Shown here piece by piece: positions 1 to 64,000 of a DNA stretch of 64,000 bases. This stretch comes from a virus. Position numbers and translations under genes: made by a program. The stretch spans positions 1 to 64,000 of the IMG/VR virus record IMGVR_UViG_3300027791_001841; one strand, given 5' to 3'. The notes beneath the pieces were generated by a model. It searched no databases and was not told the origin of the DNA. It saw only the letters and a list, made by a program, of their open reading frames with translations. Within the stretch, counting starts at the first letter, position 1. The number at the start of each line of letters is the position of its first letter.

Positions 1-2
1 GC

Positions 3-353
3 TATAGAAGAATACGTTTTATGCAACTTGAACCTGGCGGCAAAATAAGTCCGCACAGTGATGCTCCTGGAAAGTTACCAGGTGAAGAAAATTTAGATAT
101 GCTTGAGTTTGGAGTACCTATTAACATAGCAATTATTCACCCAGACGACTGTCATATGACACTTGAAGGACACGGTACTGTTCCTTTTAAAGAAGGAAAG
201 GCTTTTATAATTAATATAAGAAACGTACATAGTTTTGTTAACAATTCTAACACACCTAGAATACACTTAATAGCACATGGTATACCAGGTAAACGTAAAG
301 ATGAATTTGTAGAACTTATTGCAAGAAGTTATAGGAAACAGAATGAACAATAG
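3..353 (+). CDS. 2OG-Fe(II) oxygenase-like protein, 5' end cut off by window edge
   Basis: The reading frame is open from the first bases of the window, so the true start lies upstream; the first internal ATG is at 21. The visible part has the jelly-roll oxygenase signature: a proximal metal pair in the context SPHSDAPG (His-x-Asp), a distal His in NVHSF and an Arg in PRIHL that would bind 2-oxoglutarate. This arrangement resembles aspartyl/asparaginyl beta-hydroxylases. It is the first of seven such proteins in the island and overlaps the radical-SAM gene at 343 by 11 bases, so the two are probably co-translated. The substrate is unknown. Confidence 0.65.
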   Translation, partial: YRRIRFMQLEPGGKISPHSDAPGKLPGEENLDMLEFGVPINIAIIHPDDCHMTLEGHGTVPFKEGKAFIINIRNVHSFVNNSNTPRIHLIAHGIPGKRKDEFVELIARSYRKQNEQ

Positions 354-1350
354 TATTAAAATATTAGATGTGTTCTATGGTAACAAATGCCAACTGGCCT
401 GCGCTCACTGTGATACTAGAAGTGATTACATACGTAATGGTGAGTTTGATCCTACCCTTGAAAACATATTAGAAAGTGTTACACTTGCTAGTGAACAATT
501 CAATGTAGAATGTTGGAGTGTGCTAGGAGGTGAACCATTCTTATATAAAGATACAGTTCTTGCAATAATTAAACATATCCGAAGTTTAGAAAAAGAAAAA
601 GATAAAGTTATTTTCTTTCCTACTAATGGTATTGCACTAAACAAGCCAAAGCAAATGGATTTTGCTGTAGAATTAATTAAAGAATATAAAGTGTGGATGC
701 AGATATGTAGTCATGTTGCAGCATGGGATGTTCTAATAATACATAATCAGATGTTAGAAAATGTATATACACTTGCAGCCCGTGTAGGTATACCTAAATT
801 AGAAGTAACTTCTACTTGGTGGAAAACTATAATGAACTTAGGTGGCGGTGATGCTGCTTGGGAAGAGTTTAATAACCGTAAAGGTATAGATTTAAATGAG
901 CTATCTCCTAACGAAGCAGCCTGGATGGATGCAAAGAACAAGAGTGGAATATATTATATGGAAGCTCATAGCTTTCAAAAGATACATAACAAAGATTCAC
1001 TAGGAAAGTTGAGACCGTTCAACGAAGGTGATCCAAAATCGTCATACTGGCAAGGCTGCCCTAGCTGTTTCTGTGCAATGTTGTATAACAAAAAAGTATA
1101 CAAGTGTGGAGCATTAGGAACTTTAATTAATGTGCTAACAAAGACTGGACAACTAAATGACAAAGATTGGCAACCATATATAAACTACAAGCCTGTTGAC
1201 CTAACACTTAACGATCCAAACGCCATACGTAATTTTTATGATCAACATTATACACACATCGATGCCTGTAATATGTGTCCTAAGAATGTTGATAAAGTAA
1301 AACAAAACGAACAAAACGTACTAGCCAAGTACGCAAAAAATAGGATATAG
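343..1350 (+). CDS. Radical SAM protein with C-terminal cysteine-rich (SPASM-like) region
   Basis: This 335-residue protein has the radical-SAM cluster motif CxxxCxxC at C16, C20 and C23 and a GGEP motif near residue 62, which contacts SAM. Further Cys pairs near residues 245-260 (GCPSCFC) and near the C-terminus (CNMCP) could hold an auxiliary Fe-S cluster as in SPASM/twitch proteins. I chose the ATG at 343 over an upstream TTG at 319 because it sits inside the stop region of the preceding oxygenase gene, a typical coupling. The next radical-SAM gene begins directly after its stop codon. The reaction and substrate cannot be told from the sequence. Confidence 0.8.
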   Translation: MNNSIKILDVFYGNKCQLACAHCDTRSDYIRNGEFDPTLENILESVTLASEQFNVECWSVLGGEPFLYKDTVLAIIKHIRSLEKEKDKVIFFPTNGIALNKPKQMDFAVELIKEYKVWMQICSHVAAWDVLIIHNQMLENVYTLAARVGIPKLEVTSTWWKTIMNLGGGDAAWEEFNNRKGIDLNELSPNEAAWMDAKNKSGIYYMEAHSFQKIHNKDSLGKLRPFNEGDPKSSYWQGCPSCFCAMLYNKKVYKCGALGTLINVLTKTGQLNDKDWQPYINYKPVDLTLNDPNAIRNFYDQHYTHIDACNMCPKNVDKVKQNEQNVLAKYAKNRI

Positions 1351-2184
1351 ATGCTTCGCCTTCCTGAACTTACAGTATATATTTCACACACTTGTGATCT
1401 AGCATGTGAAAGTTGTTTTACTTACAACAACTTGAACTGGGGAGGTCACTTTGAGATTGATTCATCTGTAGAAGTACTTAAAGATAAAGTTACGTTTGAT
1501 GAAATATTTATTTTAGGAGGCGAAGCAACATTGCACCCTAAGTTAGGCAAGTGGACAGAATGGGTTGAATATATGTGGCCCAACAGTAAGAAGTGGATTG
1601 TAACTAATGGTAGGCATTTAGATAAACTAAATTTAAGATGGTTTGATAACTGGCAAATAGAAATATCGGCACATTCACAAACTGATTTAACAAATATAAA
1701 ATCTTGGTTACGTGATAACAATATCACATACACTAAGTTTGTTGACAACCGTCATACTGATGCAGACATACATTACACACTAACAAAGGATAATGTAGTT
1801 GTTGGTGAATTATCTGAATCATGGCAATTCTATAAATTGCCGCATATGGTAAAAGACAAACGATCAATCACATGGCCAACACTTAGTAACATAGACGAGC
1901 AGTTTAGTTTATGCCCTACAAAAGAATGTATGCATTTACTAGACGGACGATTTTACAGATGTCAACAACAAGCCTTACTTCCAAAGTTAGCTAGACAGTT
2001 TCAAATAGAACAACCGTATAAAGATATTGCACAGCAAGATTTAGGCAGTAGTCCTGAAGAATTTATAGAGTGGAGTGATACTAGATTACAATCGCAATCT
2101 CAATGCCAATTATGCAATTGGAGTAAAAAAATTGATCTCCCAATAGAATCTGAAATTAAGAAAATTAAAGTGTTACAAGTATGA
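1351..2184 (+). CDS. Radical SAM protein
   Basis: This 277-residue protein has CxxxCxxC at C15, C19 and C22 (context SHTCDLACESC) and GGEA near residue 56 in place of GGEP. Later Cys residues in LCPTKEC, YRCQQQ and CQLC form a candidate C-terminal auxiliary-cluster region. The ATG follows the previous stop without a gap, and the 3' end overlaps the next gene by four bases (ATGA), so it is part of one operon running from the window edge to 3419. It is shorter than most SPASM enzymes. Its function is unknown. Confidence 0.78.
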   Translation: MLRLPELTVYISHTCDLACESCFTYNNLNWGGHFEIDSSVEVLKDKVTFDEIFILGGEATLHPKLGKWTEWVEYMWPNSKKWIVTNGRHLDKLNLRWFDNWQIEISAHSQTDLTNIKSWLRDNNITYTKFVDNRHTDADIHYTLTKDNVVVGELSESWQFYKLPHMVKDKRSITWPTLSNIDEQFSLCPTKECMHLLDGRFYRCQQQALLPKLARQFQIEQPYKDIAQQDLGSSPEEFIEWSDTRLQSQSQCQLCNWSKKIDLPIESEIKKIKVLQV

Positions 2185-3419
2185 ACATAGTTGAATATAA
2201 TCCTAATGGCAACAACGAACTAGTATTTTGTATTTTAGATACAACTGCCAAAATAACTGATCCGTGGATCAAAGAGCTTACTAAGAACCAAGCTGACTTT
2301 ACACTACAGAACCTCTTCTCTAAGGGCTATACAGTGCTGCAAGGCACAAGTGGGGACTTACTACTACAGGAAGCAATGAAACGCTTTAAACACGCTTGTA
2401 TGCTGTCTACGGGTACTGAATTTACTAATGGCACAACAGCAATAGATGCTCTGCTCAAAGAATGCCAACCTGACTATCTAGTTAAAGGGCATATTTTGGA
2501 TAGAGGCGATGCATATTACGAACTGCACCAACAGTGTTTTTTGGTTAACCTAACAAACTATAAAGACCTAGGGTGTCCAAAAATTGGACAACAGCAACTT
2601 GGTGAGCAGCACACACAACTAGCAGTACAACGTTCAACTAATAACTTTCATGACAGCTATACTCCTCATTGGATTAAACTAGATACGCCGTCTGGAAACA
2701 CCAAATACAATCATAAATGTCACGGATGGAATATTATTAGTGTTGCATTAAAAAAAGGGTTTTATGTTAAAGCATTTCCTGAAGATATTAGAAACAATAA
2801 AAAACATCTTTATCCTGAAAGTCCTACTGACTTTTACAAGCAGTTGGAGTATGTATATTACAAAGATAATTTTTGCAGGACCGAGCATATACATACAGAT
2901 CACACTGAACATCATAATAGGATTTACGAAAATCTAAGACAAGTAGTTGCTCCAGCAAGTGGTGAAATGTATAAATCATGGATACACAAAACTAAGCCTG
3001 TAACTGTTGTACTTTATGATTACAATGAAAGCAGTTTAGCTTACTGGAAAGAAAATGTTGAACGTTTGCCTAACGTAACATACAAATTTGTTAAATGGGA
3101 TTTACTAGGAGAGCATGTTAATATATGTGATTACCTGGAAAAACGTTACATAAAGTATACATTGTACAACATAAGCAACATTTTTTGCTATGAAGGCACT
3201 AATACACTATACAACATTAAGTATAAACTGCAAAAAGAGAACCATTTAATCAATTATTTAAAGCAAGAAATGCCAGACGCACAAATAAACTTTAGCTCAA
3301 GAACTTCAGAAGCGTTTACACCTTATAACTTATATGGGACTGCAAAAGATATTCTTGTATATAATATTGATGAATTTAAATGCCCTACTTGGCATATTAA
3401 TGATTGGTGTACTCAGTAA
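2181..3419 (+). CDS. Unknown island protein, possibly a two-domain transferase
   Basis: I do not recognise this 412-residue protein. The first part (about 1-230) has alternating hydrophobic strands and conserved-looking Gly, His and Cys residues, somewhat like a nucleotide-sugar transferase fold. The second part starts near residue 270 with VTVVLYDYNESSLAYW, which could be the beta-strand and acidic loop of a Rossmann fold such as a methyltransferase. No catalytic motif can be named with confidence. It overlaps the upstream radical-SAM gene by ATGA and its 3' end overlaps the convergent oxygenase gene by 23 bases. It probably belongs to the same pathway as its operon partners. Confidence 0.55.
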   Translation: MNIVEYNPNGNNELVFCILDTTAKITDPWIKELTKNQADFTLQNLFSKGYTVLQGTSGDLLLQEAMKRFKHACMLSTGTEFTNGTTAIDALLKECQPDYLVKGHILDRGDAYYELHQQCFLVNLTNYKDLGCPKIGQQQLGEQHTQLAVQRSTNNFHDSYTPHWIKLDTPSGNTKYNHKCHGWNIISVALKKGFYVKAFPEDIRNNKKHLYPESPTDFYKQLEYVYYKDNFCRTEHIHTDHTEHHNRIYENLRQVVAPASGEMYKSWIHKTKPVTVVLYDYNESSLAYWKENVERLPNVTYKFVKWDLLGEHVNICDYLEKRYIKYTLYNISNIFCYEGTNTLYNIKYKLQKENHLINYLKQEMPDAQINFSSRTSEAFTPYNLYGTAKDILVYNIDEFKCPTWHINDWCTQ

Positions 3420-3897
3420 CTTGTAGCACTATCCTTGGTACAAAAGAAAGATTTGCTGCACCGTGTTCGTCTTGCGAATGTGAGTATTGAAACACATCAC
3501 CTCTTTTGTAATCTGATACCATTACATCATTGTATATAAAAACATGCCCAGGAATATAATCTTGTAAAGGTACCCAATATCGTTTGCATGTGCCATCATC
3601 GTGAGTGTGTGGATCTGTATGCATAGGCATCATTTGCCCAGGTAGTAGTTTAGTGATCCACCAATGACAGTTTCCAGTTGTCCAAGGAAACTTTAGATCA
3701 ATTTGTAAGTCTTGCTGTTCATATACATACCACATTATTTTATCAAAGTTAAATGTTTCTTGACCTTGTTTCCAAAGATCTTCTTCAACAGCATTAATAG
3801 GTTCCCAATCACCAGGTCGAGCTTGACCAGTCGAGATCATTACAAGATCATTTATTTCAGGAGCTAGTGTGTTATTAAAGTTACCTACCCAATCCAT
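3397..3897 (-). CDS. 2OG-Fe(II) oxygenase-like protein (aspartyl hydroxylase type)
   Basis: This 166-residue protein has the expected metal and co-substrate residues of a 2-oxoglutarate oxygenase: H93 and D95 in MPMHTDP, distal H145 in DEHGAANL and R155 in PRIVLQ. The strand between them (GHVFIYND, then RGDVFQYSH) fits a double-stranded beta-helix. It is transcribed toward the plus-strand operon and shares 23 bases at the 3' ends. Two bases separate it from the oxygenase gene upstream, so the two form a minus-strand pair. The substrate is unknown. Confidence 0.68.
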   Translation of the reverse strand: MDWVGNFNNTLAPEINDLVMISTGQARPGDWEPINAVEEDLWKQGQETFNFDKIMWYVYEQQDLQIDLKFPWTTGNCHWWITKLLPGQMMPMHTDPHTHDDGTCKRYWVPLQDYIPGHVFIYNDVMVSDYKRGDVFQYSHSQDEHGAANLSFVPRIVLQVTEYTNH

Positions 3898-3899
3898 AT

Positions 3900-4715
3900 T
3901 TAATAATGATCCAGTGTGTCAATGCCTAGCTGTTTGCGAAATGCATTTGAAAATTTGCAATCAATACGTAAGCCGTATTCTACTTCTTTAGAACTTTCAC
4001 CGCCATGCCAATCTTGGTCGTTCCAAAATGCTGCGTTGCAGTTGAGGTACTGTTTGTTTTCACTTTCGGGATCCCAAATATAAAATCCTCTCTTTGTGCG
4101 ATAGCGTATATGTATGAATTCATTATTGTGCGGACTGTATTGCTTATCATCGTGTACTCCATTATTAGCGTCCAGGTCTCTGTGTTCAAATGCTTTGCCA
4201 TTATGGTCGCAATGGAAAAATATAACTCTACCAATACGATCAATAATACCTTCATTTTGCATACTTTGCACCCAGTTAACTACACCCGGAAAATACTTTG
4301 ACTCTTCAGTTAATTGTCTTTCTGCATTACGCTCATTCCAGTCTCCTTCATTCCATAAAAAGTAATAAATGTAAGGATCATTTGCTCCCATAGTAGCTTT
4401 AAGATAGCGAGTAAAAATATTACGCTGTTTGTAGTCGCCAAAATCTTTAGGAAGTATTAGTTGTCCTTGTACTTTAATAGGATCGTCATCAGGCAATGCT
4501 TCGTATTCTTCCATAGCTTTATAAATTGGTTTCCAATCTAATATGTAACTAGAATCTTTCCAATCAAAACCAGGTGCCATCCAGGTGCCTTCTTTAGCAT
4601 AATCTCTTGCTAATGCAAATCCTTTAGCAATCTCCGGATGCAAATTTTTGAAACCTGTGATGTCTAAGTATGGGTCTAAGTTAATATAAGGCTTACCGCC
4701 AATTCCTCTAATCAT
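3900..4715 (-). CDS. 2OG-Fe(II) oxygenase-like protein
   Basis: This 271-residue protein has the oxygenase signature in its second half: H178 and D180 (FEHRDLD), distal H237 (DWHGGES) and R250 (YGLRID). The first 150 residues are a helical extension that I do not recognise. Its start is 26 bases from the divergent gene at 4742, and the reverse strand there has a TAAGTA element exactly five bases before the ATG, a near match to the late-type motif seen elsewhere in the window. No Shine-Dalgarno sequence is evident, so the message may be leaderless. Confidence 0.65.
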   Translation of the reverse strand: MIRGIGGKPYINLDPYLDITGFKNLHPEIAKGFALARDYAKEGTWMAPGFDWKDSSYILDWKPIYKAMEEYEALPDDDPIKVQGQLILPKDFGDYKQRNIFTRYLKATMGANDPYIYYFLWNEGDWNERNAERQLTEESKYFPGVVNWVQSMQNEGIIDRIGRVIFFHCDHNGKAFEHRDLDANNGVHDDKQYSPHNNEFIHIRYRTKRGFYIWDPESENKQYLNCNAAFWNDQDWHGGESSKEVEYGLRIDCKFSNAFRKQLGIDTLDHY

Positions 4716-4720
4716 AGTAA

Positions 4721-4736
4721 TACTTATCGTTAAATA
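4721..4736. promoter_or_regulatory. Back-to-back late-type promoter motifs between divergent genes
   Basis: The 26-base gap between two divergent genes holds TAAATA at 4731-4736 on the plus strand, five bases before the ATG at 4742, and TAAGTA on the minus strand (4726 to 4721), five bases before the ATG at 4715. In T4 the late element TATAAATA ends about five bases before the transcription start, so both start codons would sit at or near +1. The plus-strand motif is an exact core match; the minus-strand one has one mismatch. Confidence 0.5.
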
Positions 4737-4741
4737 ACAGC

Positions 4742-5434
4742 ATGAACACTAACTTTGAATATTACTACAACAACGTTCCCGGAAAAGGCCTTTGCCGCAA
4801 TAACTTAATATACACCAGTCTTGTTGACAATAACAAGAAACAGTTTTGTCAATGGTACTACAATGATACTGACTATCACAAAGGACACAATCAAGTAGTT
4901 GATCCTAATTTAATGGATGAAAAGTTTGAACGTGAAATAAAATTCCTTAGTATAATGCGTAAAGAGTATCCTCAGCACATACCTGCATATACTGTAGATT
5001 ACGAATGGCGTAAAATATATTTAGAAATTGACGGACCAGACATGTGGGAATTAGCGGGCTGTAATACAAATGATTATACATCTGTACTACCAGACTGGGA
5101 CATACAAATGTTAGAAATTATTCAAGCACACAAAGACTTAGGATTATACAAATACAGTATGCACCCTAGCAGTTATTTTATTGTAGACGGTAAACTAAAA
5201 AGTATGAATTACTTCTTTACATATGATAATAATGATGTTAATATTAGCTTACGTAGTGTAATGAGTCATATCAGTGAAGATAGACAAGCAGACTTATTTC
5301 CTAAAATGGAAACAATGGGCATTGATGTCGATGCACCTACTAATCATAATGCTATACAACAGCTGGCGTTTGAAAGTTTTAAAACTAACTTTCGTGACGA
5401 TGTAATGGAAAAGGCAAAACAAATATATGCATAA
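4742..5434 (+). CDS. Kinase-fold-like protein, paralogue of the gene at 8710
   Basis: This 230-residue protein looks like a degenerate protein-kinase or LPS-kinase fold. A helix with acidic residues (EREIKFLSIMRKEY) could be the C-helix, KIYLEIDG resembles the hinge, and YKYSMHPSSYFIVDGKLK sits where a catalytic loop of the form HGDLHPGN...DGKLK would be. The catalytic Asp appears to be replaced by Ser, and the metal-binding DFG-like Asp by Asn in MNYFF. It may therefore be a pseudokinase. The gene at 8710 has the same layout. The ATG lies five bases after TAAATA, with no clear ribosome-binding site. Confidence 0.5.
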   Translation: MNTNFEYYYNNVPGKGLCRNNLIYTSLVDNNKKQFCQWYYNDTDYHKGHNQVVDPNLMDEKFEREIKFLSIMRKEYPQHIPAYTVDYEWRKIYLEIDGPDMWELAGCNTNDYTSVLPDWDIQMLEIIQAHKDLGLYKYSMHPSSYFIVDGKLKSMNYFFTYDNNDVNISLRSVMSHISEDRQADLFPKMETMGIDVDAPTNHNAIQQLAFESFKTNFRDDVMEKAKQIYA

Positions 5435-5987
5435 AATGATAGAATGGAATGAAGACTTAGACTTGTCTGAATTTTATAGTGAGGCAACTCGCAGAGGCTT
5501 CGTCAATAATGCTAGTCAAAAGGCTATGATTGATTGTTTTCATAACGAACGTGAGTGGAATGCTTGGATACTGTATAACGGTGATAAAGCAATAGGCAGT
5601 GTAGCAGCACACTCGTTTGATGATGTTATGGGTCCTAACTCATATAGGATACTTACAAGAGTATGTACATTTGGCGAAGCAAGGCCGCACAACGGATTAG
5701 TAAAAGCAAATCGACTTTGTGCTGAACATCAAAATCTTACAGATCAATTTATGCTTCCTGTTTGTTTAGAATGGACAAAAGATAAAGGTAGAGTGTTTGC
5801 TACTTCAAACAAAAGTAAAGAAGGGAGTCAGCGTCTAGTACACTCTATATATTTTCCTACACTTGCTAAGATAGGTGTGGTAAGTAAAATTAAAGAAGTG
5901 CATTACAGGCATACTGATCAAACTGTGTGGGAAATACATCCTGACAAATTTTATGAAAATTTAGAACTGTATCCGAGATGGGTCTAA
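5427..5987 (+). CDS. Unknown protein, possibly GNAT-like acyltransferase
   Basis: This 186-residue protein has a strand and turn pattern (WNAWILYNGDKAIGSVAAHSF, then YRILTRVCTF) that is compatible with the central sheet of a GNAT acetyltransferase, but I cannot see a convincing acetyl-CoA pyrophosphate loop. It overlaps the kinase-like gene upstream by eight bases; an alternative ATG follows three codons later at 5436. The 3' end overlaps the convergent dehydrogenase gene by 27 bases. Function within the island is unknown. Confidence 0.5.
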   Translation: MHKMIEWNEDLDLSEFYSEATRRGFVNNASQKAMIDCFHNEREWNAWILYNGDKAIGSVAAHSFDDVMGPNSYRILTRVCTFGEARPHNGLVKANRLCAEHQNLTDQFMLPVCLEWTKDKGRVFATSNKSKEGSQRLVHSIYFPTLAKIGVVSKIKEVHYRHTDQTVWEIHPDKFYENLELYPRWV

Positions 5988-6560
5988 GTTAGGATTAATA
6001 CGCTCTAGTTCTGCACGTAGATGATCTGTCAGCTTCCAACGAAATTCAACTTGTCTAATAGTAGGCTTGCCTGCCCAAAAGATAATAGTATCTACTACAT
6101 CTTCTAAAGGAGTAGTAGAGTCACTTAAAAATTCTGCAGGATCATCTCCACTTACTGTAGTTCCTTCGAGAAAGCCTAAGTCTAAATGCAAAACAGGAAT
6201 ACCATCAGGATTAATACTTTCTAATCGGCACGCCTCTGCAAGTTCTTGTTTATCTTGTACATAGTCTGTTGGAATAAGCTCGGGGTAAAGTCTGCTTACA
6301 CTGCCCATAACAACCATCATATCTACTTTATCTTTGAGTGCATTAAATAATTTTAACTGCTGCTGATCTCTATAAGCATTGTTAATAAAAATTTCTGCTC
6401 CTGCGGCTTCTTCTACAACTTTATCAAAATCTTTTTCAATATCGTATCCGTTGCTACGACTCATACCTATAATCTCATGACAGCTTACTTCTGTAAACTT
6501 ATCAAAAATTGCTTTACCAATACCGCTAGTGTGTCCTGTGATTACTATTTTTTTAGTCAT
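5961..6560 (-). CDS. Short-chain dehydrogenase/reductase (SDR)
   Basis: This 199-residue protein is an NAD(P)-dependent SDR. The cofactor loop is TGHTSGIG near residue 8, the structural motif is NNAY near residue 58 (NNAG in classical members), the catalytic Ser is in MGSVSR, and the YxxxK pair is in YVQDK. All key residues are present, so it should be active. It is slightly short for an SDR (about 250 residues is usual), mainly through a reduced C-terminal substrate part. It lies directly downstream of a second SDR in a seven-gene minus-strand operon that starts at 10139. Confidence 0.8.
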   Translation of the reverse strand: MTKKIVITGHTSGIGKAIFDKFTEVSCHEIIGMSRSNGYDIEKDFDKVVEEAAGAEIFINNAYRDQQQLKLFNALKDKVDMMVVMGSVSRLYPELIPTDYVQDKQELAEACRLESINPDGIPVLHLDLGFLEGTTVSGDDPAEFLSDSTTPLEDVVDTIIFWAGKPTIRQVEFRWKLTDHLRAELERINPNLDPSRIQF

Positions 6561-7019
6561 TTATATTGTAAACCTAATTTCGTTAATTGTGTCATTTTCC
6601 ATCCAATAGTCTAATGTATTGTGTATTGTTTGATATTCGTTTACTGCTGTTCCTGTAAGTGTTAATAACAGTATACTTGCTTTACATGTATTACGAGATT
6701 GTGATAATTCAATTACTCTTTCACGCAGGTTCTTTTTGTCTAGACTATACACAGGCATATTAGGATCAGGCGAGTCTGCTGCAATACTACCACTTACTAT
6801 AATTTTGATGTTATAGTCTTTTAGTGTTTCTATATAGTTTATTTGCGTGCCGTCTGCGTAAGCGTTACAAACAAAAACATCACAAGTTTTAGCAACTGCA
6901 ATTACTTCATCAAACGAACTGTTTTTACTAAACTCTTTTACATCAGAATTTTTAAGTTTGAAATATGCTGAAAGGAGTTGCCCTAAACCTTTTGATCCGC
7001 CTAATACTACAACTTTCAT
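6561..7019 (-). CDS. Small SDR-like oxidoreductase, paralogue of its neighbour
   Basis: This 152-residue protein has a Rossmann loop GGSKGLG at residues 6-12, a CNAY motif where classical enzymes have NNAG, a Ser after the next strand (VSGSIA) and YSLDKK supplying YxxxK. It is much shorter than a normal SDR and lacks most of the substrate-binding region, so it may work as a partner of the SDR at 5961. I chose the ATG at 7019, which overlaps the upstream stop as ATGA, over an ATG 14 codons earlier. Substrate unknown. Confidence 0.68.
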   Translation of the reverse strand: MKVVVLGGSKGLGQLLSAYFKLKNSDVKEFSKNSSFDEVIAVAKTCDVFVCNAYADGTQINYIETLKDYNIKIIVSGSIAADSPDPNMPVYSLDKKNLRERVIELSQSRNTCKASILLLTLTGTAVNEYQTIHNTLDYWMENDTINEIRFTI

Positions 7020-7630
7020 TCTACCCTCGGACCGTTGGCAATAAAGAAAGCTGCTATCCATTTTGCGCCTTTGGTAATTGGCATGCCTTCGTGTATTGTC
7101 ATTTTATTGATTATTTCATCATCGTAGTCGTATTCAAAATACATCATGCCGCCTTTCATAGGTACAACACTAACGGCTAATTCAGGAAACTTGCATTCTC
7201 CACCATCGTATCCGTCATTCAACCAAAAGATTGCAGTTGCTTTTCTATCGCCGCCTTTGGCATAGTACGCAATATCTTCAGGTGTGTACGGAAAGTCATG
7301 ATGTAGGCCAAAGTACTGCCCGGTATCATATCTATAAATGTCACCAGCTTCAATATGGCTGTCAGGTATCTTTAATACTTCGCAAATTTTATCTCTAAAA
7401 AACTGTCTATCTTCAGGTGAAGTGTCCCAACTAATACTACGCTGTTCTACTTCTTCTGTAATCTGTCCGTAGGTTTGTTCTCTAGATTCTAATCCTGCGT
7501 TTGGATTCATTCCTAACTCATTATACTTTTTAACAAACTTATCACAAGTTTTATCGTCTAACACATCTTTGTAAACCATGATCCATGGATGATCTAAATA
7601 TAAAATATTTTCCATTACCATGCGTTCCAT
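7016..7630 (-). CDS. Prolyl-4-hydroxylase-like 2OG-Fe(II) oxygenase
   Basis: This 204-residue protein is the clearest oxygenase in the island. It matches the prolyl-4-hydroxylase alpha family: H110 and D112 in GLHHDFPY, distal H180 in TIHEG and K190 (ITKGAKW) as the 2-oxoglutarate ligand, with GGECKFPEL and KGGMMYFEY as the connecting strands. Similar phage proteins are common in marine T4-like viruses. Three in-frame ATGs (7630, 7621, 7615) are possible; the last forms a TAATG overlap with the upstream stop. The target could be a protein residue or a small molecule. Confidence 0.82.
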   Translation of the reverse strand: MERMVMENILYLDHPWIMVYKDVLDDKTCDKFVKKYNELGMNPNAGLESREQTYGQITEEVEQRSISWDTSPEDRQFFRDKICEVLKIPDSHIEAGDIYRYDTGQYFGLHHDFPYTPEDIAYYAKGGDRKATAIFWLNDGYDGGECKFPELAVSVVPMKGGMMYFEYDYDDEIINKMTIHEGMPITKGAKWIAAFFIANGPRVE

Positions 7631-8142
7631 ATATACTTAGGCACTAGCCCGCAATTAGTTCCGGCGTGCCATATCTTTCTATCAGTCCATTCCCAAGTTG
7701 TTCCTTGTGGCTGGTTATAAAATATTTCTTCATCTGCAATAAAAATGTGGCCCCATTGCGGTTCTCCTATATGGCTATGATATCTTGGGCAGTCGGGCAA
7801 GTTAACTTCGTCATCGTGTACGTCCCAATGTATAGGAGCAAACCGTCCGGGCCATACTCTGCTTATCCAAATGTTTTCACACTTTAATCCATAAAATTTA
7901 TTCCATGCATCTGCTACACTTTGATCAAATTGCTTGCCGGGCATAAACATATCCCATCCTGCTGTGCCGCCTTCGTGTACAGTTTTATATCCTGCTTGTT
8001 CCCACATATCTAGTATAGGATCTAGTCCAGGTATTGTATCTCCACGTTTGTGGCTTGGACCTACAAACTCAGGATCAACACTAGCACATTGTGCAATAAC
8101 GTTGTTCCAATCTATTGTATCACATACGCCTAAGTTTTTCAT
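7615..8142 (-). CDS. 2OG-Fe(II) oxygenase-like protein, tandem paralogue 1
   Basis: This 175-residue protein has an HWD metal pair (H105, D107) after WPGRFAPI, a GHIFIADEE strand, and a distal His H159 in KIWHAGTNCG. The following gene at 8139 shares the same order: PG turn, HWD, WG strand, WEW, HAGT-CG. The two are tandem paralogues. A basic residue for 2-oxoglutarate (K169) is possible but not clear, so another iron-cupin chemistry cannot be excluded. It overlaps its upstream neighbour by ATGA. Confidence 0.6.
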   Translation of the reverse strand: MKNLGVCDTIDWNNVIAQCASVDPEFVGPSHKRGDTIPGLDPILDMWEQAGYKTVHEGGTAGWDMFMPGKQFDQSVADAWNKFYGLKCENIWISRVWPGRFAPIHWDVHDDEVNLPDCPRYHSHIGEPQWGHIFIADEEIFYNQPQGTTWEWTDRKIWHAGTNCGLVPKYIWNAW

Positions 8143-8723
8143 TTGTTTGGCCTTCCTAAAAAATGAAACAAGTATTGGTGATGTATACCACAGCTTGTTC
8201 CAGCATGATGACTACGATAACTATCCCATTCCCATATCTCGCCTTGAGCTATATTATGAAATGCTTGGTCTTCTAGTATTAACACATTACCCCATCGTGG
8301 CTTATCCATAAAACATACCCAACGTTTAAGTTCGCCAAGTGCTAACCATTCTTCTTCTTTATCTTCTACATCCCAATGATATGGAACATTTGTGCCTGGT
8401 CTAACATCGCTAACAAACACTCTTAACGGTTCTGCATCTATAATTTTTGCAAACTTGTTTTGTATATCAATATCAAAATGGTCTCCTGGATAATAATCCC
8501 ACCATTCGATTTCATCTAAATTGTAACCTGCGTTATCCCAAGTATCGATAACGTCATGATACGATCCTAGTAATTCAGGATTTTCTCTCCAGTTGCCTTC
8601 TGAACGATCAACAACTGTTTTAACAGAATTGTAATCGCCTGTTGTGCAGTTGGCACAAAGATCAACAATAGGATCCCAGTCGATTATATTTTCTGTAAGT
8701 CCAACTAGTTTAGCCATCTCCAA
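8139..8723 (-). CDS. 2OG-Fe(II) oxygenase-like protein, tandem paralogue 2
   Basis: This 194-residue protein carries H116 and D118 (PYHWDVED), a GNVLILEDQ strand, WEWDSYR and a distal His pair at H172/H173 in SHHAGTSCG. It aligns over most of its length with the downstream protein at 7615, which suggests a local gene duplication within the operon. The conserved HAGT-x-CG segment just after the distal His is unusual for the family and could be a subfamily mark. It overlaps the kinase-like gene upstream by 14 bases. Confidence 0.6.
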   Translation of the reverse strand: MEMAKLVGLTENIIDWDPIVDLCANCTTGDYNSVKTVVDRSEGNWRENPELLGSYHDVIDTWDNAGYNLDEIEWWDYYPGDHFDIDIQNKFAKIIDAEPLRVFVSDVRPGTNVPYHWDVEDKEEEWLALGELKRWVCFMDKPRWGNVLILEDQAFHNIAQGEIWEWDSYRSHHAGTSCGIHHQYLFHFLGRPNK

Positions 8724-9399
8724 ATATTTCCTTGTGTATGTAACTCATGTTTTCATCTCCCCATAACACATGTGTACTCAAACTACGCTTAAACATAATT
8801 TCTAAATTTACTTTATCGTCAATAGGTGCACCTGTTTCATCTAATCTAAATTGTGCTGTATCATGTATAATACCATCCATGTATTTTAATTCAATATATG
8901 GGTCGTCAATAGGAACACACCCGTACCAGTCGATAGCTCTCATCTGTCTGTGATTGTCTATGTAATGACAATGTGGATACATTGTTAGTTTATAGATACC
9001 TTCATCATACTGATCAACCATAATATCTCTAATTTGTTGGCGCCACATATACTCTGGCCAGCCTTCGCTTTGTTTATCGTATATTACTTGATTACAACTT
9101 TTACCGTACCACTTGAGATAAATCTTTTGATTTTTGTAATCAATGTCTTTAACTTCCGGAGCATACGGTTTGTCTTTAAAAAGTTCAAGATATGTTAGTT
9201 CGTTTTGAAAAAACCAATCAACAACTTCTTTGGTGTATAGAGGACGGTCTTTACCTTCCATCTTTTGATATTCGCTATCAACATCATAGTTTTTACAAAA
9301 CGTTGTTCCATCAGAACTTACTAACGGCTCATATGTTTGCTGAGCCATGCAAGGGTATCCTTCTTCACTTATTTTAAGATATGGTTTCCAAATTTTCAT
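8710..9399 (-). CDS. Kinase-fold-like protein, paralogue of the gene at 4742
   Basis: This 229-residue protein has the same layout as the one at 4742: a helix near residue 65 (NELTYLELFKDK), a hinge-like KIYLKWYG, and YKLTMYPHCHYI at the catalytic-loop position followed by MRAIDWYG. Unlike its paralogue it keeps an Asp at the DFG-like position (IDW), but the catalytic-loop Asp is replaced by Thr. It could be an atypical small-molecule kinase or a pseudokinase. It overlaps oxygenase genes at both ends, so it is expressed with them. Confidence 0.5.
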   Translation of the reverse strand: MKIWKPYLKISEEGYPCMAQQTYEPLVSSDGTTFCKNYDVDSEYQKMEGKDRPLYTKEVVDWFFQNELTYLELFKDKPYAPEVKDIDYKNQKIYLKWYGKSCNQVIYDKQSEGWPEYMWRQQIRDIMVDQYDEGIYKLTMYPHCHYIDNHRQMRAIDWYGCVPIDDPYIELKYMDGIIHDTAQFRLDETGAPIDDKVNLEIMFKRSLSTHVLWGDENMSYIHKEIFGDG

Positions 9400-10139
9400 T
9401 CGTAGATTCCTATTGTAAATTGCACTGGCTTTACTTTGTTAAGTTCTGCAAGTAATTCTTTTTCAATATCAAATTTAACCATAGTACTGCCTGCTTCAAA
9501 ATTTGACATTAGTTTTTGTTTATGTATTTTGTTAAGCCAAGGACTTAGTGTGTTATCAAACACGTATCTTGGATTGTTACCTACTAATGATATCCATACT
9601 TTTACTGGGTCAACTAATTTGTTACGTTCTAAAAGTTCTCTTACAACTAGTTGGACTCTTTTATGCTCGCCAACACTTATAGCAGTATGCATAACACCAG
9701 CATCCATTTTGTACCAAATGCCATCTTGTTCTGTTTTGTGCATTATTTCAGTGTCGAGATCAATTAGATATCCTTGATCGCCAAATATATTTAAATGCCA
9801 GCGATCGTCAATGTCTGCATGTTTGGTATAGCAGCTTGGAGAATTTAAAACTATAACTCGAGCTTCACCAATATTAGAGCAATCTAGTGTTTGTAAAATT
9901 TTATGCCATACAGTGTCTCTATAATCAGCAGATATAATCCACGGATCGTAAAAGAAATTTCCAGTTGGCTTGTTAATTGAAGTTTTGCCGTTAAGCTCGT
10001 TAACATCAACCAAACTAAGCATTTCCAAGGGGACTGTGTATGTTGTTTTTTCTAGCATACTAATATTTACCGGAACTGTATTAACTGCGTACAGAACTTG
10101 GTAAATATTATCATGCGTAAGTGGATTAAAATAGATCAT
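9396..10139 (-). CDS. 2OG-Fe(II) oxygenase-like protein (aspartyl hydroxylase type)
   Basis: This 247-residue protein has H107 and D109 (YTKHADIDD), distal H151 (GVMHTA) and R161 (HKRVQLVV), the pattern of aspartyl/asparaginyl hydroxylase-like oxygenases. It is the first gene of the minus-strand operon that ends at 5961. A good Shine-Dalgarno (GGGGA on the minus strand) lies seven bases before the ATG at 10139. That start lies inside the divergent PP-loop gene, so the 5' ends overlap by 27 bases, which is unusual. The C-terminal 80 residues are an unrecognised extension. Confidence 0.65.
   Translation of the reverse strand: MIYFNPLTHDNIYQVLYAVNTVPVNISMLEKTTYTVPLEMLSLVDVNELNGKTSINKPTGNFFYDPWIISADYRDTVWHKILQTLDCSNIGEARVIVLNSPSCYTKHADIDDRWHLNIFGDQGYLIDLDTEIMHKTEQDGIWYKMDAGVMHTAISVGEHKRVQLVVRELLERNKLVDPVKVWISLVGNNPRYVFDNTLSPWLNKIHKQKLMSNFEAGSTMVKFDIEKELLAELNKVKPVQFTIGIYE
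10102..10107 (+). promoter_or_regulatory. Late-type TAAATA motif, five bases before ATG
   Basis: TAAATA at 10102-10107 is followed by five bases and the ATG at 10113. This is the same spacing as at six other genes in the window. It supports the ATG at 10113 as the start and suggests a leaderless late transcript, since no Shine-Dalgarno is present. Confidence 0.5.
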
Positions 10140-10853
10140 GTAGATTTCCCCATTGATCCAAATTGGAGAAATATTGGCATAAGCCTTAGCGGTGGTGCAG
10201 ACAGTGCATTATTAACATATTTGATATGTAAAAATTTACCTGTAAATTGCAGGGTACATATTAGTACACAGATACGCTGTTGGAAAACAAGGCCATGGCA
10301 AGAACACATTTCAGCTGAAGTGTTTGATTGGTTTATTGCTAAATTTCCAGAACTTGAATTTATAAGACACACAAACTTTATACCACCCGATCTGGAAGAA
10401 CCACACACAACTATGATCAAAGACGAAAATGGTAAAATGAAATCTGGAAACAGAATTATTTTACGATCGTTTAATGAGTATCTAGCACACAAGGAAAAGT
10501 TAGATGCATGGTTTGCAGGAGTAACATTAAACCCTGATGTAGAGTTAGAAGGTGCATTAAATGATAGACAAACACCATCAATAGATGCTATAATGTTACA
10601 TATGGGAGTTACAGTTTGTCACCCATTTATAGAAACTAGAAAAGATTGGATTATTGGGCAATTTATAAAATATGATATTGCCGAGTTACTTAATATAACA
10701 AGAAGTTGCGAAGGTGATAATGAGCAATATCCGGAAGTGTTTAAAGGATTAGACTACGCAACATACAAGCCAGGACAATATGTTCCAACATGTAAAAAAT
10801 GTTTTTGGTGCCAAGAAAGACAATGGGGAGTTACCAATGCCATGCAACAGTAA
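10113..10853 (+). CDS. QueC-like PP-loop ATPase
   Basis: This 246-residue protein has the PP-loop motif SLSGGADSALL near residue 24, which binds ATP for adenylation. The C-terminus has four Cys in an order like the QueC zinc site: one in TRSC, then TCKKCFWCQER. QueC makes preQ0 (7-cyano-7-deazaguanine) from carboxy-deazaguanine and ammonia. A QueD-like gene occurs at 22049, but QueE and FolE are not evident here. The 25-residue spacer between the first Cys and the Cys cluster is longer than in typical QueC, so a different amidation or thiolation role within the radical-SAM island remains possible. Confidence 0.65.
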   Translation: MRKWIKIDHVDFPIDPNWRNIGISLSGGADSALLTYLICKNLPVNCRVHISTQIRCWKTRPWQEHISAEVFDWFIAKFPELEFIRHTNFIPPDLEEPHTTMIKDENGKMKSGNRIILRSFNEYLAHKEKLDAWFAGVTLNPDVELEGALNDRQTPSIDAIMLHMGVTVCHPFIETRKDWIIGQFIKYDIAELLNITRSCEGDNEQYPEVFKGLDYATYKPGQYVPTCKKCFWCQERQWGVTNAMQQ

Positions 10854-12108
10854 AACTTTTTGTATGCATCCTTTTACAGGATTAGCAACTAGAGAAGATG
10901 GCGCAATTAAGATTTGTTGCCGCAGTGCTCCTATTGGCGATATCAAAGATAACACACTAGAAGAAATTTGGAACGGAGACAAGATTAAAGAGGTACGCCG
11001 GCAGGTAATGAATGACGAACGACCTGAAGTATGCGCACCTTGTTTTAGGTTAGAAGACCAAGGAGTTCAAAGTTTACGTCAGCGACATATAGAAGGTGTC
11101 ATACCAGAAGCTAGGATTAATTTATATCCCAATGCATTAGACGCCTTAGAAGATGATTATTCAATGCCATTTGAAATACCTACAATGGAAGTAAAGTTAA
11201 ACAACTTATGTAATCTTAAATGTCGTATGTGTAACCCGTTAGATAGCACACAATGGAAAGACTGGGATCAAGTTACAGAATTTTACAAAAAAGAAAATAA
11301 CTTTCTCATTCCAACAGTTAATGCACTGGTTAAAAAGCCAGGTCAATATATTGATGCATTTGAAGATACAGATAATTGGTGGAGTAGTTTTAAGAAACTA
11401 TTGCCCTACTTTAGACGAGTAGAGTTTGCAGGCGGCGAACCATTAATGGATCCTCAACATTATAAAATTTTAGATATGTTAGCACCGTATGGAGAGAACA
11501 TTGAATTAAAGTATGCTACTAACGGAACTACACTTGGTATTAAGGGCGGTCGAACTGTACACGAATATTGGCCTAAGTTTAAAAGTGTTGCTGTTAATGT
11601 AAGCATAGACGGTATACACGATATCTATGAATACATTAGAGGCAATGGCAAGTTTATTGAGATTGAAGAAAATATTAAAATTATGAAAACAATTCCTACA
11701 GTTAGTAGAATTGTTGGAGCATTTACTGTACAGTCAAACAATATAATGCAAATTGATAAAGTAATTGAGTACTTTATGGAGAACATGGAAATTATATTCT
11801 ACAGTCATAGAGTACAATATCCTAAGGCGTTATCAGCACAGGTTATTCCTAATGAACTAAAACTACAAGTAATTGATAAACTAGAAGCAATGAAAGAAAA
11901 AGTTTTAGATTACAAACTTGTAAAAAGTGATAGCAGAATTAAAGATTTTACGTTAACGCAGATTCAGGATAATATTAACTTCTTACAAGCAGACGATTTA
12001 CACGACGAGTTATGGCAAGACTGTATTAACTTTAATCGTAACTTAGACAAAAGTCGTAAGCAAGGACCGTTTGAAGTTATAAATCCAGAGTTTGCGCCGT
12101 ATGTTTAA
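10837..12108 (+). CDS. Radical SAM protein with N-terminal SPASM/twitch-like domain
   Basis: This 423-residue protein begins with a Cys-rich segment (C9, C27, C28, C66, C69) with the motif TLEEIWNGD, which is typical of a SPASM/twitch domain that normally follows the core. Here it precedes the radical-SAM core, whose CxxxCxxC is at C125, C129 and C132 (NLCNLKCRMC), with GGEP downstream. The protein at 14000 has the same order, so the two are paralogues. I chose the ATG at 10837, eight bases after GGGGAG, over one 19 codons upstream. It overlaps the QueC-like gene by 17 bases. Substrate unknown. Confidence 0.8.
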   Translation: MPCNSKTFCMHPFTGLATREDGAIKICCRSAPIGDIKDNTLEEIWNGDKIKEVRRQVMNDERPEVCAPCFRLEDQGVQSLRQRHIEGVIPEARINLYPNALDALEDDYSMPFEIPTMEVKLNNLCNLKCRMCNPLDSTQWKDWDQVTEFYKKENNFLIPTVNALVKKPGQYIDAFEDTDNWWSSFKKLLPYFRRVEFAGGEPLMDPQHYKILDMLAPYGENIELKYATNGTTLGIKGGRTVHEYWPKFKSVAVNVSIDGIHDIYEYIRGNGKFIEIEENIKIMKTIPTVSRIVGAFTVQSNNIMQIDKVIEYFMENMEIIFYSHRVQYPKALSAQVIPNELKLQVIDKLEAMKEKVLDYKLVKSDSRIKDFTLTQIQDNINFLQADDLHDELWQDCINFNRNLDKSRKQGPFEVINPEFAPYV

Positions 12109-13015
12109 AATAGCTTCTAGTTATGATCGACAAGATAGCGTTCATGTTGAATGGAATTTAGGTAAACGCTGTAACTTAGATTGTAGTTATTGCCCAGCAG
12201 CAATTCATGACAACACTAGCCCGCACACAAATATTAAAGTATTGTTAGATGCAGTTGATGCACTAGGGGAAATTGGCAAGCCAATACGTGTAAGTTTCAC
12301 AGGCGGTGAGCCGTGTGTTCATCCACAGTTTGTAGAACTAGTCGATCATGCAATGCAAGGTCAACAGCTTGAGTGGGTTAACGTAACTACCAACGGAACC
12401 CGCACAGCCCAGTACTACAACGATCTTAATGTAAGTCACATTGTGTTTAGTTTGCACGTAGAAGATACTGAAAATTGGAGACGATGCGCAGAAACAGTAT
12501 TATTGTTTTCTCAATTAAATGAAGGTGCGTATACACAAAAGCCATTTCAAGTTAACTTAATGGCACACCATCAATTTATGGATAGAGTAAAAGAATGTGC
12601 TACGGTGTTTGACAGCCATAATATTCCGTTTGTTGTAAGACGAATACGATGGACAGAAGGAGACCATGATGTATTTGATGATTTAAAATATGATGGTAAA
12701 GATTTAGAATGGATATTAGACAGAACGTCTACCGTAAATCCTAATGTAATTATTGACGACACAACTAAGATGCATGCCAACGATGTTATTAAACAACACC
12801 TAAATCAATTTAAAGGTTGGAAATGCAGTGCAGGAATTGAAAGCCTAATGATTAATTGGGACGGCGATGTACATCGTGCTACTTGTAGAGTAGGTGGAAG
12901 TATAGGTAACATCTATGATGGCAGTTTTGAGCAGCCTGAAGAATGGATAACTTGTACTCGTAAATGGTGTACGTGTGCTGCTGATATACCTCTTACAAAG
13001 GTACTGCAGGAATAA
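12101..13015 (+). CDS. Radical SAM protein
   Basis: This 304-residue protein has CxxxCxxC at C24, C28 and C31 (KRCNLDCSYC), GGEP near residue 68, and TTNGTR on the next strand, so the SAM-binding core looks complete. The C-terminal part has Cys residues in GWKCSAG, ATCRVGG and CTRKWCTC, a candidate auxiliary-cluster domain that is shared with the genes at 12993 and 17087 (GW or DW-x-C, then a final C-x-C or C-x2-C). The ATG at 12101 overlaps the upstream stop. The 3' end overlaps the convergent gene by 23 bases. Confidence 0.8.
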   Translation: MFKIASSYDRQDSVHVEWNLGKRCNLDCSYCPAAIHDNTSPHTNIKVLLDAVDALGEIGKPIRVSFTGGEPCVHPQFVELVDHAMQGQQLEWVNVTTNGTRTAQYYNDLNVSHIVFSLHVEDTENWRRCAETVLLFSQLNEGAYTQKPFQVNLMAHHQFMDRVKECATVFDSHNIPFVVRRIRWTEGDHDVFDDLKYDGKDLEWILDRTSTVNPNVIIDDTTKMHANDVIKQHLNQFKGWKCSAGIESLMINWDGDVHRATCRVGGSIGNIYDGSFEQPEEWITCTRKWCTCAADIPLTKVLQE

Positions 13016-14003
13016 TAGCTGGCTTTGATTTTGTAATGTGATTATCACTTAGACAAGCACAACAATTCATAGTACATGTTACATAAGGTAATGTAACTTG
13101 TTTTAAGTCTTTTTCTAACGTGTTCGAGTATAAATTTAAATCATAATCAAAGTCTATGTTACACGATCCTGTTATTTTGCCAGAAGGAAAAATAGTTATT
13201 CTTTCAGATATTACGTTACATGCCCATCCTTTAAAATTATTAATAGAGTTTATTAAGTAATAATTAGGACCTGCTGTAACTACTTTGTCGTTATTAAGTA
13301 TTGCAACACTTTCGACCATTCTATAATCTTGTAGATTGTTTAGTATATAACTTGAATTAGGCAAACGCTTAATAGGTTGTTTTAAATATTCTTTTTGTTC
13401 TAAAGTATATGATTCTACATCGTGCCCTGGAGCAGTTACTACTTCTTTTGCATTTATAAACCAGTTGTATTTACTTTGTTTCATTTGTTCAATTGCATCG
13501 ATACACTTATCCCAATTAGGATAATCCATTAATACATTAGCATTTACTTTCTTACCATTCTCCCAAATCAAATCTGCTACATTGATGTAATGATCTGTTT
13601 TTGTAAATTCGTTATGGTAACTTAACATAACTTCGTCAATATAGGGAATAATAGTGTCCCACCAACGAAGTGTTCTTGATCCGTTGCATACTAGTGCTAT
13701 AGATAAGTCTGGAACTTTTTTAATTTCTTTGCAAAATTTTAATAAATCCGGCCATAGTGTTGGTTCGCCACCACCGGCAATTTCAAAATATATTTTAGAT
13801 TTATTAAATTTTAATTTATAAAAAGCAAATAATTTTTTAAAGTTGTCAATGACAAAGTCTGTGTCTTTTCTGTATCTATATTTAGATGGGTGACTTCCTG
13901 GAAAACAATACGTGCAATCAAAATTACAAATATCTGTAGGGAAGTATGTAATTGCTATATAATCTTCTTCTCTAGTATTAACAATCTTAATAATATCTGT
14001 CAT
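12993..14003 (-). CDS. Radical SAM protein
   Basis: This 336-residue protein has CxxxCxxC at C26, C30 and C33 (DICNFDCTYC), followed by a GGGEPT motif near residue 77. The C-terminal region has FKGWACN, GSCNIDFDY and CTMNCCAC, resembling the auxiliary-cluster region of the proteins at 12101 and 17087, so these three probably form one subfamily. It is the last gene of a five-gene minus-strand operon (18067 to 12993) and overlaps its upstream neighbour by ATGA. Function unknown. Confidence 0.8.
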   Translation of the reverse strand: MTDIIKIVNTREEDYIAITYFPTDICNFDCTYCFPGSHPSKYRYRKDTDFVIDNFKKLFAFYKLKFNKSKIYFEIAGGGEPTLWPDLLKFCKEIKKVPDLSIALVCNGSRTLRWWDTIIPYIDEVMLSYHNEFTKTDHYINVADLIWENGKKVNANVLMDYPNWDKCIDAIEQMKQSKYNWFINAKEVVTAPGHDVESYTLEQKEYLKQPIKRLPNSSYILNNLQDYRMVESVAILNNDKVVTAGPNYYLINSINNFKGWACNVISERITIFPSGKITGSCNIDFDYDLNLYSNTLEKDLKQVTLPYVTCTMNCCACLSDNHITKSKPAIIPAVPL

Positions 14004-15406
14004 AGTAAATGTGATAACTCCGGAAATACTGATGCGGCATTCAAGCCACGGATTGCATCTAATTTATTTACATACTCTTTAAAGCCAGGTAACATATGAC
14101 TGTTATCACAACTATCCATGTGCTTTAGTAACCCTTCCCATTGGCGCCAACCTTTAGGATTGTGTTTCCAAAACTCATCGTCTTGTGTAAAGTTGTTCCA
14201 TAACCATTGTTTTAGTTCAGCGAACTTTTCACGTACTTCTTGCTTGTCTTTTTCAGGCAGTATTGTAATATTTAAAAATGTTGGTATGTGTACTAAGTGT
14301 GCATTTAAAAGGCCGCCTCCCATAATATGTCCATCAATCAAACCAACATTCATCTTTTTAAAATTACTATTAACTTTCCATTTAATAAATTCGGGTATAG
14401 TTTTTATATTGAATATTTGTACTGCTGTTGCAATGCTAACATGAATGTTGTCGGGAGTGTTATCTAGTAAATGTAATGTGCTTTCAACTTGTTTAAAGTT
14501 AGTTGGAAATCTGATGTATTCGTCACGCTCTTTATACGAGTCGATACTTACTGCAAATTTAACTTTCTTAAACTTACTCCATATATCAATTAACTCGTTG
14601 TCAACTAGCAAACCATTGGAGTTGTACCTTACTAAAATTTTGTCAGCATAGCCCTGTGTAATAATTTCTTTAAGAAAGCGTTTATGCTCTTTGATCATTA
14701 ACGGCTCTCCTCCAGCAAAATATACTTGTTTAAGGTAAGGTATTTGCGCATTGAGTTCTTGCCAAAAAGCATCTTTTTCGTGCCATTTGTTGTTAAAAAG
14801 TTTCTTATCCCATTGCATTTGTCTTTTAACTTCTGGGTCTTGTAGTACAGGAATAAGTTTTTTATGGTCCGCAACCCACTTACTTGAATCATGCGGGCTA
14901 CACATTACACACTTAATATTGCATGTATGTCCTAATCTTAGATCCAGATATTTTAATTGTTCAGGCACGGTTCCGTCTTCTTGTGTTTGTGCAATAAGTT
15001 CTGGTATATCAATACCTTCATCATTTTTCCATGTTGCACTTTCCCATATACGTTTGCTAACAATGCCTTGTGACTCTTCTTTGAAACATCCTTTACAACT
15101 TGCAGGGATCTCTCCTTTAAGCATAGTTGTACGTACACTTTTCATGTAATCGTTATTCCATGCTTCCATTGGAGTATGTTTGCCAAAGTTTGCAGGTTTG
15201 CCATCTTCCATTTTTACAAGACCAACTTCGTGATCGTCTCCAGCTCCACTAGCATTAGCAGTACAACATAAGCGCATATCACCGTTAGGCCTAGTTGCCA
15301 TGTGTATCCACGGAAGTACACAAAACGTACTACTAGAAACAGATTCAAGCTCTCTTTGAAACTTGCCTAATCTAGTATCTTCTTTATCGTAGTGCCAATC
15401 TGTCAT
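14000..15406 (-). CDS. Radical SAM protein with N-terminal SPASM/twitch-like domain
   Basis: This 468-residue protein has the same domain order as the one at 10837: an N-terminal Cys-rich segment (C29, C47, C48, C104, C107, with PMEAWNNDYM) followed by the radical-SAM core with C162, C166 and C169 (HTCNIKCVMC) and FAGGEPLM. The paralogues lie in two operons of opposite strand. The C-terminus (about 330-468) is a further domain without recognised motifs. It is coupled by ATGA to both neighbours. Confidence 0.8.
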   Translation of the reverse strand: MTDWHYDKEDTRLGKFQRELESVSSSTFCVLPWIHMATRPNGDMRLCCTANASGAGDDHEVGLVKMEDGKPANFGKHTPMEAWNNDYMKSVRTTMLKGEIPASCKGCFKEESQGIVSKRIWESATWKNDEGIDIPELIAQTQEDGTVPEQLKYLDLRLGHTCNIKCVMCSPHDSSKWVADHKKLIPVLQDPEVKRQMQWDKKLFNNKWHEKDAFWQELNAQIPYLKQVYFAGGEPLMIKEHKRFLKEIITQGYADKILVRYNSNGLLVDNELIDIWSKFKKVKFAVSIDSYKERDEYIRFPTNFKQVESTLHLLDNTPDNIHVSIATAVQIFNIKTIPEFIKWKVNSNFKKMNVGLIDGHIMGGGLLNAHLVHIPTFLNITILPEKDKQEVREKFAELKQWLWNNFTQDDEFWKHNPKGWRQWEGLLKHMDSCDNSHMLPGFKEYVNKLDAIRGLNAASVFPELSHLL

Positions 15407-16485
15407 AACATTTCTCTTTCAATAAATTGATCTTGTGGTTGTGAGATATTAAATGTTTTAAACTTACCACATGTTCTTGCACACATTAGCATTTTATCTT
15501 CATTCCATTTCTTTTTCCATATGTTTTGCCAAACGTCAGAGTCAATAATATTTTTTATTCCTTTAGTTGCATCAAGATTGCTTATACCGCCAAAGTCACT
15601 TATCATTTTACTATATTGTCCTCTTAACATATCTATAACATCTTCGCAAACATGTGCAGGATCATAATGAGTCATTGGAGTTTGTGCTAACCAACAACAT
15701 GGTAATACTGTTTTAGAACCATCAATGTATATTTCTTTTATTTGTTGTACATGACAATCTATTTCTGCTTCGTCTAAAACTGATTTATAATTGTCAATAA
15801 CTTCTTTAGGTAAAAAGTGTGTTTCGGTATCAGATGGTGCTTCTAAACTATACAGTGGAATTTTATTTTTATCCCATACATCATACTTAGGCTCAACTAA
15901 AAATCTTGATGTGTTTTTAACTGTGAAATCTTGGAAGCCTAAATCTTTTGCAATTTGTCTACATTCATCAACTTGGTGCTCGTTGTGTTTGAATTTGATA
16001 TATGTCCAGTTAGCACGGCCTCCGGCTGCAATAAATGTTTTTGCATTTTCAATAATACGATTCCAATCTGTGCCAACTCTATATAATTTATGAGTGTCTT
16101 CTAGTCCGTCAAGAGCAAAGTAAACGCAATGGTCTTCTGGTAATGCTTTTGCTAGATCTGACCACCATTTTGCATTCCTTAAACTACCGTTTGTATGTAT
16201 ACCTATTGCTGTCTTAGGACTGGTGTCCTTTACATATCTGCACATATCAATAAGACTGTCATTTAGTAATGGATCGCCAAAGTTACCACAGAAGTACGCA
16301 CGGTTAATTGTGTCTAATACTTCTTTGTTAATAATAGTTTTAAAATCGTCCAATGTCCATTGTACTATTCGTAATAGCGGATTTTCTACTCCGCTGTGTA
16401 TGTTTCTTGAACACATTGGACATTTTGCTTGACAGTTTGTTGTTAGCTCAATGTGAATAGTTTTTAGATCATTAAAGTCAAACAT
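15403..16485 (-). CDS. Radical SAM/SPASM protein with altered GGEP motif
   Basis: This 360-residue protein has CxxxCxxC at C18, C22 and C25 (TNCQAKCPMC). Where most radical-SAM proteins carry GGEP it has CGNFGDPLL, a change seen in some SPASM subfamilies. The C-terminal half has LPCCWLA and a final CARTCG that would bind an auxiliary cluster. Of the eight radical-SAM proteins here it looks most like a peptide-modifying SPASM maturase, but no precursor peptide gene is visible next to it. It is coupled to its neighbours by short overlaps. Confidence 0.78.
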   Translation of the reverse strand: MFDFNDLKTIHIELTTNCQAKCPMCSRNIHSGVENPLLRIVQWTLDDFKTIINKEVLDTINRAYFCGNFGDPLLNDSLIDMCRYVKDTSPKTAIGIHTNGSLRNAKWWSDLAKALPEDHCVYFALDGLEDTHKLYRVGTDWNRIIENAKTFIAAGGRANWTYIKFKHNEHQVDECRQIAKDLGFQDFTVKNTSRFLVEPKYDVWDKNKIPLYSLEAPSDTETHFLPKEVIDNYKSVLDEAEIDCHVQQIKEIYIDGSKTVLPCCWLAQTPMTHYDPAHVCEDVIDMLRGQYSKMISDFGGISNLDATKGIKNIIDSDVWQNIWKKKWNEDKMLMCARTCGKFKTFNISQPQDQFIEREML

Positions 16486-17087
16486 TAAAGGTTTCCTATA
16501 ATCATAAATCTTTTGTACTTAGGTAATTCTAATTCAGCTGAGTGTAATACTTTTAACTTAGACTTTCTTGCAAATTCTTCTAATGATGCACTACAGTTAA
16601 CATGTTCTTCAAGGTCAAAATAGTTATTTGATTGTAATATTATCTTCGAGCCTTCTGGAACATTACTTAACCATTTATTATATTGTTGTTGACTAATATG
16701 TTCGCAACTTGTATTAATAACAAAATAAGGTTTATTTGTATATTCGTAATCACACATATCTGATGTTACTGCTATAAAACGTCCTTCCATTTCTTGACGT
16801 TTGTTAATTGTCAGTGCAACGGTTTCGCATACAGGATCAATGTCTACACTTGTAATATGTTTAAACCCTATGCTACTATTAAACAGCATGTTAGCTAACA
16901 CTCCATTCCATCCACCAAATATAACTACTTCAGCATTGGCAACATGATTAGACTTTTCTAAAGTTTCAATTAACCAAGTTTTTGATTTTAACTGGCCTCC
17001 CCAAAAACTTTCAAGTGTACGGTCTCTATCTTCGCTGTTGCGAATAGCGTCCATCCAAAACTTTATATCTTGAATATCAATCTTCAT
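16485..17087 (-). CDS. Class I SAM-dependent methyltransferase-like protein
   Basis: This 200-residue protein has a Rossmann methyltransferase pattern: motif I as VVIFGGWNGVLANML (near residue 54), an acidic strand end in TSVDIDPVC, and a motif-IV-like segment YFVINTSCEHIS. The enzyme would transfer a methyl group from SAM; the acceptor is unknown. The ATG overlaps the upstream radical-SAM stop as TAATG, so both are made together. Methyltransferases often accompany radical-SAM enzymes in natural-product pathways, which is an inference from context only. Confidence 0.65.
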   Translation of the reverse strand: MKIDIQDIKFWMDAIRNSEDRDRTLESFWGGQLKSKTWLIETLEKSNHVANAEVVIFGGWNGVLANMLFNSSIGFKHITSVDIDPVCETVALTINKRQEMEGRFIAVTSDMCDYEYTNKPYFVINTSCEHISQQQYNKWLSNVPEGSKIILQSNNYFDLEEHVNCSASLEEFARKSKLKVLHSAELELPKYKRFMIIGNL

Positions 17088-18067
17088 TACTTTACCTTTG
17101 GTATCTTACTGTCTGCACTACTTACACATGTATCGGTAATACACTTAGTTGGTGTCTTAAACAGCGTAAAACCGCCCTGTAGCGTACCTAATGGTTTATC
17201 GCTACAACTATATGCTCTCTTGACAGTATCACCGCTTATAATGCAGCTTTGATATCCTGCGTTACATGTCCAATCTTTAAATTTATTAAATCCAAAAGCG
17301 TTCATGCGTTCAGCTTGGTCCAACCCATAGTCGTTGCCTTTGGCATCTTCCATGTACATTTGCATTACTTCTTTTTCTTTCCAGTGCTGTGGGAATCCTC
17401 TTTGCATTCTTGTGATTTGTTCTTCAGTGTATCCATGTACAACGAAAGATGCGGTGGGGTCAGATTGGGGTTTGAGAGTGACATTGATACCTCTGGTGGC
17501 AAATCGTTCCAGGCGTTCGTAAAGTTCCTCAAACATTTCAGGAACCATAACTTGATTGATCGTAACATAAACTCCTCCTTTCATAAGCTGAAGACATTTA
17601 TCTCCAAACTCTTGTTCATTAGCAAACTCTGCATGATAACTTGCAGTAATACTTCGACGGTGTAAATGCTGTGTAGCATCAATAAATCTGTTCCACCATT
17701 TACTACCTGGACTTAAATTCGTTGTTAGATGCAAACTTAGATACTTAGCATCATCATCGTTGGCATAGTGTTCTATTAAATCACCAAACTTCTTATACGC
17801 AGTAGGCTCACCACCACTAAAGCTAAAGTGGAATTCTGTAAAGCCATTATCTCTAGCCTGACGTTTTATCTCATCAAGCGCATTAGTATATATTTCAAAC
17901 TCCTGATGATCCGGTACATTCGTGTTTGCATACGGCCAACAGTAGCTACAACTGTAATTACAAAAGCGGCCTAATATCCAGCTAACATTAAACAATGGCT
18001 GGTCAAGCATGGTCTTTTGCCCAAACTTAACAATATTGTGAAACGGTATTAAAGTAAAATCATTCAT
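17087..18067 (-). CDS. Radical SAM protein, first gene of minus-strand operon
   Basis: This 326-residue protein has CxxxCxxC at C36, C40 and C43 (RFCNYSCSYC), SGGEPT near residue 83, and C-terminal Cys in DWTCNAGYQSC, YSCSDKP and CITDTC. It resembles the proteins at 12101 and 12993. I chose the ATG at 18067 over an earlier one at 18130, because the longer form would run through the consensus promoter of the divergent histone-like gene. On the minus strand a TAAATA motif lies eight bases before this ATG, and no Shine-Dalgarno is visible. Confidence 0.78.
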   Translation of the reverse strand: MNDFTLIPFHNIVKFGQKTMLDQPLFNVSWILGRFCNYSCSYCWPYANTNVPDHQEFEIYTNALDEIKRQARDNGFTEFHFSFSGGEPTAYKKFGDLIEHYANDDDAKYLSLHLTTNLSPGSKWWNRFIDATQHLHRRSITASYHAEFANEQEFGDKCLQLMKGGVYVTINQVMVPEMFEELYERLERFATRGINVTLKPQSDPTASFVVHGYTEEQITRMQRGFPQHWKEKEVMQMYMEDAKGNDYGLDQAERMNAFGFNKFKDWTCNAGYQSCIISGDTVKRAYSCSDKPLGTLQGGFTLFKTPTKCITDTCVSSADSKIPKVK

Positions 18068-18094
18068 TATATACGTATTTAACCACTTTAATGC

Positions 18095-18123
18095 TTGACA
18101 AACACAGTCTAGGCTTATATAAT
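18095..18123 (+). promoter_or_regulatory. Consensus sigma70-type promoter
   Basis: TTGACA at 18095-18100 and TATAAT at 18118-18123 are separated by 17 bases, a perfect match to the bacterial consensus. The predicted start is about 40 bases upstream of the histone-like gene. It probably drives early transcription by unmodified host polymerase. Confidence 0.85.
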
Positions 18124-18168
18124 AGAACATGCAGCAAACGAATGCCGCATTTTAAAAGGAAAAATAGT

Positions 18169-18363
18169 ATGAGTAATTTAGAAAACCTCAAAACAAACTT
18201 TGAGGCGTTTTTGGAAGAGAACGTAAAATTTGAAGCAGGCAACGGCGCAGCTGGTACAAGAGCTCGCAAGGCACTACAAGAAATCACTAAGGCAGCTAAA
18301 GAAATTAGAAAAGAAATTACTGACACAAAAAATGCACGGAAAGATACAGCATTAGGACAGTAA
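18169..18363 (+). CDS. Histone H1-like small basic protein
   Basis: This 64-residue protein is basic and helical, with a Lys/Arg-rich core (AGTRARKALQEITKAAKEI). It resembles the small histone H1/Hc1-like proteins annotated in T4-like marine phages and in bacteria, which bind DNA non-specifically. It has its own consensus promoter, an AAAGGA ribosome-binding site eight bases before the ATG, and a terminator directly after, so it is a single strong early unit. It may help compact or protect phage DNA, or alter host nucleoid structure. Confidence 0.75.
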   Translation: MSNLENLKTNFEAFLEENVKFEAGNGAAGTRARKALQEITKAAKEIRKEITDTKNARKDTALGQ

Positions 18364-18376
18364 CCACCCATAAACG

Positions 18377-18404
18377 TGTAGGGCCTTTGCGCCCTACATT
18401 TTAT
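18377..18404 (+). terminator. Intrinsic terminator after the histone-like gene
   Basis: TGTAGGGC and GCCCTACA form an eight-base-pair stem around a six-base loop (18377-18398), followed by TTTTAT. It closes the histone-like unit before thyX. Confidence 0.8.
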
Positions 18405-18425
18405 CTACACATAAAGGAAAAGTAA

Positions 18426-19112
18426 ATGACAGCAGTACGTCTAGTATGCTATTCAAAAGCGACGGATGATTTTGAAGCAGAAGGTTTAACAGATCTACAG
18501 GAACTCATTGCATTTTGTGCAAAGGTTTCAAACCCTACAGCACAGATTAACAACGATACAAGCGAACGATTAATTAAGTATTTGATTAAACATCAACACT
18601 GGTCACCACTTGAAATGGTTAATGCCACATTGGAAATTGATACCACTCGAGATATTGCACACCAGGTTGTTCGACATCGTAGTTTTGCGTTTCAAGAATT
18701 TAGTCAACGGTATGCTGATCCAGCAAGTATGGGTGATCAGTTTGTAATAAGTGAAGCACGTTTGCAAGATCCTAAGAACAGGCAGAACTCTGTTGACTTA
18801 GATCCTGAAAGTGATGGACATGCTATTCTCCAAGGCACTTGGAAAAATAAACAACAAAGAGTAATTGATGCCGCAAAAGATGCATATGACTGGGCAATTG
18901 AAAATGGTATTGCTAAAGAACAAGCTCGTAAAGTTTTGCCAGAAGGCTTAACTAAGTCACGTTTGTATATGCAAGGTAGTATTCGCAGTTGGGTACATTA
19001 TATTGACCTACGTGGATCCAATGGCACTCAAAAAGAACACATGGAAATTGCCCATGCTTGTGCTAAAGTAATTGCAGAAATCTTTCCGTTGATGGACACA
19101 ATTAAATCGTAA
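18426..19112 (+). CDS. thyX: Flavin-dependent thymidylate synthase ThyX
   Basis: This 228-residue protein makes dTMP from dUMP using FAD, NADPH and methylene-tetrahydrofolate. The ThyX signature appears as RHRSFAFQEFSQRY near residue 79 (family motif RHRxxSxNxxSxRY, with Gln for Asn). Length and layout match the family. An AAAGGA site precedes the ATG. Phages use ThyX to supply thymidine for genome replication. It is downstream of the terminator at 18377 and has no obvious consensus promoter of its own, so it may depend on read-through or a weak promoter. Confidence 0.92.
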   Translation: MTAVRLVCYSKATDDFEAEGLTDLQELIAFCAKVSNPTAQINNDTSERLIKYLIKHQHWSPLEMVNATLEIDTTRDIAHQVVRHRSFAFQEFSQRYADPASMGDQFVISEARLQDPKNRQNSVDLDPESDGHAILQGTWKNKQQRVIDAAKDAYDWAIENGIAKEQARKVLPEGLTKSRLYMQGSIRSWVHYIDLRGSNGTQKEHMEIAHACAKVIAEIFPLMDTIKS

Positions 19113-19126
19113 AGAGAAAAAATCTC

Positions 19127-19155
19127 TTGACAAATGATATATATCAGCGTATAGT
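19127..19155 (+). promoter_or_regulatory. Sigma70-type promoter
   Basis: TTGACA at 19127-19132 and TATAGT at 19150-19155 with a 17-base spacer lie upstream of the gene at 19188, which has a CAGGAG ribosome-binding site. Confidence 0.75.
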
Positions 19156-19187
19156 TAATTTTTCTACAGGATATACAGGAGCAAAAA

Positions 19188-20489
19188 ATGGCCAGGGCTA
19201 ACAAAGCAGCAGCTAAACCTAAAAAGAAAACCGTTCGGGCGGCACCTCGCATCATGCGTGGAGCAAAGCTAAAAGAACCTAGTTGGGAAGGATACGAAGA
19301 GTGGACTGGTGAAGAAGTTCATAAGTTTCGTAGATTTACTTCAACTTGGTACTACGAAAACTTTAAACCCGACGACTTATACGGGGATGTTTACGAATGG
19401 ATGAAAAATGAAGGTACTTACACTGACGAACAGATTAAATGGGCAAAAAATGCTCCTAAATCAGCGTTGAGTGTTACAGCTGGTATTGTTGCTAGAATGG
19501 ACATGCAAGGCGCTCCTAGGGATTGTACTGTAGAAGCAGAACATTGGTTATCATTAGCTGGTACAAGTGGGCATTTAAAATCATCAATTGAATTTTTAGA
19601 AAAAAGAATCTATAATGCTATTGAACAAGGCAAAGACAAAATTGAAGAAAAGGTAGCTGAAGAAAAAGCAAAAAGCAATGTGCGTGTTCTTACTATTCAA
19701 GAACGTATTCGAGAGCAGTCTGTTGCAGCGTGTGAAAAGTTTGACCTGTGGTTGGACGACTTTTGTGACGATCCAAAGAAGTTTGATCCAAAGAAGTTTG
19801 ACTTTGCAAGACATTTTGCAGTAATGAAAATTACTCAAGCTCATGCAAGGATGATAGCATCGATGTATCAGCCCGAACTTGATGAAATGAAAGAATATGT
19901 TTCACCGACTAAGTTGTCTAAGAAGGCAACTGAAATGGATCACGATCATGCAGCACAATTGCAAGAAGCATATGCACATGTTAACAAAGCTGATGCTAAG
20001 AAGTTTATTGCAGCATTAGATCGACTAGTAGGCGCATGTGATGTTATTATTGAATCTAGTAAAGCAACACGTAAGCCTCGTAAGCGTAAAGTGTACAGTG
20101 CAGATAAACTTGTTGCTAAGATGAAATATGCTAAGACTGATGACAAGTATCAATTAGCTAGTATCAATCCAGAAGATATTATCAAAGCTAACGAGCTTTG
20201 GGTGTTTAATACTAAAACACGTAAAATTGGCAAGTATGTTGCTGATATCATCGATCCGCTAGGTGCAGGTCGAGAAGGTAGTGGACTTAGTGTAAAAGGT
20301 ACAACTATTACTGGGTTTAAAGAAACTGAAAGTATTCAGAAGACCTTACGTAAACCTGAAGAACAACTTAAAGAGTTTAAGACATCCGGTAAAGTTAAAC
20401 TGCGAACGTTCTTAGATGATATTAAAGCGGTTGATATTAAGCTAAACGGACGCATAAATAATGATATAATATTATTGAAAGTACAATAG
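19188..20489 (+). CDS. Conserved phage protein of unknown function
   Basis: I do not recognise a function for this 433-residue protein. The N-terminus is Lys/Arg-rich and disordered-looking (about 1-25). A segment around residue 40 has many aromatic residues (FRRFTSTWYYENF). Residues 130-170 are a charged helix, probably coiled coil. A second basic stretch is near residue 298 (KATRKPRKRKVY). The strong sigma70-type promoter suggests early expression, which is unusual for a virion protein; DNA or RNA binding is possible from the charge. It contains a 15-base tandem duplication at 19770. Confidence 0.7.
   Translation: MARANKAAAKPKKKTVRAAPRIMRGAKLKEPSWEGYEEWTGEEVHKFRRFTSTWYYENFKPDDLYGDVYEWMKNEGTYTDEQIKWAKNAPKSALSVTAGIVARMDMQGAPRDCTVEAEHWLSLAGTSGHLKSSIEFLEKRIYNAIEQGKDKIEEKVAEEKAKSNVRVLTIQERIREQSVAACEKFDLWLDDFCDDPKKFDPKKFDFARHFAVMKITQAHARMIASMYQPELDEMKEYVSPTKLSKKATEMDHDHAAQLQEAYAHVNKADAKKFIAALDRLVGACDVIIESSKATRKPRKRKVYSADKLVAKMKYAKTDDKYQLASINPEDIIKANELWVFNTKTRKIGKYVADIIDPLGAGREGSGLSVKGTTITGFKETESIQKTLRKPEEQLKEFKTSGKVKLRTFLDDIKAVDIKLNGRINNDIILLKVQ
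19770..19799 (+). repeat. Perfect 15-base tandem duplication inside a gene
   Basis: GATCCAAAGAAGTTT occurs twice in tandem (19770-19784 and 19785-19799). It adds five residues in frame (DPKKF repeated). It looks like a recent replication slippage event. Confidence 0.9.
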
Positions 20490-20514
20490 CGAAAACAGCT
20501 TTTCTGCGTAAAGG

Positions 20515-20522
20515 AATAAATA
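20515..20522 (+). promoter_or_regulatory. Late-type promoter motif AATAAATA, five bases before ATG
   Basis: AATAAATA at 20515-20522 is followed by GTAGT and the ATG at 20528. The 14 bases TAAATAGTAGTATG recur exactly at 54704 and 59304. It resembles the T4 late promoter TATAAATA and would place the ATG at the transcription start. An AAAGGA just upstream of the motif (20510-20515) would lie outside such a transcript. Confidence 0.6.
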
Positions 20523-20527
20523 GTAGT

Positions 20528-21337
20528 ATGGATCAGACAAAACTTAATCAAGCACTCTTAGACTTAGAATCAGCACTCACAAACGATGGTGGCTGGGCTA
20601 CAAATCAGTCAGTAATGTTTAAAACCGATGTTAACGGCAAAGGCATATTTTGGGCTGGCAGCGACTACACTAAACAACTTGTGTTGATGGAGGATAATAT
20701 CTTTTCAACTGAGAATGTAGACGTTGCTAAAAACAAAGGATTCAAAGTAGGTGGACTTGACGTATTAACACAAAGCGCACTAGGTAGCAGTGTTACTGAA
20801 AGTAACCTTAAAACATTAGGTAGATTACGTGGGTTGATTGTAGACGGTTCGATGTCTATTAACCAGTATGTTTACTACGATGCTGGATCTGATAGATTAG
20901 GTATTGGTACTGATCAACCAAATGGCCAAGTTAGTATTGCTGAAGATGGTATTGAAATTGTATTAGGTGCAGAAGATGCATCAAAAGCATATCTTGGTAC
21001 ATACGGTAGTCATGCTTTACACATCAAAACTGATAATCAAGATAGAATTGTTGTAGAAGCAGGTGGCAATGTTAAAATTACAAACGATGCAAAAATTGCT
21101 GGTAAGTTAGCAGTAGGTGTTTCAAATCCTGATGCACAGGTTGACCTACATGTTAGAGGTCCAATTAAATTTAACAACGCATTACACATTAACGGCACAG
21201 AAGCACCGCAAGGTGGAAATTACAATCAAGGTGATATTTGTTGGAACACTAAAGCAAGACAAAAATCATACATTGGTTGGGTATGTATCCAAGCAGGTAA
21301 CCCAGGTATATGGGCACCATTTGGAGAAATTCGATAG
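20528..21337 (+). CDS. Virion structural protein, tail-fibre-like
   Basis: This 269-residue protein is rich in Gly, Asp and Asn with repeated strand-turn units (LGIGTDQPNGQVSI, LAVGVSNPDAQVDLHV) that are typical of tail-fibre shafts. It ends in GNPGIWAPFGEIR after a GDICWNTK segment, which looks like a fibre tip or trimerisation region. A late-type motif precedes it. It stands apart from the main fibre block at 27719-40368, so it could be an accessory fibre. The exact position in the virion is unknown. Confidence 0.7.
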   Translation: MDQTKLNQALLDLESALTNDGGWATNQSVMFKTDVNGKGIFWAGSDYTKQLVLMEDNIFSTENVDVAKNKGFKVGGLDVLTQSALGSSVTESNLKTLGRLRGLIVDGSMSINQYVYYDAGSDRLGIGTDQPNGQVSIAEDGIEIVLGAEDASKAYLGTYGSHALHIKTDNQDRIVVEAGGNVKITNDAKIAGKLAVGVSNPDAQVDLHVRGPIKFNNALHINGTEAPQGGNYNQGDICWNTKARQKSYIGWVCIQAGNPGIWAPFGEIR

Positions 21338-21340
21338 CTT

Positions 21341-21949
21341 GTGCCAACGTTAGTATTAGGTAATGGAGAGAGTCGAAAAGGCTTAGATTTACCACAACTA
21401 TTTCCAAAATACACATTAGTAGGATGTAACGCTGTACATAGAGATATGACGGTTGAACATCTTGTCTGTTGTGATCGACGCATGGTACACGAATCCACTG
21501 AGGGGTTGAACACAACGGACACAAAGATATATGTTCGTGAAGAAAACTATCAGTACTTTCGTAAAGTTAGAAAAGATAAACGTATTCATGCAGTGCCTGA
21601 ACTTCCTTACACCGACGAACAAAAACAAAATCAACCTATTAACTGGGGCAGTGGACCGTATGCAGTGTTAGTTGCTGCAAACTTAGAGAGTGACGAAATA
21701 ACTCTATTAGGATTTGATTTATACGGAATAAACGAGAAAGTTAATAACTTGTACAAAGGCACAGACAACTATTCAGATGAACATTCACATCCAATTGATC
21801 CTTCGTTTTGGGTTAGACAAATTGGATTAATTTTTAAACACTTTCCTAACAAACAATTTATTATAAAAAACATGCACGAATGGGACTTTCCAGCACAGTG
21901 GAAAAAGCCTAATGTGCGTTTTGAACAATTTTTTAAATCAATATCTTGA
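21341..21949 (+). CDS. Rossmann-like protein, possibly a glycosyltransferase (DUF115/GT42-like)
   Basis: This 202-residue protein starts with LVLGNGESRKGLDLPQL and then NAVHRD and CCDRRMV. That pattern (a GNGxS loop, a following Asn and an acidic DR strand end) resembles sialyltransferase-like and DUF115 families that act on surface glycans. A second strand pair near residue 125 reads ITLLGFDLYG. The GTG start follows the preceding stop after one base. Neighbouring kdsA, GT8-like and PMM-like genes support a role in glycan synthesis, which is an inference from context. Confidence 0.5.
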   Translation: MPTLVLGNGESRKGLDLPQLFPKYTLVGCNAVHRDMTVEHLVCCDRRMVHESTEGLNTTDTKIYVREENYQYFRKVRKDKRIHAVPELPYTDEQKQNQPINWGSGPYAVLVAANLESDEITLLGFDLYGINEKVNNLYKGTDNYSDEHSHPIDPSFWVRQIGLIFKHFPNKQFIIKNMHEWDFPAQWKKPNVRFEQFFKSIS

Positions 21950-21973
21950 CTTCTGCACAAGATCGTGTATAAT
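21946..21973 (+). promoter_or_regulatory. Sigma70-type promoter upstream of queD
   Basis: TTGACT at 21946-21951 and TATAAT at 21968-21973 are separated by 16 bases. The -35 element overlaps the stop codon of the preceding gene. The leader of about 70 bases before queD ends in a TAGGAG ribosome-binding site; I see no convincing riboswitch in it. Confidence 0.75.
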
Positions 21974-22048
21974 TAGTATTATTATATTAACAAAAGGTCT
22001 TGGCGTCAACCCTTCTAATTCTGCCGCCCATATATAGGAGTTACAATT

Positions 22049-22531
22049 ATGGGACAATATTTTTCAACAAAAACATACGGACACAACATTGGGTTGAGTG
22101 CTGTGTTTAGACAACCTAATGCTGATCATTCGCATTGTCATTTACTACACGGATACAGCTTACAATTTAAGTTTGTATTTGGTTGCAGTGATTTAGACAA
22201 TAAGAACTGGGCAGTTGACTTTGGAGGATTAAAACCTTTGAAGGCTTGGTTAGAAGATCATTTCGATCACAAAACAGCAATTGATGTTAAAGATCCACAC
22301 ATGGAAACATTTATGGATCTTGAAGCTAAAGGCTTAGCAGAGATTAGAGTATTTGATGGTGTAGGTGCAGAGAAGTTTGCAGAACATGCATGGCAATTTG
22401 CAGATAAACTTATACGTGAAGCAACTAACAATCGTTGTTGGTGCGAGTCGGCAGAGTGTGCAGAACACGGTGCAAACAGTGCAATCTATACACCATATCA
22501 TACACGCAGAGAAACATACAAGGAAGATTAA
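22049..22531 (+). CDS. queD: QueD-like 6-carboxy/6-pyruvoyl-tetrahydropterin synthase
   Basis: This 160-residue protein belongs to the QueD/PTPS family, which converts dihydroneopterin triphosphate to 6-carboxy- or 6-pyruvoyl-tetrahydropterin. The catalytic Cys is C30 in HSHCHLLHGY, and AVDFGGLK and FDHKTA match conserved family segments. Two of the three zinc His of the E. coli enzyme appear replaced (AAH by AVF, HGH by HGY); other nearby His residues (H27, H29, H31) may compensate. It heads an operon with kdsA. Together with the QueC-like gene at 10113 it suggests 7-deazaguanine synthesis, but other steps are not seen. Confidence 0.78.
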   Translation: MGQYFSTKTYGHNIGLSAVFRQPNADHSHCHLLHGYSLQFKFVFGCSDLDNKNWAVDFGGLKPLKAWLEDHFDHKTAIDVKDPHMETFMDLEAKGLAEIRVFDGVGAEKFAEHAWQFADKLIREATNNRCWCESAECAEHGANSAIYTPYHTRRETYKED

Positions 22532-23314
22532 ATGACGGAAGGTATGAGAATTATAGCAGGTCCGTGTCAGCACGAATCACTAAAGCAATCATTAAGAATT
22601 GCTGAAGAGTGTAAACGTGTATGTGAAAAGCACGGTATTGAATATTACTTTAAAGCTAGTTTTGATAAAGCAAATAGATCAAGTATTAACGGTCAGCGTG
22701 GACTTGGATTAAATGCTACACTACACGATTTTGAAACTATCAAAGATAGACTTCTTGTAAAGACAATCACTGACGTGCATACAGTACCACAAATCAATTG
22801 GATTACAGAAGGATTTAACGACACTGTAGATGCTTTACAGATTCCAGCGTTCTTATGCCGACAAACAGATTTAGTGCAGGCAGCATGTGCTACAGATAAA
22901 ATTGTTAATATTAAAAAAGGACAATTCTTAGCACCATGGGATATTGAAAATATACTAAGTAAAACTGAAGGTGCCAAAGAGGTTTGGATTACAGAAAGAG
23001 GAACTAGTTTTGGATATAATACTTTGGTCGTTGATTTCACTGGTATGGATTACATGCTTAACAATATCAGTGCTGATATCGTATTCGACGTTACCCACTC
23101 TGTACAAAAACCAGGTGGTAACGGAAGCAGTAGCGGCGGCAATAGGGATTACGTTCCTGGCTTATGCCGGGCAGCAAGTGCTTTGGGTATTAGGAATTTC
23201 TTTTTAGAAGTACACGAAGATCCAGACAACGCACCTAGCGATGGACCTAATGCATTACATTTAAAAGATTTTGAAGCAGTGGTCGACAGCATTGTCCGCC
23301 ATGCTGAGTGCTAA
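22532..23314 (+). CDS. kdsA: KDO-8-phosphate synthase (2-dehydro-3-deoxyphosphooctonate aldolase)
   Basis: This 260-residue protein condenses phosphoenolpyruvate and arabinose-5-phosphate to Kdo-8-phosphate, a precursor of lipopolysaccharide inner core. Signature segments are AGPCQHES near the start, FKASFDKANRSS near residue 40, TDVHT, and the C-terminal block with GGNRDYV and ALHLKDF. The Cys in AGPC marks the metal-dependent class. The ATG follows the queD stop without a gap; an alternative ATG is four codons later. A phage Kdo synthase suggests that the virus alters or sustains host LPS, or makes a Kdo-related sugar. Confidence 0.88.
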   Translation: MTEGMRIIAGPCQHESLKQSLRIAEECKRVCEKHGIEYYFKASFDKANRSSINGQRGLGLNATLHDFETIKDRLLVKTITDVHTVPQINWITEGFNDTVDALQIPAFLCRQTDLVQAACATDKIVNIKKGQFLAPWDIENILSKTEGAKEVWITERGTSFGYNTLVVDFTGMDYMLNNISADIVFDVTHSVQKPGGNGSSSGGNRDYVPGLCRAASALGIRNFFLEVHEDPDNAPSDGPNALHLKDFEAVVDSIVRHAEC

Positions 23315-23317
23315 TGA

Positions 23318-24130
23318 ATGGCTATAGAAAACCACAACTTTACTAAGGCAGAACGTAAAGCGCAAAAAGCAGCTAGGCGTTTAGAAAAAGAGTTTAGAAA
23401 TACTGATAAACTCCGTCAAAACGACAATGGCCCAGTAACAAACATTTTATGTGTTAGGTTTGGTAACAAGTACGGACACGAATATGTTATTAAACTACGC
23501 AACATGATTGCAAGACATTGTCATGTGCCATACACGTTCAATTGCTTAACTGATGATCCAAAACCTATAGAAGGCGTAAACAACATTGTTATACCAAACA
23601 AAGGATATCCTCGAGGTTGGTGGCACAAAGTACATATGTTTGATCCGTCATTACCATTAGAAGGTAGAATATTATACATGGATCTTGATGTTGTTGTACA
23701 CAAGAGTATTGATAAATTTTGTAATGTGTGGCTAGATGATTTTATAGGAATTAGAGATTTTAATAGAAAGTTCCATCCTGGTTACAAACATTTAAACAGT
23801 TCAGTTATGGCATGGAATGCTAGAACCCAACAAAAAATCTTTCAAAGGTTTATTGAAAATCCAGCTCACGCTCAAAAACTCCACGGTGACCAAGATTGGA
23901 TTTGGCAACAGTGTAGGGAAGAACTTAGATTTTGGCCTGACGAATGGATACAAAGTTACAAATGGGAAATACGCAGTCGTGATGAATTAACAATGCGTGA
24001 CGGACAACGAAACTTTAGAGATATTAGAAACGATATTAAACCACATTCAGATTGCTCAATTGCAGTGTTTCATGGAGATCCAAATCCAGCACAAGTAAAA
24101 GATAGTTTTGTAGTTGACAACTGGCAATAA
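23318..24130 (+). CDS. Glycosyltransferase-like protein (GT8-like, DxD motif)
   Basis: This 270-residue protein has a basic coiled N-terminus (about 1-38) and then a GT-A fold pattern: TNILCVRFGNKYG, a core with YMDLDVVVH near residue 126 that supplies the metal-binding DxD, NSSVMAW, GDQDWIW and a late HGDPNP. This order matches GT8 and related nucleotide-sugar transferases. It lies three bases after kdsA, so it probably acts in the same glycan pathway. Donor and acceptor are unknown. Confidence 0.7.
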   Translation: MAIENHNFTKAERKAQKAARRLEKEFRNTDKLRQNDNGPVTNILCVRFGNKYGHEYVIKLRNMIARHCHVPYTFNCLTDDPKPIEGVNNIVIPNKGYPRGWWHKVHMFDPSLPLEGRILYMDLDVVVHKSIDKFCNVWLDDFIGIRDFNRKFHPGYKHLNSSVMAWNARTQQKIFQRFIENPAHAQKLHGDQDWIWQQCREELRFWPDEWIQSYKWEIRSRDELTMRDGQRNFRDIRNDIKPHSDCSIAVFHGDPNPAQVKDSFVVDNWQ

Positions 24131-24148
24131 AGATAGTAATATAATATT

Positions 24149-24973
24149 ATGTTTAACTTTAAACGAAATAAGAAAAGTTGGTTACGTTTTTACTCACTAG
24201 ATGAGAACGTTGCTACCTTATATCCAATTGAGCCTGCAGGTAATGCAGACCGTAAATTTAATGATGTAGGAACTAGAAGGGTTCGCCCTGAAAGTGGTAA
24301 TCAAATATCTAAAAATTGTCCCGGTATCAAACCGTTGATGAAGTCAGGATATGTTCTTAGAGCGCCAGCAGACTTTGTTATTAAAACAGGGCCTGATATT
24401 GAAAACCTTGGTTGGGAAGTTCCATTTCACTTTGTAAAACCTAATAGTGGCAATTACACTATTCAAGGATACGAGTACTATATTAATTGGCATGCGCCTT
24501 GGCAGACAGAACCATTAATTCCAGATGACACTAAGAATACAAATAAGCCCTATCATAATTCAGCAGTTAAAGTTGAAACTCCTTGGAGAGTAAAAGCTAG
24601 TGATGACATGTTGTTATTACAGATGCCTGTTTCGTATAACAACGAAACAAGATTTACGGCTGCTTACGGAATTATTGATCCAATGTATATGCATGCCATT
24701 CCTGTGCAATTGTTTTGGCATGTACTTGAAGGCGAGACATTAGTTAAAGCAGGCACTCCATTAGCACAGTATATCCCAATTAGTCGATCAATGTTACACG
24801 AACACGAAATAACAGTGGACACTGGCGGCGATATTGAACGAGAAGTTGAAGATGCATTTGTGTTTGCTAATCATCACAAGTTTGCTAAAACAGATAACGT
24901 AGTTGCTAAAGTACAAAGAGTAATGAAATTATTTAAGCACTTCAAAAAGAAATATCCAAAATCTAAACTTTAA
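24149..24973 (+). CDS. Conserved protein, possibly DUF6065-like
   Basis: This 274-residue protein is probably a beta-rich single domain: many strand-like segments, a TPWRVKASDDMLLLQMPV strand near residue 145 and GTPLAQYIPI near residue 207. The pattern (a PPG or ASD turn, a ligand-like centre and a final GTPLAQ-x-P strand) recalls DUF6065 proteins, which are found in phages and in sugar or secondary-metabolite clusters. I am not sure of this match. The C-terminus is basic (KHFKKKYPKSK). It follows the GT8-like gene by 18 bases. Confidence 0.55.
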   Translation: MFNFKRNKKSWLRFYSLDENVATLYPIEPAGNADRKFNDVGTRRVRPESGNQISKNCPGIKPLMKSGYVLRAPADFVIKTGPDIENLGWEVPFHFVKPNSGNYTIQGYEYYINWHAPWQTEPLIPDDTKNTNKPYHNSAVKVETPWRVKASDDMLLLQMPVSYNNETRFTAAYGIIDPMYMHAIPVQLFWHVLEGETLVKAGTPLAQYIPISRSMLHEHEITVDTGGDIEREVEDAFVFANHHKFAKTDNVVAKVQRVMKLFKHFKKKYPKSKL

Positions 24974-24986
24974 AAAAGGAACTACT

Positions 24987-25109
24987 ATGCTTAACAATAT
25001 TTTAAAAGTCTTAGCTATAATTTTTTTAACAGAACTTTGTATCTTATACGGGTCTGATGTGTACACTATGTTATTTTATGTGGACCCATTTTATACAATT
25101 GAACCATGA
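24987..25109 (+). CDS. Small single-pass membrane protein
   Basis: A 40-residue reading frame starts at the ATG at 24987, seven bases after a good AAAAAGGA site, and ends in a TGA that overlaps the next ATG (ATGA at 25106). The first 21 residues are hydrophobic (ILKVLAIIFLTELCILY) and would span the inner membrane. Tight packing between two operon genes and the good ribosome-binding site support it as real. Function unknown. Confidence 0.65.
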   Translation: MLNNILKVLAIIFLTELCILYGSDVYTMLFYVDPFYTIEP

Positions 25110-25810
25110 AACGATTTATTTTTGATGTTGACGGAACACTGACACCTAGCAGGCAGCGCATTAATGCTGATTTTCAACGCTGGTTTTTAGAGTTCACATA
25201 CGACAACGCTGTACATCTTGTTACAGGCAGTGACTATCCTAAAACTGTAGAACAAGTTGGTACTAGTATTGTTGAAAATGTTAATACTGTTTACAATTGT
25301 AGCGGTAGTGATGTTTGGGAAGCTGGAAAGAATATTAGAAGTTCAGACTGGGTTTTACCGTTAGTAGAAAAGTCTTTTTTAGATGGAAAGTTAGTCGAAA
25401 GTACATTTCCTTTACGCACTGGATTACATATTGAAAATCGTACAGGTATGGTAAACTATAGTATTGTAGGACGTAATGCTACAATGAAAGAACGCAAACT
25501 GTATGCTATTTACGACAACGAACACAACGAACGAAATAAAATTGCATCAGAATTCAATAATTTGTTTCCAAATTTACAAGCAACTGTAGGTGGCGAAACT
25601 GGTATTGATATTGCACCACGTGGCAATGATAAAAGTCAAATATTAAGCGACTTTGATTCTAATGACGAACTACACTTTTTTGGTGATGCTATGCACAAAG
25701 AAGGAAATGACTATCCTTTAAAGCGACAAATCATTGACAATGATTTAGGAATGTGTTATACTGTAATAGACTGGAAACACACTTGGGAATTATTAAAACA
25801 ACATGATTAA
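25106..25810 (+). CDS. HAD-family phosphomannomutase-like protein
   Basis: This 234-residue protein matches the eukaryote-type phosphomannomutase branch of the HAD family. Motif I is FDVDGTLTPSR (two Asp, TP), the middle cap region has ENRTGMVNYSIVGRNA, and motif IV is FFGDAMHKEGNDYPL. The enzyme would interconvert mannose-6- and mannose-1-phosphate, feeding GDP-mannose, or be a related phosphatase. It overlaps the small membrane gene before and uvsE after it. Its neighbours kdsA and GT8-like gene point to surface-sugar metabolism. Confidence 0.72.
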   Translation: MKRFIFDVDGTLTPSRQRINADFQRWFLEFTYDNAVHLVTGSDYPKTVEQVGTSIVENVNTVYNCSGSDVWEAGKNIRSSDWVLPLVEKSFLDGKLVESTFPLRTGLHIENRTGMVNYSIVGRNATMKERKLYAIYDNEHNERNKIASEFNNLFPNLQATVGGETGIDIAPRGNDKSQILSDFDSNDELHFFGDAMHKEGNDYPLKRQIIDNDLGMCYTVIDWKHTWELLKQHD

Positions 25811-26852
25811 ACGTATAGGCTTCGCATGTAAATACATGCACCCGGACCAAACACAGACTAAGAAAGTATTAGAAGAAATTCAGCGGCCACTAAATACAAA
25901 AAGTACAACAGTACAGTGGCTTAATAGACAAACCCGTGAAGTTGCTGAAGAACGGTTGTGGGATATTATGGTTCATAATGTACAATCGTACATGAACCTA
26001 ATTACATATGTTGGAGGTTTACCAAATGAATTACGAATGGTTAGACTTGGTAGTGATGTACTTCCTGTGTATACTCAGCATGAGTGGTCTTATTTTTGGC
26101 GTAAGCCGGATGTTGTTGCGTACTGTGAGAAAAACTTTGCAAACGTTGGCAAACAAGCAAGAGCCCTCGATGTTAGACTCTCCATGCACCCAGGCCAATT
26201 TACAGTCCTTGCTTCAGATAGTCCGGAAATAGTAGAGAGGAGCATAGAAGAATTTGAATATCACACCGATGTCATCCGCTGGATGGGCTATGGACGCACA
26301 TTCCAAGACTTCAAGTGCAACGTCCATATATCAGGCAGGCAAGGTCCAGCCGGTATTAAACATGCAGTCAACAACAGACTTTCTCAAGAGGCGAGAAACA
26401 CTATTACGATCGAGAACGACGAAAACAAATGGGGAATCGCAGACAGTCTTGAGCTTGCCAATACCTGCGCACTCGTACTCGACATACACCATCACTGGGC
26501 AAGAGAAGGTGAATATATTTTACCCACCGATGATAGATTTAAACGCATAGTTGATAGTTGGCGCGGTGTACGTCCTGCAATGCATTACAGCTACAGCAGA
26601 ACAGAACACTTGCCTGAAGGCTTTGCACATGACACTATGCCTGATATGCCTGTACTATTAGAACAAGGCTACAAAAAAGGTAAACTAAGAGCGCACAGTG
26701 ATTATTATCCTAATGATAAAGTTAATGACTGGGCATTAAGTTTCTTAGACTATGCAGATATTATGTGTGAAAGTAAATGTAAGAATTTAGCGAGTATTAA
26801 ATTGTATGAGCATTACTTAGGCAGCAAAACTCTCGCCGCAGCCGCAGCTTGA
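25803..26852 (+). CDS. uvsE: UV damage endonuclease UvsE/UVDE
   Basis: This 349-residue protein is a TIM-barrel endonuclease that nicks DNA 5' of UV photoproducts. Family marks are the N-terminal RIGFACKY, LRMVRLGSDV, RLSMHPGQF, TIENDEN and VLDIHHHW, which carry the metal-binding His and acidic residues. The gene overlaps the PMM-like gene by eight bases and its 3' end overlaps the convergent Fe-S carrier gene by 36 bases. Marine surface phages face strong UV, so a dedicated repair enzyme is plausible. Confidence 0.92.
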   Translation: MIKRIGFACKYMHPDQTQTKKVLEEIQRPLNTKSTTVQWLNRQTREVAEERLWDIMVHNVQSYMNLITYVGGLPNELRMVRLGSDVLPVYTQHEWSYFWRKPDVVAYCEKNFANVGKQARALDVRLSMHPGQFTVLASDSPEIVERSIEEFEYHTDVIRWMGYGRTFQDFKCNVHISGRQGPAGIKHAVNNRLSQEARNTITIENDENKWGIADSLELANTCALVLDIHHHWAREGEYILPTDDRFKRIVDSWRGVRPAMHYSYSRTEHLPEGFAHDTMPDMPVLLEQGYKKGKLRAHSDYYPNDKVNDWALSFLDYADIMCESKCKNLASIKLYEHYLGSKTLAAAAA

Positions 26853-27155
26853 TGTTGCATTAGGATTTCTAATTACAAGTTGAGATCCAAAAACTTCTTT
26901 AACAAAATCAACTTCAGTGCCAGCGACATACATTACACTAAACTCATCAATAGCAAACTTGCCATTGGGTAAGTCAATAACTTCGTCATTCGCTTCAACA
27001 GCATCTTCCATCTTCCATTCGTATTGAAATCCGGCGCAACCGCCGCCCTTGACTTGAAGTCGGACGACAGGTTGGCCTTGTTCAGTAATCAGAGTCGACA
27101 TGTGGTCGATAGCTGACTGTGTAATTGATACTAATCTTTTTTCCAAATTGTCCAT
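26817..27155 (-). CDS. A-type Fe-S carrier protein (ErpA/IscA-like)
   Basis: This 112-residue protein has the three conserved Cys of A-type carriers: C40 in GGGCAGFQY and C104/C106 in SSCGCGESF near the C-terminus. Such proteins receive Fe-S clusters from IscU and pass them to apo-enzymes. It is more ErpA-like than the second carrier at 49382, from which it differs in most non-motif positions. It is the last gene of a small minus-strand operon and its start overlaps a small membrane-protein gene by 25 bases. With eight radical-SAM enzymes in the window, it has obvious clients. Confidence 0.88.
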   Translation of the reverse strand: MDNLEKRLVSITQSAIDHMSTLITEQGQPVVRLQVKGGGCAGFQYEWKMEDAVEANDEVIDLPNGKFAIDEFSVMYVAGTEVDFVKEVFGSQLVIRNPNATSSCGCGESFAA

Positions 27156-27298
27156 GCACCATAACCGATTGCGCCATATGCTGCTATTTTAGCAAATGGT
27201 CCTGCTATTAAAACTATCACACCGACTGCAATTAAAATTGTCCCGTCCCATGATGTTCTTTCTTCTAATCTATCTTTAATCCAATTAATAGGGTTCAT
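27131..27298 (-). CDS. Small membrane protein
   Basis: A 55-residue reading frame begins at 27298 on the minus strand, eight bases after a GGAG site, and ends at 27131, overlapping the A-type carrier start. Residues 19-52 are hydrophobic with many Gly and Ala (GTILIAVGVIVLIAGPFAKI) and could form one or two membrane helices; the ends are charged. On the minus strand CTAAATA lies about 35 bases before the ATG (27338 to 27332). Function unknown. Confidence 0.65.
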   Translation of the reverse strand: MNPINWIKDRLEERTSWDGTILIAVGVIVLIAGPFAKIAAYGAIGYGAWTIWKKD

Positions 27299-27350
27299 TT
27301 TGTTTCTCCATATAATTTTCGCTCACATGTATATTTAGTTAAAAATAATT

Positions 27351-27638
27351 TTAAAATTTAGAGATTGGGATGTCTTGAGATATTGGAAGATCCCATATTT
27401 GCTTTTGCTCTACACCTTTTCGTTGTGCAAATCTTTTGGCATCACAGTTGCTACACACATGAAAATAGTTGTTGCTTAATCTAGTTCTATTAATCTTCTT
27501 AAGGTCTCTGGTAAATACAGTATCACAATTGTCGCATTGTAAATGTACAATGGTTTTAGCTCGACAATATTCGTGAGTATTGCCTAATTTGCTTTGCCGA
27601 GTGTAATGAGTATTAATTCTTTCTGTCTTTATGAACAT
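27351..27638 (-). CDS. Small zinc-ribbon-like protein
   Basis: This 95-residue basic protein has two CxxC pairs, CDNCDTVFTRD and VCSNCDAKR, separated by about 25 residues, which should bind one zinc ion. It also has many Arg and Lys residues, so nucleic-acid binding is likely. Small zinc-ribbon proteins of this kind occur next to homing endonucleases and in T4-like phages, but no nuclease motif is seen. Its ATG lies exactly five bases after TAAATA on the minus strand. Confidence 0.6.
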   Translation of the reverse strand: MFIKTERINTHYTRQSKLGNTHEYCRAKTIVHLQCDNCDTVFTRDLKKINRTRLSNNYFHVCSNCDAKRFAQRKGVEQKQIWDLPISQDIPISKF

Positions 27639-27643
27639 GTTAT

Positions 27644-27649
27644 TATTTA
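27644..27649 (-). promoter_or_regulatory. Late-type TAAATA motif, five bases before ATG (minus strand)
   Basis: On the minus strand TAAATA (27649 to 27644) is followed by ATAAC and the ATG at 27638. It is the only exact minus-strand example of the TAAATA-N5-ATG arrangement in the window. Confidence 0.5.
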
Positions 27650-27679
27650 CTCTTTTACATTAGGCTTATAAAATTATTG

Positions 27680-27687
27680 GCTAAATA
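27680..27687 (+). promoter_or_regulatory. Late-type promoter motif GCTAAATA
   Basis: GCTAAATA lies 31 bases before the ATG of the large tail-fibre gene at 27719. The leader contains GGGG as a ribosome-binding site. The same octamer precedes the virion gene at 55128. Confidence 0.55.
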
Positions 27688-27718
27688 TATGTAGATGAAA
27701 GACTTATTGGGGTTATAA

Positions 27719-30700
27719 ATGGCACGTAAAATTGTAGATATTGGTAGTATTGGAAACGACGGTACCGGCGATAGTATTAGAGATTCGTTTCGTAAAACAA
27801 ATGACAACTTCAAAGAGCTGTATAGCTCATTAGGACTTGGTGATAAACTTACATTTATTGCTCTTGATGATACACCACAGTCATTCTTAGGGCAAGAAGG
27901 TGCAATATTAGCGGTTAATCCAACCACTGACGGAGTACAGTTTAAGCAACTTACAGCTGGTCTTGGCATCACAGTTGATGATATATCAAACTCTAATCAA
28001 ATTATTATATCTACTGAATTTAGTGAAATTTCAGGCGATACTTCACCACAACTAGGTGGTAACCTTTCAGTACAATCAGGTGGTAACACCTACAGAATTC
28101 AAGGCTTAGATACTCCGGTAACTTCAGATGAGGCTGCTTCTAAAGGATATGCAGATACTAAAATTTCAAGAGCAGGTGTTGGTACTATTGACCCTGCTAC
28201 AGGCAACCAAAACGTAGCGTTTGGTACTATGACAGGGCCGTTAATTTTAAGCAGAAGCCCAACGCCAGAAGATGACGAGCTATATGACGGCTTAATTGCT
28301 GCAACAAAACAATATGTTGATGGTGCAGCGTTTGGTAGTAGTGTAAATCTTTATGTTGCTACATCAGGACAAGACGAAAGAGTTGGAGTTAGTGAAGAAC
28401 TACAAGGTAGAGCTCTTGCTTATGCATACAAAACAATTGAAGCTGCTCTAAAACGTGCAGAAGAAATTGTTTTAGAATCATTAGACGATATTGGTCCATA
28501 CAAAAAACAACTTACTTACAATAACGGTTCAGGAATTGTAACACTATCACAAATTGATACTTCACCTGATTCAGGTACTGGATTTGCTGGTACTGCTAGA
28601 ATGAGTGTTGACAAAGTTACAATGAATGCTCCTGGTGCAAACTATCAAGCAGGCGATATTATTACACTGTCGGGTGGTACAGGAACAAGTGCAACTATTA
28701 AGGTGCTTTCAACAGCAACTTCTCCAGGTGCAATTACAACGTTTCAACTAGTAGCACAAGGTGATTATACAGTATTACCAGGAACTGTAGGAGTTGCAAC
28801 TACTTCCGATAGTACATTTGGTCTTGGAGCTACATTTGATATTACATATAAAGTCAATGGGGTTGATATTAGTGCTGGTGGTAGTGGTTATAGTTTAGTA
28901 TCAGTAAGAGTAAGCGCAGCACTTCCGGCTGTAGGATCGTTTGGTAATGCAGTTATTAGTAGCGGAATTATTACTAGTGTTGACATTTTAGATGCAGGTT
29001 CAAACTTTACAACAGTACCAACAGTTGAAGTTGACTTACCAAGATTCTTATTAGCAACCGGCGGATATCGTACAGATTACACAGGTGATGTATTAACAGA
29101 TACTCCTGTAGCATTTAGAACTAGAGACATTAGAGAAGGTTTATTCTTACGAGGTGAAACATCTGGAGCGTTAGCACAGATCCTAGCACACACAGGTGCA
29201 TTAGATAGTAACGGCAACGAAATATTTGATGTTGACATTAAGTATGGTACATTCTTAATTGACGAAGCTATTTCATACGGTGACATTACTAACCAAGTAC
29301 AAATTTCATTGTTTATTGAAAGTGGCATATACCAAGAAAACTATCCACTTAAAGTACCGAAGAACGTTGCTATCATTGGTGATGAATTTAGACGAGTATT
29401 AATTAAGCCAAGACCAGGAACATCGAGTTCTCCTTGGTCATTCCAGAAGTTTAGAAGAGACCCTATAGTTGACGGGTTGACTGTTGCAACACAATTATAC
29501 GGTCATCATTATCTAAGTGATTCACTATCACCTGTATACCCTAAAATTGATAATGCAGGTGGACGTACAAAGGCAGCGGCGCTTATTAAATTAAACAAAT
29601 CGTTTATCCAAAACGAAGTTGTTGAATGGATCAATCTACAGATTGCTACGAATACTGCACCGTTTACACAATCATTTACATATAATCAAGCACTATGTAA
29701 ACGTGATGTTGGACTAGTTGTTGACGCTATGATCTTTGATATAAGGTATGGTGGATATAACAGAACAATTTCCGCAGGTTTAAAATATTATCAAAGTGCG
29801 AGTGGGCGTGTTGCTATTGGTGCGCAACTATCTCAAACAATTGCAGGTCTTGAAAGAGCCCAAGCAGCAATTGATTATGTTCTTACTAACGTTGCACTAC
29901 CTGGCACAATTACTACTGCACTACAAATTATTGATACTTCATTCATAGCAGAAACTGGCTCACAAGGAGTAGTTGCTGAATTATTTGATGCTATTGAAGA
30001 TGTTATGGACGGTTCAGGTTCAGTTAACTATCCAAAAGAAAATGATGTACTAGATGTGTTCTTAATGAACGATGCTAACATTATTAGAGCTGTTACTGGT
30101 CAAGGACATGGCGGCTTTATGATGGTGCTTGATCCAGAAGGACAAATACTTGCTAAGTCACCGTACTGTCAAGAATCTGCATCATTTAGTAAATCTATTA
30201 ACAAGCAAACATTTGCTGGTGGTATGTTTGTTGACGGCTTTGCTGGTAACTTACAGTTTCAACATGCTTCGTCAACATCTAATACAAGAATTGAAGTTAC
30301 AGGATTAGAAAGACTGCCGCAGTTGCCTGCGTCGTTTATTGTTGATGACACTGTTTTTAGAATTAACTATGTTAGAGATTTTGTATACAATAAAAACGGA
30401 TCATCTGCATCATTTATTTTAGATGAAACTACAGCATTTACTAGAGCTGCTGGTGCTGCTGTAACAACTATTTCACAAGCAAGTCCAGCAACATTTACAA
30501 AAGTAGCACACAGACTACAAGAAGGTGCTGTTGTTAGATTTACTACAACAGGAACACTACCTTCACCGTTAGTAGTTGGGCAAGATTATTATGTATCTGG
30601 TACAAATATAACTACTAACACGTTCCAAGTTAGTGCTACGCCAGGCGGTGCAGACATTAACACAACTACAGCAGGGTCTGGAACACACAGTCACGAAAGA

Positions 30701-33700
30701 ATTTATGAAGTATTGATGCCTGGTAACAGATCAATGCTATCAAACGACTTTACACAAGTTGCTGATATGGGTTACGGCCTACTAGCAACAAACGGTGGTT
30801 TAACAGAAGCAGTATCTATGTTTACATATTACTGTTATGCTTCGTATATGTCAATTAACGGTGCGCAAATTAGATCCGTTGGTGGGTCAAGTGCGCATGG
30901 TATCTACGCACTTGTTGCTGAAGGCTCGGATCCATTAGAAGTTCCGACACCAACAACATTGTATCATGATCTAGCACAAGCAGTTACATGTTACTTCCCT
31001 AGTGCATCGTATGCAAACGTACAAGCCGGACTATTTTTGTTTGTTGAGGGTTACGATTATACACCATTAAACAATTCAGAACTTGAAGTTAATCACGGAA
31101 ACCTAATTTATAGATACCCAGTTACATCGGTTGCAACTGCCGACTTACCTGCAGGTGTTGTTAGACTTAACTTAACCAGCGACACAACTGGTAACTTTGA
31201 CGGAATATTTGCTGTTATTCCAAACGGCACTAAGATGTCATTACGTTCAAACTCACAGGTTATGTTAACAGGTGAACTTGTTAACGTTGCTACAAGACCA
31301 TCCACAGGTTTGATTTTACAAGAATACACTGATGTTTATCGTGTGTTACAATTTGAGTCAGAAGCAGATAGTAGAGGTAATTATGAATTTACTGCTACTG
31401 CTACTAATCCTGGTGTGTTTACATTTAAAGCAACTATAACAACAACTGCATCAAGCGGAAATGTAGCAACATTTAGTCAGAATCACGGATTAGTTGTTGG
31501 AGATACAATTGTTCCAGATGGCTCTGGTGGTGGATTAACTGGCGGTACAACATATCATATTATCGACGTACCAGAATATACTAGCGTTGTTTTAAGTGCA
31601 ACAGCAGGCGGTAGTGCAGTAACACTATCAGATGCAACTCCTAATTTAAAAGTAGTTGTTCCACACAAACTACTATACAACTATAGACTAAGTTTTAGTT
31701 CAAGTAATACATTACCAGCAGGAATCACTGCAGGTGAAACGTATTGGATTAGAGAAGAAAATCTAACTGCAACAACTTTTGAAATATCAAATATTATTAA
31801 CGGAGCTGGGCCAGTTGAAATTACTAATACTGGTACTGGTACGCATAGTGCGATTATTGAAGGTGTTACTAGAACAACACTTAGAGAAAACTATAACTAC
31901 ATTGACTTAACTGTTTACAAACCAGGTGAAGCAAAAGCTGCTACAACACAGACATTTACAGTGTCGGTTGCAAGTCCAGCAGTGATTACAAAATCCAGCC
32001 ACGGATTTAGTCAAGGTGACCCAATTACTCTTAACACCACAGGCGCATTGCCAACAGGGTTAAACACAAGTAACCATTACTTTGTACACACAGTTTTAAA
32101 TTCAAACACATTTACAGTAAGTGTTGGATATCCAACACTAGCAGGCGCTGTTCAAATTGACACAACTGGCACACAAACAGGTACACATACATATCATGTT
32201 CCGACAGGTGCAGTAGGAGATAGTAGTTTTGCAGTTGTTGCTGTTGCACCGCAAGAAAGAATAAGGGTAGCAGGTAGTACATTTGTATGGAACGGTGAAA
32301 TATATGTAATTAACACCTACGAAGATGAAACTGTAACCGGTAATCCATGGGGCAGACTTACACTTGACCGTCCATTAGTAGATAGCTTAACACAGTTTGA
32401 AGCAACATACTCTATTAAATCAGCGGTGCGTAGAGGGTCGCTTGGTGCTAGAGGTAAGCTAACAATTAGGATTTCATTGACTCGTGTTACATCACACGAT
32501 TTACTTGAGATTGGTACTGGCTCATATGCTGATACAAACTATCCAACAGAAATTTATGGACCGCCGGTTAACGCATTTAACCCTGACACTGAAACTGATG
32601 AACGTACAGTGGGACGTGTGTTCTATGTAACCACTGACCAATTTGGTAACTTCAACGTTGGACCATACTTTAGAGTTGACCAAGGTACAGGTCAGGTTAC
32701 ATTCTCAGCAGCTATTGCTTTGAGTAACTTGGACGGTATTGGATTTAAACGTGGTGTTCCAGTTAGTGAATTTTCAACAGACTCAGCATTTACTGATAAC
32801 GCTGTTGATACTGTTCCAACAGAGAACGCAACAAGACTTTATATGGAAAGACGACTAGGTACATCGCATAGTGGTGCTCCTATTACACAAGCTAACTTAA
32901 TACCATCAATTAGTGGTGGCTTTATGGCTCTAGACGGGTCGTTGTCTATGAAGTCTCCAATGTCGCTAGGTAATCAAAAGATTATTGATATTGCAGATCC
33001 TACACAACCAACAGACGGTGTTAACCTTAGAAGTTTAACATTTACTAACTTACAAGAATTTACAGTTAGTGACCTTAAAGCTAATGATATTTTAGTGTTT
33101 ACTGGTAACGGTAACGATGCTATTAACAGTACAATAGTTGGTGATATTGCATTAGACATAGACTCAACACTTGGTACAATTGATGCACAGATACAACCAG
33201 GTGTTATTGTAAACAATGATATTAATGCATCAGCAGCGATTGCTCAAAGTAAGTTGACTATGGCCGATGCTCAAACAAGAGCAGATGCAACTGGCATTAC
33301 ACAAGCAGAAAAAGGCATTGTAGCACTTGATAATACATACTTTACTGTTACTAACGGTTGGGTTACTATTACAAACAGTACAATTCCAAAAGCAAAACTA
33401 ACAAATGTTGCTGCTAAGTCTGTAATTGGTAATAACACACTTGCTCCTGCAACACCAGCCGATGTAACATTTACTACTATTGTTGATGACGGTGGTGCTA
33501 TTAAGAAAACACAATATAGTAGTACAGGATTCTTAAGAAGAACTAGTGGATCTAGTAATACTGCTGATGTTGATTATGGCATGATTGAAGCAACATCAAA
33601 TTCAACTTCAAGTACATTGATACAAAGAGACGGTAACGCAGATGCTAGTGCAAGAATATGGAACGCTACAAGTTCGTTTACAGTCAGCGGCAACACAACA

Positions 33701-34375
33701 ATGGCGCATGGTACATCTGGTACTGCTAGTTACACAAGACTTTATACAGGATCAAGCGGTAGTGGCGGGTTATACTTACAAACAGGTTCGTTAGCAACTG
33801 ATAAACGTAACTTTTATGATAACGATTACCACAGATTTAGAACACAAAGCGGTGTTTCACTTGCTCCAATTGAAACATCACAAGTACTTACTACTTCGTT
33901 AACTACTGGTGGTAATACTACAGCAGGTACAATTACAGGGCGTTGGTCATTAACAGGAACAACACCAAGCGAATCAAGGTTTGAAGCAACTTATGCTGCT
34001 GACCTTGCTGAATACTACGAGGGTGACAAGGAATACGAAGTCGGTACAGTGTTAGTATTTGGGGGTGACAAGGAAGTTACTACATCTAATATATATGCTG
34101 ATACAAGAGTAGCAGGCGTTGTTTCAGATAGAGCTGCATATGTTATGTATACTGCATGTCCTGGACTTAAAAACCTTGTTGGATTACAAGGCAGAATTCC
34201 AGTTAGAGTAGTTGGTAAAATTAACAAAGGCGATTTGATAGTGACAGCAGCAATACACGGAGTAGGAATTGCAGCCGATGGTGATGTTAGAGCAGGAACA
34301 ATCATTGGTAAAGCATTAGAAACATATGATAGCGATCATATTGGAACCATTGAAGTAGCGGTAGGGAGAACATAA
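27719..34375 (+). CDS. Giant tail-fibre/virion protein with C-terminal Peptidase_G2-like domain
   Basis: This 2218-residue protein is the largest gene here. Residues 1-41 carry a motif (GNDGTGDSIRDSFRKTNDNF) shared with the small proteins at 36341 and 36690, probably an attachment domain. The shaft is Thr, Gly and Asn rich. Three related modules of about 80 residues begin near 910, 1240 and 1415 (context TFTKVAHRLQEG, TFSQNHGLVVGD, ITKSSHGFSQGD). The last 145 residues (from about 2075; DLAEYYEGD, VLVFGGDKEV) look like a Peptidase_G2-type intramolecular chaperone that cleaves itself after fibre folding. Large proteins of this layout occur in T4-like cyanophages. Confidence 0.85.
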   Translation: MARKIVDIGSIGNDGTGDSIRDSFRKTNDNFKELYSSLGLGDKLTFIALDDTPQSFLGQEGAILAVNPTTDGVQFKQLTAGLGITVDDISNSNQIIISTEFSEISGDTSPQLGGNLSVQSGGNTYRIQGLDTPVTSDEAASKGYADTKISRAGVGTIDPATGNQNVAFGTMTGPLILSRSPTPEDDELYDGLIAATKQYVDGAAFGSSVNLYVATSGQDERVGVSEELQGRALAYAYKTIEAALKRAEEIVLESLDDIGPYKKQLTYNNGSGIVTLSQIDTSPDSGTGFAGTARMSVDKVTMNAPGANYQAGDIITLSGGTGTSATIKVLSTATSPGAITTFQLVAQGDYTVLPGTVGVATTSDSTFGLGATFDITYKVNGVDISAGGSGYSLVSVRVSAALPAVGSFGNAVISSGIITSVDILDAGSNFTTVPTVEVDLPRFLLATGGYRTDYTGDVLTDTPVAFRTRDIREGLFLRGETSGALAQILAHTGALDSNGNEIFDVDIKYGTFLIDEAISYGDITNQVQISLFIESGIYQENYPLKVPKNVAIIGDEFRRVLIKPRPGTSSSPWSFQKFRRDPIVDGLTVATQLYGHHYLSDSLSPVYPKIDNAGGRTKAAALIKLNKSFIQNEVVEWINLQIATNTAPFTQSFTYNQALCKRDVGLVVDAMIFDIRYGGYNRTISAGLKYYQSASGRVAIGAQLSQTIAGLERAQAAIDYVLTNVALPGTITTALQIIDTSFIAETGSQGVVAELFDAIEDVMDGSGSVNYPKENDVLDVFLMNDANIIRAVTGQGHGGFMMVLDPEGQILAKSPYCQESASFSKSINKQTFAGGMFVDGFAGNLQFQHASSTSNTRIEVTGLERLPQLPASFIVDDTVFRINYVRDFVYNKNGSSASFILDETTAFTRAAGAAVTTISQASPATFTKVAHRLQEGAVVRFTTTGTLPSPLVVGQDYYVSGTNITTNTFQVSATPGGADINTTTAGSGTHSHERIYEVLMPGNRSMLSNDFTQVADMGYGLLATNGGLTEAVSMFTYYCYASYMSINGAQIRSVGGSSAHGIYALVAEGSDPLEVPTPTTLYHDLAQAVTCYFPSASYANVQAGLFLFVEGYDYTPLNNSELEVNHGNLIYRYPVTSVATADLPAGVVRLNLTSDTTGNFDGIFAVIPNGTKMSLRSNSQVMLTGELVNVATRPSTGLILQEYTDVYRVLQFESEADSRGNYEFTATATNPGVFTFKATITTTASSGNVATFSQNHGLVVGDTIVPDGSGGGLTGGTTYHIIDVPEYTSVVLSATAGGSAVTLSDATPNLKVVVPHKLLYNYRLSFSSSNTLPAGITAGETYWIREENLTATTFEISNIINGAGPVEITNTGTGTHSAIIEGVTRTTLRENYNYIDLTVYKPGEAKAATTQTFTVSVASPAVITKSSHGFSQGDPITLNTTGALPTGLNTSNHYFVHTVLNSNTFTVSVGYPTLAGAVQIDTTGTQTGTHTYHVPTGAVGDSSFAVVAVAPQERIRVAGSTFVWNGEIYVINTYEDETVTGNPWGRLTLDRPLVDSLTQFEATYSIKSAVRRGSLGARGKLTIRISLTRVTSHDLLEIGTGSYADTNYPTEIYGPPVNAFNPDTETDERTVGRVFYVTTDQFGNFNVGPYFRVDQGTGQVTFSAAIALSNLDGIGFKRGVPVSEFSTDSAFTDNAVDTVPTENATRLYMERRLGTSHSGAPITQANLIPSISGGFMALDGSLSMKSPMSLGNQKIIDIADPTQPTDGVNLRSLTFTNLQEFTVSDLKANDILVFTGNGNDAINSTIVGDIALDIDSTLGTIDAQIQPGVIVNNDINASAAIAQSKLTMADAQTRADATGITQAEKGIVALDNTYFTVTNGWVTITNSTIPKAKLTNVAAKSVIGNNTLAPATPADVTFTTIVDDGGAIKKTQYSSTGFLRRTSGSSNTADVDYGMIEATSNSTSSTLIQRDGNADASARIWNATSSFTVSGNTTMAHGTSGTASYTRLYTGSSGSGGLYLQTGSLATDKRNFYDNDYHRFRTQSGVSLAPIETSQVLTTSLTTGGNTTAGTITGRWSLTGTTPSESRFEATYAADLAEYYEGDKEYEVGTVLVFGGDKEVTTSNIYADTRVAGVVSDRAAYVMYTACPGLKNLVGLQGRIPVRVVGKINKGDLIVTAAIHGVGIAADGDVRAGTIIGKALETYDSDHIGTIEVAVGRT

Positions 34376-36327
34376 TGGCGTATAATTCAAGCATACAACC
34401 TGGTAATCCTCCACTAGTTTGGGATAGCTTTAGAAAAGCATTAGATGAAGTTAATGCAAACTTTGTAACCATTGGTGCAACACTTGCAGGGGGAGAGCAA
34501 AAGTCTATTATTTCTGCTACTCAAACAAGTCCAGTTATAGTAACAACTTCAGCAGCACACGGATTAGTTGACGGGCAGCGTGTAACAATTACAAATGCTG
34601 CTGGTATGACTCAACTTAATGGACAAACATTTTTTGTTGATGTTGCTTCAAATATAGCGTTTGGATTGTTTAGCGATGCAGGAATATCTACTCCAACCGA
34701 CGGCACAGGATTTGGCGCATATACCGGTAGTGGATTAGCGCAACCGTTGTTAGAGTTTAGTACTCTTAACCTTGAAGCATTAACAACTTCAATTAAGCCA
34801 GGAACTGATGCAACTTATGTATTTGGCGATGCTACACACAAATGGAAACAAGCACACATTGCTGAAACATTACAAGTAGCTGGACAAGAAGATAACGGAT
34901 TATATTTAGGAACAGCTCGTATTAAAGGAGAATCAGGAAAAGTTGATTTACCTTTTGGTTCAACAATTGCAGGCGATTTAATTATTGATCCTGAAAAAAG
35001 ATATTTTAGATACATTAACTTAGACGATGGTGACATTGTTGAAGCTGATCACACTAACGATACACTATCGTTTTACGGTGGAACAGGAGTTCAACTAGTT
35101 GCAGGTAGTGATGCAGACAGCATTACATTTATCAATGCTGGTGTAACACAATCTATTGCTAGTACAGGTATTTCAGTTAGTTCTGCAACAGGCAATGTAA
35201 CTATTACTAACACAGGTGTTACATCTGCACAAAATACAACTAACATTCCATCTAGAGCAACAGGACGTACACCGGGAGAAGGTGTTACAGTTAGTACAAC
35301 AACTGGCGCAGTACAGTTTACTAACACAGGTGTGCTAGAAGTACAACAAGGTTTTGGTATTACAGTTTCAACAGATGGTGCAACAGGTGTTGCAACTGTT
35401 TCAAACTCGGCGCCAGCTGTACCAACATTCCAACAAATTGCAGTCGATGGTCAAACAAACATTGCAGCAGATAATACTGCTGATATTTTAACGTTTGAAA
35501 ATGGATACGGAATTACTATTACTACTGATACTATCAATGACAAGTTAATATTTACTGTTAACAAAGAAATTGATATTAGCGGTAGTGTATTTGGCGATGA
35601 CAGTGCATTACTTGTTGATGGGGTGTTGTCGAAAATTGTTGGTCCAGTAGATACGCAAGGACCGTTATACATTGATAGTGTTCCTATTGCAACTTCTGGA
35701 AATGATATAGTTCTTACATCAATATTACCATCAGGGCTTAGTACTACAATTGGATCAGTTTCAAGTCCATTTAATACTGTATATTCAAATCAATTTGTTG
35801 GTAGCATTACAGGCGATGTAACAGGAAGTTTATTTGCAGACGATTCAACGCTCATGATTGATGCAGTTGATAACAAAGTGATTGCTTCATTAACAGGTGA
35901 TGTGACAGGTAATGTTGTAGGTAACTTAACAGGTAACTCAACAGGTTATCATACAGGCGATATAAAAGGTAGTGTATTTGGTGATGACTCTACTAAGATT
36001 ATTGACTCGGTCGAAAATAAAATATACGGCGATGTTATTGGAACACACACTGGAAACATATTTACAAACTTAATTGACAGTGCAGATAGTAGTGCAATTA
36101 CTGTTACACCGATGACAGTGTTTAGCAGTGATGTTAGTGTACAAAACGAATTAACTGCTCCAGTAATTAACGCAGGAAACATAGTTAGCACAGGCTTTGT
36201 ACAGTTTAGCAGTTTAACTACCACACAGCGTAATGCACTAGCTGCGGTGAATGGAATGGTTATTTACAATTCCACTGATAATAAATTTCAAGGCTATGAA
36301 GATAGTGCTTGGGTTAACTTGGTATAG
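34375..36327 (+). CDS. Tail-fibre protein with repeated GSVFGDDS units
   Basis: This 650-residue protein is a fibre. Near the N-terminus (about 45-110) it has one of the modules found in the giant protein upstream (SAAHGLVDGQRVTIT). Residues about 400-550 hold three copies of a GSVFGDDS-type repeat (starts near 402, 483 and 532), a unit common in T4-like cyanophage fibres. The C-terminus (TTQRNALAAVNGMVIYNS) is a typical fibre-end domain. It starts one base before the end of the upstream gene's stop codon, so both are made from one message. Confidence 0.82.
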   Translation: MAYNSSIQPGNPPLVWDSFRKALDEVNANFVTIGATLAGGEQKSIISATQTSPVIVTTSAAHGLVDGQRVTITNAAGMTQLNGQTFFVDVASNIAFGLFSDAGISTPTDGTGFGAYTGSGLAQPLLEFSTLNLEALTTSIKPGTDATYVFGDATHKWKQAHIAETLQVAGQEDNGLYLGTARIKGESGKVDLPFGSTIAGDLIIDPEKRYFRYINLDDGDIVEADHTNDTLSFYGGTGVQLVAGSDADSITFINAGVTQSIASTGISVSSATGNVTITNTGVTSAQNTTNIPSRATGRTPGEGVTVSTTTGAVQFTNTGVLEVQQGFGITVSTDGATGVATVSNSAPAVPTFQQIAVDGQTNIAADNTADILTFENGYGITITTDTINDKLIFTVNKEIDISGSVFGDDSALLVDGVLSKIVGPVDTQGPLYIDSVPIATSGNDIVLTSILPSGLSTTIGSVSSPFNTVYSNQFVGSITGDVTGSLFADDSTLMIDAVDNKVIASLTGDVTGNVVGNLTGNSTGYHTGDIKGSVFGDDSTKIIDSVENKIYGDVIGTHTGNIFTNLIDSADSSAITVTPMTVFSSDVSVQNELTAPVINAGNIVSTGFVQFSSLTTTQRNALAAVNGMVIYNSTDNKFQGYEDSAWVNLV

Positions 36328-36340
36328 GGTGGATAGATAG

Positions 36341-36679
36341 ATGAGTAAACTAACAGTAAACATTGGAACATCCGCAAACGATAGAACAGGTGACTCAATA
36401 CGCTCAGCGTTTGAAAAGATTAATACTAACTTTACAGAATTATATACTGAGCTAGGATTAGATAGCGGTGGACTTAATTTAGGTGCGTTCGAGTTTGCAG
36501 GTAGTGTAATGACTACAACAGATTCAAGTGCTATTACAGTTGCGCAAAACACTACTGTAGACGGTAACTTAACTGTTACTGGCGATATTACAGGCTACAT
36601 AAGTTTAGCAACATTAAAAACTGAAGTAGCAGCAAGTGCTGACTTTGCAGCATTTAAATCAAGAATAGCAGGATTATAG
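36341..36679 (+). CDS. Small virion protein sharing the fibre attachment motif
   Basis: This 112-residue protein begins with VNIGTSANDRTGDSIRSAF and NFTELY, nearly the same N-terminal motif as the giant fibre at 27719 and the protein at 36690. The rest is a short beta-rich region with DGNLTVTGDITGYIS. It looks like the attachment domain with a minimal fibre body and may cap or link the larger fibres. An AGGGTGGA site precedes the ATG. Confidence 0.72.
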   Translation: MSKLTVNIGTSANDRTGDSIRSAFEKINTNFTELYTELGLDSGGLNLGAFEFAGSVMTTTDSSAITVAQNTTVDGNLTVTGDITGYISLATLKTEVAASADFAAFKSRIAGL

Positions 36680-36689
36680 GAGCGTATAG

Positions 36690-37268
36690 ATGACAATCAG
36701 TTTAATTAACATTGGTAACATTGTAAACGACGGACTTGGTGACGATTTACGCACTGCGTTCCAAAAAGTAAACACAAACTTTTCAACACTAGAAACAGAA
36801 TTAACAATTACTGCAACTAACCAAGGTGCAAACGGTGTTAATGTTTTTAGACAAAAAACTGGGGCTAATTTAGAATTTAGAAAATTAGTGGCTGGAACTA
36901 AAATGCAACTAGACCAAGGTGAAGAAGCAATTGTTGTTTCAAGCACAGCACCAGATGCATTTACTAGAATTGATACTGATGCAGGTAGCATGTATGCTAA
37001 TGTGCATCAACAAATAACTTTTGAAGGCACAAGTGCTCCGCTATCAGAAAACGGTGTTAAAGACATTGAAGTTACTTCTGTAGGTAGTACTATAAAATTT
37101 AAAACTATTATACCTGTTACAGAGTACTTAACAACATACGACTTTGGGCCTGTTGGGTCAGGTCTTTTTGAAAACGCAATACAATTGGCGCTACAAGGTT
37201 CTAATATTGATTTTGGTACACTCACATACGCTTCGGGAATCAATTTAGATGTCGGCGGATTGTCATAG
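36690..37268 (+). CDS. Virion protein sharing the fibre attachment motif
   Basis: This 192-residue protein starts with NIGNIVNDGLGDDLRTAF and NTNFSTLE, the third copy of the motif seen at 27719 and 36341. The remainder is beta-rich and I do not recognise it. It has an AGGAGC ribosome-binding site and lies 10 bases after its neighbour. It is probably a baseplate-proximal or fibre-linking protein of the tail. Confidence 0.7.
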   Translation: MTISLINIGNIVNDGLGDDLRTAFQKVNTNFSTLETELTITATNQGANGVNVFRQKTGANLEFRKLVAGTKMQLDQGEEAIVVSSTAPDAFTRIDTDAGSMYANVHQQITFEGTSAPLSENGVKDIEVTSVGSTIKFKTIIPVTEYLTTYDFGPVGSGLFENAIQLALQGSNIDFGTLTYASGINLDVGGLS

Positions 37269-37282
37269 GGAGTTACAACTAA

Positions 37283-39757
37283 ATGGCAATTACTTGGATT
37301 ACGCCTGCAGGAGATTTAGGAACTTTTGAAGAAAGAGTTACTGTAAATATTCCTATTCAAGCGTCTACTGACTCTGGTCAACCAATTTCATACACTATTA
37401 TTGCAGGTAAACTTCCTATAGGTTGTATATTACGTGATGGTGTTATCAAAGGAGCACCTGGCGAAGTTACAAAAGTTACACAATCAAAGTTTGTTATCAG
37501 AGCTAATGATGGTACAGACGGCTGTATGGATAGAACATTTAGTATGTCTATTGATGGTGCTGACTTTCCAGAATGGATTACAACTGCTGGATATTTAAAT
37601 GTTGGTAACGGCGATGCATACTTTGTACTAGATGATTCAGAAGTTAACTTTCAACTCGAAGCAACTGATAAAGATTTAATTGCAGGGGAAACTTTAAAAT
37701 ACTATATTGTTCCTAATAGTGGATTATTACCTCCTGGATTATTACTGTCCGAAACCGGTAACATTTCTGGGTTTACACAGCCAGTTCAAGCAGTAGCATA
37801 TAACTCAAATGAATCAGGAGCATACGACACACACTCGTTTGATACTGTTCCGCTTGACATTGCAAAAAATACTTCAACAGGATTTGACACATACTTTTAT
37901 GATAATACAAGGTATGACTTTTCAGAAGGTAGTAGAATACCTGATAAGTTAAGTAGAAGTTATACATTTAGTGTTGCAATTACAGACGGTATAAATGCTG
38001 TACATAGAACATTTAAAATATATGTTGTAACTGAAGAATTTTTACAAGCAGATAACACATTGATGCAAGTTGACACAAACTTGTTTCAAGCAGACTCTAG
38101 TAGAGATAGACAACCACTATGGATCACTCCATCATACTTAGGCAAGTATAGAGCTAACAACTTTTTAACTTTACCATTAGATGTATACGATCCGCCAACC
38201 CTGTCAGGAACTATTACATATTTTTTAGTTGCTAATAATCCAGATGGTACTCCAAGTACATTGCCGCCGGGGCTAACATTAGATACAGTAACAGGTGACT
38301 TATCAGGCGTTGTTCCTTATCAAGCTGCTGTTACTGAAAATTATAAGTTTACAATGAGAGCTGTAAACTTTCCAGTAAGTCTTGCAAAAATTAACTATGT
38401 GCTCACTGGCGACTGGAGCAGTTTGCGTACTTATAACGTTAACGATGCTGTTGTAGTTGATGGACTAATTTATATTTGTATTGAAGCACACCTTAATAAA
38501 TTACCAACTGACACTAATTATTGGATACTAGGAGTTTCATCAGCTGAAAGAACATTTAATGTAGACATCATTGGTGAAATTGAAAGTTCAATTTCATGGA
38601 TTACCCCTAGTGATAGAGGTACTATTAAACCTAATGATCCTAGCAACATATACGTTGAAGCAAAAAGTTTGTTATACGGTGGAAGATTACTTTACACACT
38701 AGAGAGTGGATCACTTCCACCTGGCTTAGAATTTCTACCTACAGGGTTAGTTCAAGGAAAAGTAAAACAATTTCAGGATAATAAAGGCTTAGGTTTAACT
38801 AGATTCTTTGATCGAGATAGTGCAGGCGAAGATTCATCAACATTGTCAAGAGATTTCAGTTTAACATTTGATCAAACAACTACAAGTTTTGACAAAGAAT
38901 TTAGATTCACTATTAAAGCACAAGACGGTGCAAATTTTGCTGAAAGTTTAAGAACATTTAAACTTAAAGTAGTTGCTGACAATCAAAAAGTATTTTCAAA
39001 CATATATGTTAAAGCATTACAGTCTAAGCAGAAAAGATTAAATTGGTTTAATTTTATTACAGATTCTACAATATTTAAAGCAGAAGAAATATATCGATAC
39101 GGAGACCAAAATTACGGTATCCAAAGTGAACTAAAAGCACTACTGTTTGCTGGGATTGAAAGTAAAACAGCACAAATGTTTGTATCTGCTATGGGGCAGA
39201 ATCACTACAACAAACGTTTTACGTTTGGTAATATTAAACAAGCAGTAGCAAAAGACCCATTGACTAATAACACATTATATGAAGTAGTATATGTGGATCT
39301 TGTTGATGATTTAGAAAAAAATGGTAAAAGTATATCGCAGGTAGTAGAACTAAAAGATAACATTAATAGTAAAATAATTGTAAGTTATGACGCAATTACT
39401 ATTGATAGTGATGTTCCGCTAGTTAGCGACTCAGATCATCAAAGAATTTTTCCTAATTCAGTAAATAACATGCGTAAGAGAATACGTACATTAGGAGACA
39501 GAGATCGAGGATTTTTACCGCTTTGGATGAGAAGTATCCAAAATACCGCAACATATGAACTTGGGTTTACTAAAGCACTAGTGTTATGTTATACTAAACC
39601 AGGGAAGTCTCAAAAAGTAGTAGCAAGAATTAAAGCAAATGGCTTTGATTTTAAGACTATTAACTTTGAAGCAGATCGTTATATCGTAGATATAATTGAT
39701 GGGCAAATTGAGGATAAATACATTGTATTCCCGCAACGTGGAGAGAAAAGACCGTGA
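37283..39757 (+). CDS. Virion protein with putative Ig-like (He_PIG-type) domains
   Basis: This 824-residue protein contains several domains with the pattern LPPGLxLxxxTGxxSG (for example SGLLPPGLLLSETGNISG near 150 and STLPPGLTLDTVTGDLSG near 330, and SLPPGLEFLPTGLVQG near 475), the mark of putative immunoglobulin-like He_PIG domains found in surface proteins. The last third (from about 570) is a different, charged domain. A protein of this type is present in many T4-like cyanophages as a structural protein. It may bind carbohydrate or stiffen the fibre network. Confidence 0.78.
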   Translation: MAITWITPAGDLGTFEERVTVNIPIQASTDSGQPISYTIIAGKLPIGCILRDGVIKGAPGEVTKVTQSKFVIRANDGTDGCMDRTFSMSIDGADFPEWITTAGYLNVGNGDAYFVLDDSEVNFQLEATDKDLIAGETLKYYIVPNSGLLPPGLLLSETGNISGFTQPVQAVAYNSNESGAYDTHSFDTVPLDIAKNTSTGFDTYFYDNTRYDFSEGSRIPDKLSRSYTFSVAITDGINAVHRTFKIYVVTEEFLQADNTLMQVDTNLFQADSSRDRQPLWITPSYLGKYRANNFLTLPLDVYDPPTLSGTITYFLVANNPDGTPSTLPPGLTLDTVTGDLSGVVPYQAAVTENYKFTMRAVNFPVSLAKINYVLTGDWSSLRTYNVNDAVVVDGLIYICIEAHLNKLPTDTNYWILGVSSAERTFNVDIIGEIESSISWITPSDRGTIKPNDPSNIYVEAKSLLYGGRLLYTLESGSLPPGLEFLPTGLVQGKVKQFQDNKGLGLTRFFDRDSAGEDSSTLSRDFSLTFDQTTTSFDKEFRFTIKAQDGANFAESLRTFKLKVVADNQKVFSNIYVKALQSKQKRLNWFNFITDSTIFKAEEIYRYGDQNYGIQSELKALLFAGIESKTAQMFVSAMGQNHYNKRFTFGNIKQAVAKDPLTNNTLYEVVYVDLVDDLEKNGKSISQVVELKDNINSKIIVSYDAITIDSDVPLVSDSDHQRIFPNSVNNMRKRIRTLGDRDRGFLPLWMRSIQNTATYELGFTKALVLCYTKPGKSQKVVARIKANGFDFKTINFEADRYIVDIIDGQIEDKYIVFPQRGEKRP

Positions 39758-40368
39758 GTAATATAAATTATTTAAGCATTAATGAAAATTTTCCAGTGGC
39801 TGGTGCCGATAACGACACTCAGACATTTAGAGATAATTTTGATACAATTAAAACAAGTTTGCAAACTACTAAAACAGAAGTACAAGCACTTGAAGATACT
39901 ACTGCTAGATTAACAAATCCAGGTGGTGGTGCGTATGTTAACGACTTTCAGTTAAACCAAATTACTAGATCTGTATTTTTAAACAATAGAGAAAAAACTA
40001 ATAATCTTGGTACTGTTCCGTTAGTCGGTGGCACAGTTACTGAAATTGATTTTCAAACTGGTTCTTACTTTATACTTGCAGCATCTTCAGCGTTAAACTT
40101 AAACTTTACTAATCTTGCAGGTGATCCTGCAAACGGTGAAGAAACTGCTACCCAAGGTGGCGTAAGTAAAATAACTTTAGAACTTCGCACATCAGGTGCA
40201 GGTGATAGAGCTGTTACATTTACAACAACTGGTGGTACTGTTATTAAGAAAGATGCTAACTTTCCTGCAAGCCTTGTAATATCATCAACAACTAATCCTA
40301 CGTTTATTGAAGTTTGGAGACATGACCAAACAACAATCTTTATGAAATACTTGGGCATCTATAGCTAA
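39754..40368 (+). CDS. Virion structural protein
   Basis: This 204-residue protein opens with INYLSINENFPVAGADNDTQ, then FRDNFDTIKTSL and a coiled-coil helix, a helix order that recalls the NF-containing attachment motif of the upstream fibres but without the GTGDS core. The rest is beta-rich. It uses a GTG start that overlaps the upstream stop (GTGA), with GGAGAG before it. It closes the structural operon. Confidence 0.68.
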   Translation: MSNINYLSINENFPVAGADNDTQTFRDNFDTIKTSLQTTKTEVQALEDTTARLTNPGGGAYVNDFQLNQITRSVFLNNREKTNNLGTVPLVGGTVTEIDFQTGSYFILAASSALNLNFTNLAGDPANGEETATQGGVSKITLELRTSGAGDRAVTFTTTGGTVIKKDANFPASLVISSTTNPTFIEVWRHDQTTIFMKYLGIYS

Positions 40369-40601
40369 TGTTCCATCCATTAGAGAAAGATCTTAGTGAG
40401 ATGAAGACAGTTGATGTTGAACAAAAGCTGTCTGAATTGAACAAAAAATATTACCTAGCCGCACGTTTTGGCAATCAAGACCTATTGACACAACTCCAAA
40501 CATTTGTTATAATATATAGAAATGAGCTTTCACAAAGAGCCATTAATATGAAATTTGAAGAACAAGACCAGGATTTGGATCAATTGATTAATGTGGACTA
40601 A
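40368..40601 (+). CDS. Small conserved phage protein
   Basis: This 77-residue, mostly helical and acidic protein has no recognised domain. It overlaps the structural gene upstream by one base (TAATG) and the DnaE-like gene downstream by 11 bases, which supports it as a real gene. Proteins of similar size and composition follow tail genes in other T4-like marine phages. Function unknown. Confidence 0.6.
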   Translation: MFHPLEKDLSEMKTVDVEQKLSELNKKYYLAARFGNQDLLTQLQTFVIIYRNELSQRAINMKFEEQDQDLDQLINVD

Positions 40602-41070
40602 AACAAATACTACTGAACAACTAATTAAGGGCATAGTAAAATATGGTCCTAACATCTTAGAAAACTGTATATGTAACGATGACCTTACAGTTTACAAGAA
40701 CAGAATCTCTCAAGAATTCTTAGATTACCCATTACCTAAGACTGATATCGATCATTCTAATTGGTTCGTGCCTCAAAAATATAGAGACATGAATATCATT
40801 GACTTTGTACTATCAAAGACACAGAACGAAGAACAATATCAAAGAGCAGTAATTGAATTAACAGAATTTGAAAACAGAAATTTATTTCCACTACTTAAAC
40901 AAATGGTATATATAATAGACACACTAAGACAACACAATATTGTTTGGGGTGTTGGTAGAGGTAGTAGCGTAGCTAGTTATGTACTCCACTTACTAGGGGT
41001 CCATAAGATAGATAGTATTAAATACAATATACCATTAAATGAGTTTTTTAAAGAAGAACCCAAAACATAG
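40591..41070 (+). CDS. DnaE palm-motif-like small protein
   Basis: This 159-residue protein ends with a stretch very like the first palm motif of bacterial DNA polymerase III alpha: VWGVGRGSSVASYVLHLLGV then a KYNIPLNEFF-like end (in DnaE, GRGSAAGSLV... followed by LLFERFLNPE). The helices just before it also match that part of DnaE (EYQRAVIELTEF). The later motif with the catalytic Asp pair is absent, so it cannot polymerise DNA by itself. It could be a remnant or a nucleotide-binding regulator. It overlaps the upstream gene by 11 bases. Confidence 0.6.
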   Translation: MWTKTNTTEQLIKGIVKYGPNILENCICNDDLTVYKNRISQEFLDYPLPKTDIDHSNWFVPQKYRDMNIIDFVLSKTQNEEQYQRAVIELTEFENRNLFPLLKQMVYIIDTLRQHNIVWGVGRGSSVASYVLHLLGVHKIDSIKYNIPLNEFFKEEPKT

Positions 41071-41081
41071 GAGAATAAGTT

Positions 41082-41303
41082 ATGGCACTAGTAAAAAGTA
41101 TGAGAGGCAAGGAAGTTGACATGGAAAAGTTAAATCTTAGAAATGAAGAAACTCCTGCTGTAGGAAATGCAAAAGTAAATGCTCGCGGTGACGAATTAGG
41201 CGCTGGTGGTGCAATTGTTCGTACAAGAGAAGAAGTATTAGCAGACTACTACAAACAAAATCCAAGGGCTATTAAAGAAGAAATTGTTAGTCGCAAAAAA
41301 TAA
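41082..41303 (+). CDS. Small conserved phage protein
   Basis: This 73-residue protein has MRGKEVDMEKL at the start and a Gly-rich middle (RGDELGAGGAIVRTREEV). It has a GGAGAA ribosome-binding site and sits 11 bases after the DnaE-like gene. Similar short proteins occur beside gp31-type genes in T4-like marine phages. No function can be given. Confidence 0.6.
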   Translation: MALVKSMRGKEVDMEKLNLRNEETPAVGNAKVNARGDELGAGGAIVRTREEVLADYYKQNPRAIKEEIVSRKK

Positions 41304-41319
41304 TTAGTTAGGATAAGAA

Positions 41320-41715
41320 ATGATTAAAGGTAAAGTTAAACCAATCCACGATAATGTATTAGTATACGATATGCACTTCGGGGAAACAACCACATCAGGT
41401 GGAATTATCATTGGAAATGATGATGGTAAAGCACATGGTGTTAAGGCTCGTTGGGCAAGAGTTTATGCTAAAGGTCCTGCGAACAAAGACGAATACGAAC
41501 CAGGTGATTGGATTTTAATTGCACACGGTCGTTGGTCAAGAAAGATGAAAGTAGACTGCCCCGAACTTGGTGAAGTTGAAATTCAGAAAGTCGAGGTAGA
41601 ATCGATCCTTGTCGCAGCCGACAAAGATTACGAACCTAGCCTATCATATTACGGCGAAGAATATAGCCACGGATCTACTGCTAATTTCGATCCGGGCATG
41701 TTCGGCGCAAATTAA
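41320..41715 (+). CDS. GroES-like co-chaperonin (gp31 type)
   Basis: This 131-residue protein has the GroES fold pattern: KVKPIHDNVLVYDMHFGE at the start, a mobile loop TTTSGGIIIG that contacts GroEL (GGI in GroES), and a beta-barrel with PGDWILIAHG and VEVESILVA. The extra C-terminal tail of about 30 residues is not found in GroES. In T4, gp31 replaces GroES so that host GroEL can fold the large capsid protein. It lies after two small genes on the same strand and its stop overlaps a convergent gene by four bases. Confidence 0.85.
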   Translation: MIKGKVKPIHDNVLVYDMHFGETTTSGGIIIGNDDGKAHGVKARWARVYAKGPANKDEYEPGDWILIAHGRWSRKMKVDCPELGEVEIQKVEVESILVAADKDYEPSLSYYGEEYSHGSTANFDPGMFGAN

Positions 41716-41900
41716 TAAGCGTAAGCGATTTCAGGCATTAATCTAAAGGTTAATGCTTTTCGCGGACCTTGGGTCGTGTTTATTGTGACCTCCCCTGACT
41801 TCTCGTGAAACTCAATCTTAGTAATAATTGCTCGCTTGTTGTTTTTACCAACAAGGATTTCTTGACCTACTTCTAAGTTTAGTGAAAGATTCTTAATCAT
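41712..41900 (-). CDS. Small beta-rich protein of unknown function
   Basis: This 62-residue protein has a KOW- or SH3-like strand pattern (VGQEILVGKNNKRAIITKIEF then GEVTINTTQG). I chose the ATG at 41900 because an AGGAGA site lies nine bases before it; a longer frame reaches 41960. It is a single minus-strand gene between gp31 and the promoter at 41954. Function unknown. Confidence 0.55.
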   Translation of the reverse strand: MIKNLSLNLEVGQEILVGKNNKRAIITKIEFHEKSGEVTINTTQGPRKALTFRLMPEIAYAY

Positions 41901-41953
41901 GGGTTGTTCTCCTGTTAACCAGCGATTGCTGTTAAAAATATTTAGCTTAGGGG

Positions 41954-41982
41954 TTGACAACTATTAAACACTACTATATAAT
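41954..41982 (+). promoter_or_regulatory. Consensus sigma70-type promoter upstream of mazG
   Basis: TTGACA at 41954-41959 and TATAAT at 41977-41982 are separated by 17 bases, a perfect consensus. It begins the early operon mazG, cytidylyltransferase, gp44, ferredoxin and the small gene at 44101, which ends at the hairpin at 44211. Confidence 0.85.
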
Positions 41983-42008
41983 AAAGAGTAACATAAGGAG
42001 AAAGACTG

Positions 42009-42419
42009 TTGAACAACGTAGACTTAAATCGCTATCAAGAATTTGTAAAAGAAGTAACTAGTACAGCAAGTAATAATACTGCTGAACTATCAAAAACACT
42101 AGATAGCCTAGAAACCCAAAGTGGTGTTAACATGGCACTACTACTAACAGGCTCGATTGGAATGGCGAGTGAAGGAGGCGAATTTGCAGAAATTGTTAAA
42201 AAATGTATCTTCCAAGGTAAACCACTTGACGATGAAACTATATTTCATGCTAAACGAGAACTTGGCGATATTATTTGGTATTGGATTAATAGCTGCAGGG
42301 CTCTTAGTATTGACCCTAACGAAGTAATTGCTGAAAATGTAAACAAACTAAAAGCTCGTTATCCGGGCGGAGAGTTTGATGTACATTATAGCGAAAACAG
42401 AAAAGATGGCGATCTCTAA
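42009..42419 (+). CDS. mazG: MazG-like nucleotide pyrophosphohydrolase
   Basis: This 136-residue protein has the all-helical MazG signature: SEGGEFAEIVKK (ExxE) and then ELGDIIWYW (ExxD), which bind magnesium for hydrolysis of nucleoside triphosphates to monophosphates. Phage MazG has been proposed to tune (p)ppGpp or the dNTP pool. The start is a TTG, eight bases after AAGGAG, and about 20 bases after the predicted transcription start. It is the first gene of an early operon. Confidence 0.88.
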   Translation: MNNVDLNRYQEFVKEVTSTASNNTAELSKTLDSLETQSGVNMALLLTGSIGMASEGGEFAEIVKKCIFQGKPLDDETIFHAKRELGDIIWYWINSCRALSIDPNEVIAENVNKLKARYPGGEFDVHYSENRKDGDL

Positions 42420-42432
42420 AAAGGACAACGAT

Positions 42433-42846
42433 ATGACAGTAGGAATTACGTTTAGTAGTTTTGATTTATTTCATAGTGGACATGTTGCTATGCTTAAAGA
42501 AGCAAGTGAGCATTGTAACTACTTAATTGTAGGACTACAAACGGATCCTACTATCGACCGTCCTGAAAAGAACAAACCTATCCAAAGTGTGTTTGAAAGA
42601 TATGTACAACTAAAAGGTTGTTCGTATATTGATGAAATTATCCCTTACGAAACCGAGCAAGATTTACTAGATATACTGCTAACTTATACTATTGATCGTA
42701 GATTTATTGGTGAAGAATATAAGAAAAAAGATTTCTCTGGTAAACAGATTTGTGTTGACAAAGGCATAGAAATATATTATAATAAAAGACAACACTCATT
42801 TAGCACATCTAATTTGAGAAAACGAATAAGCGAGGCAAACAAATGA
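42433..42846 (+). CDS. Glycerol-3-phosphate cytidylyltransferase-like protein
   Basis: This 137-residue protein is a small nucleotidyltransferase: FSSFDLFHSGHVAML carries the HxGH motif, and STSNLRKRI near the C-terminus carries the second nucleotide motif. Such enzymes (TagD type) make CDP-glycerol or similar activated alcohols. I chose the ATG at 42433, eight bases after AAAGGA, over earlier in-frame ATGs inside mazG. It overlaps gp44 as ATGA. A role in sugar or lipid-head-group activation is an inference. Confidence 0.8.
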   Translation: MTVGITFSSFDLFHSGHVAMLKEASEHCNYLIVGLQTDPTIDRPEKNKPIQSVFERYVQLKGCSYIDEIIPYETEQDLLDILLTYTIDRRFIGEEYKKKDFSGKQICVDKGIEIYYNKRQHSFSTSNLRKRISEANK

Positions 42847-43757
42847 AAGAACTTTGGGTAGAAAAGTATCGTCCTAATACAATAGATGATTATGTGTTTA
42901 AGGACAATCATCAGAAAGCACAAGTACAAGCATGGGTTAGCGATGTAAGTATTCCGCACTTGTTGTTTAGCGGTAGTGCAGGCATTGGTAAAACAACAAT
43001 GGCTAAGTTACTAGTTAATGAACTAGGCATTGAAGAGTTTGACGTATTACAAATTAACGCATCAAGAAACAATTCAGTTGATGACATTCGAGATAAGATT
43101 ACAAACTTTGTACAAATGATTCCTTTTGGTCCGTTCAAAGTTGTATTGCTTGATGAGGCTGATTACTTGAGTCCTAACGCACAAGCAGCATTGCGTGGTG
43201 TAATGGAAGAGTATCACAGTACATCGAGATTTATTTTAACGTGTAACTATCCTAATAGAATTATTCCTGCTATCCATAGTCGTTGTCAAGGCTTTCATAT
43301 TGAAAAGATTGACCAAACAGAGTTTACTGCTCGTGTAGCAACTATTCTTGTAACTGAAAATATTGACTTTGATCTTGACACTCTTGACAGTTATGTAAAA
43401 GTAGCGTATCCAGACTTACGTAAGTGTATTAACATGGTACAGCAAAACGTAAGCGGAACTAAACTTAGTGCGCCAAGCAAAGGTGACGAGGGCGAAGCTG
43501 ACTGGAAGTTTGAAATGGTTGAGTTATTTAAAGCAGGTAAGATTACTCAAGCTAGAAAACTACTGTGTGGTAAAGTACGTGCTGAAGAAATGGAAGAGAT
43601 TTATCGTTGGTTATATGATAACTTAGAAATATTTGGTGAAGAAGAAAAACAAGATACAGCAGTTATTATTATTAAACAAGGTCTTGTTGATCACGCATTA
43701 GTTGCTGATCCAGAAATTAACTTGGCTGCAACACTTATTAAACTGGCGAGGCTATAG
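42843..43757 (+). CDS. 44: Sliding-clamp loader large subunit (gp44-like)
   Basis: This 304-residue AAA+ protein loads the sliding clamp on DNA. It has Walker [10 protein letters not shown] near residue 44, Walker B LLDEAD near residue 103, and the sensor/arginine-finger motif SRC (AIHSRCQGF) that defines clamp loaders. The C-terminal collar domain follows. T4 gp44 forms a tetramer with one gp62; no gp62 gene is evident beside it. It is expressed from the mazG promoter, fitting early replication. Confidence 0.92.
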
Positions 43758-44101
43758 TGGCTCATTTAGTAGATGACAAATGTATAATGTGCAAACACAC
43801 AACGTGTGTTAGCGTATGCCCAGTAGACTGTTTTTACGAAGGTGAAAACATGTTAGTAATTAACCCAGATGAATGTATTGATTGCGGCGTGTGTATTCCT
43901 GAATGCCCCGAAGATGCAATCTTTCAAACAGATGATACAGAAAACAAATGGTATAAGCATAATCAGTATTTTTCCGAAACAGCTAACTGGCCTAACATTG
44001 TAGATCAAAAGCCGCCTATGGATGAATACGAAAAGTATACTCAGAGTGCAGAAGATAAGACGCACCTGTTTAAGGCTATACCCGCAATACAAATAGACTA
44101 A
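43757..44101 (+). CDS. fdxA: Seven-iron ferredoxin (FdxA type)
   Basis: This 114-residue protein matches the seven-iron ferredoxin family with one [3Fe-4S] and one [4Fe-4S] cluster. C9, C17 and C50 align with the 3Fe ligands, and C21, C40, C43 and C46 with the 4Fe ligands of Azotobacter FdI; C12 and C25 correspond to its two free Cys. The C-terminal extension is also typical. It could reduce radical-SAM clusters or feed Fe-S assembly. The GTG start overlaps the gp44 stop (TAGTG). Most known phage ferredoxins are the plant-type [2Fe-2S] kind, so this is uncommon. Confidence 0.88.
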
Positions 44102-44214
44102 TGAAAATTAAAATAGAAGTAGAAGTAGACACATCTCAACAACAAGATCAAAATCTTATAGACGAACTCATTGAGCTTTTAGACTCGCTCCGCGATAGAT
44201 TCCAAGAAGAATAA
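44101..44214 (+). CDS. Small acidic protein
   Basis: A 37-residue reading frame overlaps the ferredoxin stop as TAATG and ends just before the hairpin at 44211. It starts [15 protein letters not shown] and continues as an acidic helix (LIDELIELLDSLRDRFQEE). The tight coupling and placement between the ferredoxin and the terminator support a real gene. Function unknown. Confidence 0.55.
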   Translation: MKIKIEVEVDTSQQQDQNLIDELIELLDSLRDRFQEE

Positions 44215-44236
44215 GGGGGAGTTTAACCCCCCTTAT
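44211..44236. terminator. Hairpin between convergent genes, likely bidirectional terminator
   Basis: ATAAGGGGG and CCCCCTTAT form a nine-base-pair stem with an eight-base loop between the stop codons of the operon ending at 44214 and phoH. A U-tract is weak on both sides, so termination may be partial. Confidence 0.65.
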
Positions 44237-44240
44237 CTAA

Positions 44241-44975
44241 TTACTCGTCGCCGTACATTTGTAAAATTTCTCTTACAGCTTCATGTCTTTCGATATCACT
44301 GTGATCAAACTGACAGATATCAACATATTGATGGTTCTGGAAGTTGTTATACAACCCAAGGAACTCTAATAACCCGTTACTTGAAGGCCTATCAGCCTGT
44401 CCTAAGTCACCGGTTACCACCATCTTGCTTCCTTCACCTAACCTAGTGAGAAGCATTTTCATCTGATTAGGCGTTGCATTTTGCATTTCATCTGCTATAA
44501 TCACAGAGTTTTTAAATGTTCTGCCACGCATGTATGCTAAAGGACTAATTTCAAGTACCTTTTCACGCATCTGTCTTTCAACTTCAGCCTGATTAAAATT
44601 GTCTCCGAACACATCAAATATAGGTCTCGTCCATGGTGCCATCTTTTCTTCTAGCGTTCCTGGTAAAAACCCATGCTGCTCGTCAACACTAACTGCCGGT
44701 CTCGTAATAACAATTTTTTCAAAATTCGTATCTTTCCATTGATCAATAGCCCATTGTACACCCAGCATAGTTTTACCTGTGCCTGCTGGTCCAATTGCAA
44801 ACACAATGTGTGTGCGATTGTCATTTAACATTTCTAAATATGTTTCTTGAGATTTGTTTTTAGGTGTAATTACTACACGTTTTTTCTTTTGATTAATGTT
44901 GATTACATTATTATATGTGGAGTGGGAAGTTTGTTGATGAGATTGTTGTTTTCTTTTTGACTTCATATTAAGCAT
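44241..44975 (-). CDS. phoH: PhoH-like ATPase
   Basis: This 244-residue protein is a PhoH family ATPase: Walker A AIGPAGTGKTMLG, ITRPAVSVDEQHGFLPG, Walker B IIADEMQNATPNQ and TGDLGQADRP are all present. It is one of the most frequent auxiliary genes in marine phages; its role, possibly RNA-related, is unclear. Start choice is uncertain: GGAGG lies just before the ATG at 44975 and 11 bases before the one at 44966, while a longer frame starts at 45074. The N-terminus is Ser, Gln and Lys rich. Confidence 0.9.
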   Translation of the reverse strand: MLNMKSKRKQQSHQQTSHSTYNNVININQKKKRVVITPKNKSQETYLEMLNDNRTHIVFAIGPAGTGKTMLGVQWAIDQWKDTNFEKIVITRPAVSVDEQHGFLPGTLEEKMAPWTRPIFDVFGDNFNQAEVERQMREKVLEISPLAYMRGRTFKNSVIIADEMQNATPNQMKMLLTRLGEGSKMVVTGDLGQADRPSSNGLLEFLGLYNNFQNHQYVDICQFDHSDIERHEAVREILQMYGDE

Positions 44976-45101
44976 ATCCTCCGTGCTTTGTGGGTATTCG
45001 AGCAAGGACGTAACAACAGTATTGATGACATAGGTCCGTGTTCGAACATATAAGTATTTACTCGTTCTGTCCATTTATAAAGCTCTTAGTTTAATTTTGA
45101 G

Positions 45102-45109
45102 CATAAATA
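45102..45109 (+). promoter_or_regulatory. Late-type promoter motif CATAAATA
   Basis: CATAAATA lies 28 bases before the ATG at 45138. The leader carries AGGGAC as a ribosome-binding site. It heads an operon that leads into the endolysin and spanin genes. Confidence 0.55.
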
Positions 45110-45137
45110 CATATATACAAATAGGGACAAGACTAAC

Positions 45138-45677
45138 ATGGCAAGTACTAAAGATATCATTGCAAACATTGAACAAATTTACGGGTCTAACAACAGTTTA
45201 AACCTACTCAAAGACTTTGAGCGTGTATTCGACGAATTAGATGTATATGTGTTTGACGGATGGCTTGACGGTGAATTAGTAGCCGGTCCAAAAGAAAGTA
45301 GATACTTTGTTGAGTGTACATTTATGTGGCCTCACAAAGAAATGCCTGAACCTGAGGGTGGAAAGAGACTTTTAGAGTACGGGTGTAAGGTACAGTTTGC
45401 AGAATCAGCAGTTGCTAAAGTTAGAAAAATTAAAGATGTAAATGATATCCGTCCTGGAACTAGAAAAGGTAAGATCGACTACGAAGACATTTGGATGGTA
45501 AAGATTACTATGCCAAAACGTTTAATGAAAAATATCGACCGTGGATATAAAAACCTTGACAAGAACAAAGTACAAGACATATTGTCTAATAATGCTGTTA
45601 ACATGAACCTTGAACCTGCAGACGAACAAGCTCAAGCTCAAGCAGCAGAAACATCAGAGGTCCCAGCAGATGTATAA
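45138..45677 (+). CDS. Conserved phage protein of unknown function
   Basis: This 179-residue protein is found, from memory, in T4-like marine phages without a known role. It has an N-terminal helical part, then a beta-rich part (YFVECTFMWPHKEM, LLEYGCKVQFAES) and an acidic, Ala- and Gln-rich tail (about 160-179). The late-type motif suggests it is made with virion or lysis proteins. It overlaps the next gene by eight bases. Confidence 0.65.
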   Translation: MASTKDIIANIEQIYGSNNSLNLLKDFERVFDELDVYVFDGWLDGELVAGPKESRYFVECTFMWPHKEMPEPEGGKRLLEYGCKVQFAESAVAKVRKIKDVNDIRPGTRKGKIDYEDIWMVKITMPKRLMKNIDRGYKNLDKNKVQDILSNNAVNMNLEPADEQAQAQAAETSEVPADV

Positions 45678-46410
45678 AGTATTAGAAGAAGGATTACGCA
45701 AAGGTGATTTAGAAGATCTAATCTATCCAATTTTTGAAGTAGATAAGTTTAGATCTAAAATGGGTGAAGACCGAGACGTATGTGTTGTTACGTTTCAAGC
45801 TAAAGATAGATATCCTGCAAAAGATTTAATGGAGTTTATTGAAAAAGGATTTTCTTTTGTTCTGGACGCAGATGTTAGTTCAGGTGAAAACGAAGAAGGC
45901 GAATATTCAGTATTTGTTGAGATTGAAAGAAGTAAACAAATAGCAGAGCAAGTTAAAGAATTAATTTACGGTATTTCAAAACTAACTAATATTAACGAGT
46001 GGAAGTTTCAGTACTACAAAGACGATACTACTAGAGATGTAACTACTGAAAATTTAAAAGAAGTAATTCCAGCTGATGGGCAAATGTACGAAGCAAAGAT
46101 GGCAAAGTTTAGAGTCAACGAAGTTAAATCTTTCTTTAGTAAAACCTTAATGGATAACTTAGAATTACAAGACGACTTAATTACTATCTATAAACCATTT
46201 AATAAAACTGTTAAGTTAAGATGGATTAAAGAAGGAAGAACGAAAGATATAATCGAAGGGATCGATGCACCAACGCAAATTGATGTAGGCGCCAGTTCAG
46301 AAACATTTTGGTTAAGCAAAGTGTTAGGCGACTACAATATTAGCAAAATGGGCGATAACTTCTTGTTCACAAATGGCGACAAAGCCATGTTATTACAAAG
46401 GGCAGATTAA
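45670..46410 (+). CDS. Conserved phage protein of unknown function
   Basis: This 246-residue protein starts at the ATG at 45670 inside the end of the upstream gene. It is a mixed alpha/beta protein with VCVVTFQAKDRYPAKDLMEF, a central charged helix and SSETFWLSKVLGDYNI near residue 215. I recognise no catalytic motif. Its stop overlaps the endolysin ATG by one base, so the two are coupled. Confidence 0.62.
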   Translation: MYKVLEEGLRKGDLEDLIYPIFEVDKFRSKMGEDRDVCVVTFQAKDRYPAKDLMEFIEKGFSFVLDADVSSGENEEGEYSVFVEIERSKQIAEQVKELIYGISKLTNINEWKFQYYKDDTTRDVTTENLKEVIPADGQMYEAKMAKFRVNEVKSFFSKTLMDNLELQDDLITIYKPFNKTVKLRWIKEGRTKDIIEGIDAPTQIDVGASSETFWLSKVLGDYNISKMGDNFLFTNGDKAMLLQRAD

Positions 46411-47276
46411 TGTTTAAATTAGAAAAAGGGCATCTGGAAAAACTTATTCCAGGTAATAAAAATGTAGACGGATGGCATGCGGCACTTGTAGATGTGCTAC
46501 CTAAATACGGTATTGACACAGAAAGACGCATGGCGCACTTTATTAGCCAATGTGCTCATGAATCAAATAACTTCCGTAGTTTAGAAGAAAACTTAAACTA
46601 CAGTGAAAAATCACTACTTGCTGTATTTGGACGTTACTTTGGTGATGCACCAAAAGCTAGTGCAGCAGAATATGCACGTAACCCAGAAAAGATTGCAAAC
46701 CGTGTTTACTTCGACAAGTATCGTAAGTACAAGATGGGCAATACAAACGAAGGTGACGGTTGGTTGTTCCGCGGACGTGGACTAAAACAACTTACTGGTC
46801 GTGAGAACTACACCAAGTTTGGTGCTAGTGTAAATATGACAGCAGAAGAAGCAGCAGAATATGTTGCAACTCCAGCTGGTGCAGTAGAGTCAGCATGTTG
46901 GTTTTGGAATGCAAAGAACCTAAATAACATTGCAGACACAGATGATGTTACAAAGATGACTAAAATTATTAACGGTGGTAACATTGGACTTGAGTCGCGT
47001 CAGACACGTTATAAGAAAGCAATGGAAGTATTTGGTAACCCTGTAACACTTACAGATGATGCAGGTGATGACGATTTTGAAATTGATGACATTGGTGTAC
47101 TACGTAAAGGTTCACGTGGCGAAGGCGTTAAAATGATGCAAGAAGCATTAGGCGTTGGCGCAGACGGAGCATTTGGTCCTGGTACAGAACGTGCATTAAA
47201 AGAATGGCAAACTACTAACGGCTTAACTGCTGATGGTATTGCTGGTCCAAAAACACTTGAGAAATTACTAGGATAA
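46410..47276 (+). CDS. Endolysin: GH19 chitinase-like lysozyme with peptidoglycan-binding domain
   Basis: This 288-residue protein has an N-terminal GH19 lysozyme domain (about 1-205) with the catalytic Glu in CAHESNNF near residue 52, FRGRGLKQLTGRENY near residue 128 and INGGNIGL. A C-terminal peptidoglycan-binding repeat (about 225-288) reads LRKGSRGEGVKMMQ then GADGAFGPGTERALKEWQ. It would cut the glycan strands of the cell wall at lysis. It has no signal peptide, so it needs a holin. Spanin-like genes follow at once. Confidence 0.9.
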   Translation: MFKLEKGHLEKLIPGNKNVDGWHAALVDVLPKYGIDTERRMAHFISQCAHESNNFRSLEENLNYSEKSLLAVFGRYFGDAPKASAAEYARNPEKIANRVYFDKYRKYKMGNTNEGDGWLFRGRGLKQLTGRENYTKFGASVNMTAEEAAEYVATPAGAVESACWFWNAKNLNNIADTDDVTKMTKIINGGNIGLESRQTRYKKAMEVFGNPVTLTDDAGDDDFEIDDIGVLRKGSRGEGVKMMQEALGVGADGAFGPGTERALKEWQTTNGLTADGIAGPKTLEKLLG

Positions 47277-47280
47277 ACGT

Positions 47281-47766
47281 ATGTTTAGTTCAATCAAGAT
47301 TGCAATAGTATTAATAATGTTAGCTGGTGCAGGTGGTGGCGTAGTGTACGTTAAAACTTTAAAGTCAGATCTTGCTGTTAGCGAAGCTAACAACGTAAAG
47401 CTAACAACAGCAGTAGGTGAACAAAAAGCAGCACTAGAACAAATGCAAAAAGATTTTACAGCAATTAATGTTGCTAAAAACAATCTTGAAGATCAAACTA
47501 GAGTGTTAAACGCTGAACTTAATAATCTTAACGATAAGTTTAACAAAATAAATGCAAGTGGTGAGAAACGTGACATTGGTAACTTGGCTCAACAAAAGCC
47601 TAGACTAATCGAACGTGCAATTAACACCGGAACAAAGAACGCCATGCGCTGTGTAGAAATAGCGATGGGCTCTCCATTAACCGAAAAAGAAGAAACGGCA
47701 ACTAAGAAATCTAAGATTAATCCTGAATGCCCAAGTATAGCGAACCCAAACTATGTACCATATTAA
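47281..47766 (+). CDS. Inner-membrane spanin-like protein (Rz-like)
   Basis: This 161-residue protein has one N-terminal membrane helix (about residues 6-24, IAIVLIMLAGAGGGVVYV) followed by a long coiled coil (about 28-95). That is the layout of an i-spanin, which together with an outer-membrane lipoprotein disrupts the outer membrane at lysis. The position right after the endolysin and overlapping a lipoprotein gene supports this. Sequence alone does not prove the role, since spanins diverge strongly. Confidence 0.7.
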   Translation: MFSSIKIAIVLIMLAGAGGGVVYVKTLKSDLAVSEANNVKLTTAVGEQKAALEQMQKDFTAINVAKNNLEDQTRVLNAELNNLNDKFNKINASGEKRDIGNLAQQKPRLIERAINTGTKNAMRCVEIAMGSPLTEKEETATKKSKINPECPSIANPNYVPY

Positions 47767-48121
47767 AAATATATTTTTAGTTGTGCTACTAGGAGTAGCA
47801 CTTACTGGTTGTTCAACTGTATCTCAGTTAGACGTGTTTAGTAAACCTATTGAAAGAACACCATTAAATCTTTCTAAGCCTGAAGTTGCTGAGTTAGAGC
47901 AACTTAAATTTATTATTATTACTAGCGAAAACGCAGAAGAAGTATTTGCTAAACTTAAAAAGAAAAATACAGACGCTGTGTTGTTCGGTTTAACAGATGA
48001 AGGGTATGAGTCCCTTGCTAAGAACTTTGCGCATATACGGGCGTATATGCTTAAACAAGACGCCATTATAAACGAATACAAAGAGTACTACGAATCAGGA
48101 AAACCTGATAGCGTAGAGTAA
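47753..48121 (+). CDS. Lipoprotein, candidate outer-membrane spanin
   Basis: This 122-residue protein has a lipoprotein signal peptide: hydrophobic core IFLVVLLGVALTGC with the lipobox Cys at residue 20. The mature part is helical and charged. The start overlaps the i-spanin gene by 14 bases, an arrangement typical of Rz/Rz1 pairs. It is longer than most o-spanins, so the shorter lipoprotein at 48121 is an alternative partner. Confidence 0.7.
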   Translation: MYHIKNIFLVVLLGVALTGCSTVSQLDVFSKPIERTPLNLSKPEVAELEQLKFIIITSENAEEVFAKLKKKNTDAVLFGLTDEGYESLAKNFAHIRAYMLKQDAIINEYKEYYESGKPDSVE

Positions 48122-48276
48122 TGTTAAAACTAATATTAGTAGTTTTTCTATCTACGATGATATCTAGTTGCTCTGCAAAGAACTGTAAAATTTCATCAAG
48201 CGTAAGTGTCGAAGACGCACAAAAGATCGACATAGATAAAGTCACACCTCGTGCAACATTTAGTTGTGACATTTAA
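48121..48276 (+). CDS. Small lipoprotein, candidate o-spanin
   Basis: A 51-residue reading frame begins at 48121, overlapping the upstream stop (TAATG). It has a hydrophobic signal segment LILVVFLSTMISSC with a lipobox-like Cys at residue 17, and three more Cys later. Its small size fits Rz1-type outer-membrane spanins. It completes a cassette of endolysin, i-spanin and two lipoproteins. Confidence 0.6.
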   Translation: MLKLILVVFLSTMISSCSAKNCKISSSVSVEDAQKIDIDKVTPRATFSCDI

Positions 48277-48284
48277 TAAATTGG

Positions 48285-48313
48285 TTGACAAATAAGAATA
48301 GTTTTGTTATACT
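48285..48313 (+). promoter_or_regulatory. Sigma70-type promoter upstream of the first iscU
   Basis: TTGACA at 48285-48290 and TATACT at 48308-48313 are separated by 17 bases. The leader before the ATG at 48337 is about 17 bases, AT-only and without a Shine-Dalgarno. The Fe-S genes are therefore likely expressed early and apart from the lysis genes before them. Confidence 0.78.
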
Positions 48314-48336
48314 ATTAAAATAATAACTAAAAATTT

Positions 48337-48765
48337 ATGGCATATTCACAAAAAGTAGTAGATCGTTTTGAAGACGTTCTAAACAATCCGGCAAAGCATG
48401 GCGTGGGCCGCTTTGATCCAAACGATCCTAATGTAGCAACAGGAATGACAGGAGCACCGGCGTGTGGTGATGTTATGAAACTTGATTTAAAAGTTAATCC
48501 TGACACTGATGTTATTGAAGATGTAAAATTTAAAACATATGGATGTGGCAGTGCAATAGCAAGTTCAACAATGTTTGTTGAAATGCTTACTGGTCTTACA
48601 ATGACACAAGCATTAGAGATCAAAGATAAAGATATTGCTGCTGCATTAGAACTTCCTCCAATTAAATTACATTGTTCAGTGTTAGCTGAAGATTCAATTA
48701 AACGTGCCCTGCAAGATTGGGACGAAAAGAAAGCAAAGCGCAAACACAACAGAGGACCTGAATAA
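48337..48765 (+). CDS. IscU-like Fe-S scaffold, divergent copy
   Basis: This 142-residue protein is an IscU/NifU-N type scaffold with the three cluster Cys: C43 (GAPACGDVM), C70 ([11 protein letters not shown]) and C113 ([10 protein letters not shown]). The chaperone-binding motif is LPPIK rather than LPPVK. It is longer than the second copy at 49017, with an insert near residues 15-35 and a basic tail (KKAKRKHNRG). Scaffolds assemble [2Fe-2S] or [4Fe-4S] clusters with help from IscS. It has its own early promoter. Confidence 0.85.
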   Translation: MAYSQKVVDRFEDVLNNPAKHGVGRFDPNDPNVATGMTGAPACGDVMKLDLKVNPDTDVIEDVKFKTYGCGSAIASSTMFVEMLTGLTMTQALEIKDKDIAAALELPPIKLHCSVLAEDSIKRALQDWDEKKAKRKHNRGPE

Positions 48766-48953
48766 TGCCAATTAAATTTAAACCAACACAAATCACTGTA
48801 GATCGATCTACAGGAAAAAAATCTATTCAAAACTTTTATATGCAATCTACTCCGTTAACAGAGATAACAAGTGCATATGAAGCACACAATACTACTCCAA
48901 AATTTAAACAAAAGCTACGTAACGAACTTACTCGTAGAGGCCAATTAAGCTAG
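48765..48953 (+). CDS. Small conserved phage protein
   Basis: This 62-residue basic protein (KFKPTQITVDRSTGKKS, then FKQKLRNELTRRGQ) overlaps the IscU stop by one base (TAATG). Short basic proteins of this type occur in T4-like marine phages; no function is known. The TAG stop lies inside the first copy of the repeat at 48950. Confidence 0.6.
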   Translation: MPIKFKPTQITVDRSTGKKSIQNFYMQSTPLTEITSAYEAHNTTPKFKQKLRNELTRRGQLS

Positions 48954-48982
48954 TAATAAACTAGTAGCTAGTAATAAACTAG
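48950..48982 (+). repeat. Direct repeat CTAGTAATAAACTAG, period 18
   Basis: CTAGTAATAAACTAG occurs at 48950-48964 and 48968-48982. Each copy has CTAG at both ends. A third partial unit (CAATAAA) follows. It lies between the two Fe-S scaffold units and could be slippage, a recombination site or a protein-binding site. Confidence 0.7.
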
Positions 48983-49016
48983 CAATAAAAGATACATTAA
49001 CTAAGAGGACGCAGCC

Positions 49017-49385
49017 GTGGCGTATTCAGATAAAGTGATGGACCATTACGAAAACCCTCGTAATGTTGGTAAGTGGGAAATAGATGATAGCATTGGAACT
49101 GGAATGGTAGGAGCTCCTGCGTGTGGCGATGTTATGCGTCTGCAAATTAAAGTAGAAGATAACATAATCACTGATGCTAAGTTTAAAACATATGGATGTG
49201 GTAGTGCTATTGCAAGTAGTAGCTTACTCACTGAATGGGTTAAAGGAATGACATTAGAAGGCGCAAGTGAGATAAAGAACACAGACCTTGCAACTGAACT
49301 TGCTCTACCTCCAGTAAAGATACATTGCAGTGTACTAGCAGAAGATGCTATCAAAGCTGCTATTGCAGATTATAAATCTAAGTGA
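49017..49385 (+). CDS. iscU: IscU Fe-S cluster scaffold
   Basis: This 122-residue protein is a standard-length IscU: C36 (GAPACGDVM), D38, C61 ([10 protein letters not shown]) and C104 ([10 protein letters not shown]). The motif LPPVK just before the last Cys is the HscA chaperone-binding site of bacterial IscU, so it could use the host HscA/HscB system. The start is GTG after AGAGGACG. It overlaps the iscA gene by four bases, as in a compact isc operon, but iscS, hscA and hscB are not in the window. Confidence 0.9.
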
Positions 49386-49708
49386 TAACAATTACTGAGG
49401 ATGGTGCAACCCGTGTATCTGGCTTCTTAGAAACTCGTGGCAAAGGCCTAGGACTTAGAGTTAAGATAAAAACTACTGGTTGCTCAGGATATGCATATGT
49501 TTTAGAGTTTGTTGATACACTTAATGATGATGATACTGTGTTTGACTCCAACGGTATAAAGATTATTGTTGATAAAAAGTCACTAGTAATGATAGACGGA
49601 ACTCATCTAGATTATGTCAAAGAAGGACTCAACGAAGGGTTTCAATTCAAAAATCCTTGGGAAGACGCAACTTGCGGCTGTGGCGAATCATTCACTCTTA
49701 AAAAGTAG
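49382..49708 (+). CDS. iscA: A-type Fe-S carrier (IscA-like)
   Basis: This 108-residue protein has C34 ([10 protein letters not shown]) and C98/C100 (ATCGCGESF), the three cluster-binding Cys of A-type carriers. [15 protein letters not shown] is closer to IscA than the second carrier at 26817. It overlaps iscU with a GTG start (GTGA), so scaffold and carrier are made together. It would deliver clusters to enzymes such as the radical-SAM proteins of the island. Confidence 0.9.
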
Positions 49709-49713
49709 TTAAT

Positions 49714-49721
49714 GATAAATA
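49714..49721 (+). promoter_or_regulatory. Late-type promoter motif GATAAATA
   Basis: GATAAATA lies 22 bases before the ATG at 49744 with an AAGGAG site between. The bases that follow (CAGTATAA) recur after the motif at 55092. Confidence 0.55.
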
Positions 49722-49743
49722 CAGTATAAGGAGCGAAAACATT

Positions 49744-50034
49744 ATGTTGGAAATGATTGAAAGAATGGTGAGTGATCGCCTTTGGATTTATACCGCACTA
49801 GTTGGATCTCTTTTTGGACTTGCTTTCTCAACGTATTTTAAAGGTACAAGAATTGGGCTTTGGCTTTATGCTAAGTTTGATTTAACTGTAGACTTTTTAG
49901 TTACACGCTGGGGATGGACTTGGTTACAACAACCAGATGATGCGTGGCGTAAAAAGTACCCGCATGTAACTAAGAAGATTGATGAACTAGAAAAGCGAAT
50001 CAATAAGTTAGAATCTAAAGGAGCGAAGAAATGA
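49744..50034 (+). CDS. Small membrane protein, holin candidate
   Basis: This 96-residue protein has a hydrophobic stretch at about residues 13-32 (LWIYTALVGSLFGLAFSTY), a second amphipathic helix rich in Trp, and a charged C-terminal coiled coil (KKIDELEKRINKLESKGAKK). Together with the next gene it may form a membrane complex. A late-type motif precedes it, which fits lysis timing. Holin is a suggestion from size, membrane helix and basic tail only. Confidence 0.6.
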   Translation: MLEMIERMVSDRLWIYTALVGSLFGLAFSTYFKGTRIGLWLYAKFDLTVDFLVTRWGWTWLQQPDDAWRKKYPHVTKKIDELEKRINKLESKGAKK

Positions 50035-50327
50035 GTGACGAATCACAAACTAAAAAAGTAAATATTGAATTAGAAGTTGATACAAGTATCGTTGATAGTT
50101 CTAAAAATAGATATCAAGGCTTAATCGATCTTGCTAAAGCAGTAGACGCTTGGAGAATTTTTCCAAGAGCATTCCTAACTGTTTACATTGTACTACTATA
50201 CAAAGTAGTAATTTGGTATATGGGCATCGGCACAGCAGTTACTATGGAACAAAGTGGGCTTGTATCAATTGTTGTTGGTGCTGGCGCAGCATGGTTTGGT
50301 TTATACACTGGAACCAGTAAGAAGTAG
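50031..50327 (+). CDS. Small membrane protein, holin candidate
   Basis: This 98-residue protein has a charged N-terminus (about 1-40), then two hydrophobic helices (about 47-67, FLTVYIVLLYKVVIWYMG, and 76-94, GLVSIVVGAGAAWFGLYTG) and a short basic end. Two helices with a basic tail is one of the holin topologies. It overlaps the gene upstream by ATGA. It could be the holin for the GH19 endolysin or part of the tail machinery. Confidence 0.6.
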   Translation: MSDESQTKKVNIELEVDTSIVDSSKNRYQGLIDLAKAVDAWRIFPRAFLTVYIVLLYKVVIWYMGIGTAVTMEQSGLVSIVVGAGAAWFGLYTGTSKK

Positions 50328-50356
50328 TCCGTTAGCATTTAAAAATAAGTACTAGT

Positions 50357-51157
50357 ATGGATTATTACACTGTACTAGGCGTTAGCAAAAATGCTTCACA
50401 AGAAGAACTTAAGAAAGCATATAAGAAATCAAGTATGCAACATCACCCCGACAGGGGTGGTGATGAATCTAAGTTTAAAGAAATCAACGAAGCATACAGC
50501 ACTCTAAAAGATCCCGTTAAAAGACAGCAGTACGACAGTCCTCAGCCACAGGGGTTCGAGCAAAACTATGGCAACTTCAACGATATATTTGGTAGTATGT
50601 TCGGCCAAGGGTTCCAACAACAACAAAGACGTCCTCAAAATAGACAAGTTGACATTGCAATTGACCTAACACTAGAAGAAGTGTTTGAAGGTAAACAGAT
50701 TGCAATGGAAATCCAACTACCAACCGGTAGAACTAAATTAATCGATATTAATATTCCAGCAGGAGCCGATCACGGTCATACTGTCAGATATGCAGGAATG
50801 GGCGATAATTCTGTTCCAAACATTGCACCAGGCGACTTAATGGTGCATATTCGCATTCGCAATCACCGAGACTATCAACGTCACGGTGATAATATACTAT
50901 GTGAGAAAAAAATGCTTGTGTGGGATTTAATGTTAGGATCAACTGTAGACATTACAACACTATCAGGCAGACAGTTAAGACTTAATATACCCGCTGGCTC
51001 ACAACCTGATACAACATTAAGCTGTAACGGAGAAGGACTACCAAACATAAAAACAGGAAGGAAAGGCAACTTACTAGTTAGAATTAAAGCAATTGTTCCA
51101 TCTAACCTAACACCAGAACAACGAAAAAAGATTATGGAAGTAAAACATGGATTATAA
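50357..51157 (+). CDS. dnaJ: DnaJ-family co-chaperone without zinc finger
   Basis: This 266-residue protein has an N-terminal J domain with HPD at residues 30-32, which stimulates DnaK ATPase, then a Gly/Phe/Gln-rich linker (about 66-98) and a C-terminal peptide-binding domain (VDIAIDLTLEEVFEGKQ, GRKGNLLVRI). The Cys-rich zinc centre is absent, as in CbpA-type J proteins. It is followed by peptide deformylase and a Clp ATPase in one overlapping operon, so the phage carries a small protein-quality module. Confidence 0.9.
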   Translation: MDYYTVLGVSKNASQEELKKAYKKSSMQHHPDRGGDESKFKEINEAYSTLKDPVKRQQYDSPQPQGFEQNYGNFNDIFGSMFGQGFQQQQRRPQNRQVDIAIDLTLEEVFEGKQIAMEIQLPTGRTKLIDINIPAGADHGHTVRYAGMGDNSVPNIAPGDLMVHIRIRNHRDYQRHGDNILCEKKMLVWDLMLGSTVDITTLSGRQLRLNIPAGSQPDTTLSCNGEGLPNIKTGRKGNLLVRIKAIVPSNLTPEQRKKIMEVKHGL

Positions 51158-51671
51158 ATTAGATTTAGATTATAAGTTAGGTATGCATCAATCGTTAAAA
51201 GAACAAAGCGATATATGGGATTTTGAAAAAGAAGAGTTAGATCCTGAAGAACTCGAACATGATATGTGTAACTTTATGTTAAATCACAACGGCATTGGTC
51301 TTGCTGCTAATCAATTAAATATTAGAAAGAGAGTATTTACAATTGGCTCTCAAAATGTTCCAGGCTTTCCTGAACCATTTGCTGTTTTTAATCCTGTAAT
51401 TTTAGAATCCAGCGAAGATAAAGTTTTGCAGAAAGAAGGATGTTTGAGTTTTCCAGGACTATGGTTGCATTTAAAAAGACCCAAGTCAATTATAGCACAA
51501 TATCAAAACTCTAAAGGCGTAACAAAAGAAGCAAAAATTGAAGGATACCTTGCTACATGCTTTCAACACGAATTAGATCACCTAAATGGCATTTGTTTCG
51601 TTGACAAAGTGGGGCGATTGAAGTTACAATTAGCTATGACGAAATTAAAAAAGAGATTAAAAAAACAATGA
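51147..51671 (+). CDS. def: Peptide deformylase
   Basis: This 174-residue protein removes formyl groups from new protein N-termini. All three motifs are complete: GIGLAANQ near residue 49, EGCLS with metal ligand C99, and QHELDHLNG with H141, H145 and catalytic E142. Phage deformylases are known from marine phages and may speed processing of viral or host proteins. It overlaps dnaJ by 11 bases and the Clp gene by four. Confidence 0.95.
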   Translation: MDYKLDLDYKLGMHQSLKEQSDIWDFEKEELDPEELEHDMCNFMLNHNGIGLAANQLNIRKRVFTIGSQNVPGFPEPFAVFNPVILESSEDKVLQKEGCLSFPGLWLHLKRPKSIIAQYQNSKGVTKEAKIEGYLATCFQHELDHLNGICFVDKVGRLKLQLAMTKLKKRLKKQ

Positions 51672-54025
51672 TTGAACCTAGTAAACAACTACAAGCAATT
51701 TTTGACTCATCAGTTAGTATTGCACAAAAGTATACACATACCAACATTACTATTGAACACTTAGTATGTGCTATTTTTAGTGATACTGAAACCGCAGCAG
51801 GACTACAAGAGTTTGGTGCCGATGTTGATTTTATTAAAACTAACTTAGAGCACTATCTAAAAAATAATTTAGCTGATATTACATCTAACGATCCACAAAT
51901 TGTACCTAAAAAAACTGCATCAGTCGAACGTGTTTTAAATAGATGCTTTACACAAGTGTTATTCAGTGGACGTAATCAAATTGAAACAGCTGATGTTATT
52001 ATTAGTGTTATGAGTGAAAAGAATTCTTTTGCATTTTACTTCTTATCAAAAGGCGGAATTAATAAAGAAAAATTTGTCCAGCATTTCCAAAAGCATCACG
52101 TAAACAACGAAGAATTTTTTGAAGGCGACGAAGGAGAAGTTAATTTGAGTCCAGATCAGCTTGACAGGATTATTAATCAATTCTGTACTAACTTATCTAT
52201 GAAAGCTAAACAGCGTGTAATTGATCCTGTTATCGGGCGTGATGATGAAATTGAAAAAATTGAATTAGTACTAGCTAGACGTAATAAAGCAAATGTACTA
52301 ATGGTTGGTGATCCAGGAGTTGGTAAAACTGCTATTGCAGAAGGCCTTGCACGTAAGATTTTTGAAAAGAAAGTTCCTAAGTTTATTCAAGACCACCTTG
52401 TGTTTAGTTTAGATATTAGTGCATTAGTTGCTGGTAGTAAATATAGAGGCGACTTTGAAGAACGTATTAAAGCAGTATTAACAGCATTAGAACGCAAAGG
52501 TAATATTATTTTGTTCATCGACGAAGCACATATGATGAGCGGAGCTGGATCAGCATCACAAGGTTCAAACGATCTTGCTAACATGTTAAAGCCTGCACTT
52601 ACTAAAGGCAACATGAAAGTTATTGCTTCAACTACTTGGGAAGAGTATCGCAAGTACTTTGAAAAGGATCGTGCATTAATGCGTCGATTCCAACGTGTAA
52701 CTGTTGATGAACCTACACCTGAACTTACTGTAAAGATTATTAGAGGACTACGCAAGTACTATGAGCAACATCATAATGTTAAAATTACTGATGATGCTAT
52801 CCAACAAGCAGTAAATCTTTCAATTAAATATATGGCTGATAAGAAATTACCAGACAAAGCAATTGATATTATTGATTGTGCATCTGCAAGGTACAAACTT
52901 AATGATGCTAAAGAAAATGAAGGCATCGTTCAGTTAGTTGATATTGAACAAGTTACATTTGAACTTTCTAAAATGATCAGTATGCCTTTAGAAACTGTAT
53001 CACAAAAAGAAAGTGGTAACCTTGCAGGACTTGATGTTGCTATGAAGAAAGCAGTGTTTGGACAAGATACCGCAGTTGAATCTATTCTTGATAAAATCTT
53101 TGTTGCACAAAGTGGAATGAAAGATCCTAATAAACCTATTGGTAGCTTTTTATTCTTAGGCCCAACTGGCACAGGTAAAACTGAAACTGCAAAATCACTT
53201 GCTGATAAAATGGGCATGACACTTATTAGATTTGATATGAGTGAATACCAAGAAAAGCATAGTGTTGCAAGATTAATTGGTGCGCCTCCAGGGTACGTAG
53301 GTTACGATGATGATGCTGGACAGCTAATTAATAAACTACAAGAAACTCCTAATGCAGTATTACTATTAGACGAAATTGAAAAAGCACATAAGGATGTATC
53401 AAATATTTTGTTACAATTTATGGATAATGGATTTGTTACAGGCTCAAATGGTAAGAAAGCAGACGGACGTAATACTATTCTTATTATGACATCAAACTTA
53501 GGTGCTGCTGATAACGAATCAAAACTTATTGGTTTTGCTGACAATGAAAAAGATACTGAAGACGATAAAGCAGTTAAAAAGTTCTTTGCTCCAGAGTTTA
53601 GAAATAGACTTGATGGCACTGTTAAATTTGCTAAACTTTCTAAAACTGTTGTTAAGAGCATTGTTGGTAAATTTATTGCTGAACTTAATACTCAACTCAA
53701 AGAGAAAAACATTTTAATTACATTAGATAAAGATGCTGTTGACTGGGTAGCAAAGAAAGGTTACAATCCTAAGATGGGTGCAAGACCGTTAGCAAGAGTT
53801 ATTGATACTAATATTAAAACGCCTCTAAGTCGAAGAGTGCTGTTTGGTGATTTAGCAGAGGGTGGCAAAGTTGCTGTTAGCATTGTAAATGATACACCTG
53901 AATTTAAAGTAACGCCGATGCCAAAGCCTTTAACTAAAGATCAACGTAAAGCAAAAAAGTTAGAAGCTAAAGCTAAAATTGAAGAGGCTACTAAGAGTGT
54001 TACAGAAACCCAAGATAACCAATAA
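51668..54025 (+). CDS. clpA: ClpA-like AAA+ unfoldase
   Basis: This 785-residue protein has a Clp N-domain (about 1-145), a first AAA+ module with Walker A GDPGVGKT near residue 213, and a second with GPTGTGKT near residue 497. There is no ClpB-type middle coiled coil, so it is ClpA-like. At the position of the ClpP-docking IGL loop of E. coli ClpA it has IGF (near residue 621), which fits the (I/L/V)-G-(F/L) consensus, so it could feed proteins to host ClpP. The C-terminal 30 residues are basic and helical. It may change which host proteins are degraded. Confidence 0.9.
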   Translation: MIEPSKQLQAIFDSSVSIAQKYTHTNITIEHLVCAIFSDTETAAGLQEFGADVDFIKTNLEHYLKNNLADITSNDPQIVPKKTASVERVLNRCFTQVLFSGRNQIETADVIISVMSEKNSFAFYFLSKGGINKEKFVQHFQKHHVNNEEFFEGDEGEVNLSPDQLDRIINQFCTNLSMKAKQRVIDPVIGRDDEIEKIELVLARRNKANVLMVGDPGVGKTAIAEGLARKIFEKKVPKFIQDHLVFSLDISALVAGSKYRGDFEERIKAVLTALERKGNIILFIDEAHMMSGAGSASQGSNDLANMLKPALTKGNMKVIASTTWEEYRKYFEKDRALMRRFQRVTVDEPTPELTVKIIRGLRKYYEQHHNVKITDDAIQQAVNLSIKYMADKKLPDKAIDIIDCASARYKLNDAKENEGIVQLVDIEQVTFELSKMISMPLETVSQKESGNLAGLDVAMKKAVFGQDTAVESILDKIFVAQSGMKDPNKPIGSFLFLGPTGTGKTETAKSLADKMGMTLIRFDMSEYQEKHSVARLIGAPPGYVGYDDDAGQLINKLQETPNAVLLLDEIEKAHKDVSNILLQFMDNGFVTGSNGKKADGRNTILIMTSNLGAADNESKLIGFADNEKDTEDDKAVKKFFAPEFRNRLDGTVKFAKLSKTVVKSIVGKFIAELNTQLKEKNILITLDKDAVDWVAKKGYNPKMGARPLARVIDTNIKTPLSRRVLFGDLAEGGKVAVSIVNDTPEFKVTPMPKPLTKDQRKAKKLEAKAKIEEATKSVTETQDNQ

Positions 54026-54710
54026 GAAATTTTATAATAAGTTTATATATAAAGTTAGTTTAAAGTTGCCGGGAGCTCGCGCTCTTCGGCTGCTTTCATA
54101 CGCTCAAATTATTAACTTTATTTCTGTTCCACCGCCACATAGCCATTATCAACCTGATCCTAATCGAGGCTATATGGACTGGAGAGTAAAAGTAGGCAAT
54201 ACAATACACAACAACGCCAAAACTTGGTCTAAAATTATATCTTTATTTTCTGGAGTGCCAAAAAAAGATCTTTCGTTTCGAGTTGAAGGTGAAAGTGTAG
54301 ACGTATATACAAACGATGTTAGTTTATATAATGAAGTAAGCCAGCAATTTAATGATATAACACTCCAAAGATCGCAACCTGCTGCTGGTATGGAAGACAT
54401 TCTACTTAATAGTACAAGAGAGATATTTGTAGATAAATTGCCGTATGGTCGATATAATTATCGAGTTGATTTAAAGTGGCCAACTAAATTAGCATGGGAC
54501 GATATAGATAAATTATGCAATTTTTTTGAAGCACAACGTCCACGTATTACATTTACAGAATCTATTAAAAAATGGTTTTATGTTAATCGCCCTTATATGC
54601 AGACTCGAAGATACATCTATGTACAAGACGAACAAACATTAATGTTACTTAAATTAAGGTGTTCTGACAATATAGGCACAGTTTGTAAATATGTAGAAAC
54701 AGGTAAATAG
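53997..54710 (+). CDS. Conserved phage protein of unknown function
   Basis: This protein of about 237 residues is basic and mixed alpha/beta with many Tyr, Trp and Arg residues (YMDWRVKVGNTIHN, RYNYRVDLKWPTKLAW, YVNRPYMQTRRYIYV). I do not recognise it. The start is uncertain: a GTG at 53997 with AAGAGG nine bases before, or a TTG at 53979; both lie inside the clpA end. The last codons overlap the late-type motif of the next gene. Confidence 0.6.
   Translation: MLQKPKITNKKFYNKFIYKVSLKLPGARALRLLSYAQIINFISVPPPHSHYQPDPNRGYMDWRVKVGNTIHNNAKTWSKIISLFSGVPKKDLSFRVEGESVDVYTNDVSLYNEVSQQFNDITLQRSQPAAGMEDILLNSTREIFVDKLPYGRYNYRVDLKWPTKLAWDDIDKLCNFFEAQRPRITFTESIKKWFYVNRPYMQTRRYIYVQDEQTLMLLKLRCSDNIGTVCKYVETGK
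54704..54709 (+). promoter_or_regulatory. Late-type TAAATA motif, five bases before ATG
   Basis: TAAATAGTAGTATG at 54704-54717 puts the ATG five bases after the motif. The TAG within it is the stop codon of the upstream gene. The identical 14 bases occur at 20517 and 59304. Confidence 0.55.
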
Positions 54711-54714
54711 TAGT

Positions 54715-55077
54715 ATGAGTAATGAGAGTAGACAATTATTAGGCCTAATTGATTCGGTAGTATCCGACTCAGCGTATACGTACGGGTCTAAATCAAAAGG
54801 CGCAGGGTATCATCGTAATAACGACGGTGTACATACTGTAGCTTATCAAGTGAACGCCTTCACTGGAACTATTAAAATCCAGGGAACATTAGCCGAAGAT
54901 CCAGGTGATAATGACTGGGTAGATGTAATTGAATGGGGTGGAGATAGTGCATACTACTCTGCTAATGATTCAACAGATTACATTGGTACACAGACCTTTA
55001 CAGGTAAATTTATCTGGTTACGTGTAGGACATAATGTACAAGACGGGCGTATTATCCAAGTTCTTTATAACTATTAA
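54715..55077 (+). CDS. Probable virion structural protein
   Basis: This 120-residue protein is beta-rich with aromatic strands (TVAYQVNAFTGTIKIQGTL, WVDVIEWGGDS, GKFIWLRVGHNVQDGRIIQV), like a small jelly-roll or baseplate-associated domain. It has no Shine-Dalgarno and a late-type motif exactly five bases before the ATG. Similar short proteins are seen in T4-like marine phages near head genes. Confidence 0.62.
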   Translation: MSNESRQLLGLIDSVVSDSAYTYGSKSKGAGYHRNNDGVHTVAYQVNAFTGTIKIQGTLAEDPGDNDWVDVIEWGGDSAYYSANDSTDYIGTQTFTGKFIWLRVGHNVQDGRIIQVLYNY

Positions 55078-55091
55078 GTTTGCATTAAACA

Positions 55092-55099
55092 GCTAAATA
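55092..55099 (+). promoter_or_regulatory. Late-type promoter motif GCTAAATA
   Basis: GCTAAATA lies 28 bases before the ATG at 55128, with AAAGGA between. The 14 bases TAAATACAGTATAA that it begins also occur at 49716. Confidence 0.55.
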
Positions 55100-55127
55100 C
55101 AGTATAACTCTATTAAAGGATTATACT

Positions 55128-56273
55128 ATGCGGGATCTATTGAACAAACTTAAACTACTAGAAAGTGCTGTAATCGATACAGAAACTTTTGCTGTTGAAG
55201 AAACAGAAGTGTCATCTGAAATAAGAGACAAAATTGGTGCGTGGATTGCTACGTTTGACACATACATTGGTGGCAATGGCGACACATTACCAGAAGGCTA
55301 TTTGCAGTGGGCATTAAACTCAGGCATCACTACAGACTTTGTTGAAACTAATGAAGCTGACGCAATGATAAAAAAACATGGCGAAGATAAATTTGAAAAC
55401 GATCCGATGTCATTTATTGATGAGATGCCAATCACAAAAGCATGTATAGATGAGCTTGAAGCAATTACAGGCAATGATGACCTTGAAGATAACGCAAAAA
55501 TAATTGATCAGGTAATGAATAGTGACGGTAATGAATCAGTGAGTGTAAAAGCAACTGAAGATAAAAACAAACCTGGACAGGGTGCATTAGATAAATTTAG
55601 AGAGTTGCATAGAAAAAGTATTGGTTCAAATGATGACGAAGTTGTTTTGAAAGAGTTAATTGAAGTAATTAATGACGATTCTTTATTCGCAGATGAATTT
55701 ACAGCACTTAGAGCGTTTACTAGTCCATCACAGTATGACGACTCAGAGATAGTGACAGTACAAGATATCCCTGGAAATACTCCTGATGAAAAAATTGAGA
55801 CACTTCTAAAAGCAATAGATGATGATTCATGGGTAGAAAGTTTTGCTGAAATGTTAATGAAAGATTTTAGCATGGGAGAAAATACCAATCAAGAATTTGA
55901 TAGAATTAAAGAACTTGCCGGTGCAAGTATTGATGAAACATATGATGACGATGATGCATTCTACGAAGCGTACGGTGAGATGTGGTTCAACGAAGATGAA
56001 ATTATAGACGAAGCAGAGTATCAAGGACGCAAAGTTAAACTTGGCAAGCCAATGCAAGGTGATGTTAAGAAGTTTAAAGTTTATGTTAAAGATCCTAAAA
56101 CAGGTAATGTTAAAAAAGTAAACTTTGGTCACGGCGGAAGTAGTGTTAAAGGTAAAGCTATGAGCATTAAAAAGAATAATCCAAAAAGACGCAAGAGCTT
56201 TAGAGCAAGACACAACTGTGATAATCCAGGACCGCGTACTAAAGCACGTTACTGGTCATGTAGGAAGTGGTAA
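55128..56273 (+). CDS. Virion-associated protein with C-terminal basic DUF5872-like domain
   Basis: This 381-residue protein starts with a short helix (MRDLLNKLKLLE), followed by an acidic helical body. The last 85 residues are a basic, Cys-containing domain (KKFKVYVKDPKTGNVKKVNF, then RRKSFRARHNCDNPGP and RYWSCRKW), which I recall as DUF5872 in T4-like cyanophages. It is the first of a run of conserved genes with short helical N-termini, perhaps head or prohead components. Function unknown. Confidence 0.7.
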   Translation: MRDLLNKLKLLESAVIDTETFAVEETEVSSEIRDKIGAWIATFDTYIGGNGDTLPEGYLQWALNSGITTDFVETNEADAMIKKHGEDKFENDPMSFIDEMPITKACIDELEAITGNDDLEDNAKIIDQVMNSDGNESVSVKATEDKNKPGQGALDKFRELHRKSIGSNDDEVVLKELIEVINDDSLFADEFTALRAFTSPSQYDDSEIVTVQDIPGNTPDEKIETLLKAIDDDSWVESFAEMLMKDFSMGENTNQEFDRIKELAGASIDETYDDDDAFYEAYGEMWFNEDEIIDEAEYQGRKVKLGKPMQGDVKKFKVYVKDPKTGNVKKVNFGHGGSSVKGKAMSIKKNNPKRRKSFRARHNCDNPGPRTKARYWSCRKW

Positions 56274-56274
56274 T

Positions 56275-56613
56275 ATGTTATTAAACGAACTATTCTCAAG
56301 TATTGGTAGAGCAGAACACGAACGTGAAGAAGTTAATTGGCATGACGACTTAAGAGTCTTTATTGACAATGACAACGAAGCAATGACCAACGTGTTATTT
56401 CCTGCTATTAAGAAACATCAAAAATTTAAAGGTCACCCAAACGCATATAAAATTTATATTAGACCTTTAGAAAAGTGCAAAGAAATGTACTGCAATAAAT
56501 TTGATATTCAAAACCCTGAAGAAAAGTTCACTAGAGAAAACCTTATTTCACTTGCTAGAGCAATGGCTAAGGAACAAGACGAACATATAGAGAATGGTGA
56601 TTATGAGAATTAG
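56275..56613 (+). CDS. Conserved phage protein
   Basis: This 112-residue helical protein begins MLLNELFSSIGRAEHE, an N-terminus like that of the protein at 59315 (MLLSELF). It carries a HDDLRVFIDNDNEAMTNVLFP segment and an acidic C-terminus. The ATG at 56275 follows the previous stop by one base. Similar proteins occur in T4-like cyanophages. Function unknown. Confidence 0.65.
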   Translation: MLLNELFSSIGRAEHEREEVNWHDDLRVFIDNDNEAMTNVLFPAIKKHQKFKGHPNAYKIYIRPLEKCKEMYCNKFDIQNPEEKFTRENLISLARAMAKEQDEHIENGDYEN

Positions 56614-57217
56614 AGATCTATTTGAAGCTGCTGGAGACAAGCATGTGTCTTTTTGCTTTGGACGTTTTAATCCACCTACCTTAGGTCATAAACAAGTGTT
56701 TGACACTTTAAAAAGTGTTGGTGGCGATTATAAAATCTATACTAGTCAAACCCAAAATAATAAAAAAGATCCCCTAGACTATGCTACTAAAGTAAATTTT
56801 ATTCGTAAAATACATCCTTCATATGCTGATAACGTAGTTGAAGATACAAACCTTAATACCATTCTTAAAGTAGCAGTATCGTTAGAAGACCAAAATTATA
56901 ATCATGTAACATTTGTTGCTGGTAGTGATAGAGTTGAAGCTATGGGCAAACTACTTAAAGATTATAACGGCAAAGAAGGCCCTCATGGGTATTATAATTT
57001 TGAAACAATCGATCTTAAATCCAGCGGTCAAAGAGAAGATGGTGCTGAAGGTGTAGAAGGTATTAGTGGTACACTAGCAAGAGCTGATGCTGCTAATAGT
57101 GATATAAATAAATTTGCACAACATACTGGTGCAGGTGAATTTGCTGACGAACTTTATAGCGCAGTAAGAAAAGGACTAGGTATTAAAGATGAAAACACAG
57201 GGGAAGACAATGAATAA
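56603..57217 (+). CDS. Nucleotidyltransferase-like protein (NadD/cytidylyltransferase fold)
   Basis: This 204-residue protein has FCFGRFNPPTLGHKQVF near residue 14. This is the (H/T)xGH nucleotide-binding motif of the cytidylyl/NMN-adenylyltransferase family, here TLGH. VTFVAGSDRVEAM matches the second nucleotide strand, and ISGTLARADA near residue 150 takes the place of the usual ISxTxxR motif. T4-like cyanophages have a similar gene within the same block of virion-associated genes. It may act on a nucleotide or be structural. It overlaps both neighbours. Confidence 0.75.
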   Translation: MRIRDLFEAAGDKHVSFCFGRFNPPTLGHKQVFDTLKSVGGDYKIYTSQTQNNKKDPLDYATKVNFIRKIHPSYADNVVEDTNLNTILKVAVSLEDQNYNHVTFVAGSDRVEAMGKLLKDYNGKEGPHGYYNFETIDLKSSGQREDGAEGVEGISGTLARADAANSDINKFAQHTGAGEFADELYSAVRKGLGIKDENTGEDNE

Positions 57218-58421
57218 TAAAATAAGAAATGAAGCTAGATCAAGTGCATCAGACCAAGCGGCAGCAGCTGGCGCTTATAATGGTGGCAAGAGTATCGGTA
57301 AGCAAAATAAAAAACCCGGGCAAATGAAACGTTCACAAGCAGATAAAGATGCTGGTGTTGCAAGGATGCGTGATGAAGATGAAGCCGCTAAAAAAGCACA
57401 AAGAGATAGATTTGCCGCAATGAAAAAAGAATCGTACACTCCTACAAAAGACAAAGATGATTACGATGCTAAAGCAAAGGTCTTACAAGGTATTCAGTTA
57501 GATCCTGAAACTTCAAAAGATCCAGAACTTAGAAAAGAATTAATTAAACGCAAAAACGCATTAGAAAAAGACAAGGCAAAACTTACAGATGCGTACGATC
57601 ATCCAGAAGGAGCGAAGCTATCACGTCTTGGTAGAATACTTATGGACAAAGCAATTACAACTAAAGACGATGCATTATCAAATGTACTGTCAAGAGTTGG
57701 AGACGAGCTAACACGTTATGGCGCACCAGGCGGAGCAAGAGATATTAAAGAGCTTGAGTCGAGAACAAAATTACCTCAAGCAAAAATTATGAAACTTATG
57801 TCATGGGCTGATTCACAAAAAGATGATAGCATATCTAAAGTTAAAGATCCTAAACCAAGCGATGAACCAGATGGAGAAGATGGAGAGTTTGACGAAGATA
57901 TGCAAGGTAAAGACAATATGGGCTTTACAGATAAACAAATTAAAATGGCATATGGTGTTCTAAACAACCCAAGATACAAGGGAGGTAACTATTCAGGTGC
58001 TGTTGAAGTGATTAACAAAATTGCACCCGGCCTTGCAGATCATCCTAGTGTTGCAAAAGCACTACAAAGAACAAATGAAGCAGTTAAAGAAAGTGCTAAC
58101 TTAACTGATAAAGAACTAGTAGACGCAGTGTTTAAAGCAATAGACCTAGCAAACAGTTTAGACGTACATTATGCTGTTGACAAAGTGGGCGAATTTGCAG
58201 AAGATCTGTATAGTGCAGTAAACGGCACAAATGAATCAGTGTGTTCAGAATGTAACAAGCCTAGATTTGTTGCTATGCCAGAGTCAATTCAAAAGCAATA
58301 CAGCACTGTTAACGAAGAAAAACAAAAAGGCGTTGACGGCAAAGTATGCTGGAAAGGCTACAAGCGTATGGGCACCAAGAAAAAAGGTGGCAAGACTGTA
58401 GACAACTGTGTTAAAATGTAA
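57210..58421 (+). CDS. Conserved phage protein with basic C-terminal motif
   Basis: This 403-residue protein is rich in Lys, Asp and Ala with mostly helical, partly disordered sequence. It has two repeats of a small module that ends in FA-DLYSAV, as in the upstream protein (FADELYSAV), and a C-terminal motif GVDGKVCWKGYKRMGTKKKG that is common in T4-like cyanophage virion proteins. A CxxC pair (VCSECNKPR) lies near residue 346. I suspect a head or prohead-scaffold role. The ATG at 57210 overlaps the previous gene. Confidence 0.65.
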   Translation: MNNKIRNEARSSASDQAAAAGAYNGGKSIGKQNKKPGQMKRSQADKDAGVARMRDEDEAAKKAQRDRFAAMKKESYTPTKDKDDYDAKAKVLQGIQLDPETSKDPELRKELIKRKNALEKDKAKLTDAYDHPEGAKLSRLGRILMDKAITTKDDALSNVLSRVGDELTRYGAPGGARDIKELESRTKLPQAKIMKLMSWADSQKDDSISKVKDPKPSDEPDGEDGEFDEDMQGKDNMGFTDKQIKMAYGVLNNPRYKGGNYSGAVEVINKIAPGLADHPSVAKALQRTNEAVKESANLTDKELVDAVFKAIDLANSLDVHYAVDKVGEFAEDLYSAVNGTNESVCSECNKPRFVAMPESIQKQYSTVNEEKQKGVDGKVCWKGYKRMGTKKKGGKTVDNCVKM

Positions 58422-58621
58422 TGACTGAACTAGACGATATTGTTAGACTTGCCGGCATTAATGAATTCAAAGGATATACTCCTTGGGAAGGCAGCAATAT
58501 TAGTATTAGTGGAAATGAAAAAGGCGAGCTAATGAAACAGCATGATATTAAACCAGGCACCCCTGAATGGTTTAAACTATGGTTTTCATTACCTAAGTTG
58601 ACAGGCGAAAAAGCGATATGA
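58421..58621 (+). CDS. Small conserved phage protein
   Basis: This 66-residue protein has LDDIVRLAGINEFKGYTPWE at the start and GTPEWFKLWFSLPKLTGE near the end. It overlaps both neighbours (TAATG at the start, ATGA at the end), which supports it as a real gene. No function is known; similar small proteins are found in cyanophage genomes. Confidence 0.6.
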   Translation: MTELDDIVRLAGINEFKGYTPWEGSNISISGNEKGELMKQHDIKPGTPEWFKLWFSLPKLTGEKAI

Positions 58622-59310
58622 AAATATCTGAAATAATGATTGAAGGTGACGGGCGTAAGAAAGGTATCCACGGCAAAGGTCATCCTAAGCGCAAAAAGCA
58701 ACAAGCTGCTATACATGCTAACGAAGCTGTTTTCATCAACATGATGAAATCTTTTATTGTAGAAAACTTTAAACTTAAAAACTTTACAGAAGAACTAGGA
58801 GAACTAGATCCTTCTACTGAAATATATATAGATATGGACGGAGTACTTGCAGACTTTTTTGGTGACTGGGCTAAACTAATGGGTGTAGATAGTTTCCGTG
58901 ATATTAAAGACCCTGGTCCTGCACTTGCAAAAATTAGAGCAACAGATGACTTTTGGTTAAAGTTACCATTACTTCCAGAAGCAAAAAAACTACTGTCATT
59001 AATTAAAGAAGTCAAAGGCGAATACAACATTTGTACAAGTCCGTTAGCAAATGATCCAAATTCAGAACCGCATAAGCGTGAATGGATTAAAAAGAATCTA
59101 GCATTTTTTCCACCTAAGAATATACACATTACACACGACAAGCCACAGTTTGCTAAAACAAACGATGGTGCACCTAATATATTAATTGATGATTACGGTG
59201 TTAACATTAATGCATGGGAAGCAGCTGGTGGTATTGGATTCAAACATAAAGATCATAAGTTTGAGCGCACAGCTAAAGAAATTAAACAACACATGCAGAA
59301 AGGTAAATAG
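58618..59310 (+). CDS. HAD-type 5'-nucleotidase-like protein
   Basis: This 230-residue protein has an N-terminal basic segment (about 1-65, with RKKGIHGKGHPKRKKQQ) and then a HAD phosphatase domain of the deoxyribonucleotidase type: IYIDMDGVLADF near residue 68, NICTSP near residue 138 and LIDDYGVNI near residue 188. It may dephosphorylate nucleotides from degraded host DNA, or be virion-bound. It is located in the same block as other conserved T4-like marine genes. Confidence 0.78.
   Translation: MKISEIMIEGDGRKKGIHGKGHPKRKKQQAAIHANEAVFINMMKSFIVENFKLKNFTEELGELDPSTEIYIDMDGVLADFFGDWAKLMGVDSFRDIKDPGPALAKIRATDDFWLKLPLLPEAKKLLSLIKEVKGEYNICTSPLANDPNSEPHKREWIKKNLAFFPPKNIHITHDKPQFAKTNDGAPNILIDDYGVNINAWEAAGGIGFKHKDHKFERTAKEIKQHMQKGK
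59304..59309 (+). promoter_or_regulatory. Late-type TAAATA motif, five bases before ATG
   Basis: TAAATAGTAGTATG at 59304-59317 includes the stop codon of the upstream gene and the ATG at 59315. It is identical over 17 bases, starting AGG, to the site at 54701. Confidence 0.55.
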
Positions 59311-59314
59311 TAGT

Positions 59315-59704
59315 ATGTTATTAAGTGAATTATTTGCAGTTAAGCTCGAAGCTAAAGTCGAAATGTGCTCAGAAGCATGTTGCGGTAAGCCTGTAACAGA
59401 ATGTTCTTGTGGACCAGACTGCAAACATTGTGACTGCTATGAAAAGAATAAAGGCGTAGAAGAAAGTGCTACAGCAGGCGCTACAGCAGCAGGAAACATT
59501 GCTAGTGTAGAAGCACCTCATTTAAGTCCAGGCAAAGCACGTGGTAAAAAGTCTTATACAGGCGACCCATGGGGCGGCAAATCAGGCACAAAAGCTCCAC
59601 CTCAACCTAAAGTAAAGCAACCAAAAGCTGCTAATGGAACAGCTAAAAATGGGCTCGATATGAAGGGCAACATTTTTGGTGGCGGCGCGGCGATAAAGAG
59701 ATAA
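59315..59704 (+). CDS. Cysteine-rich virion-associated protein
   Basis: This 129-residue protein has a dense Cys cluster at residues 14-37 (MCSEACCGKPV, then ECSCGPDCKHCDCYEK; nine Cys, one His), enough to bind two metal ions as in metallothionein-like or zinc-cluster proteins. The rest is low-complexity, Gly-, Lys- and Ala-rich. The N-terminus MLLSELF is like that at 56275. I recall the Cys cluster as a recurring tag in T4-like cyanophage proteins. Function unknown. Confidence 0.65.
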   Translation: MLLSELFAVKLEAKVEMCSEACCGKPVTECSCGPDCKHCDCYEKNKGVEESATAGATAAGNIASVEAPHLSPGKARGKKSYTGDPWGGKSGTKAPPQPKVKQPKAANGTAKNGLDMKGNIFGGGAAIKR

Positions 59705-59707
59705 ATA
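59700..59707 (+). promoter_or_regulatory. Late-type motif GATAAATA, five bases before ATG
   Basis: GATAAATA at 59700-59707 is followed by TTAAT and the ATG at 59713. The motif spans the stop codon of the upstream gene. Confidence 0.55.
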
Positions 59708-59712
59708 TTAAT

Positions 59713-60006
59713 ATGGAAAACAAACACCCAGATCACGAAGCTAAAATGGCCAAATCGGAATTAGTAAACATTGCTAAGAACGCTATGGATCTATTTAAGA
59801 TGATTGAAGAAGGTGACGAACTTGACGGATGGGTTAGCAGTTATATTACTATATCTAATGATCATATTAATTCCGTTCACGAAAAAATGTCCTATGACTT
59901 TCAGGCTAACAGCACTAGAGAAAAAGGACCACGTGAGTACGAAGCTAATGCTTGTGAAAGTATTCGCAATAAATTAAAAGAGCAATGGGACAAAACCAAA
60001 GGATAA
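59713..60006 (+). CDS. Small conserved helical phage protein
   Basis: This 97-residue helical protein (AKNAMDLFKMIEEGDELDGWVSSYI, shown here in part as KMIEEGDELDGWVSSYI) has an acidic centre and a basic C-terminus. Proteins of this kind are found in T4-like cyanophage genomes beside virion genes; I know of no assigned function. It lacks a Shine-Dalgarno and has the late-type motif at the leaderless distance. Confidence 0.62.
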   Translation: MENKHPDHEAKMAKSELVNIAKNAMDLFKMIEEGDELDGWVSSYITISNDHINSVHEKMSYDFQANSTREKGPREYEANACESIRNKLKEQWDKTKG

Positions 60007-60010
60007 AATT

Positions 60011-61033
60011 ATGGACTTTAGAGATATATTAAATAAACTTCCAAAGGAAGAAAGTAAAAACGCTAACACACATAGCGGTTCATTACAGCAATTAGTTGAA
60101 TCATCAGGCAACGCATATAAAAAAGTTGTGTTTGAAGGTTATACTGATAACGAGATTAGAGACTTATGTCATTCTAAAGACCACGACTGTGCAACAACAG
60201 TAGTACATTCTGTGTACGGTAAAGGTAAACCAGTTTACGAAAGCCATGCTATTCCAGATGATAGCGGTAACGTTGCATGGTACGATGTGCAGTTTAAACA
60301 TGGTATTGAAAAGAAAGTTCCAGCTTCTGATATGGAAATTTTAGTTACTGAGTCCCACGGTGCTAAGAAGAAGAAAGCCAAAAAAGAAGATGTAAAGTCC
60401 AAAGATACAGCAGTTAAAGAAGGCGGTGGCCGTGATATGGAATGTGGTCATTGTGATGGCACAGGTAAACATGGTGCTAAAGATTGTAAAAAGTGTGATG
60501 GCACAGGCGAAGCTCAAGCTGACAATGATCCAATGAACAATGAATCAAAGTTCCGTAGCAAGTTTGAAGACATGGTAGCTGAAGCTGGTAAGCCAGACTT
60601 CTTAGATGTTGACAAAGACGGTGATAAGAAAGAGCCAATGAAGAAAGCTGCTAAGGACGCTAAGAAAGCACCAATGAAGAAAGATGCTAAGAAAGATGCA
60701 CCTAAAGGCAAAAAAGAAATGTCAGACAAGCAGAAAAAATTCTTTGGTAAAAAGAATGAATCTATAAAAACTGCTAAAAAGACAGTTGCTGAATCAGTTG
60801 AAGTAATTAAAGATCCTTCCAATCTAACTTACAAGGAAATGATTAAACTTGTACAAGAGAGCGGCGGACAACAACAAATTGATCCAGTAGACGCAGTCCT
60901 TTGGACATGGGCACAACGAGTTGCTGCTTCTAAAGTAGAAGAGTCTAACAAAGCAGAAATTTTTGCAGGACTAATTTACGAGCGTAACGGCGGAACATTT
61001 AAAATGTTTGACGTACTAGCTGAAGACAAGTAA
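60011..61033 (+). CDS. Conserved phage protein with DnaJ-type half zinc finger
   Basis: This 340-residue protein begins MDFRDILNKL and has a mid-section with two CxxCxGxG units (ECGHCDGTGKHG and CKKCDGTGEA, near residues 142-165), the zinc-centre repeat of DnaJ but with two units rather than four. A Lys/Asp-rich tail follows (DFLDVDKDGDKKEPMKK) and then a compact C-terminal helical domain. The Lys-rich linker is common in cyanophage virion proteins. An AAAGGA site precedes the ATG. It ends the operon before the terminator at 61057. Confidence 0.65.
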   Translation: MDFRDILNKLPKEESKNANTHSGSLQQLVESSGNAYKKVVFEGYTDNEIRDLCHSKDHDCATTVVHSVYGKGKPVYESHAIPDDSGNVAWYDVQFKHGIEKKVPASDMEILVTESHGAKKKKAKKEDVKSKDTAVKEGGGRDMECGHCDGTGKHGAKDCKKCDGTGEAQADNDPMNNESKFRSKFEDMVAEAGKPDFLDVDKDGDKKEPMKKAAKDAKKAPMKKDAKKDAPKGKKEMSDKQKKFFGKKNESIKTAKKTVAESVEVIKDPSNLTYKEMIKLVQESGGQQQIDPVDAVLWTWAQRVAASKVEESNKAEIFAGLIYERNGGTFKMFDVLAEDK

Positions 61034-61056
61034 AAAGAATTTATCCAATTCTACAT

Positions 61057-61089
61057 AAAAAAGCCAGTTGCAGGTTGACTGGCTTTTTT
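61057..61089 (+). terminator. Intrinsic terminator before dsbA
   Basis: AAAAAAGCCAGT (61057-61068) and ACTGGCTTTTTT (61078-61089) form a 12-base-pair stem with a nine-base loop, ending in a U-run. It stops late transcription of the upstream genes. The -35 box of the next promoter lies inside it. Confidence 0.88.
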
Positions 61090-61103
61090 TATGACTATAT
61101 AAT
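61075..61103 (+). promoter_or_regulatory. Sigma70-type promoter embedded in the terminator
   Basis: TTGACT at 61075-61080 and TATAAT at 61098-61103 are separated by 17 bases. The -35 box falls on the loop and 3' stem of the terminator and the spacer includes its U-run. It would drive dsbA. Confidence 0.78.
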
Positions 61104-61127
61104 ATAACTTCAACTAGGAGATAACTT

Positions 61128-61397
61128 ATGTCAAAAATGTACGGGCCCGAAGAAAAGGCAAAACTTGAACGTCTAATTAAAGAAGGTTCCAATGTACTAC
61201 GTGAAGTAGAAGATTTGAACGAAGGCTTAAAAGACACTGTAAAAGCAGTTGCAGAAGAACTGGAAATTAAACCGAGTATTATTAATAAAGCAATTAGAAT
61301 TGCACATAAAGATAGCTGGAATACCCAATTGGAAGAGTGGGAAGAAATTGAAGCCATCTTAGGTATTACTAAAAACCTCCCTGACGATAAAGAATAA
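61128..61397 (+). CDS. dsbA: DsbA-like double-stranded DNA-binding protein
   Basis: This 89-residue protein has the length and helical layout of T4 DsbA, a double-stranded DNA-binding protein linked to late transcription: GLKDTVKAVAEELEIKPSII and then a KAIRIAHKDSWNTQ segment like the KxxxxLYHKDN part of T4 DsbA. Not to be confused with the disulfide oxidoreductase of the same name. AGGAG precedes the ATG. Confidence 0.72.
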   Translation: MSKMYGPEEKAKLERLIKEGSNVLREVEDLNEGLKDTVKAVAEELEIKPSIINKAIRIAHKDSWNTQLEEWEEIEAILGITKNLPDDKE

Positions 61398-61402
61398 TTC
61401 AC

Positions 61403-61684
61403 TTGAACAAGATCAAATCATTCTGGATTGATAGCTATCAATCTGATAAAGTTGCTTTTGCATTTGAACTTGTTAGTTTTGTATTTACTGTTGCTGCAAG
61501 TCTCACACTTGCTATGAACGCAACAAACCCTAACATGTCGCTCATATATCCTTTCTTTTTTGTAGGTAGCACAACACAATGCTACGCTGCTTATAGAAGG
61601 GGAGCGGCATGGGTAATGCTACTAACAGGCTATTTTGGAATAGTAAACATATACGGCTATCTTGTTGCTACACACATCATATAA
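61403..61684 (+). CDS. Small multi-pass membrane protein
   Basis: This 93-residue protein has three hydrophobic segments (about 18-40, 46-60 and 68-90) and is probably an inner-membrane protein with three helices. The TTG start at 61403 lies five bases after the dsbA stop; there is no strong Shine-Dalgarno, so translation may be coupled. Similar small membrane proteins are found near dsbA or gp43 in T4-like cyanophages. Function unknown. Confidence 0.6.
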   Translation: MNKIKSFWIDSYQSDKVAFAFELVSFVFTVAASLTLAMNATNPNMSLIYPFFFVGSTTQCYAAYRRGAAWVMLLTGYFGIVNIYGYLVATHII

Positions 61685-61690
61685 AACTAC

Positions 61691-61719
61691 TTGACACCCG
61701 GCGTTAATTATGCTATAAT
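61691..61719 (+). promoter_or_regulatory. Consensus sigma70-type promoter at leaderless distance
   Basis: TTGACA at 61691-61696 and TATAAT at 61714-61719 have a 17-base spacer, a perfect consensus. The ATG at 61726 is six bases after the -10 box, so transcription would start at or next to the start codon. Confidence 0.82.
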
Positions 61720-61725
61720 ACAAGT

Positions 61726-61971
61726 ATGATTAAACACAATAATAGCTTTTTTACAAGCATGAGTCACTACTTAAAATGGTTAGCTACTGTAATTTTAGTT
61801 TTTGGAACTGGAGTTAATGCCTTAGGCTATTATCCTGCAGGTCCTGCTATATTAACAGTTGGCAGTGCTATTTGGCTCAGTGTCAGCATCATGTGGAAAG
61901 AACCAGCATTAATAGTTACTAACGCAATCTTAACTGTAGTAGGGTTAGCCGGATTGTTGTACACGTTATGA
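61726..61971 (+). CDS. Small multi-pass membrane protein
   Basis: This 81-residue protein has three hydrophobic segments (about 17-35, 39-56 and 61-80; for example WLATVILVFGTGVNALGYY). It is similar in size and topology to the gene upstream. A consensus promoter sits so close that the message would be leaderless if the first ATG is used; the internal ATG at 61759 also lacks a Shine-Dalgarno. Function unknown. Confidence 0.6.
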   Translation: MIKHNNSFFTSMSHYLKWLATVILVFGTGVNALGYYPAGPAILTVGSAIWLSVSIMWKEPALIVTNAILTVVGLAGLLYTL

Positions 61972-61989
61972 TACACAGGGTAAATAAAA

Positions 61990-62067
61990 GTGAAGAAGGT
62001 AATCGCAGGCCATAAACTGCTTAATGGGTATTTGTCAGCCAGAAGTGACATACAGGAGAATAAATGA
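61990..62067 (+). CDS. Candidate 25-residue leader peptide of the polymerase gene
   Basis: A GTG at 61990 opens a 25-codon frame (begins MKKVIAGHKLLNGYL) whose TGA overlaps the polymerase ATG as ATGA. TAAATA (61981-61986) precedes it by three bases. It could couple or control polymerase translation. There is no good Shine-Dalgarno, so it may be chance. Confidence 0.3.
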   Translation: MKKVIAGHKLLNGYLSARSDIQENK

Positions 62068-64000
62068 GTTACGTAGACGCTTTCTATAATCGCGATCAGG
62101 ACGTTATTAACGTTGTTGAACGTGATGCAAAAGGTAATAGACATTACCGAGAATACAACCCAAGACATATTTTTTATTACGCAGACCCTAGAGGTAAGTT
62201 CCAGAGTATATATGGACAACCGCTATCAAGGGTAACTTGTAAAAACATCAAAGAGCTTCGCAAAGAACTTGCTATCCATAGCAACAAAAAACTGTTTGAA
62301 AGCGATATTAATCCAATTTACAGAATGCTTGAAGATAACTATCTCAATCAAGACGCTCCTAAACTAAACGTTGCGTTTTTTGATATTGAGGTTGACTTTG
62401 ATCCCGAGCGTGGATACGCTTCACCAGAAGATGCGTTTATGCCAATTACATCTGTTTCTGTGTATTTGCAGTGGATGGAAACAATGGTGTGTTTTGCAAT
62501 TCCACCTAAGACACTAAGCATGGAAGAAGCAGAGAAAGCTATCGAAGGCATTCCTAATGTAATGCTGTTTAAGAAAGAAAGTGAAATGCTTGATGCATTT
62601 CTTGATGTAATTCAAGAAGCTGATGTACTAAGTGGATGGAACAGCGAAGGCTTTGATATTCCGTACACAGTTAATCGTATTACTAAAACATTAAGCAAAG
62701 AAGATACAAAACGGTTGTGTCTTTGGAATCAATATCCTAAAAAGCGTGAGTATGAGAAGTTTGGTAAAACATCTGTAACTTATGATTTAATTGGACGAGT
62801 GCATGTAGACTCATTAGAACTATATAGAAAATATAATTATGAAGAACGCCATACATATCGACTAGATGCTATTGGTGAGTTAGAGATCGGTGAGAACAAA
62901 ACTGTTTATGATGGTTCACTTGATGCACTATACAACAACAATTTTAGAACGTTTATTGAATATAACATTCAAGATACTGCACTACTAGACAAGTTAGATA
63001 AGAAACTGAAGTTTATTGATCTTGCAAATACTATTGCACACGAAAACACAGTTCTTATTCAAACAACTATGGGTGCTGTTGCTGTTACAGAACAAGGCAT
63101 TATTAACGAAGCACACAGACGTGGCTTTATTGTTCCAAACAGAATTCGCAGAGAGCCAGGCAGCGAGCCAGCAGCTGGTGCTTATGTAGCATATCCTAAA
63201 AAAGGTATTCACGAGTGGATTGGTAGTGTTGACTTGAACTCACTATATCCTAGTGTGATTCGTGCGTTAAACATGGGTCCAGAAACTATTGTTGGTCAAC
63301 TACGTCAAGATGGTACTAAAGCACGTATTGAGGCTGAGATGGCTAAAGGTAAAAGTTTTGCTAGTGCTTGGGAAGGTCAGTTTGGTTCTGTAGAATACGA
63401 AGCTGTAATGGCTAAAGAAGTTGGTAGACAACTTACTATTGATTGGGAAGAAGGTGGCGGTGAAGACACTCTTAGTGCTGCTCAGGTATACGATCTAATT
63501 TACGAAAGTAACCAGCCATGGATGCTTAGTGCTAACGGTACTATCTTTACACACGAAAAAGAAGGTATCATTCCTGGACTACTAAAACGTTGGTATAAAG
63601 AACGTAAAGAAATGCAAGGCAAGATGCGTGATGCTATTTCTGCAAATAATCCAATTGAAGAAGAATACTGGGCTAAAAGGCAGTTAGTTAAAAAGATTTT
63701 GCTTAACAGTTTATATGGTGCTATTCTTAATCCAGGTTGTAGATTCTTTGATAACCGTATTGGACAATCAACAACACTAAGTGGCAGAGCTATTGTTAAA
63801 CATATGGCTGCAAAGATTAACGAAATTATCACTGGCGAGTATGATCACACTGGCAAGTCAATTGTATATGGTGATACTGACTCTACATACTTTAGTGCAT
63901 ATAGCACACTTAAAGATGAGATAGATGCAGGTAATATTCCGTGGGATCGTGAAAGTGTTATGAACTTGTATGACACAATAGGCGACAACTGCAATACAAC
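62064..64000 (+). CDS. 43: Family-B DNA polymerase, gp43-like, 3' end cut off by window edge
   Basis: The first 645 residues of the replicative polymerase are visible and the gene continues beyond the window. The 3'-5' exonuclease has motif I DIE (D107, E109), motif II SEGFDIPY and motif III YNIQD. The polymerase domain has motif A SVDLNSLYPS, motif B KKILLNSLYGA and motif C YGDTDS, all intact. This is the T4 gp43 family and the clearest marker that the genome is a T4-like virus. CAGGAG precedes the ATG at 62064. There are no inteins or introns in the visible part. Confidence 0.95.
   Translation, partial: MSYVDAFYNRDQDVINVVERDAKGNRHYREYNPRHIFYYADPRGKFQSIYGQPLSRVTCKNIKELRKELAIHSNKKLFESDINPIYRMLEDNYLNQDAPKLNVAFFDIEVDFDPERGYASPEDAFMPITSVSVYLQWMETMVCFAIPPKTLSMEEAEKAIEGIPNVMLFKKESEMLDAFLDVIQEADVLSGWNSEGFDIPYTVNRITKTLSKEDTKRLCLWNQYPKKREYEKFGKTSVTYDLIGRVHVDSLELYRKYNYEERHTYRLDAIGELEIGENKTVYDGSLDALYNNNFRTFIEYNIQDTALLDKLDKKLKFIDLANTIAHENTVLIQTTMGAVAVTEQGIINEAHRRGFIVPNRIRREPGSEPAAGAYVAYPKKGIHEWIGSVDLNSLYPSVIRALNMGPETIVGQLRQDGTKARIEAEMAKGKSFASAWEGQFGSVEYEAVMAKEVGRQLTIDWEEGGGEDTLSAAQVYDLIYESNQPWMLSANGTIFTHEKEGIIPGLLKRWYKERKEMQGKMRDAISANNPIEEEYWAKRQLVKKILLNSLYGAILNPGCRFFDNRIGQSTTLSGRAIVKHMAAKINEIITGEYDHTGKSIVYGDTDSTYFSAYSTLKDEIDAGNIPWDRESVMNLYDTIGDNCNT

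Follow-up and report, generated by a model that had tools for sequence, protein, structure and literature searches.

The closest described system is the host recognition cluster (HRC) of pelagimyophages, a hypervariable island located beside the tail-fibre genes of T4-like marine phages, in which, according to the relevant part of its description, radical SAM (rSAM) cassettes accompany glycosyltransferases (PMC7029224). For comparison, the HRC was taken to be an island of variable content that is bordered by VrlC and gp14 and includes tail fibres and glycosyltransferases. A comparable island lies between the tail-fibre genes and VrlC of Mosig EXVC030M, a cultured SAR11 phage (Pelagibacter phage), and from this position we infer that it is an HRC; by Pfam, it encodes a DegT/StrS aminotransferase, O-carbamoyltransferase, epimerase, TauD, Asp_Arg_Hydrox, and rSAM proteins. 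Phages with multiple rSAM genes have been known in print since 2010, when the sections on Campylobacter phages CP220 and CPt10 reported 11 and 12 such genes and a module of 10–12 genes with five rSAMs and a putative amidinotransferase (PMC2853527). The T4-like environmental viral genome TARA_ERS488813_N000010 (183 kb), published in 2017, has 12 rSAM genes and a virus-encoded Fe-S assembly gene (PMC5332604). The portion of that paper covering it lists the rSAMs as Fe-S proteins and gives no island order, 2OG set, or product; the likeness drawn here is to this published description.

Here, we describe an island in which rSAM genes are combined with genes of 2OG-Fe(II) oxygenase-like proteins. 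As far as the literature was searched, this combined core, its gene order, and its counterpart in Bdellovibrionota are new. We tentatively read the locus as a modular island with which a marine T4-like phage tailors sugars or glycans, situated close to tail-fibre genes like the pelagimyophage HRC; we consider this plausible, if a little short of probable.

Gene content of the island

The window (the whole stretch of 64,000 nucleotides analysed) belongs to an 80,893-base virus fragment, the left end of which is window position 1. The island consists of the following genes (PF04055 is the rSAM family):

3..353, + strand: 2OG oxygenase, aspartyl/asparaginyl beta-hydroxylase type, truncated at its 5' end where the contig stops (PF05118 34.3 bits, cut-off 22.6)
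343..1350, + strand: rSAM protein R02 (PF04055 41.9 bits; CxxxCxxC at residue 16)
1351..2184, + strand: divergent rSAM protein R03 (PF04055 16.3 bits, E 0.012, below cut-off)
2181..3419, + strand: protein X04, 412 aa, conserved in islands (no Pfam match)
3397..3897, − strand: 2OG-like oxygenase, family O12 (invariant HxD...H, 16-row family alignment)
3900..4715, − strand: 2OG-like oxygenase, family O06 (HRD...H invariant in 8 rows; predicted fold)
4742..5434, + strand: kinase-fold protein without HxD motif (family profile against PDB protein kinases, E 4e-6)
5427..5987, + strand: putative acetyltransferase-like protein, so labelled by the sequence-only reading (no Pfam match; conserved in islands)
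5961..6560, − strand: SDR-like oxidoreductase (adh_short 16.9 bits, below cut-off)
6561..7061, − strand: divergent SDR-like oxidoreductase (profile-related to 5961–6560; no SDR Pfam match)
7016..7630, − strand: 2OG oxygenase, family O11 (PF13640 44.6 bits, cut-off 27)
7615..8142, − strand: 2OG-like oxygenase, family O12 (invariant HxD...H)
8139..8723, − strand: 2OG-like oxygenase, family O12 (invariant HxD...H)
8710..9399, − strand: kinase-fold protein without HxD motif (family profile against PDB protein kinases, E 4e-6)
9396..10139, − strand: 2OG oxygenase, family O15 (family profile against PDB beta-hydroxylase 7v4f, E 3e-14)
10113..10853, + strand: PP-loop (QueC-like) enzyme (QueC 13.3 bits, below the cut-off of 22)
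10780..12108, + strand: rSAM, N-terminal twitch type, R17 (NF033640 319.7 bits, cut-off 170)
12101..13015, + strand: rSAM protein R18 (PF04055 48.6 bits)
12993..14003, − strand: rSAM protein R19 (PF04055 48.3 bits), cleanly missing from some relatives
14000..15406, − strand: rSAM, N-terminal twitch type, R20, core gene (NF033640 397.8 bits, cut-off 170)
15403..16485, − strand: rSAM protein R21 (PF04055 34.8 bits)
16485..17087, − strand: class-I methyltransferase-like protein MT, core gene (invariant GGWNG and SxDID motifs, 12-row alignment)
17087..18067, − strand: rSAM protein R23, core gene (PF04055 47.1 bits)

The open reading frames named by the sequence-only reading were all found in place, and the dense packing that it described was borne out, with gene ends overlapping at 18 of the 22 junctions. 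The island runs off the left end of the contig, so that gene 1 is incomplete and the full set probably extends further than first described; two of the island's gene families recur at the contig's right end.

Membership in the rSAM group was judged by a PF04055 match above the curated cut-off together with the CxxxCxxC motif. The claim of eight rSAM genes held: the motif, with further cysteines, is present in all eight proteins, and seven exceed the cut-off. The remaining one, R03, reaches 17.3 bits (E 2e-4) in a six-frame search, and its family profile is linked to other rSAM families of the island. Among the NCBIfam matches listed, N_Twi_rSAM (NF033640) is the only family whose cut-off any island rSAM reaches; two of the eight belong to it (10780 and 14000), the other six being below cut-off or absent from these matches. 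The weak NCBIfam matches are mostly to peptide maturases and cofactor enzymes, which counts against a sugar reading.

2OG-Fe(II) oxygenases were defined by a double-stranded beta-helix with the HxD...H triad, assigned from sequence or model. All seven proposed members are supported as 2OG-type proteins: Pfam recovers two, the O15 protein has its PDB profile match, three share an invariant motif, and predicted fold supports the last. The proteins at 3397, 7615, and 8139 form one family (O12), in which H, D, and H are invariant across 16 aligned rows. The best PDB match of O12 has an E-value of only 0.15, yet it is the same chain that O15 matches (7v4f), and profile–profile comparison of O12 with O15 (hhalign) gives E 1e-4 with the motif in register, at a probability of only 56%. 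For O06 (3900–4715), no PDB sequence match and no convincing profile–profile link to the O12 or O15 families were found. Its AF2 model (pLDDT 81) retrieves, in the best 50 of 84 Foldseek matches at E 0.001 or better, titles that are nearly all 2OG oxygenases, with low query-normalised TM-scores (0.23–0.37).

The remaining assignments were partly upheld. The two proteins first called kinase-like (4742 and 8710) match protein kinases by profile, but HPSS or YPHC stands in the place of the HxD catalytic motif, and they were rejected as kinases bearing it; a kinase-like fold is suggested by the profiles, and catalysis is doubtful. Of the supposed SDRs, 5961 stays below the Pfam cut-off and 6561 is attached to the family only by its profile relation to 5961, its best Pfam match being a weak one to Glycos_transf_1 (E 0.004). 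The PP-loop enzyme has invariant GGADSALL and C-terminal Cys motifs in 9 rows, but its QueC match is weak; a chromosomal relative exceeds the QueC cut-off (27.6 against 22). No Pfam match was obtained for the methyltransferase, but its relative in Mosig was deposited as one, and at least 482 viral stretches carry relatives. Relatives of X04 are present in other islands and beside N_Twi-type rSAMs on a Bdellovibrionia chromosome.

Surroundings of the island

The flanking region contains the following features:

20528..21337, + strand: tail-fibre-like protein near the island (PHROG tail fibre E 8e-7, virion structural protein E 2e-8)
22049..25810, + strand: possibly sugar-related flank, by Pfam: PTPS-like, DAHP/KdsA-type synthase, GT8-like, one unknown, and PMM-like HAD genes
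27719..34375, + strand: tail fibre (PHROG tail fibre E 3e-44)
48337..48765 and 49017..49385, + strand: two IscU-like Fe-S scaffold genes (NifU_N 136.8 and 175.5 bits)

The island, itself variable, lies near tail-fibre genes, on a record that is a fragment. A search of the available stretches for VrlC, which borders the pelagimyophage cluster on one side, found none, and this argues against an HRC-like glycan reading. In the possibly sugar-related flank, PTPS scores 47.3, DAHP_synth_1 180, and PMM 97 bits, and we read the DAHP_synth_1 gene as KdsA-type; the GT8-like gene (Glyco_transf_8, 13.7 bits) is below cut-off, which counts against the glycan reading. A 7-deazaguanine (QueC/D/E) pathway was considered and rejected: the PTPS match passes, while QueC and QueE are below cut-off. 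Setting the virus further apart from the pelagimyophages, its DNA polymerase has its closest counterpart from a cultured phage in jumbo phage PA5oct (53%).

Relatives in viruses and cells

Contrary to the condition under which the sequence-only reading would have been refuted, the nearest 80 viral loci do not carry these genes singly and scattered. They hold 3–11 rSAM-family genes each in conserved order, with R20 present in 80, MT in 78, R23 in 68, R21 in 67, R18 in 61, and R17 in 54, many of these loci being short contigs. R20 has 283 related viral stretches. A set of this size, which had seemed unusual, is not so for this group: 12 relatives examined have 6 to 15 rSAM matches each, a relative of 169 kb has 15 rSAM hits inside 37 kb, and large phage sets were in print already (PMC2853527; PMC5332604). 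In a sister lineage (42 loci), each locus has 2 to 12 rSAMs, except for a 6-kb contig (L230) with a single one. The order and orientation of the core are kept over large divergence, and dN/dS against relatives is at most 0.40 for every gene where it could be computed.

Single genes are cleanly present or absent between relatives. Contig L011 has an extra epimerase between 9396 and the kinase-like 8710, which the window lacks; to one side of this gene the two sequences share 99.3% identity along 9.4 kb, and to the other 95.3% along 3.9 kb. R19 is cleanly missing from L016 and L018. Because of this pattern, an interchangeable tailoring kit fits better than a fixed linear pathway, and the single multistep pathway originally proposed is not supported as stated.

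Sugar-nucleotide epimerase families recur in relatives (e.g., GDP_Man_Dehyd 131 bits, Epimerase 153 bits). The family GT13, present in relatives and not in the window, is separated from R23 by no more than 4 genes' distance in 31 of the 46 viral loci with that side visible, and is present in 35 of the 42 sister-lineage loci; histone-like/ThyX genes take its place in 13 of the 46, as in the window, and neither is found in 2. For GT13, no PDB sequence match was obtained, and one Pfam GT2 match is sub-threshold. Its model (pLDDT 88.7) retrieves WrtF fucosyltransferase, RmlT, SunS, and sugar nucleotidyltransferases at E 4e-5 and worse with low TM-scores, and on this basis it was accepted as a GT-A-fold glycosyltransferase-like protein.

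The island studied here greatly exceeds the HRC in its number of rSAM (8) and 2OG-like (7) genes. It contains no glycosyltransferase, which argues against the glycan reading, though its left side is missing. Mosig's island has relatives of MT (3e-23), R21 (4e-23), R19 (8e-12), O01/O12, EPI, and the window's GT8-like gene. CPt10 proteins match the R18/R19 and X51 profiles, but the 49-kb CPt10 stretch compared gives no 2OG, MT, or GT13 profile match, and twitch rSAM families are never the best match there (one is second-best, 1.5e-11).

In Bdellovibrionota, chromosomal contigs carry similar arrays, with NF033640 genes in tandem with relatives of O01 (Asp_Arg_Hydrox), MT, GT13, R21, R23, and the QueC-like protein; these are cellular and their gene order differs from the phage core. 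The number of NF033640 matches with E 0.001 or better reaches 33 in a single genome, although not all are above cut-off. On a Bdellovibrionia chromosome, relatives of R20, R21, R23, MT, and GT13 stand together. Around 14 cellular loci, 7 of 111 neighbour proteins match GT2, a minority counted without a control set and so also a point against the glycan reading, and WbsX and TylF are matched twice each (25 listed of 181 families matched).

A RiPP gene cluster with a precursor near its maturases was sought and rejected: the gaps between the window's island genes hold no short ORF, and a 73-aa candidate occurs in the sister lineage only. The conserved short ORFs found in the window's clade are either outside the island (a histone-like gene, frames over it, and a 40-aa ORF) or cut ends of rSAM genes.

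Possible products

The glycan reading draws on GT13 beside the core, the recurrent epimerases, the Mosig island genes, the Bdellovibrionia grouping, and the cellular GT2 neighbours; against it, none of the island enzymes belongs to a family known to act on sugars. SunS acts on peptides as an S-glycosyltransferase, and its presence among the GT13 fold matches counts against the glycan reading. It speaks for the first alternative, which we regard as unlikely, that the island serves to modify a ribosomal peptide or, in the virion, a protein such as the tail fibre in a RiPP-like manner, with rSAMs cross-linking or epimerising and 2OG enzymes hydroxylating Asp/Asn. Twitch/SPASM-type rSAMs and beta-hydroxylases often act on peptides, and the relatives encode a flavin halogenase (Trp_halogenase 312.9 bits), a type known from RiPPs. 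The sister lineage also encodes the conserved candidate, roughly 73 aa long (a family of 27 loci; 32 profile hits among the loci compared, three apparently from one contig), directly after MT in 22 and ahead of R21 in 17 of 28 tabulated hits. However, this protein is conserved end to end and has no Cys, unlike most precursor cores. No short ORF of at least 25 aa lies between the genes of the window's island, although ORFs inside longer genes would escape; packing is tight there and elsewhere (of 1,696 gaps counted across 123 stretches, 87% do not exceed 30 nt), and no RRE/PqqD-like Pfam match occurs among the window proteins scanned.

That the product is a small diffusible compound resembling an aminoglycoside or a nucleoside, which might inhibit competitors or host functions, appears rather improbable. 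The relatives' halogenase, AMP-binding-like protein (22.5 bits, below cut-off), and epimerases would suit it, as would the amidinotransferase-like X51 (matched at E 1.5e-6 by a CPt10 gene so annotated), the Mosig carbamoyltransferase and StrS-type aminotransferase, and the title of the best O15 PDB match, a hydroxylase of a nucleoside-antibiotic pathway. Yet no export, resistance, or scaffold-synthase gene was recognised by Pfam in the window's island, and a free metabolite would probably be of little gain to a lytic phage.

We give little credence to nucleic acid as the substrate, in DNA hypermodification or tRNA. The QueC-like PP-loop enzyme, the PTPS/QueD-like gene at 22049, weak QueE-like matches of the rSAM at 343–1350, and the joining of a 2OG enzyme and a cold-shock domain in one L090 protein point to it, this fusion thereby counting against the glycan reading. 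However, the window's QueC match does not reach its cut-off, no TET/JBP, hydroxymethylase, or DNA glycosyltransferase match was found by Pfam among the island proteins scanned, the PTPS gene is outside the conserved core (its family is in 8 viral loci of the set compared, all of the window's clade by gene map), and core genes also occur on Bdellovibrionota chromosomes.

A heap of separate auxiliary metabolic genes boosting host metabolism with no common product, as proposed in the sections on Campylobacter phages (PMC2853527), would agree with single genes coming and going, but is very improbable given the conserved core order and orientation, the core families found together in cells, and, among the NCBIfam matches listed, rSAMs reaching only the N_Twi_rSAM cut-off (R17, R20).

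Proposed role in the phage

If the glycan-tailoring reading is correct, a sugar would be activated and attached, in most relatives via the adjoining GT-A glycosyltransferase; in this clade, these steps might fall to the GT8-like, KdsA-type, and PMM-like genes, which lie some 5 kb off, to a gene in the island's missing part, or to enzymes of the host. The rSAMs would perform radical C–H chemistry (epimerisation, deoxygenation, dehydrogenation, or C-methylation). Hydroxylation or desaturation would be the task of the 2OG enzymes, and the product would be completed by the MT, PP-loop, SDR-like, and acetyltransferase-like proteins. It is possible, although on balance we doubt it, that this is a virus-borne combinatorial rSAM/2OG module, common to these phages and Bdellovibrionota chromosomes, whose product is a hyper-modified glycan (or glycosylated peptide) belonging to an undescribed chemical class, with single rSAM, 2OG, and epimerase genes swapped to alter its structure. 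The two phage IscU genes could supply Fe-S clusters and so serve the many Fe-S enzymes of the island. The product might decorate the envelope glycan of the infected cell or the virion, and this decoration may alter receptor recognition or superinfection.

The viral fragment and its island

The source record is an 80,893-base IMG/VR virus fragment, of which the window takes bases 1-64000. Phage genes in the window include ThyX, tail fibres and a B-family DNA polymerase whose nearest cultured match (53%) is from the Pseudomonas jumbo phage PA5oct; other ORFs were read as ClpA-, PhoH- and clamp-loader-like. Two IscU-like Fe-S scaffold genes (48337-48765 and 49017-49385) are encoded by the same phage. 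Searches of the window returned no RNA family at the Rfam gathering threshold and no tRNA.

The island comprises 23 genes within bases 3-18067, and the near-universal overlap of gene ends noticed in the sequence-only reading is borne out at 18 of the 22 junctions. The first gene is cut because position 1 is a contig end. Two island families, F99 and X72, reappear at the far right end of the record (L101), and from comparison with G005 we infer that the island continues past the window, across both contig ends. Against three relatives, dN/dS was at most 0.40 for all island genes that gave a value; some of the comparisons were saturated, identical or lacked an ortholog. At the island border, beside ThyX, a histone H1-like small protein (18091-18363) occurs in the window's clade, a label read from the sequence without a database match. 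The island genes discussed below are as follows.

Island genes referred to in the text
3900-4715, 2OG-Fe(II) oxygenase-like (2OG), family O06
7016-7630, 2OG, family O11
genes at 3397, 7615 and 8139, 2OG, family O12
genes at 4742 and 8710, kinase-like (K)
9396-10139, 2OG, family O15
10113-10853, PP-loop protein, QueC-like (PP)
10780-12108, radical SAM (rSAM), R17
12101-13015, rSAM, R18
12993-14003, rSAM, R19
14000-15406, rSAM, R20
15403-16485, rSAM, R21
16485-17087, putative methyltransferase (MT)
17087-18067, rSAM, R23

Enzyme identities

The eight genes proposed as radical SAM enzymes stand as such: seven score above the Pfam cut-off, and the eighth (1351-2184), which is below it, is nevertheless related to other island rSAMs. 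Two of the eight belong to N_Twi_rSAM (NF033640), the N-terminal twitch subfamily of NCBIfam. A metabolic identity was also sought through other named rSAM families and was not accepted, all other NCBIfam matches listed for the eight proteins being below cut-off. The seven proposed oxygenases are likewise upheld, two by Pfam and the other five with unequal strength, by family profiles, the invariant HxD...H motif, a profile hit in the PDB (E 3e-14) and, in one case, the predicted fold. The last concerns the family of 3900-4715, which gave low Foldseek TM-scores and no convincing profile-profile link to the other 2OG families. For the kinase-like pair the assignment survives in part, in that a kinase-type profile is matched whereas the HxD motif is absent. 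Motifs, conservation and the deposited annotation of one relative point to a putative methyltransferase for MT, and the acetyltransferase-like island protein carries a putative label. PDB sequence searches with the 3900 2OG, PP-loop, MT, X72 and GT13 families (GT13 being a glycosyltransferase-like family of the relatives) yielded nothing useful.

Conservation among viruses

Searching with the R20 protein turned up 283 viral stretches related to it; the analysis took the 80 closest, with identities of 74% or more, many of which are short contigs. The gene set proved to recur in other phage genomes, each of these loci holding 3 to 11 rSAM-family genes. R20 was present in 80, MT in 78, R23 in 68, R21 in 67, R18 in 61, R17 in 54, R19 in 46, O15 in 38, PP and O12 in 36 each and K in 35. 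The core order is R23-MT-(R21)-R20-(R19) facing R18-R17-PP, commonly followed by O15, K and O12. That the island is a collection of unrelated auxiliary genes is thought unlikely because this order is conserved. A second search, with an R20 of 41% identity as query, yielded 42 sister-lineage loci, commonly ordered GT13-MT-R21-R20 and holding as many as 12 rSAMs in 21 kb; a 2OG-family match was absent from 34 of the 42. The MT profile matched at least 482 viral stretches. In 12 chosen whole records, 6 to 15 rSAM matches were counted (E at most 0.001, not all above cut-off); the 15 of a 169-kb record all fall within 16.5-53.4 kb, and a 159-kb record has 10 at 20-34 kb and five at 115-123 kb. Against cultured phages, tblastn gave matches for R20 (three), R17 (ten Vibrio phages), R18 (eight Campylobacter phages) and MT (one), and none for O15, the PP-loop protein or GT13. 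Five twitch-type rSAM matches also occur in the cultured jumbo Vibrio phage K566 (L103:21543-38916).

Individual genes differ between close relatives. The related locus L011 is 99.3% identical to the window over 9392-18759 and 95.3% over 5526-9401, holds between these two parts one extra gene, an epimerase (family 131 bits to GDP_Man_Dehyd), and differs in its genes outside them, while 12993-14003 is cleanly missing from L016 and L018. Among relatives, additional epimerases and an AMP-binding-like protein (below cut-off) were found, as well as a flavin-dependent tryptophan-halogenase-type gene inside a related island (312.9 bits, L051:7848-9407; eight members in its family) and a fusion of a 2OG oxygenase with a cold-shock domain (L090:13026-14063), whose family is related to the window protein 7016-7630.

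Cellular relatives

R20 had 83 relatives in one scan of bacterial and archaeal genomes, many of which carry a Bdellovibrionota label, and 14 genomes chosen from these hits contained 2 to 33 NF033640 matches each. A 936-kb Bdellovibrionia contig carries, in a 40-kb stretch, R20, R21, R23, GT13 and MT relatives together with a QueC-like PP protein. Two Bdellovibrionia MAGs, G021 and G017 (e.g., L182-L186), have chromosomal N_Twi_rSAM-type arrays, with 33 and 22 matches per genome; both include unknown proteins, and the G021 arrays also include Asp_Arg_Hydrox. The phage protein gp23 was found in two of 10 bins tested, and those bins therefore contain phage contigs. Three labels were not accepted as cellular: the archaeal L104 is a contig of 3.5 kb with 68% identity to the phage protein, the Rickettsiales L106 (G015:C6) has a viral record of equal size (46,940 bases), and the gammaproteobacterial L115 (G020:C3) has gp23 on its contig, the latter two apparently being phage contigs binned into bacterial MAGs.

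Proposed role of the island

The best-supported reading, which we hold tentatively and at slightly less than even confidence, is that the island enzymes would tailor a sugar or glycan in a modular fashion; gene content, order, conservation and neighbours are observed, and the chemistry, substrate and role are inferred. GT13 lies at most four genes from R23 in 31 of the 46 loci where the outer side of R23 is visible; a histone-like gene with ThyX takes this place in 13, the window's clade included, and neither is found in two (22 further loci end there). Structures matching the GT13 model (pLDDT 88.7), with low TM-scores, are GT-A glycosyltransferases and sugar nucleotidyltransferases, and one multi-domain member of the family gave a sub-threshold GT2 hit. 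At 22-26 kb the window's clade has a DAHP-type synthase, a GT8-like gene (below cut-off) and a PMM-like gene. A comparable island lies between the tail-fibre genes and VrlC in the cultured SAR11 phage Mosig, and by Pfam it holds a DegT/StrS aminotransferase, a carbamoyltransferase, an epimerase, TauD, Asp_Arg_Hydrox and rSAM. Mosig proteins match the profiles of MT, R21, R19, the 2OG families O01 and O12, the epimerase family and the window's GT8-like gene. Four of the 10 Mosig proteins scanned had no Pfam hit; two of these are deposited as molybdenum-cofactor enzymes, and one of the two matches R21.

Against glycan tailoring, the window's island has no glycosyltransferase inside, and such genes are a minority of the cellular neighbours (7 of 111, a count without a control set). 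Other substrates are hinted at by the cold-shock fusion, by QueC/PTPS-like genes and by a conserved, cysteine-free protein of about 73 aa, whose gene in the sister lineage directly follows that of the methyltransferase and which is possibly a carrier, a scaffold or a peptide substrate.

Small conserved proteins of related islands
L189:3051-3272, about 73 aa, with 31 other profile hits, including L105, L106, L115 and L187 (L106, L187 and L219 are apparently one contig)
L070:8542-8787, L070:13281-13547 and L034:1286-1537, about 82-89 aa, in islands of single lineages, five loci each

Scanning the gaps of the window's island for short ORFs revealed no RiPP precursor. A 7-deazaguanine pathway was rejected, its QueC/QueE matches being too weak.

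Multi-rSAM phages are already known. Published work describes phages that carry 11 and 12 rSAM genes, together with a module of five rSAMs termed interchangeable (2010, PMC2853527), a T4-like genome of marine origin encoding 12 rSAMs along with an Fe-S assembly gene (2017, PMC5332604), and rSAM cassettes in host recognition clusters of pelagimyophages (2020, PMC7029224). No published description of the rSAM and 2OG composition, the conserved core or the Bdellovibrionota counterpart and arrays was found in titles and abstract openings, a search whose scope excluded preprints and most subscription journals.

The island is common, one core gene (MT) occurring in at least 482 viral stretches, and a laboratory relative exists (Mosig with SAR11 strain HTCC1062), so a product can be sought directly. 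If sugar tailoring is correct, it would give a function to N_Twi_rSAM, a bare subfamily name in NCBIfam with as many as 33 matches in a single Bdellovibrionota genome. If a decorated surface sugar is built, small marine viral genomes would carry a remarkably dense radical and oxygenase chemistry, and the island would be an exchangeable kit in an arms race over cell-surface recognition.
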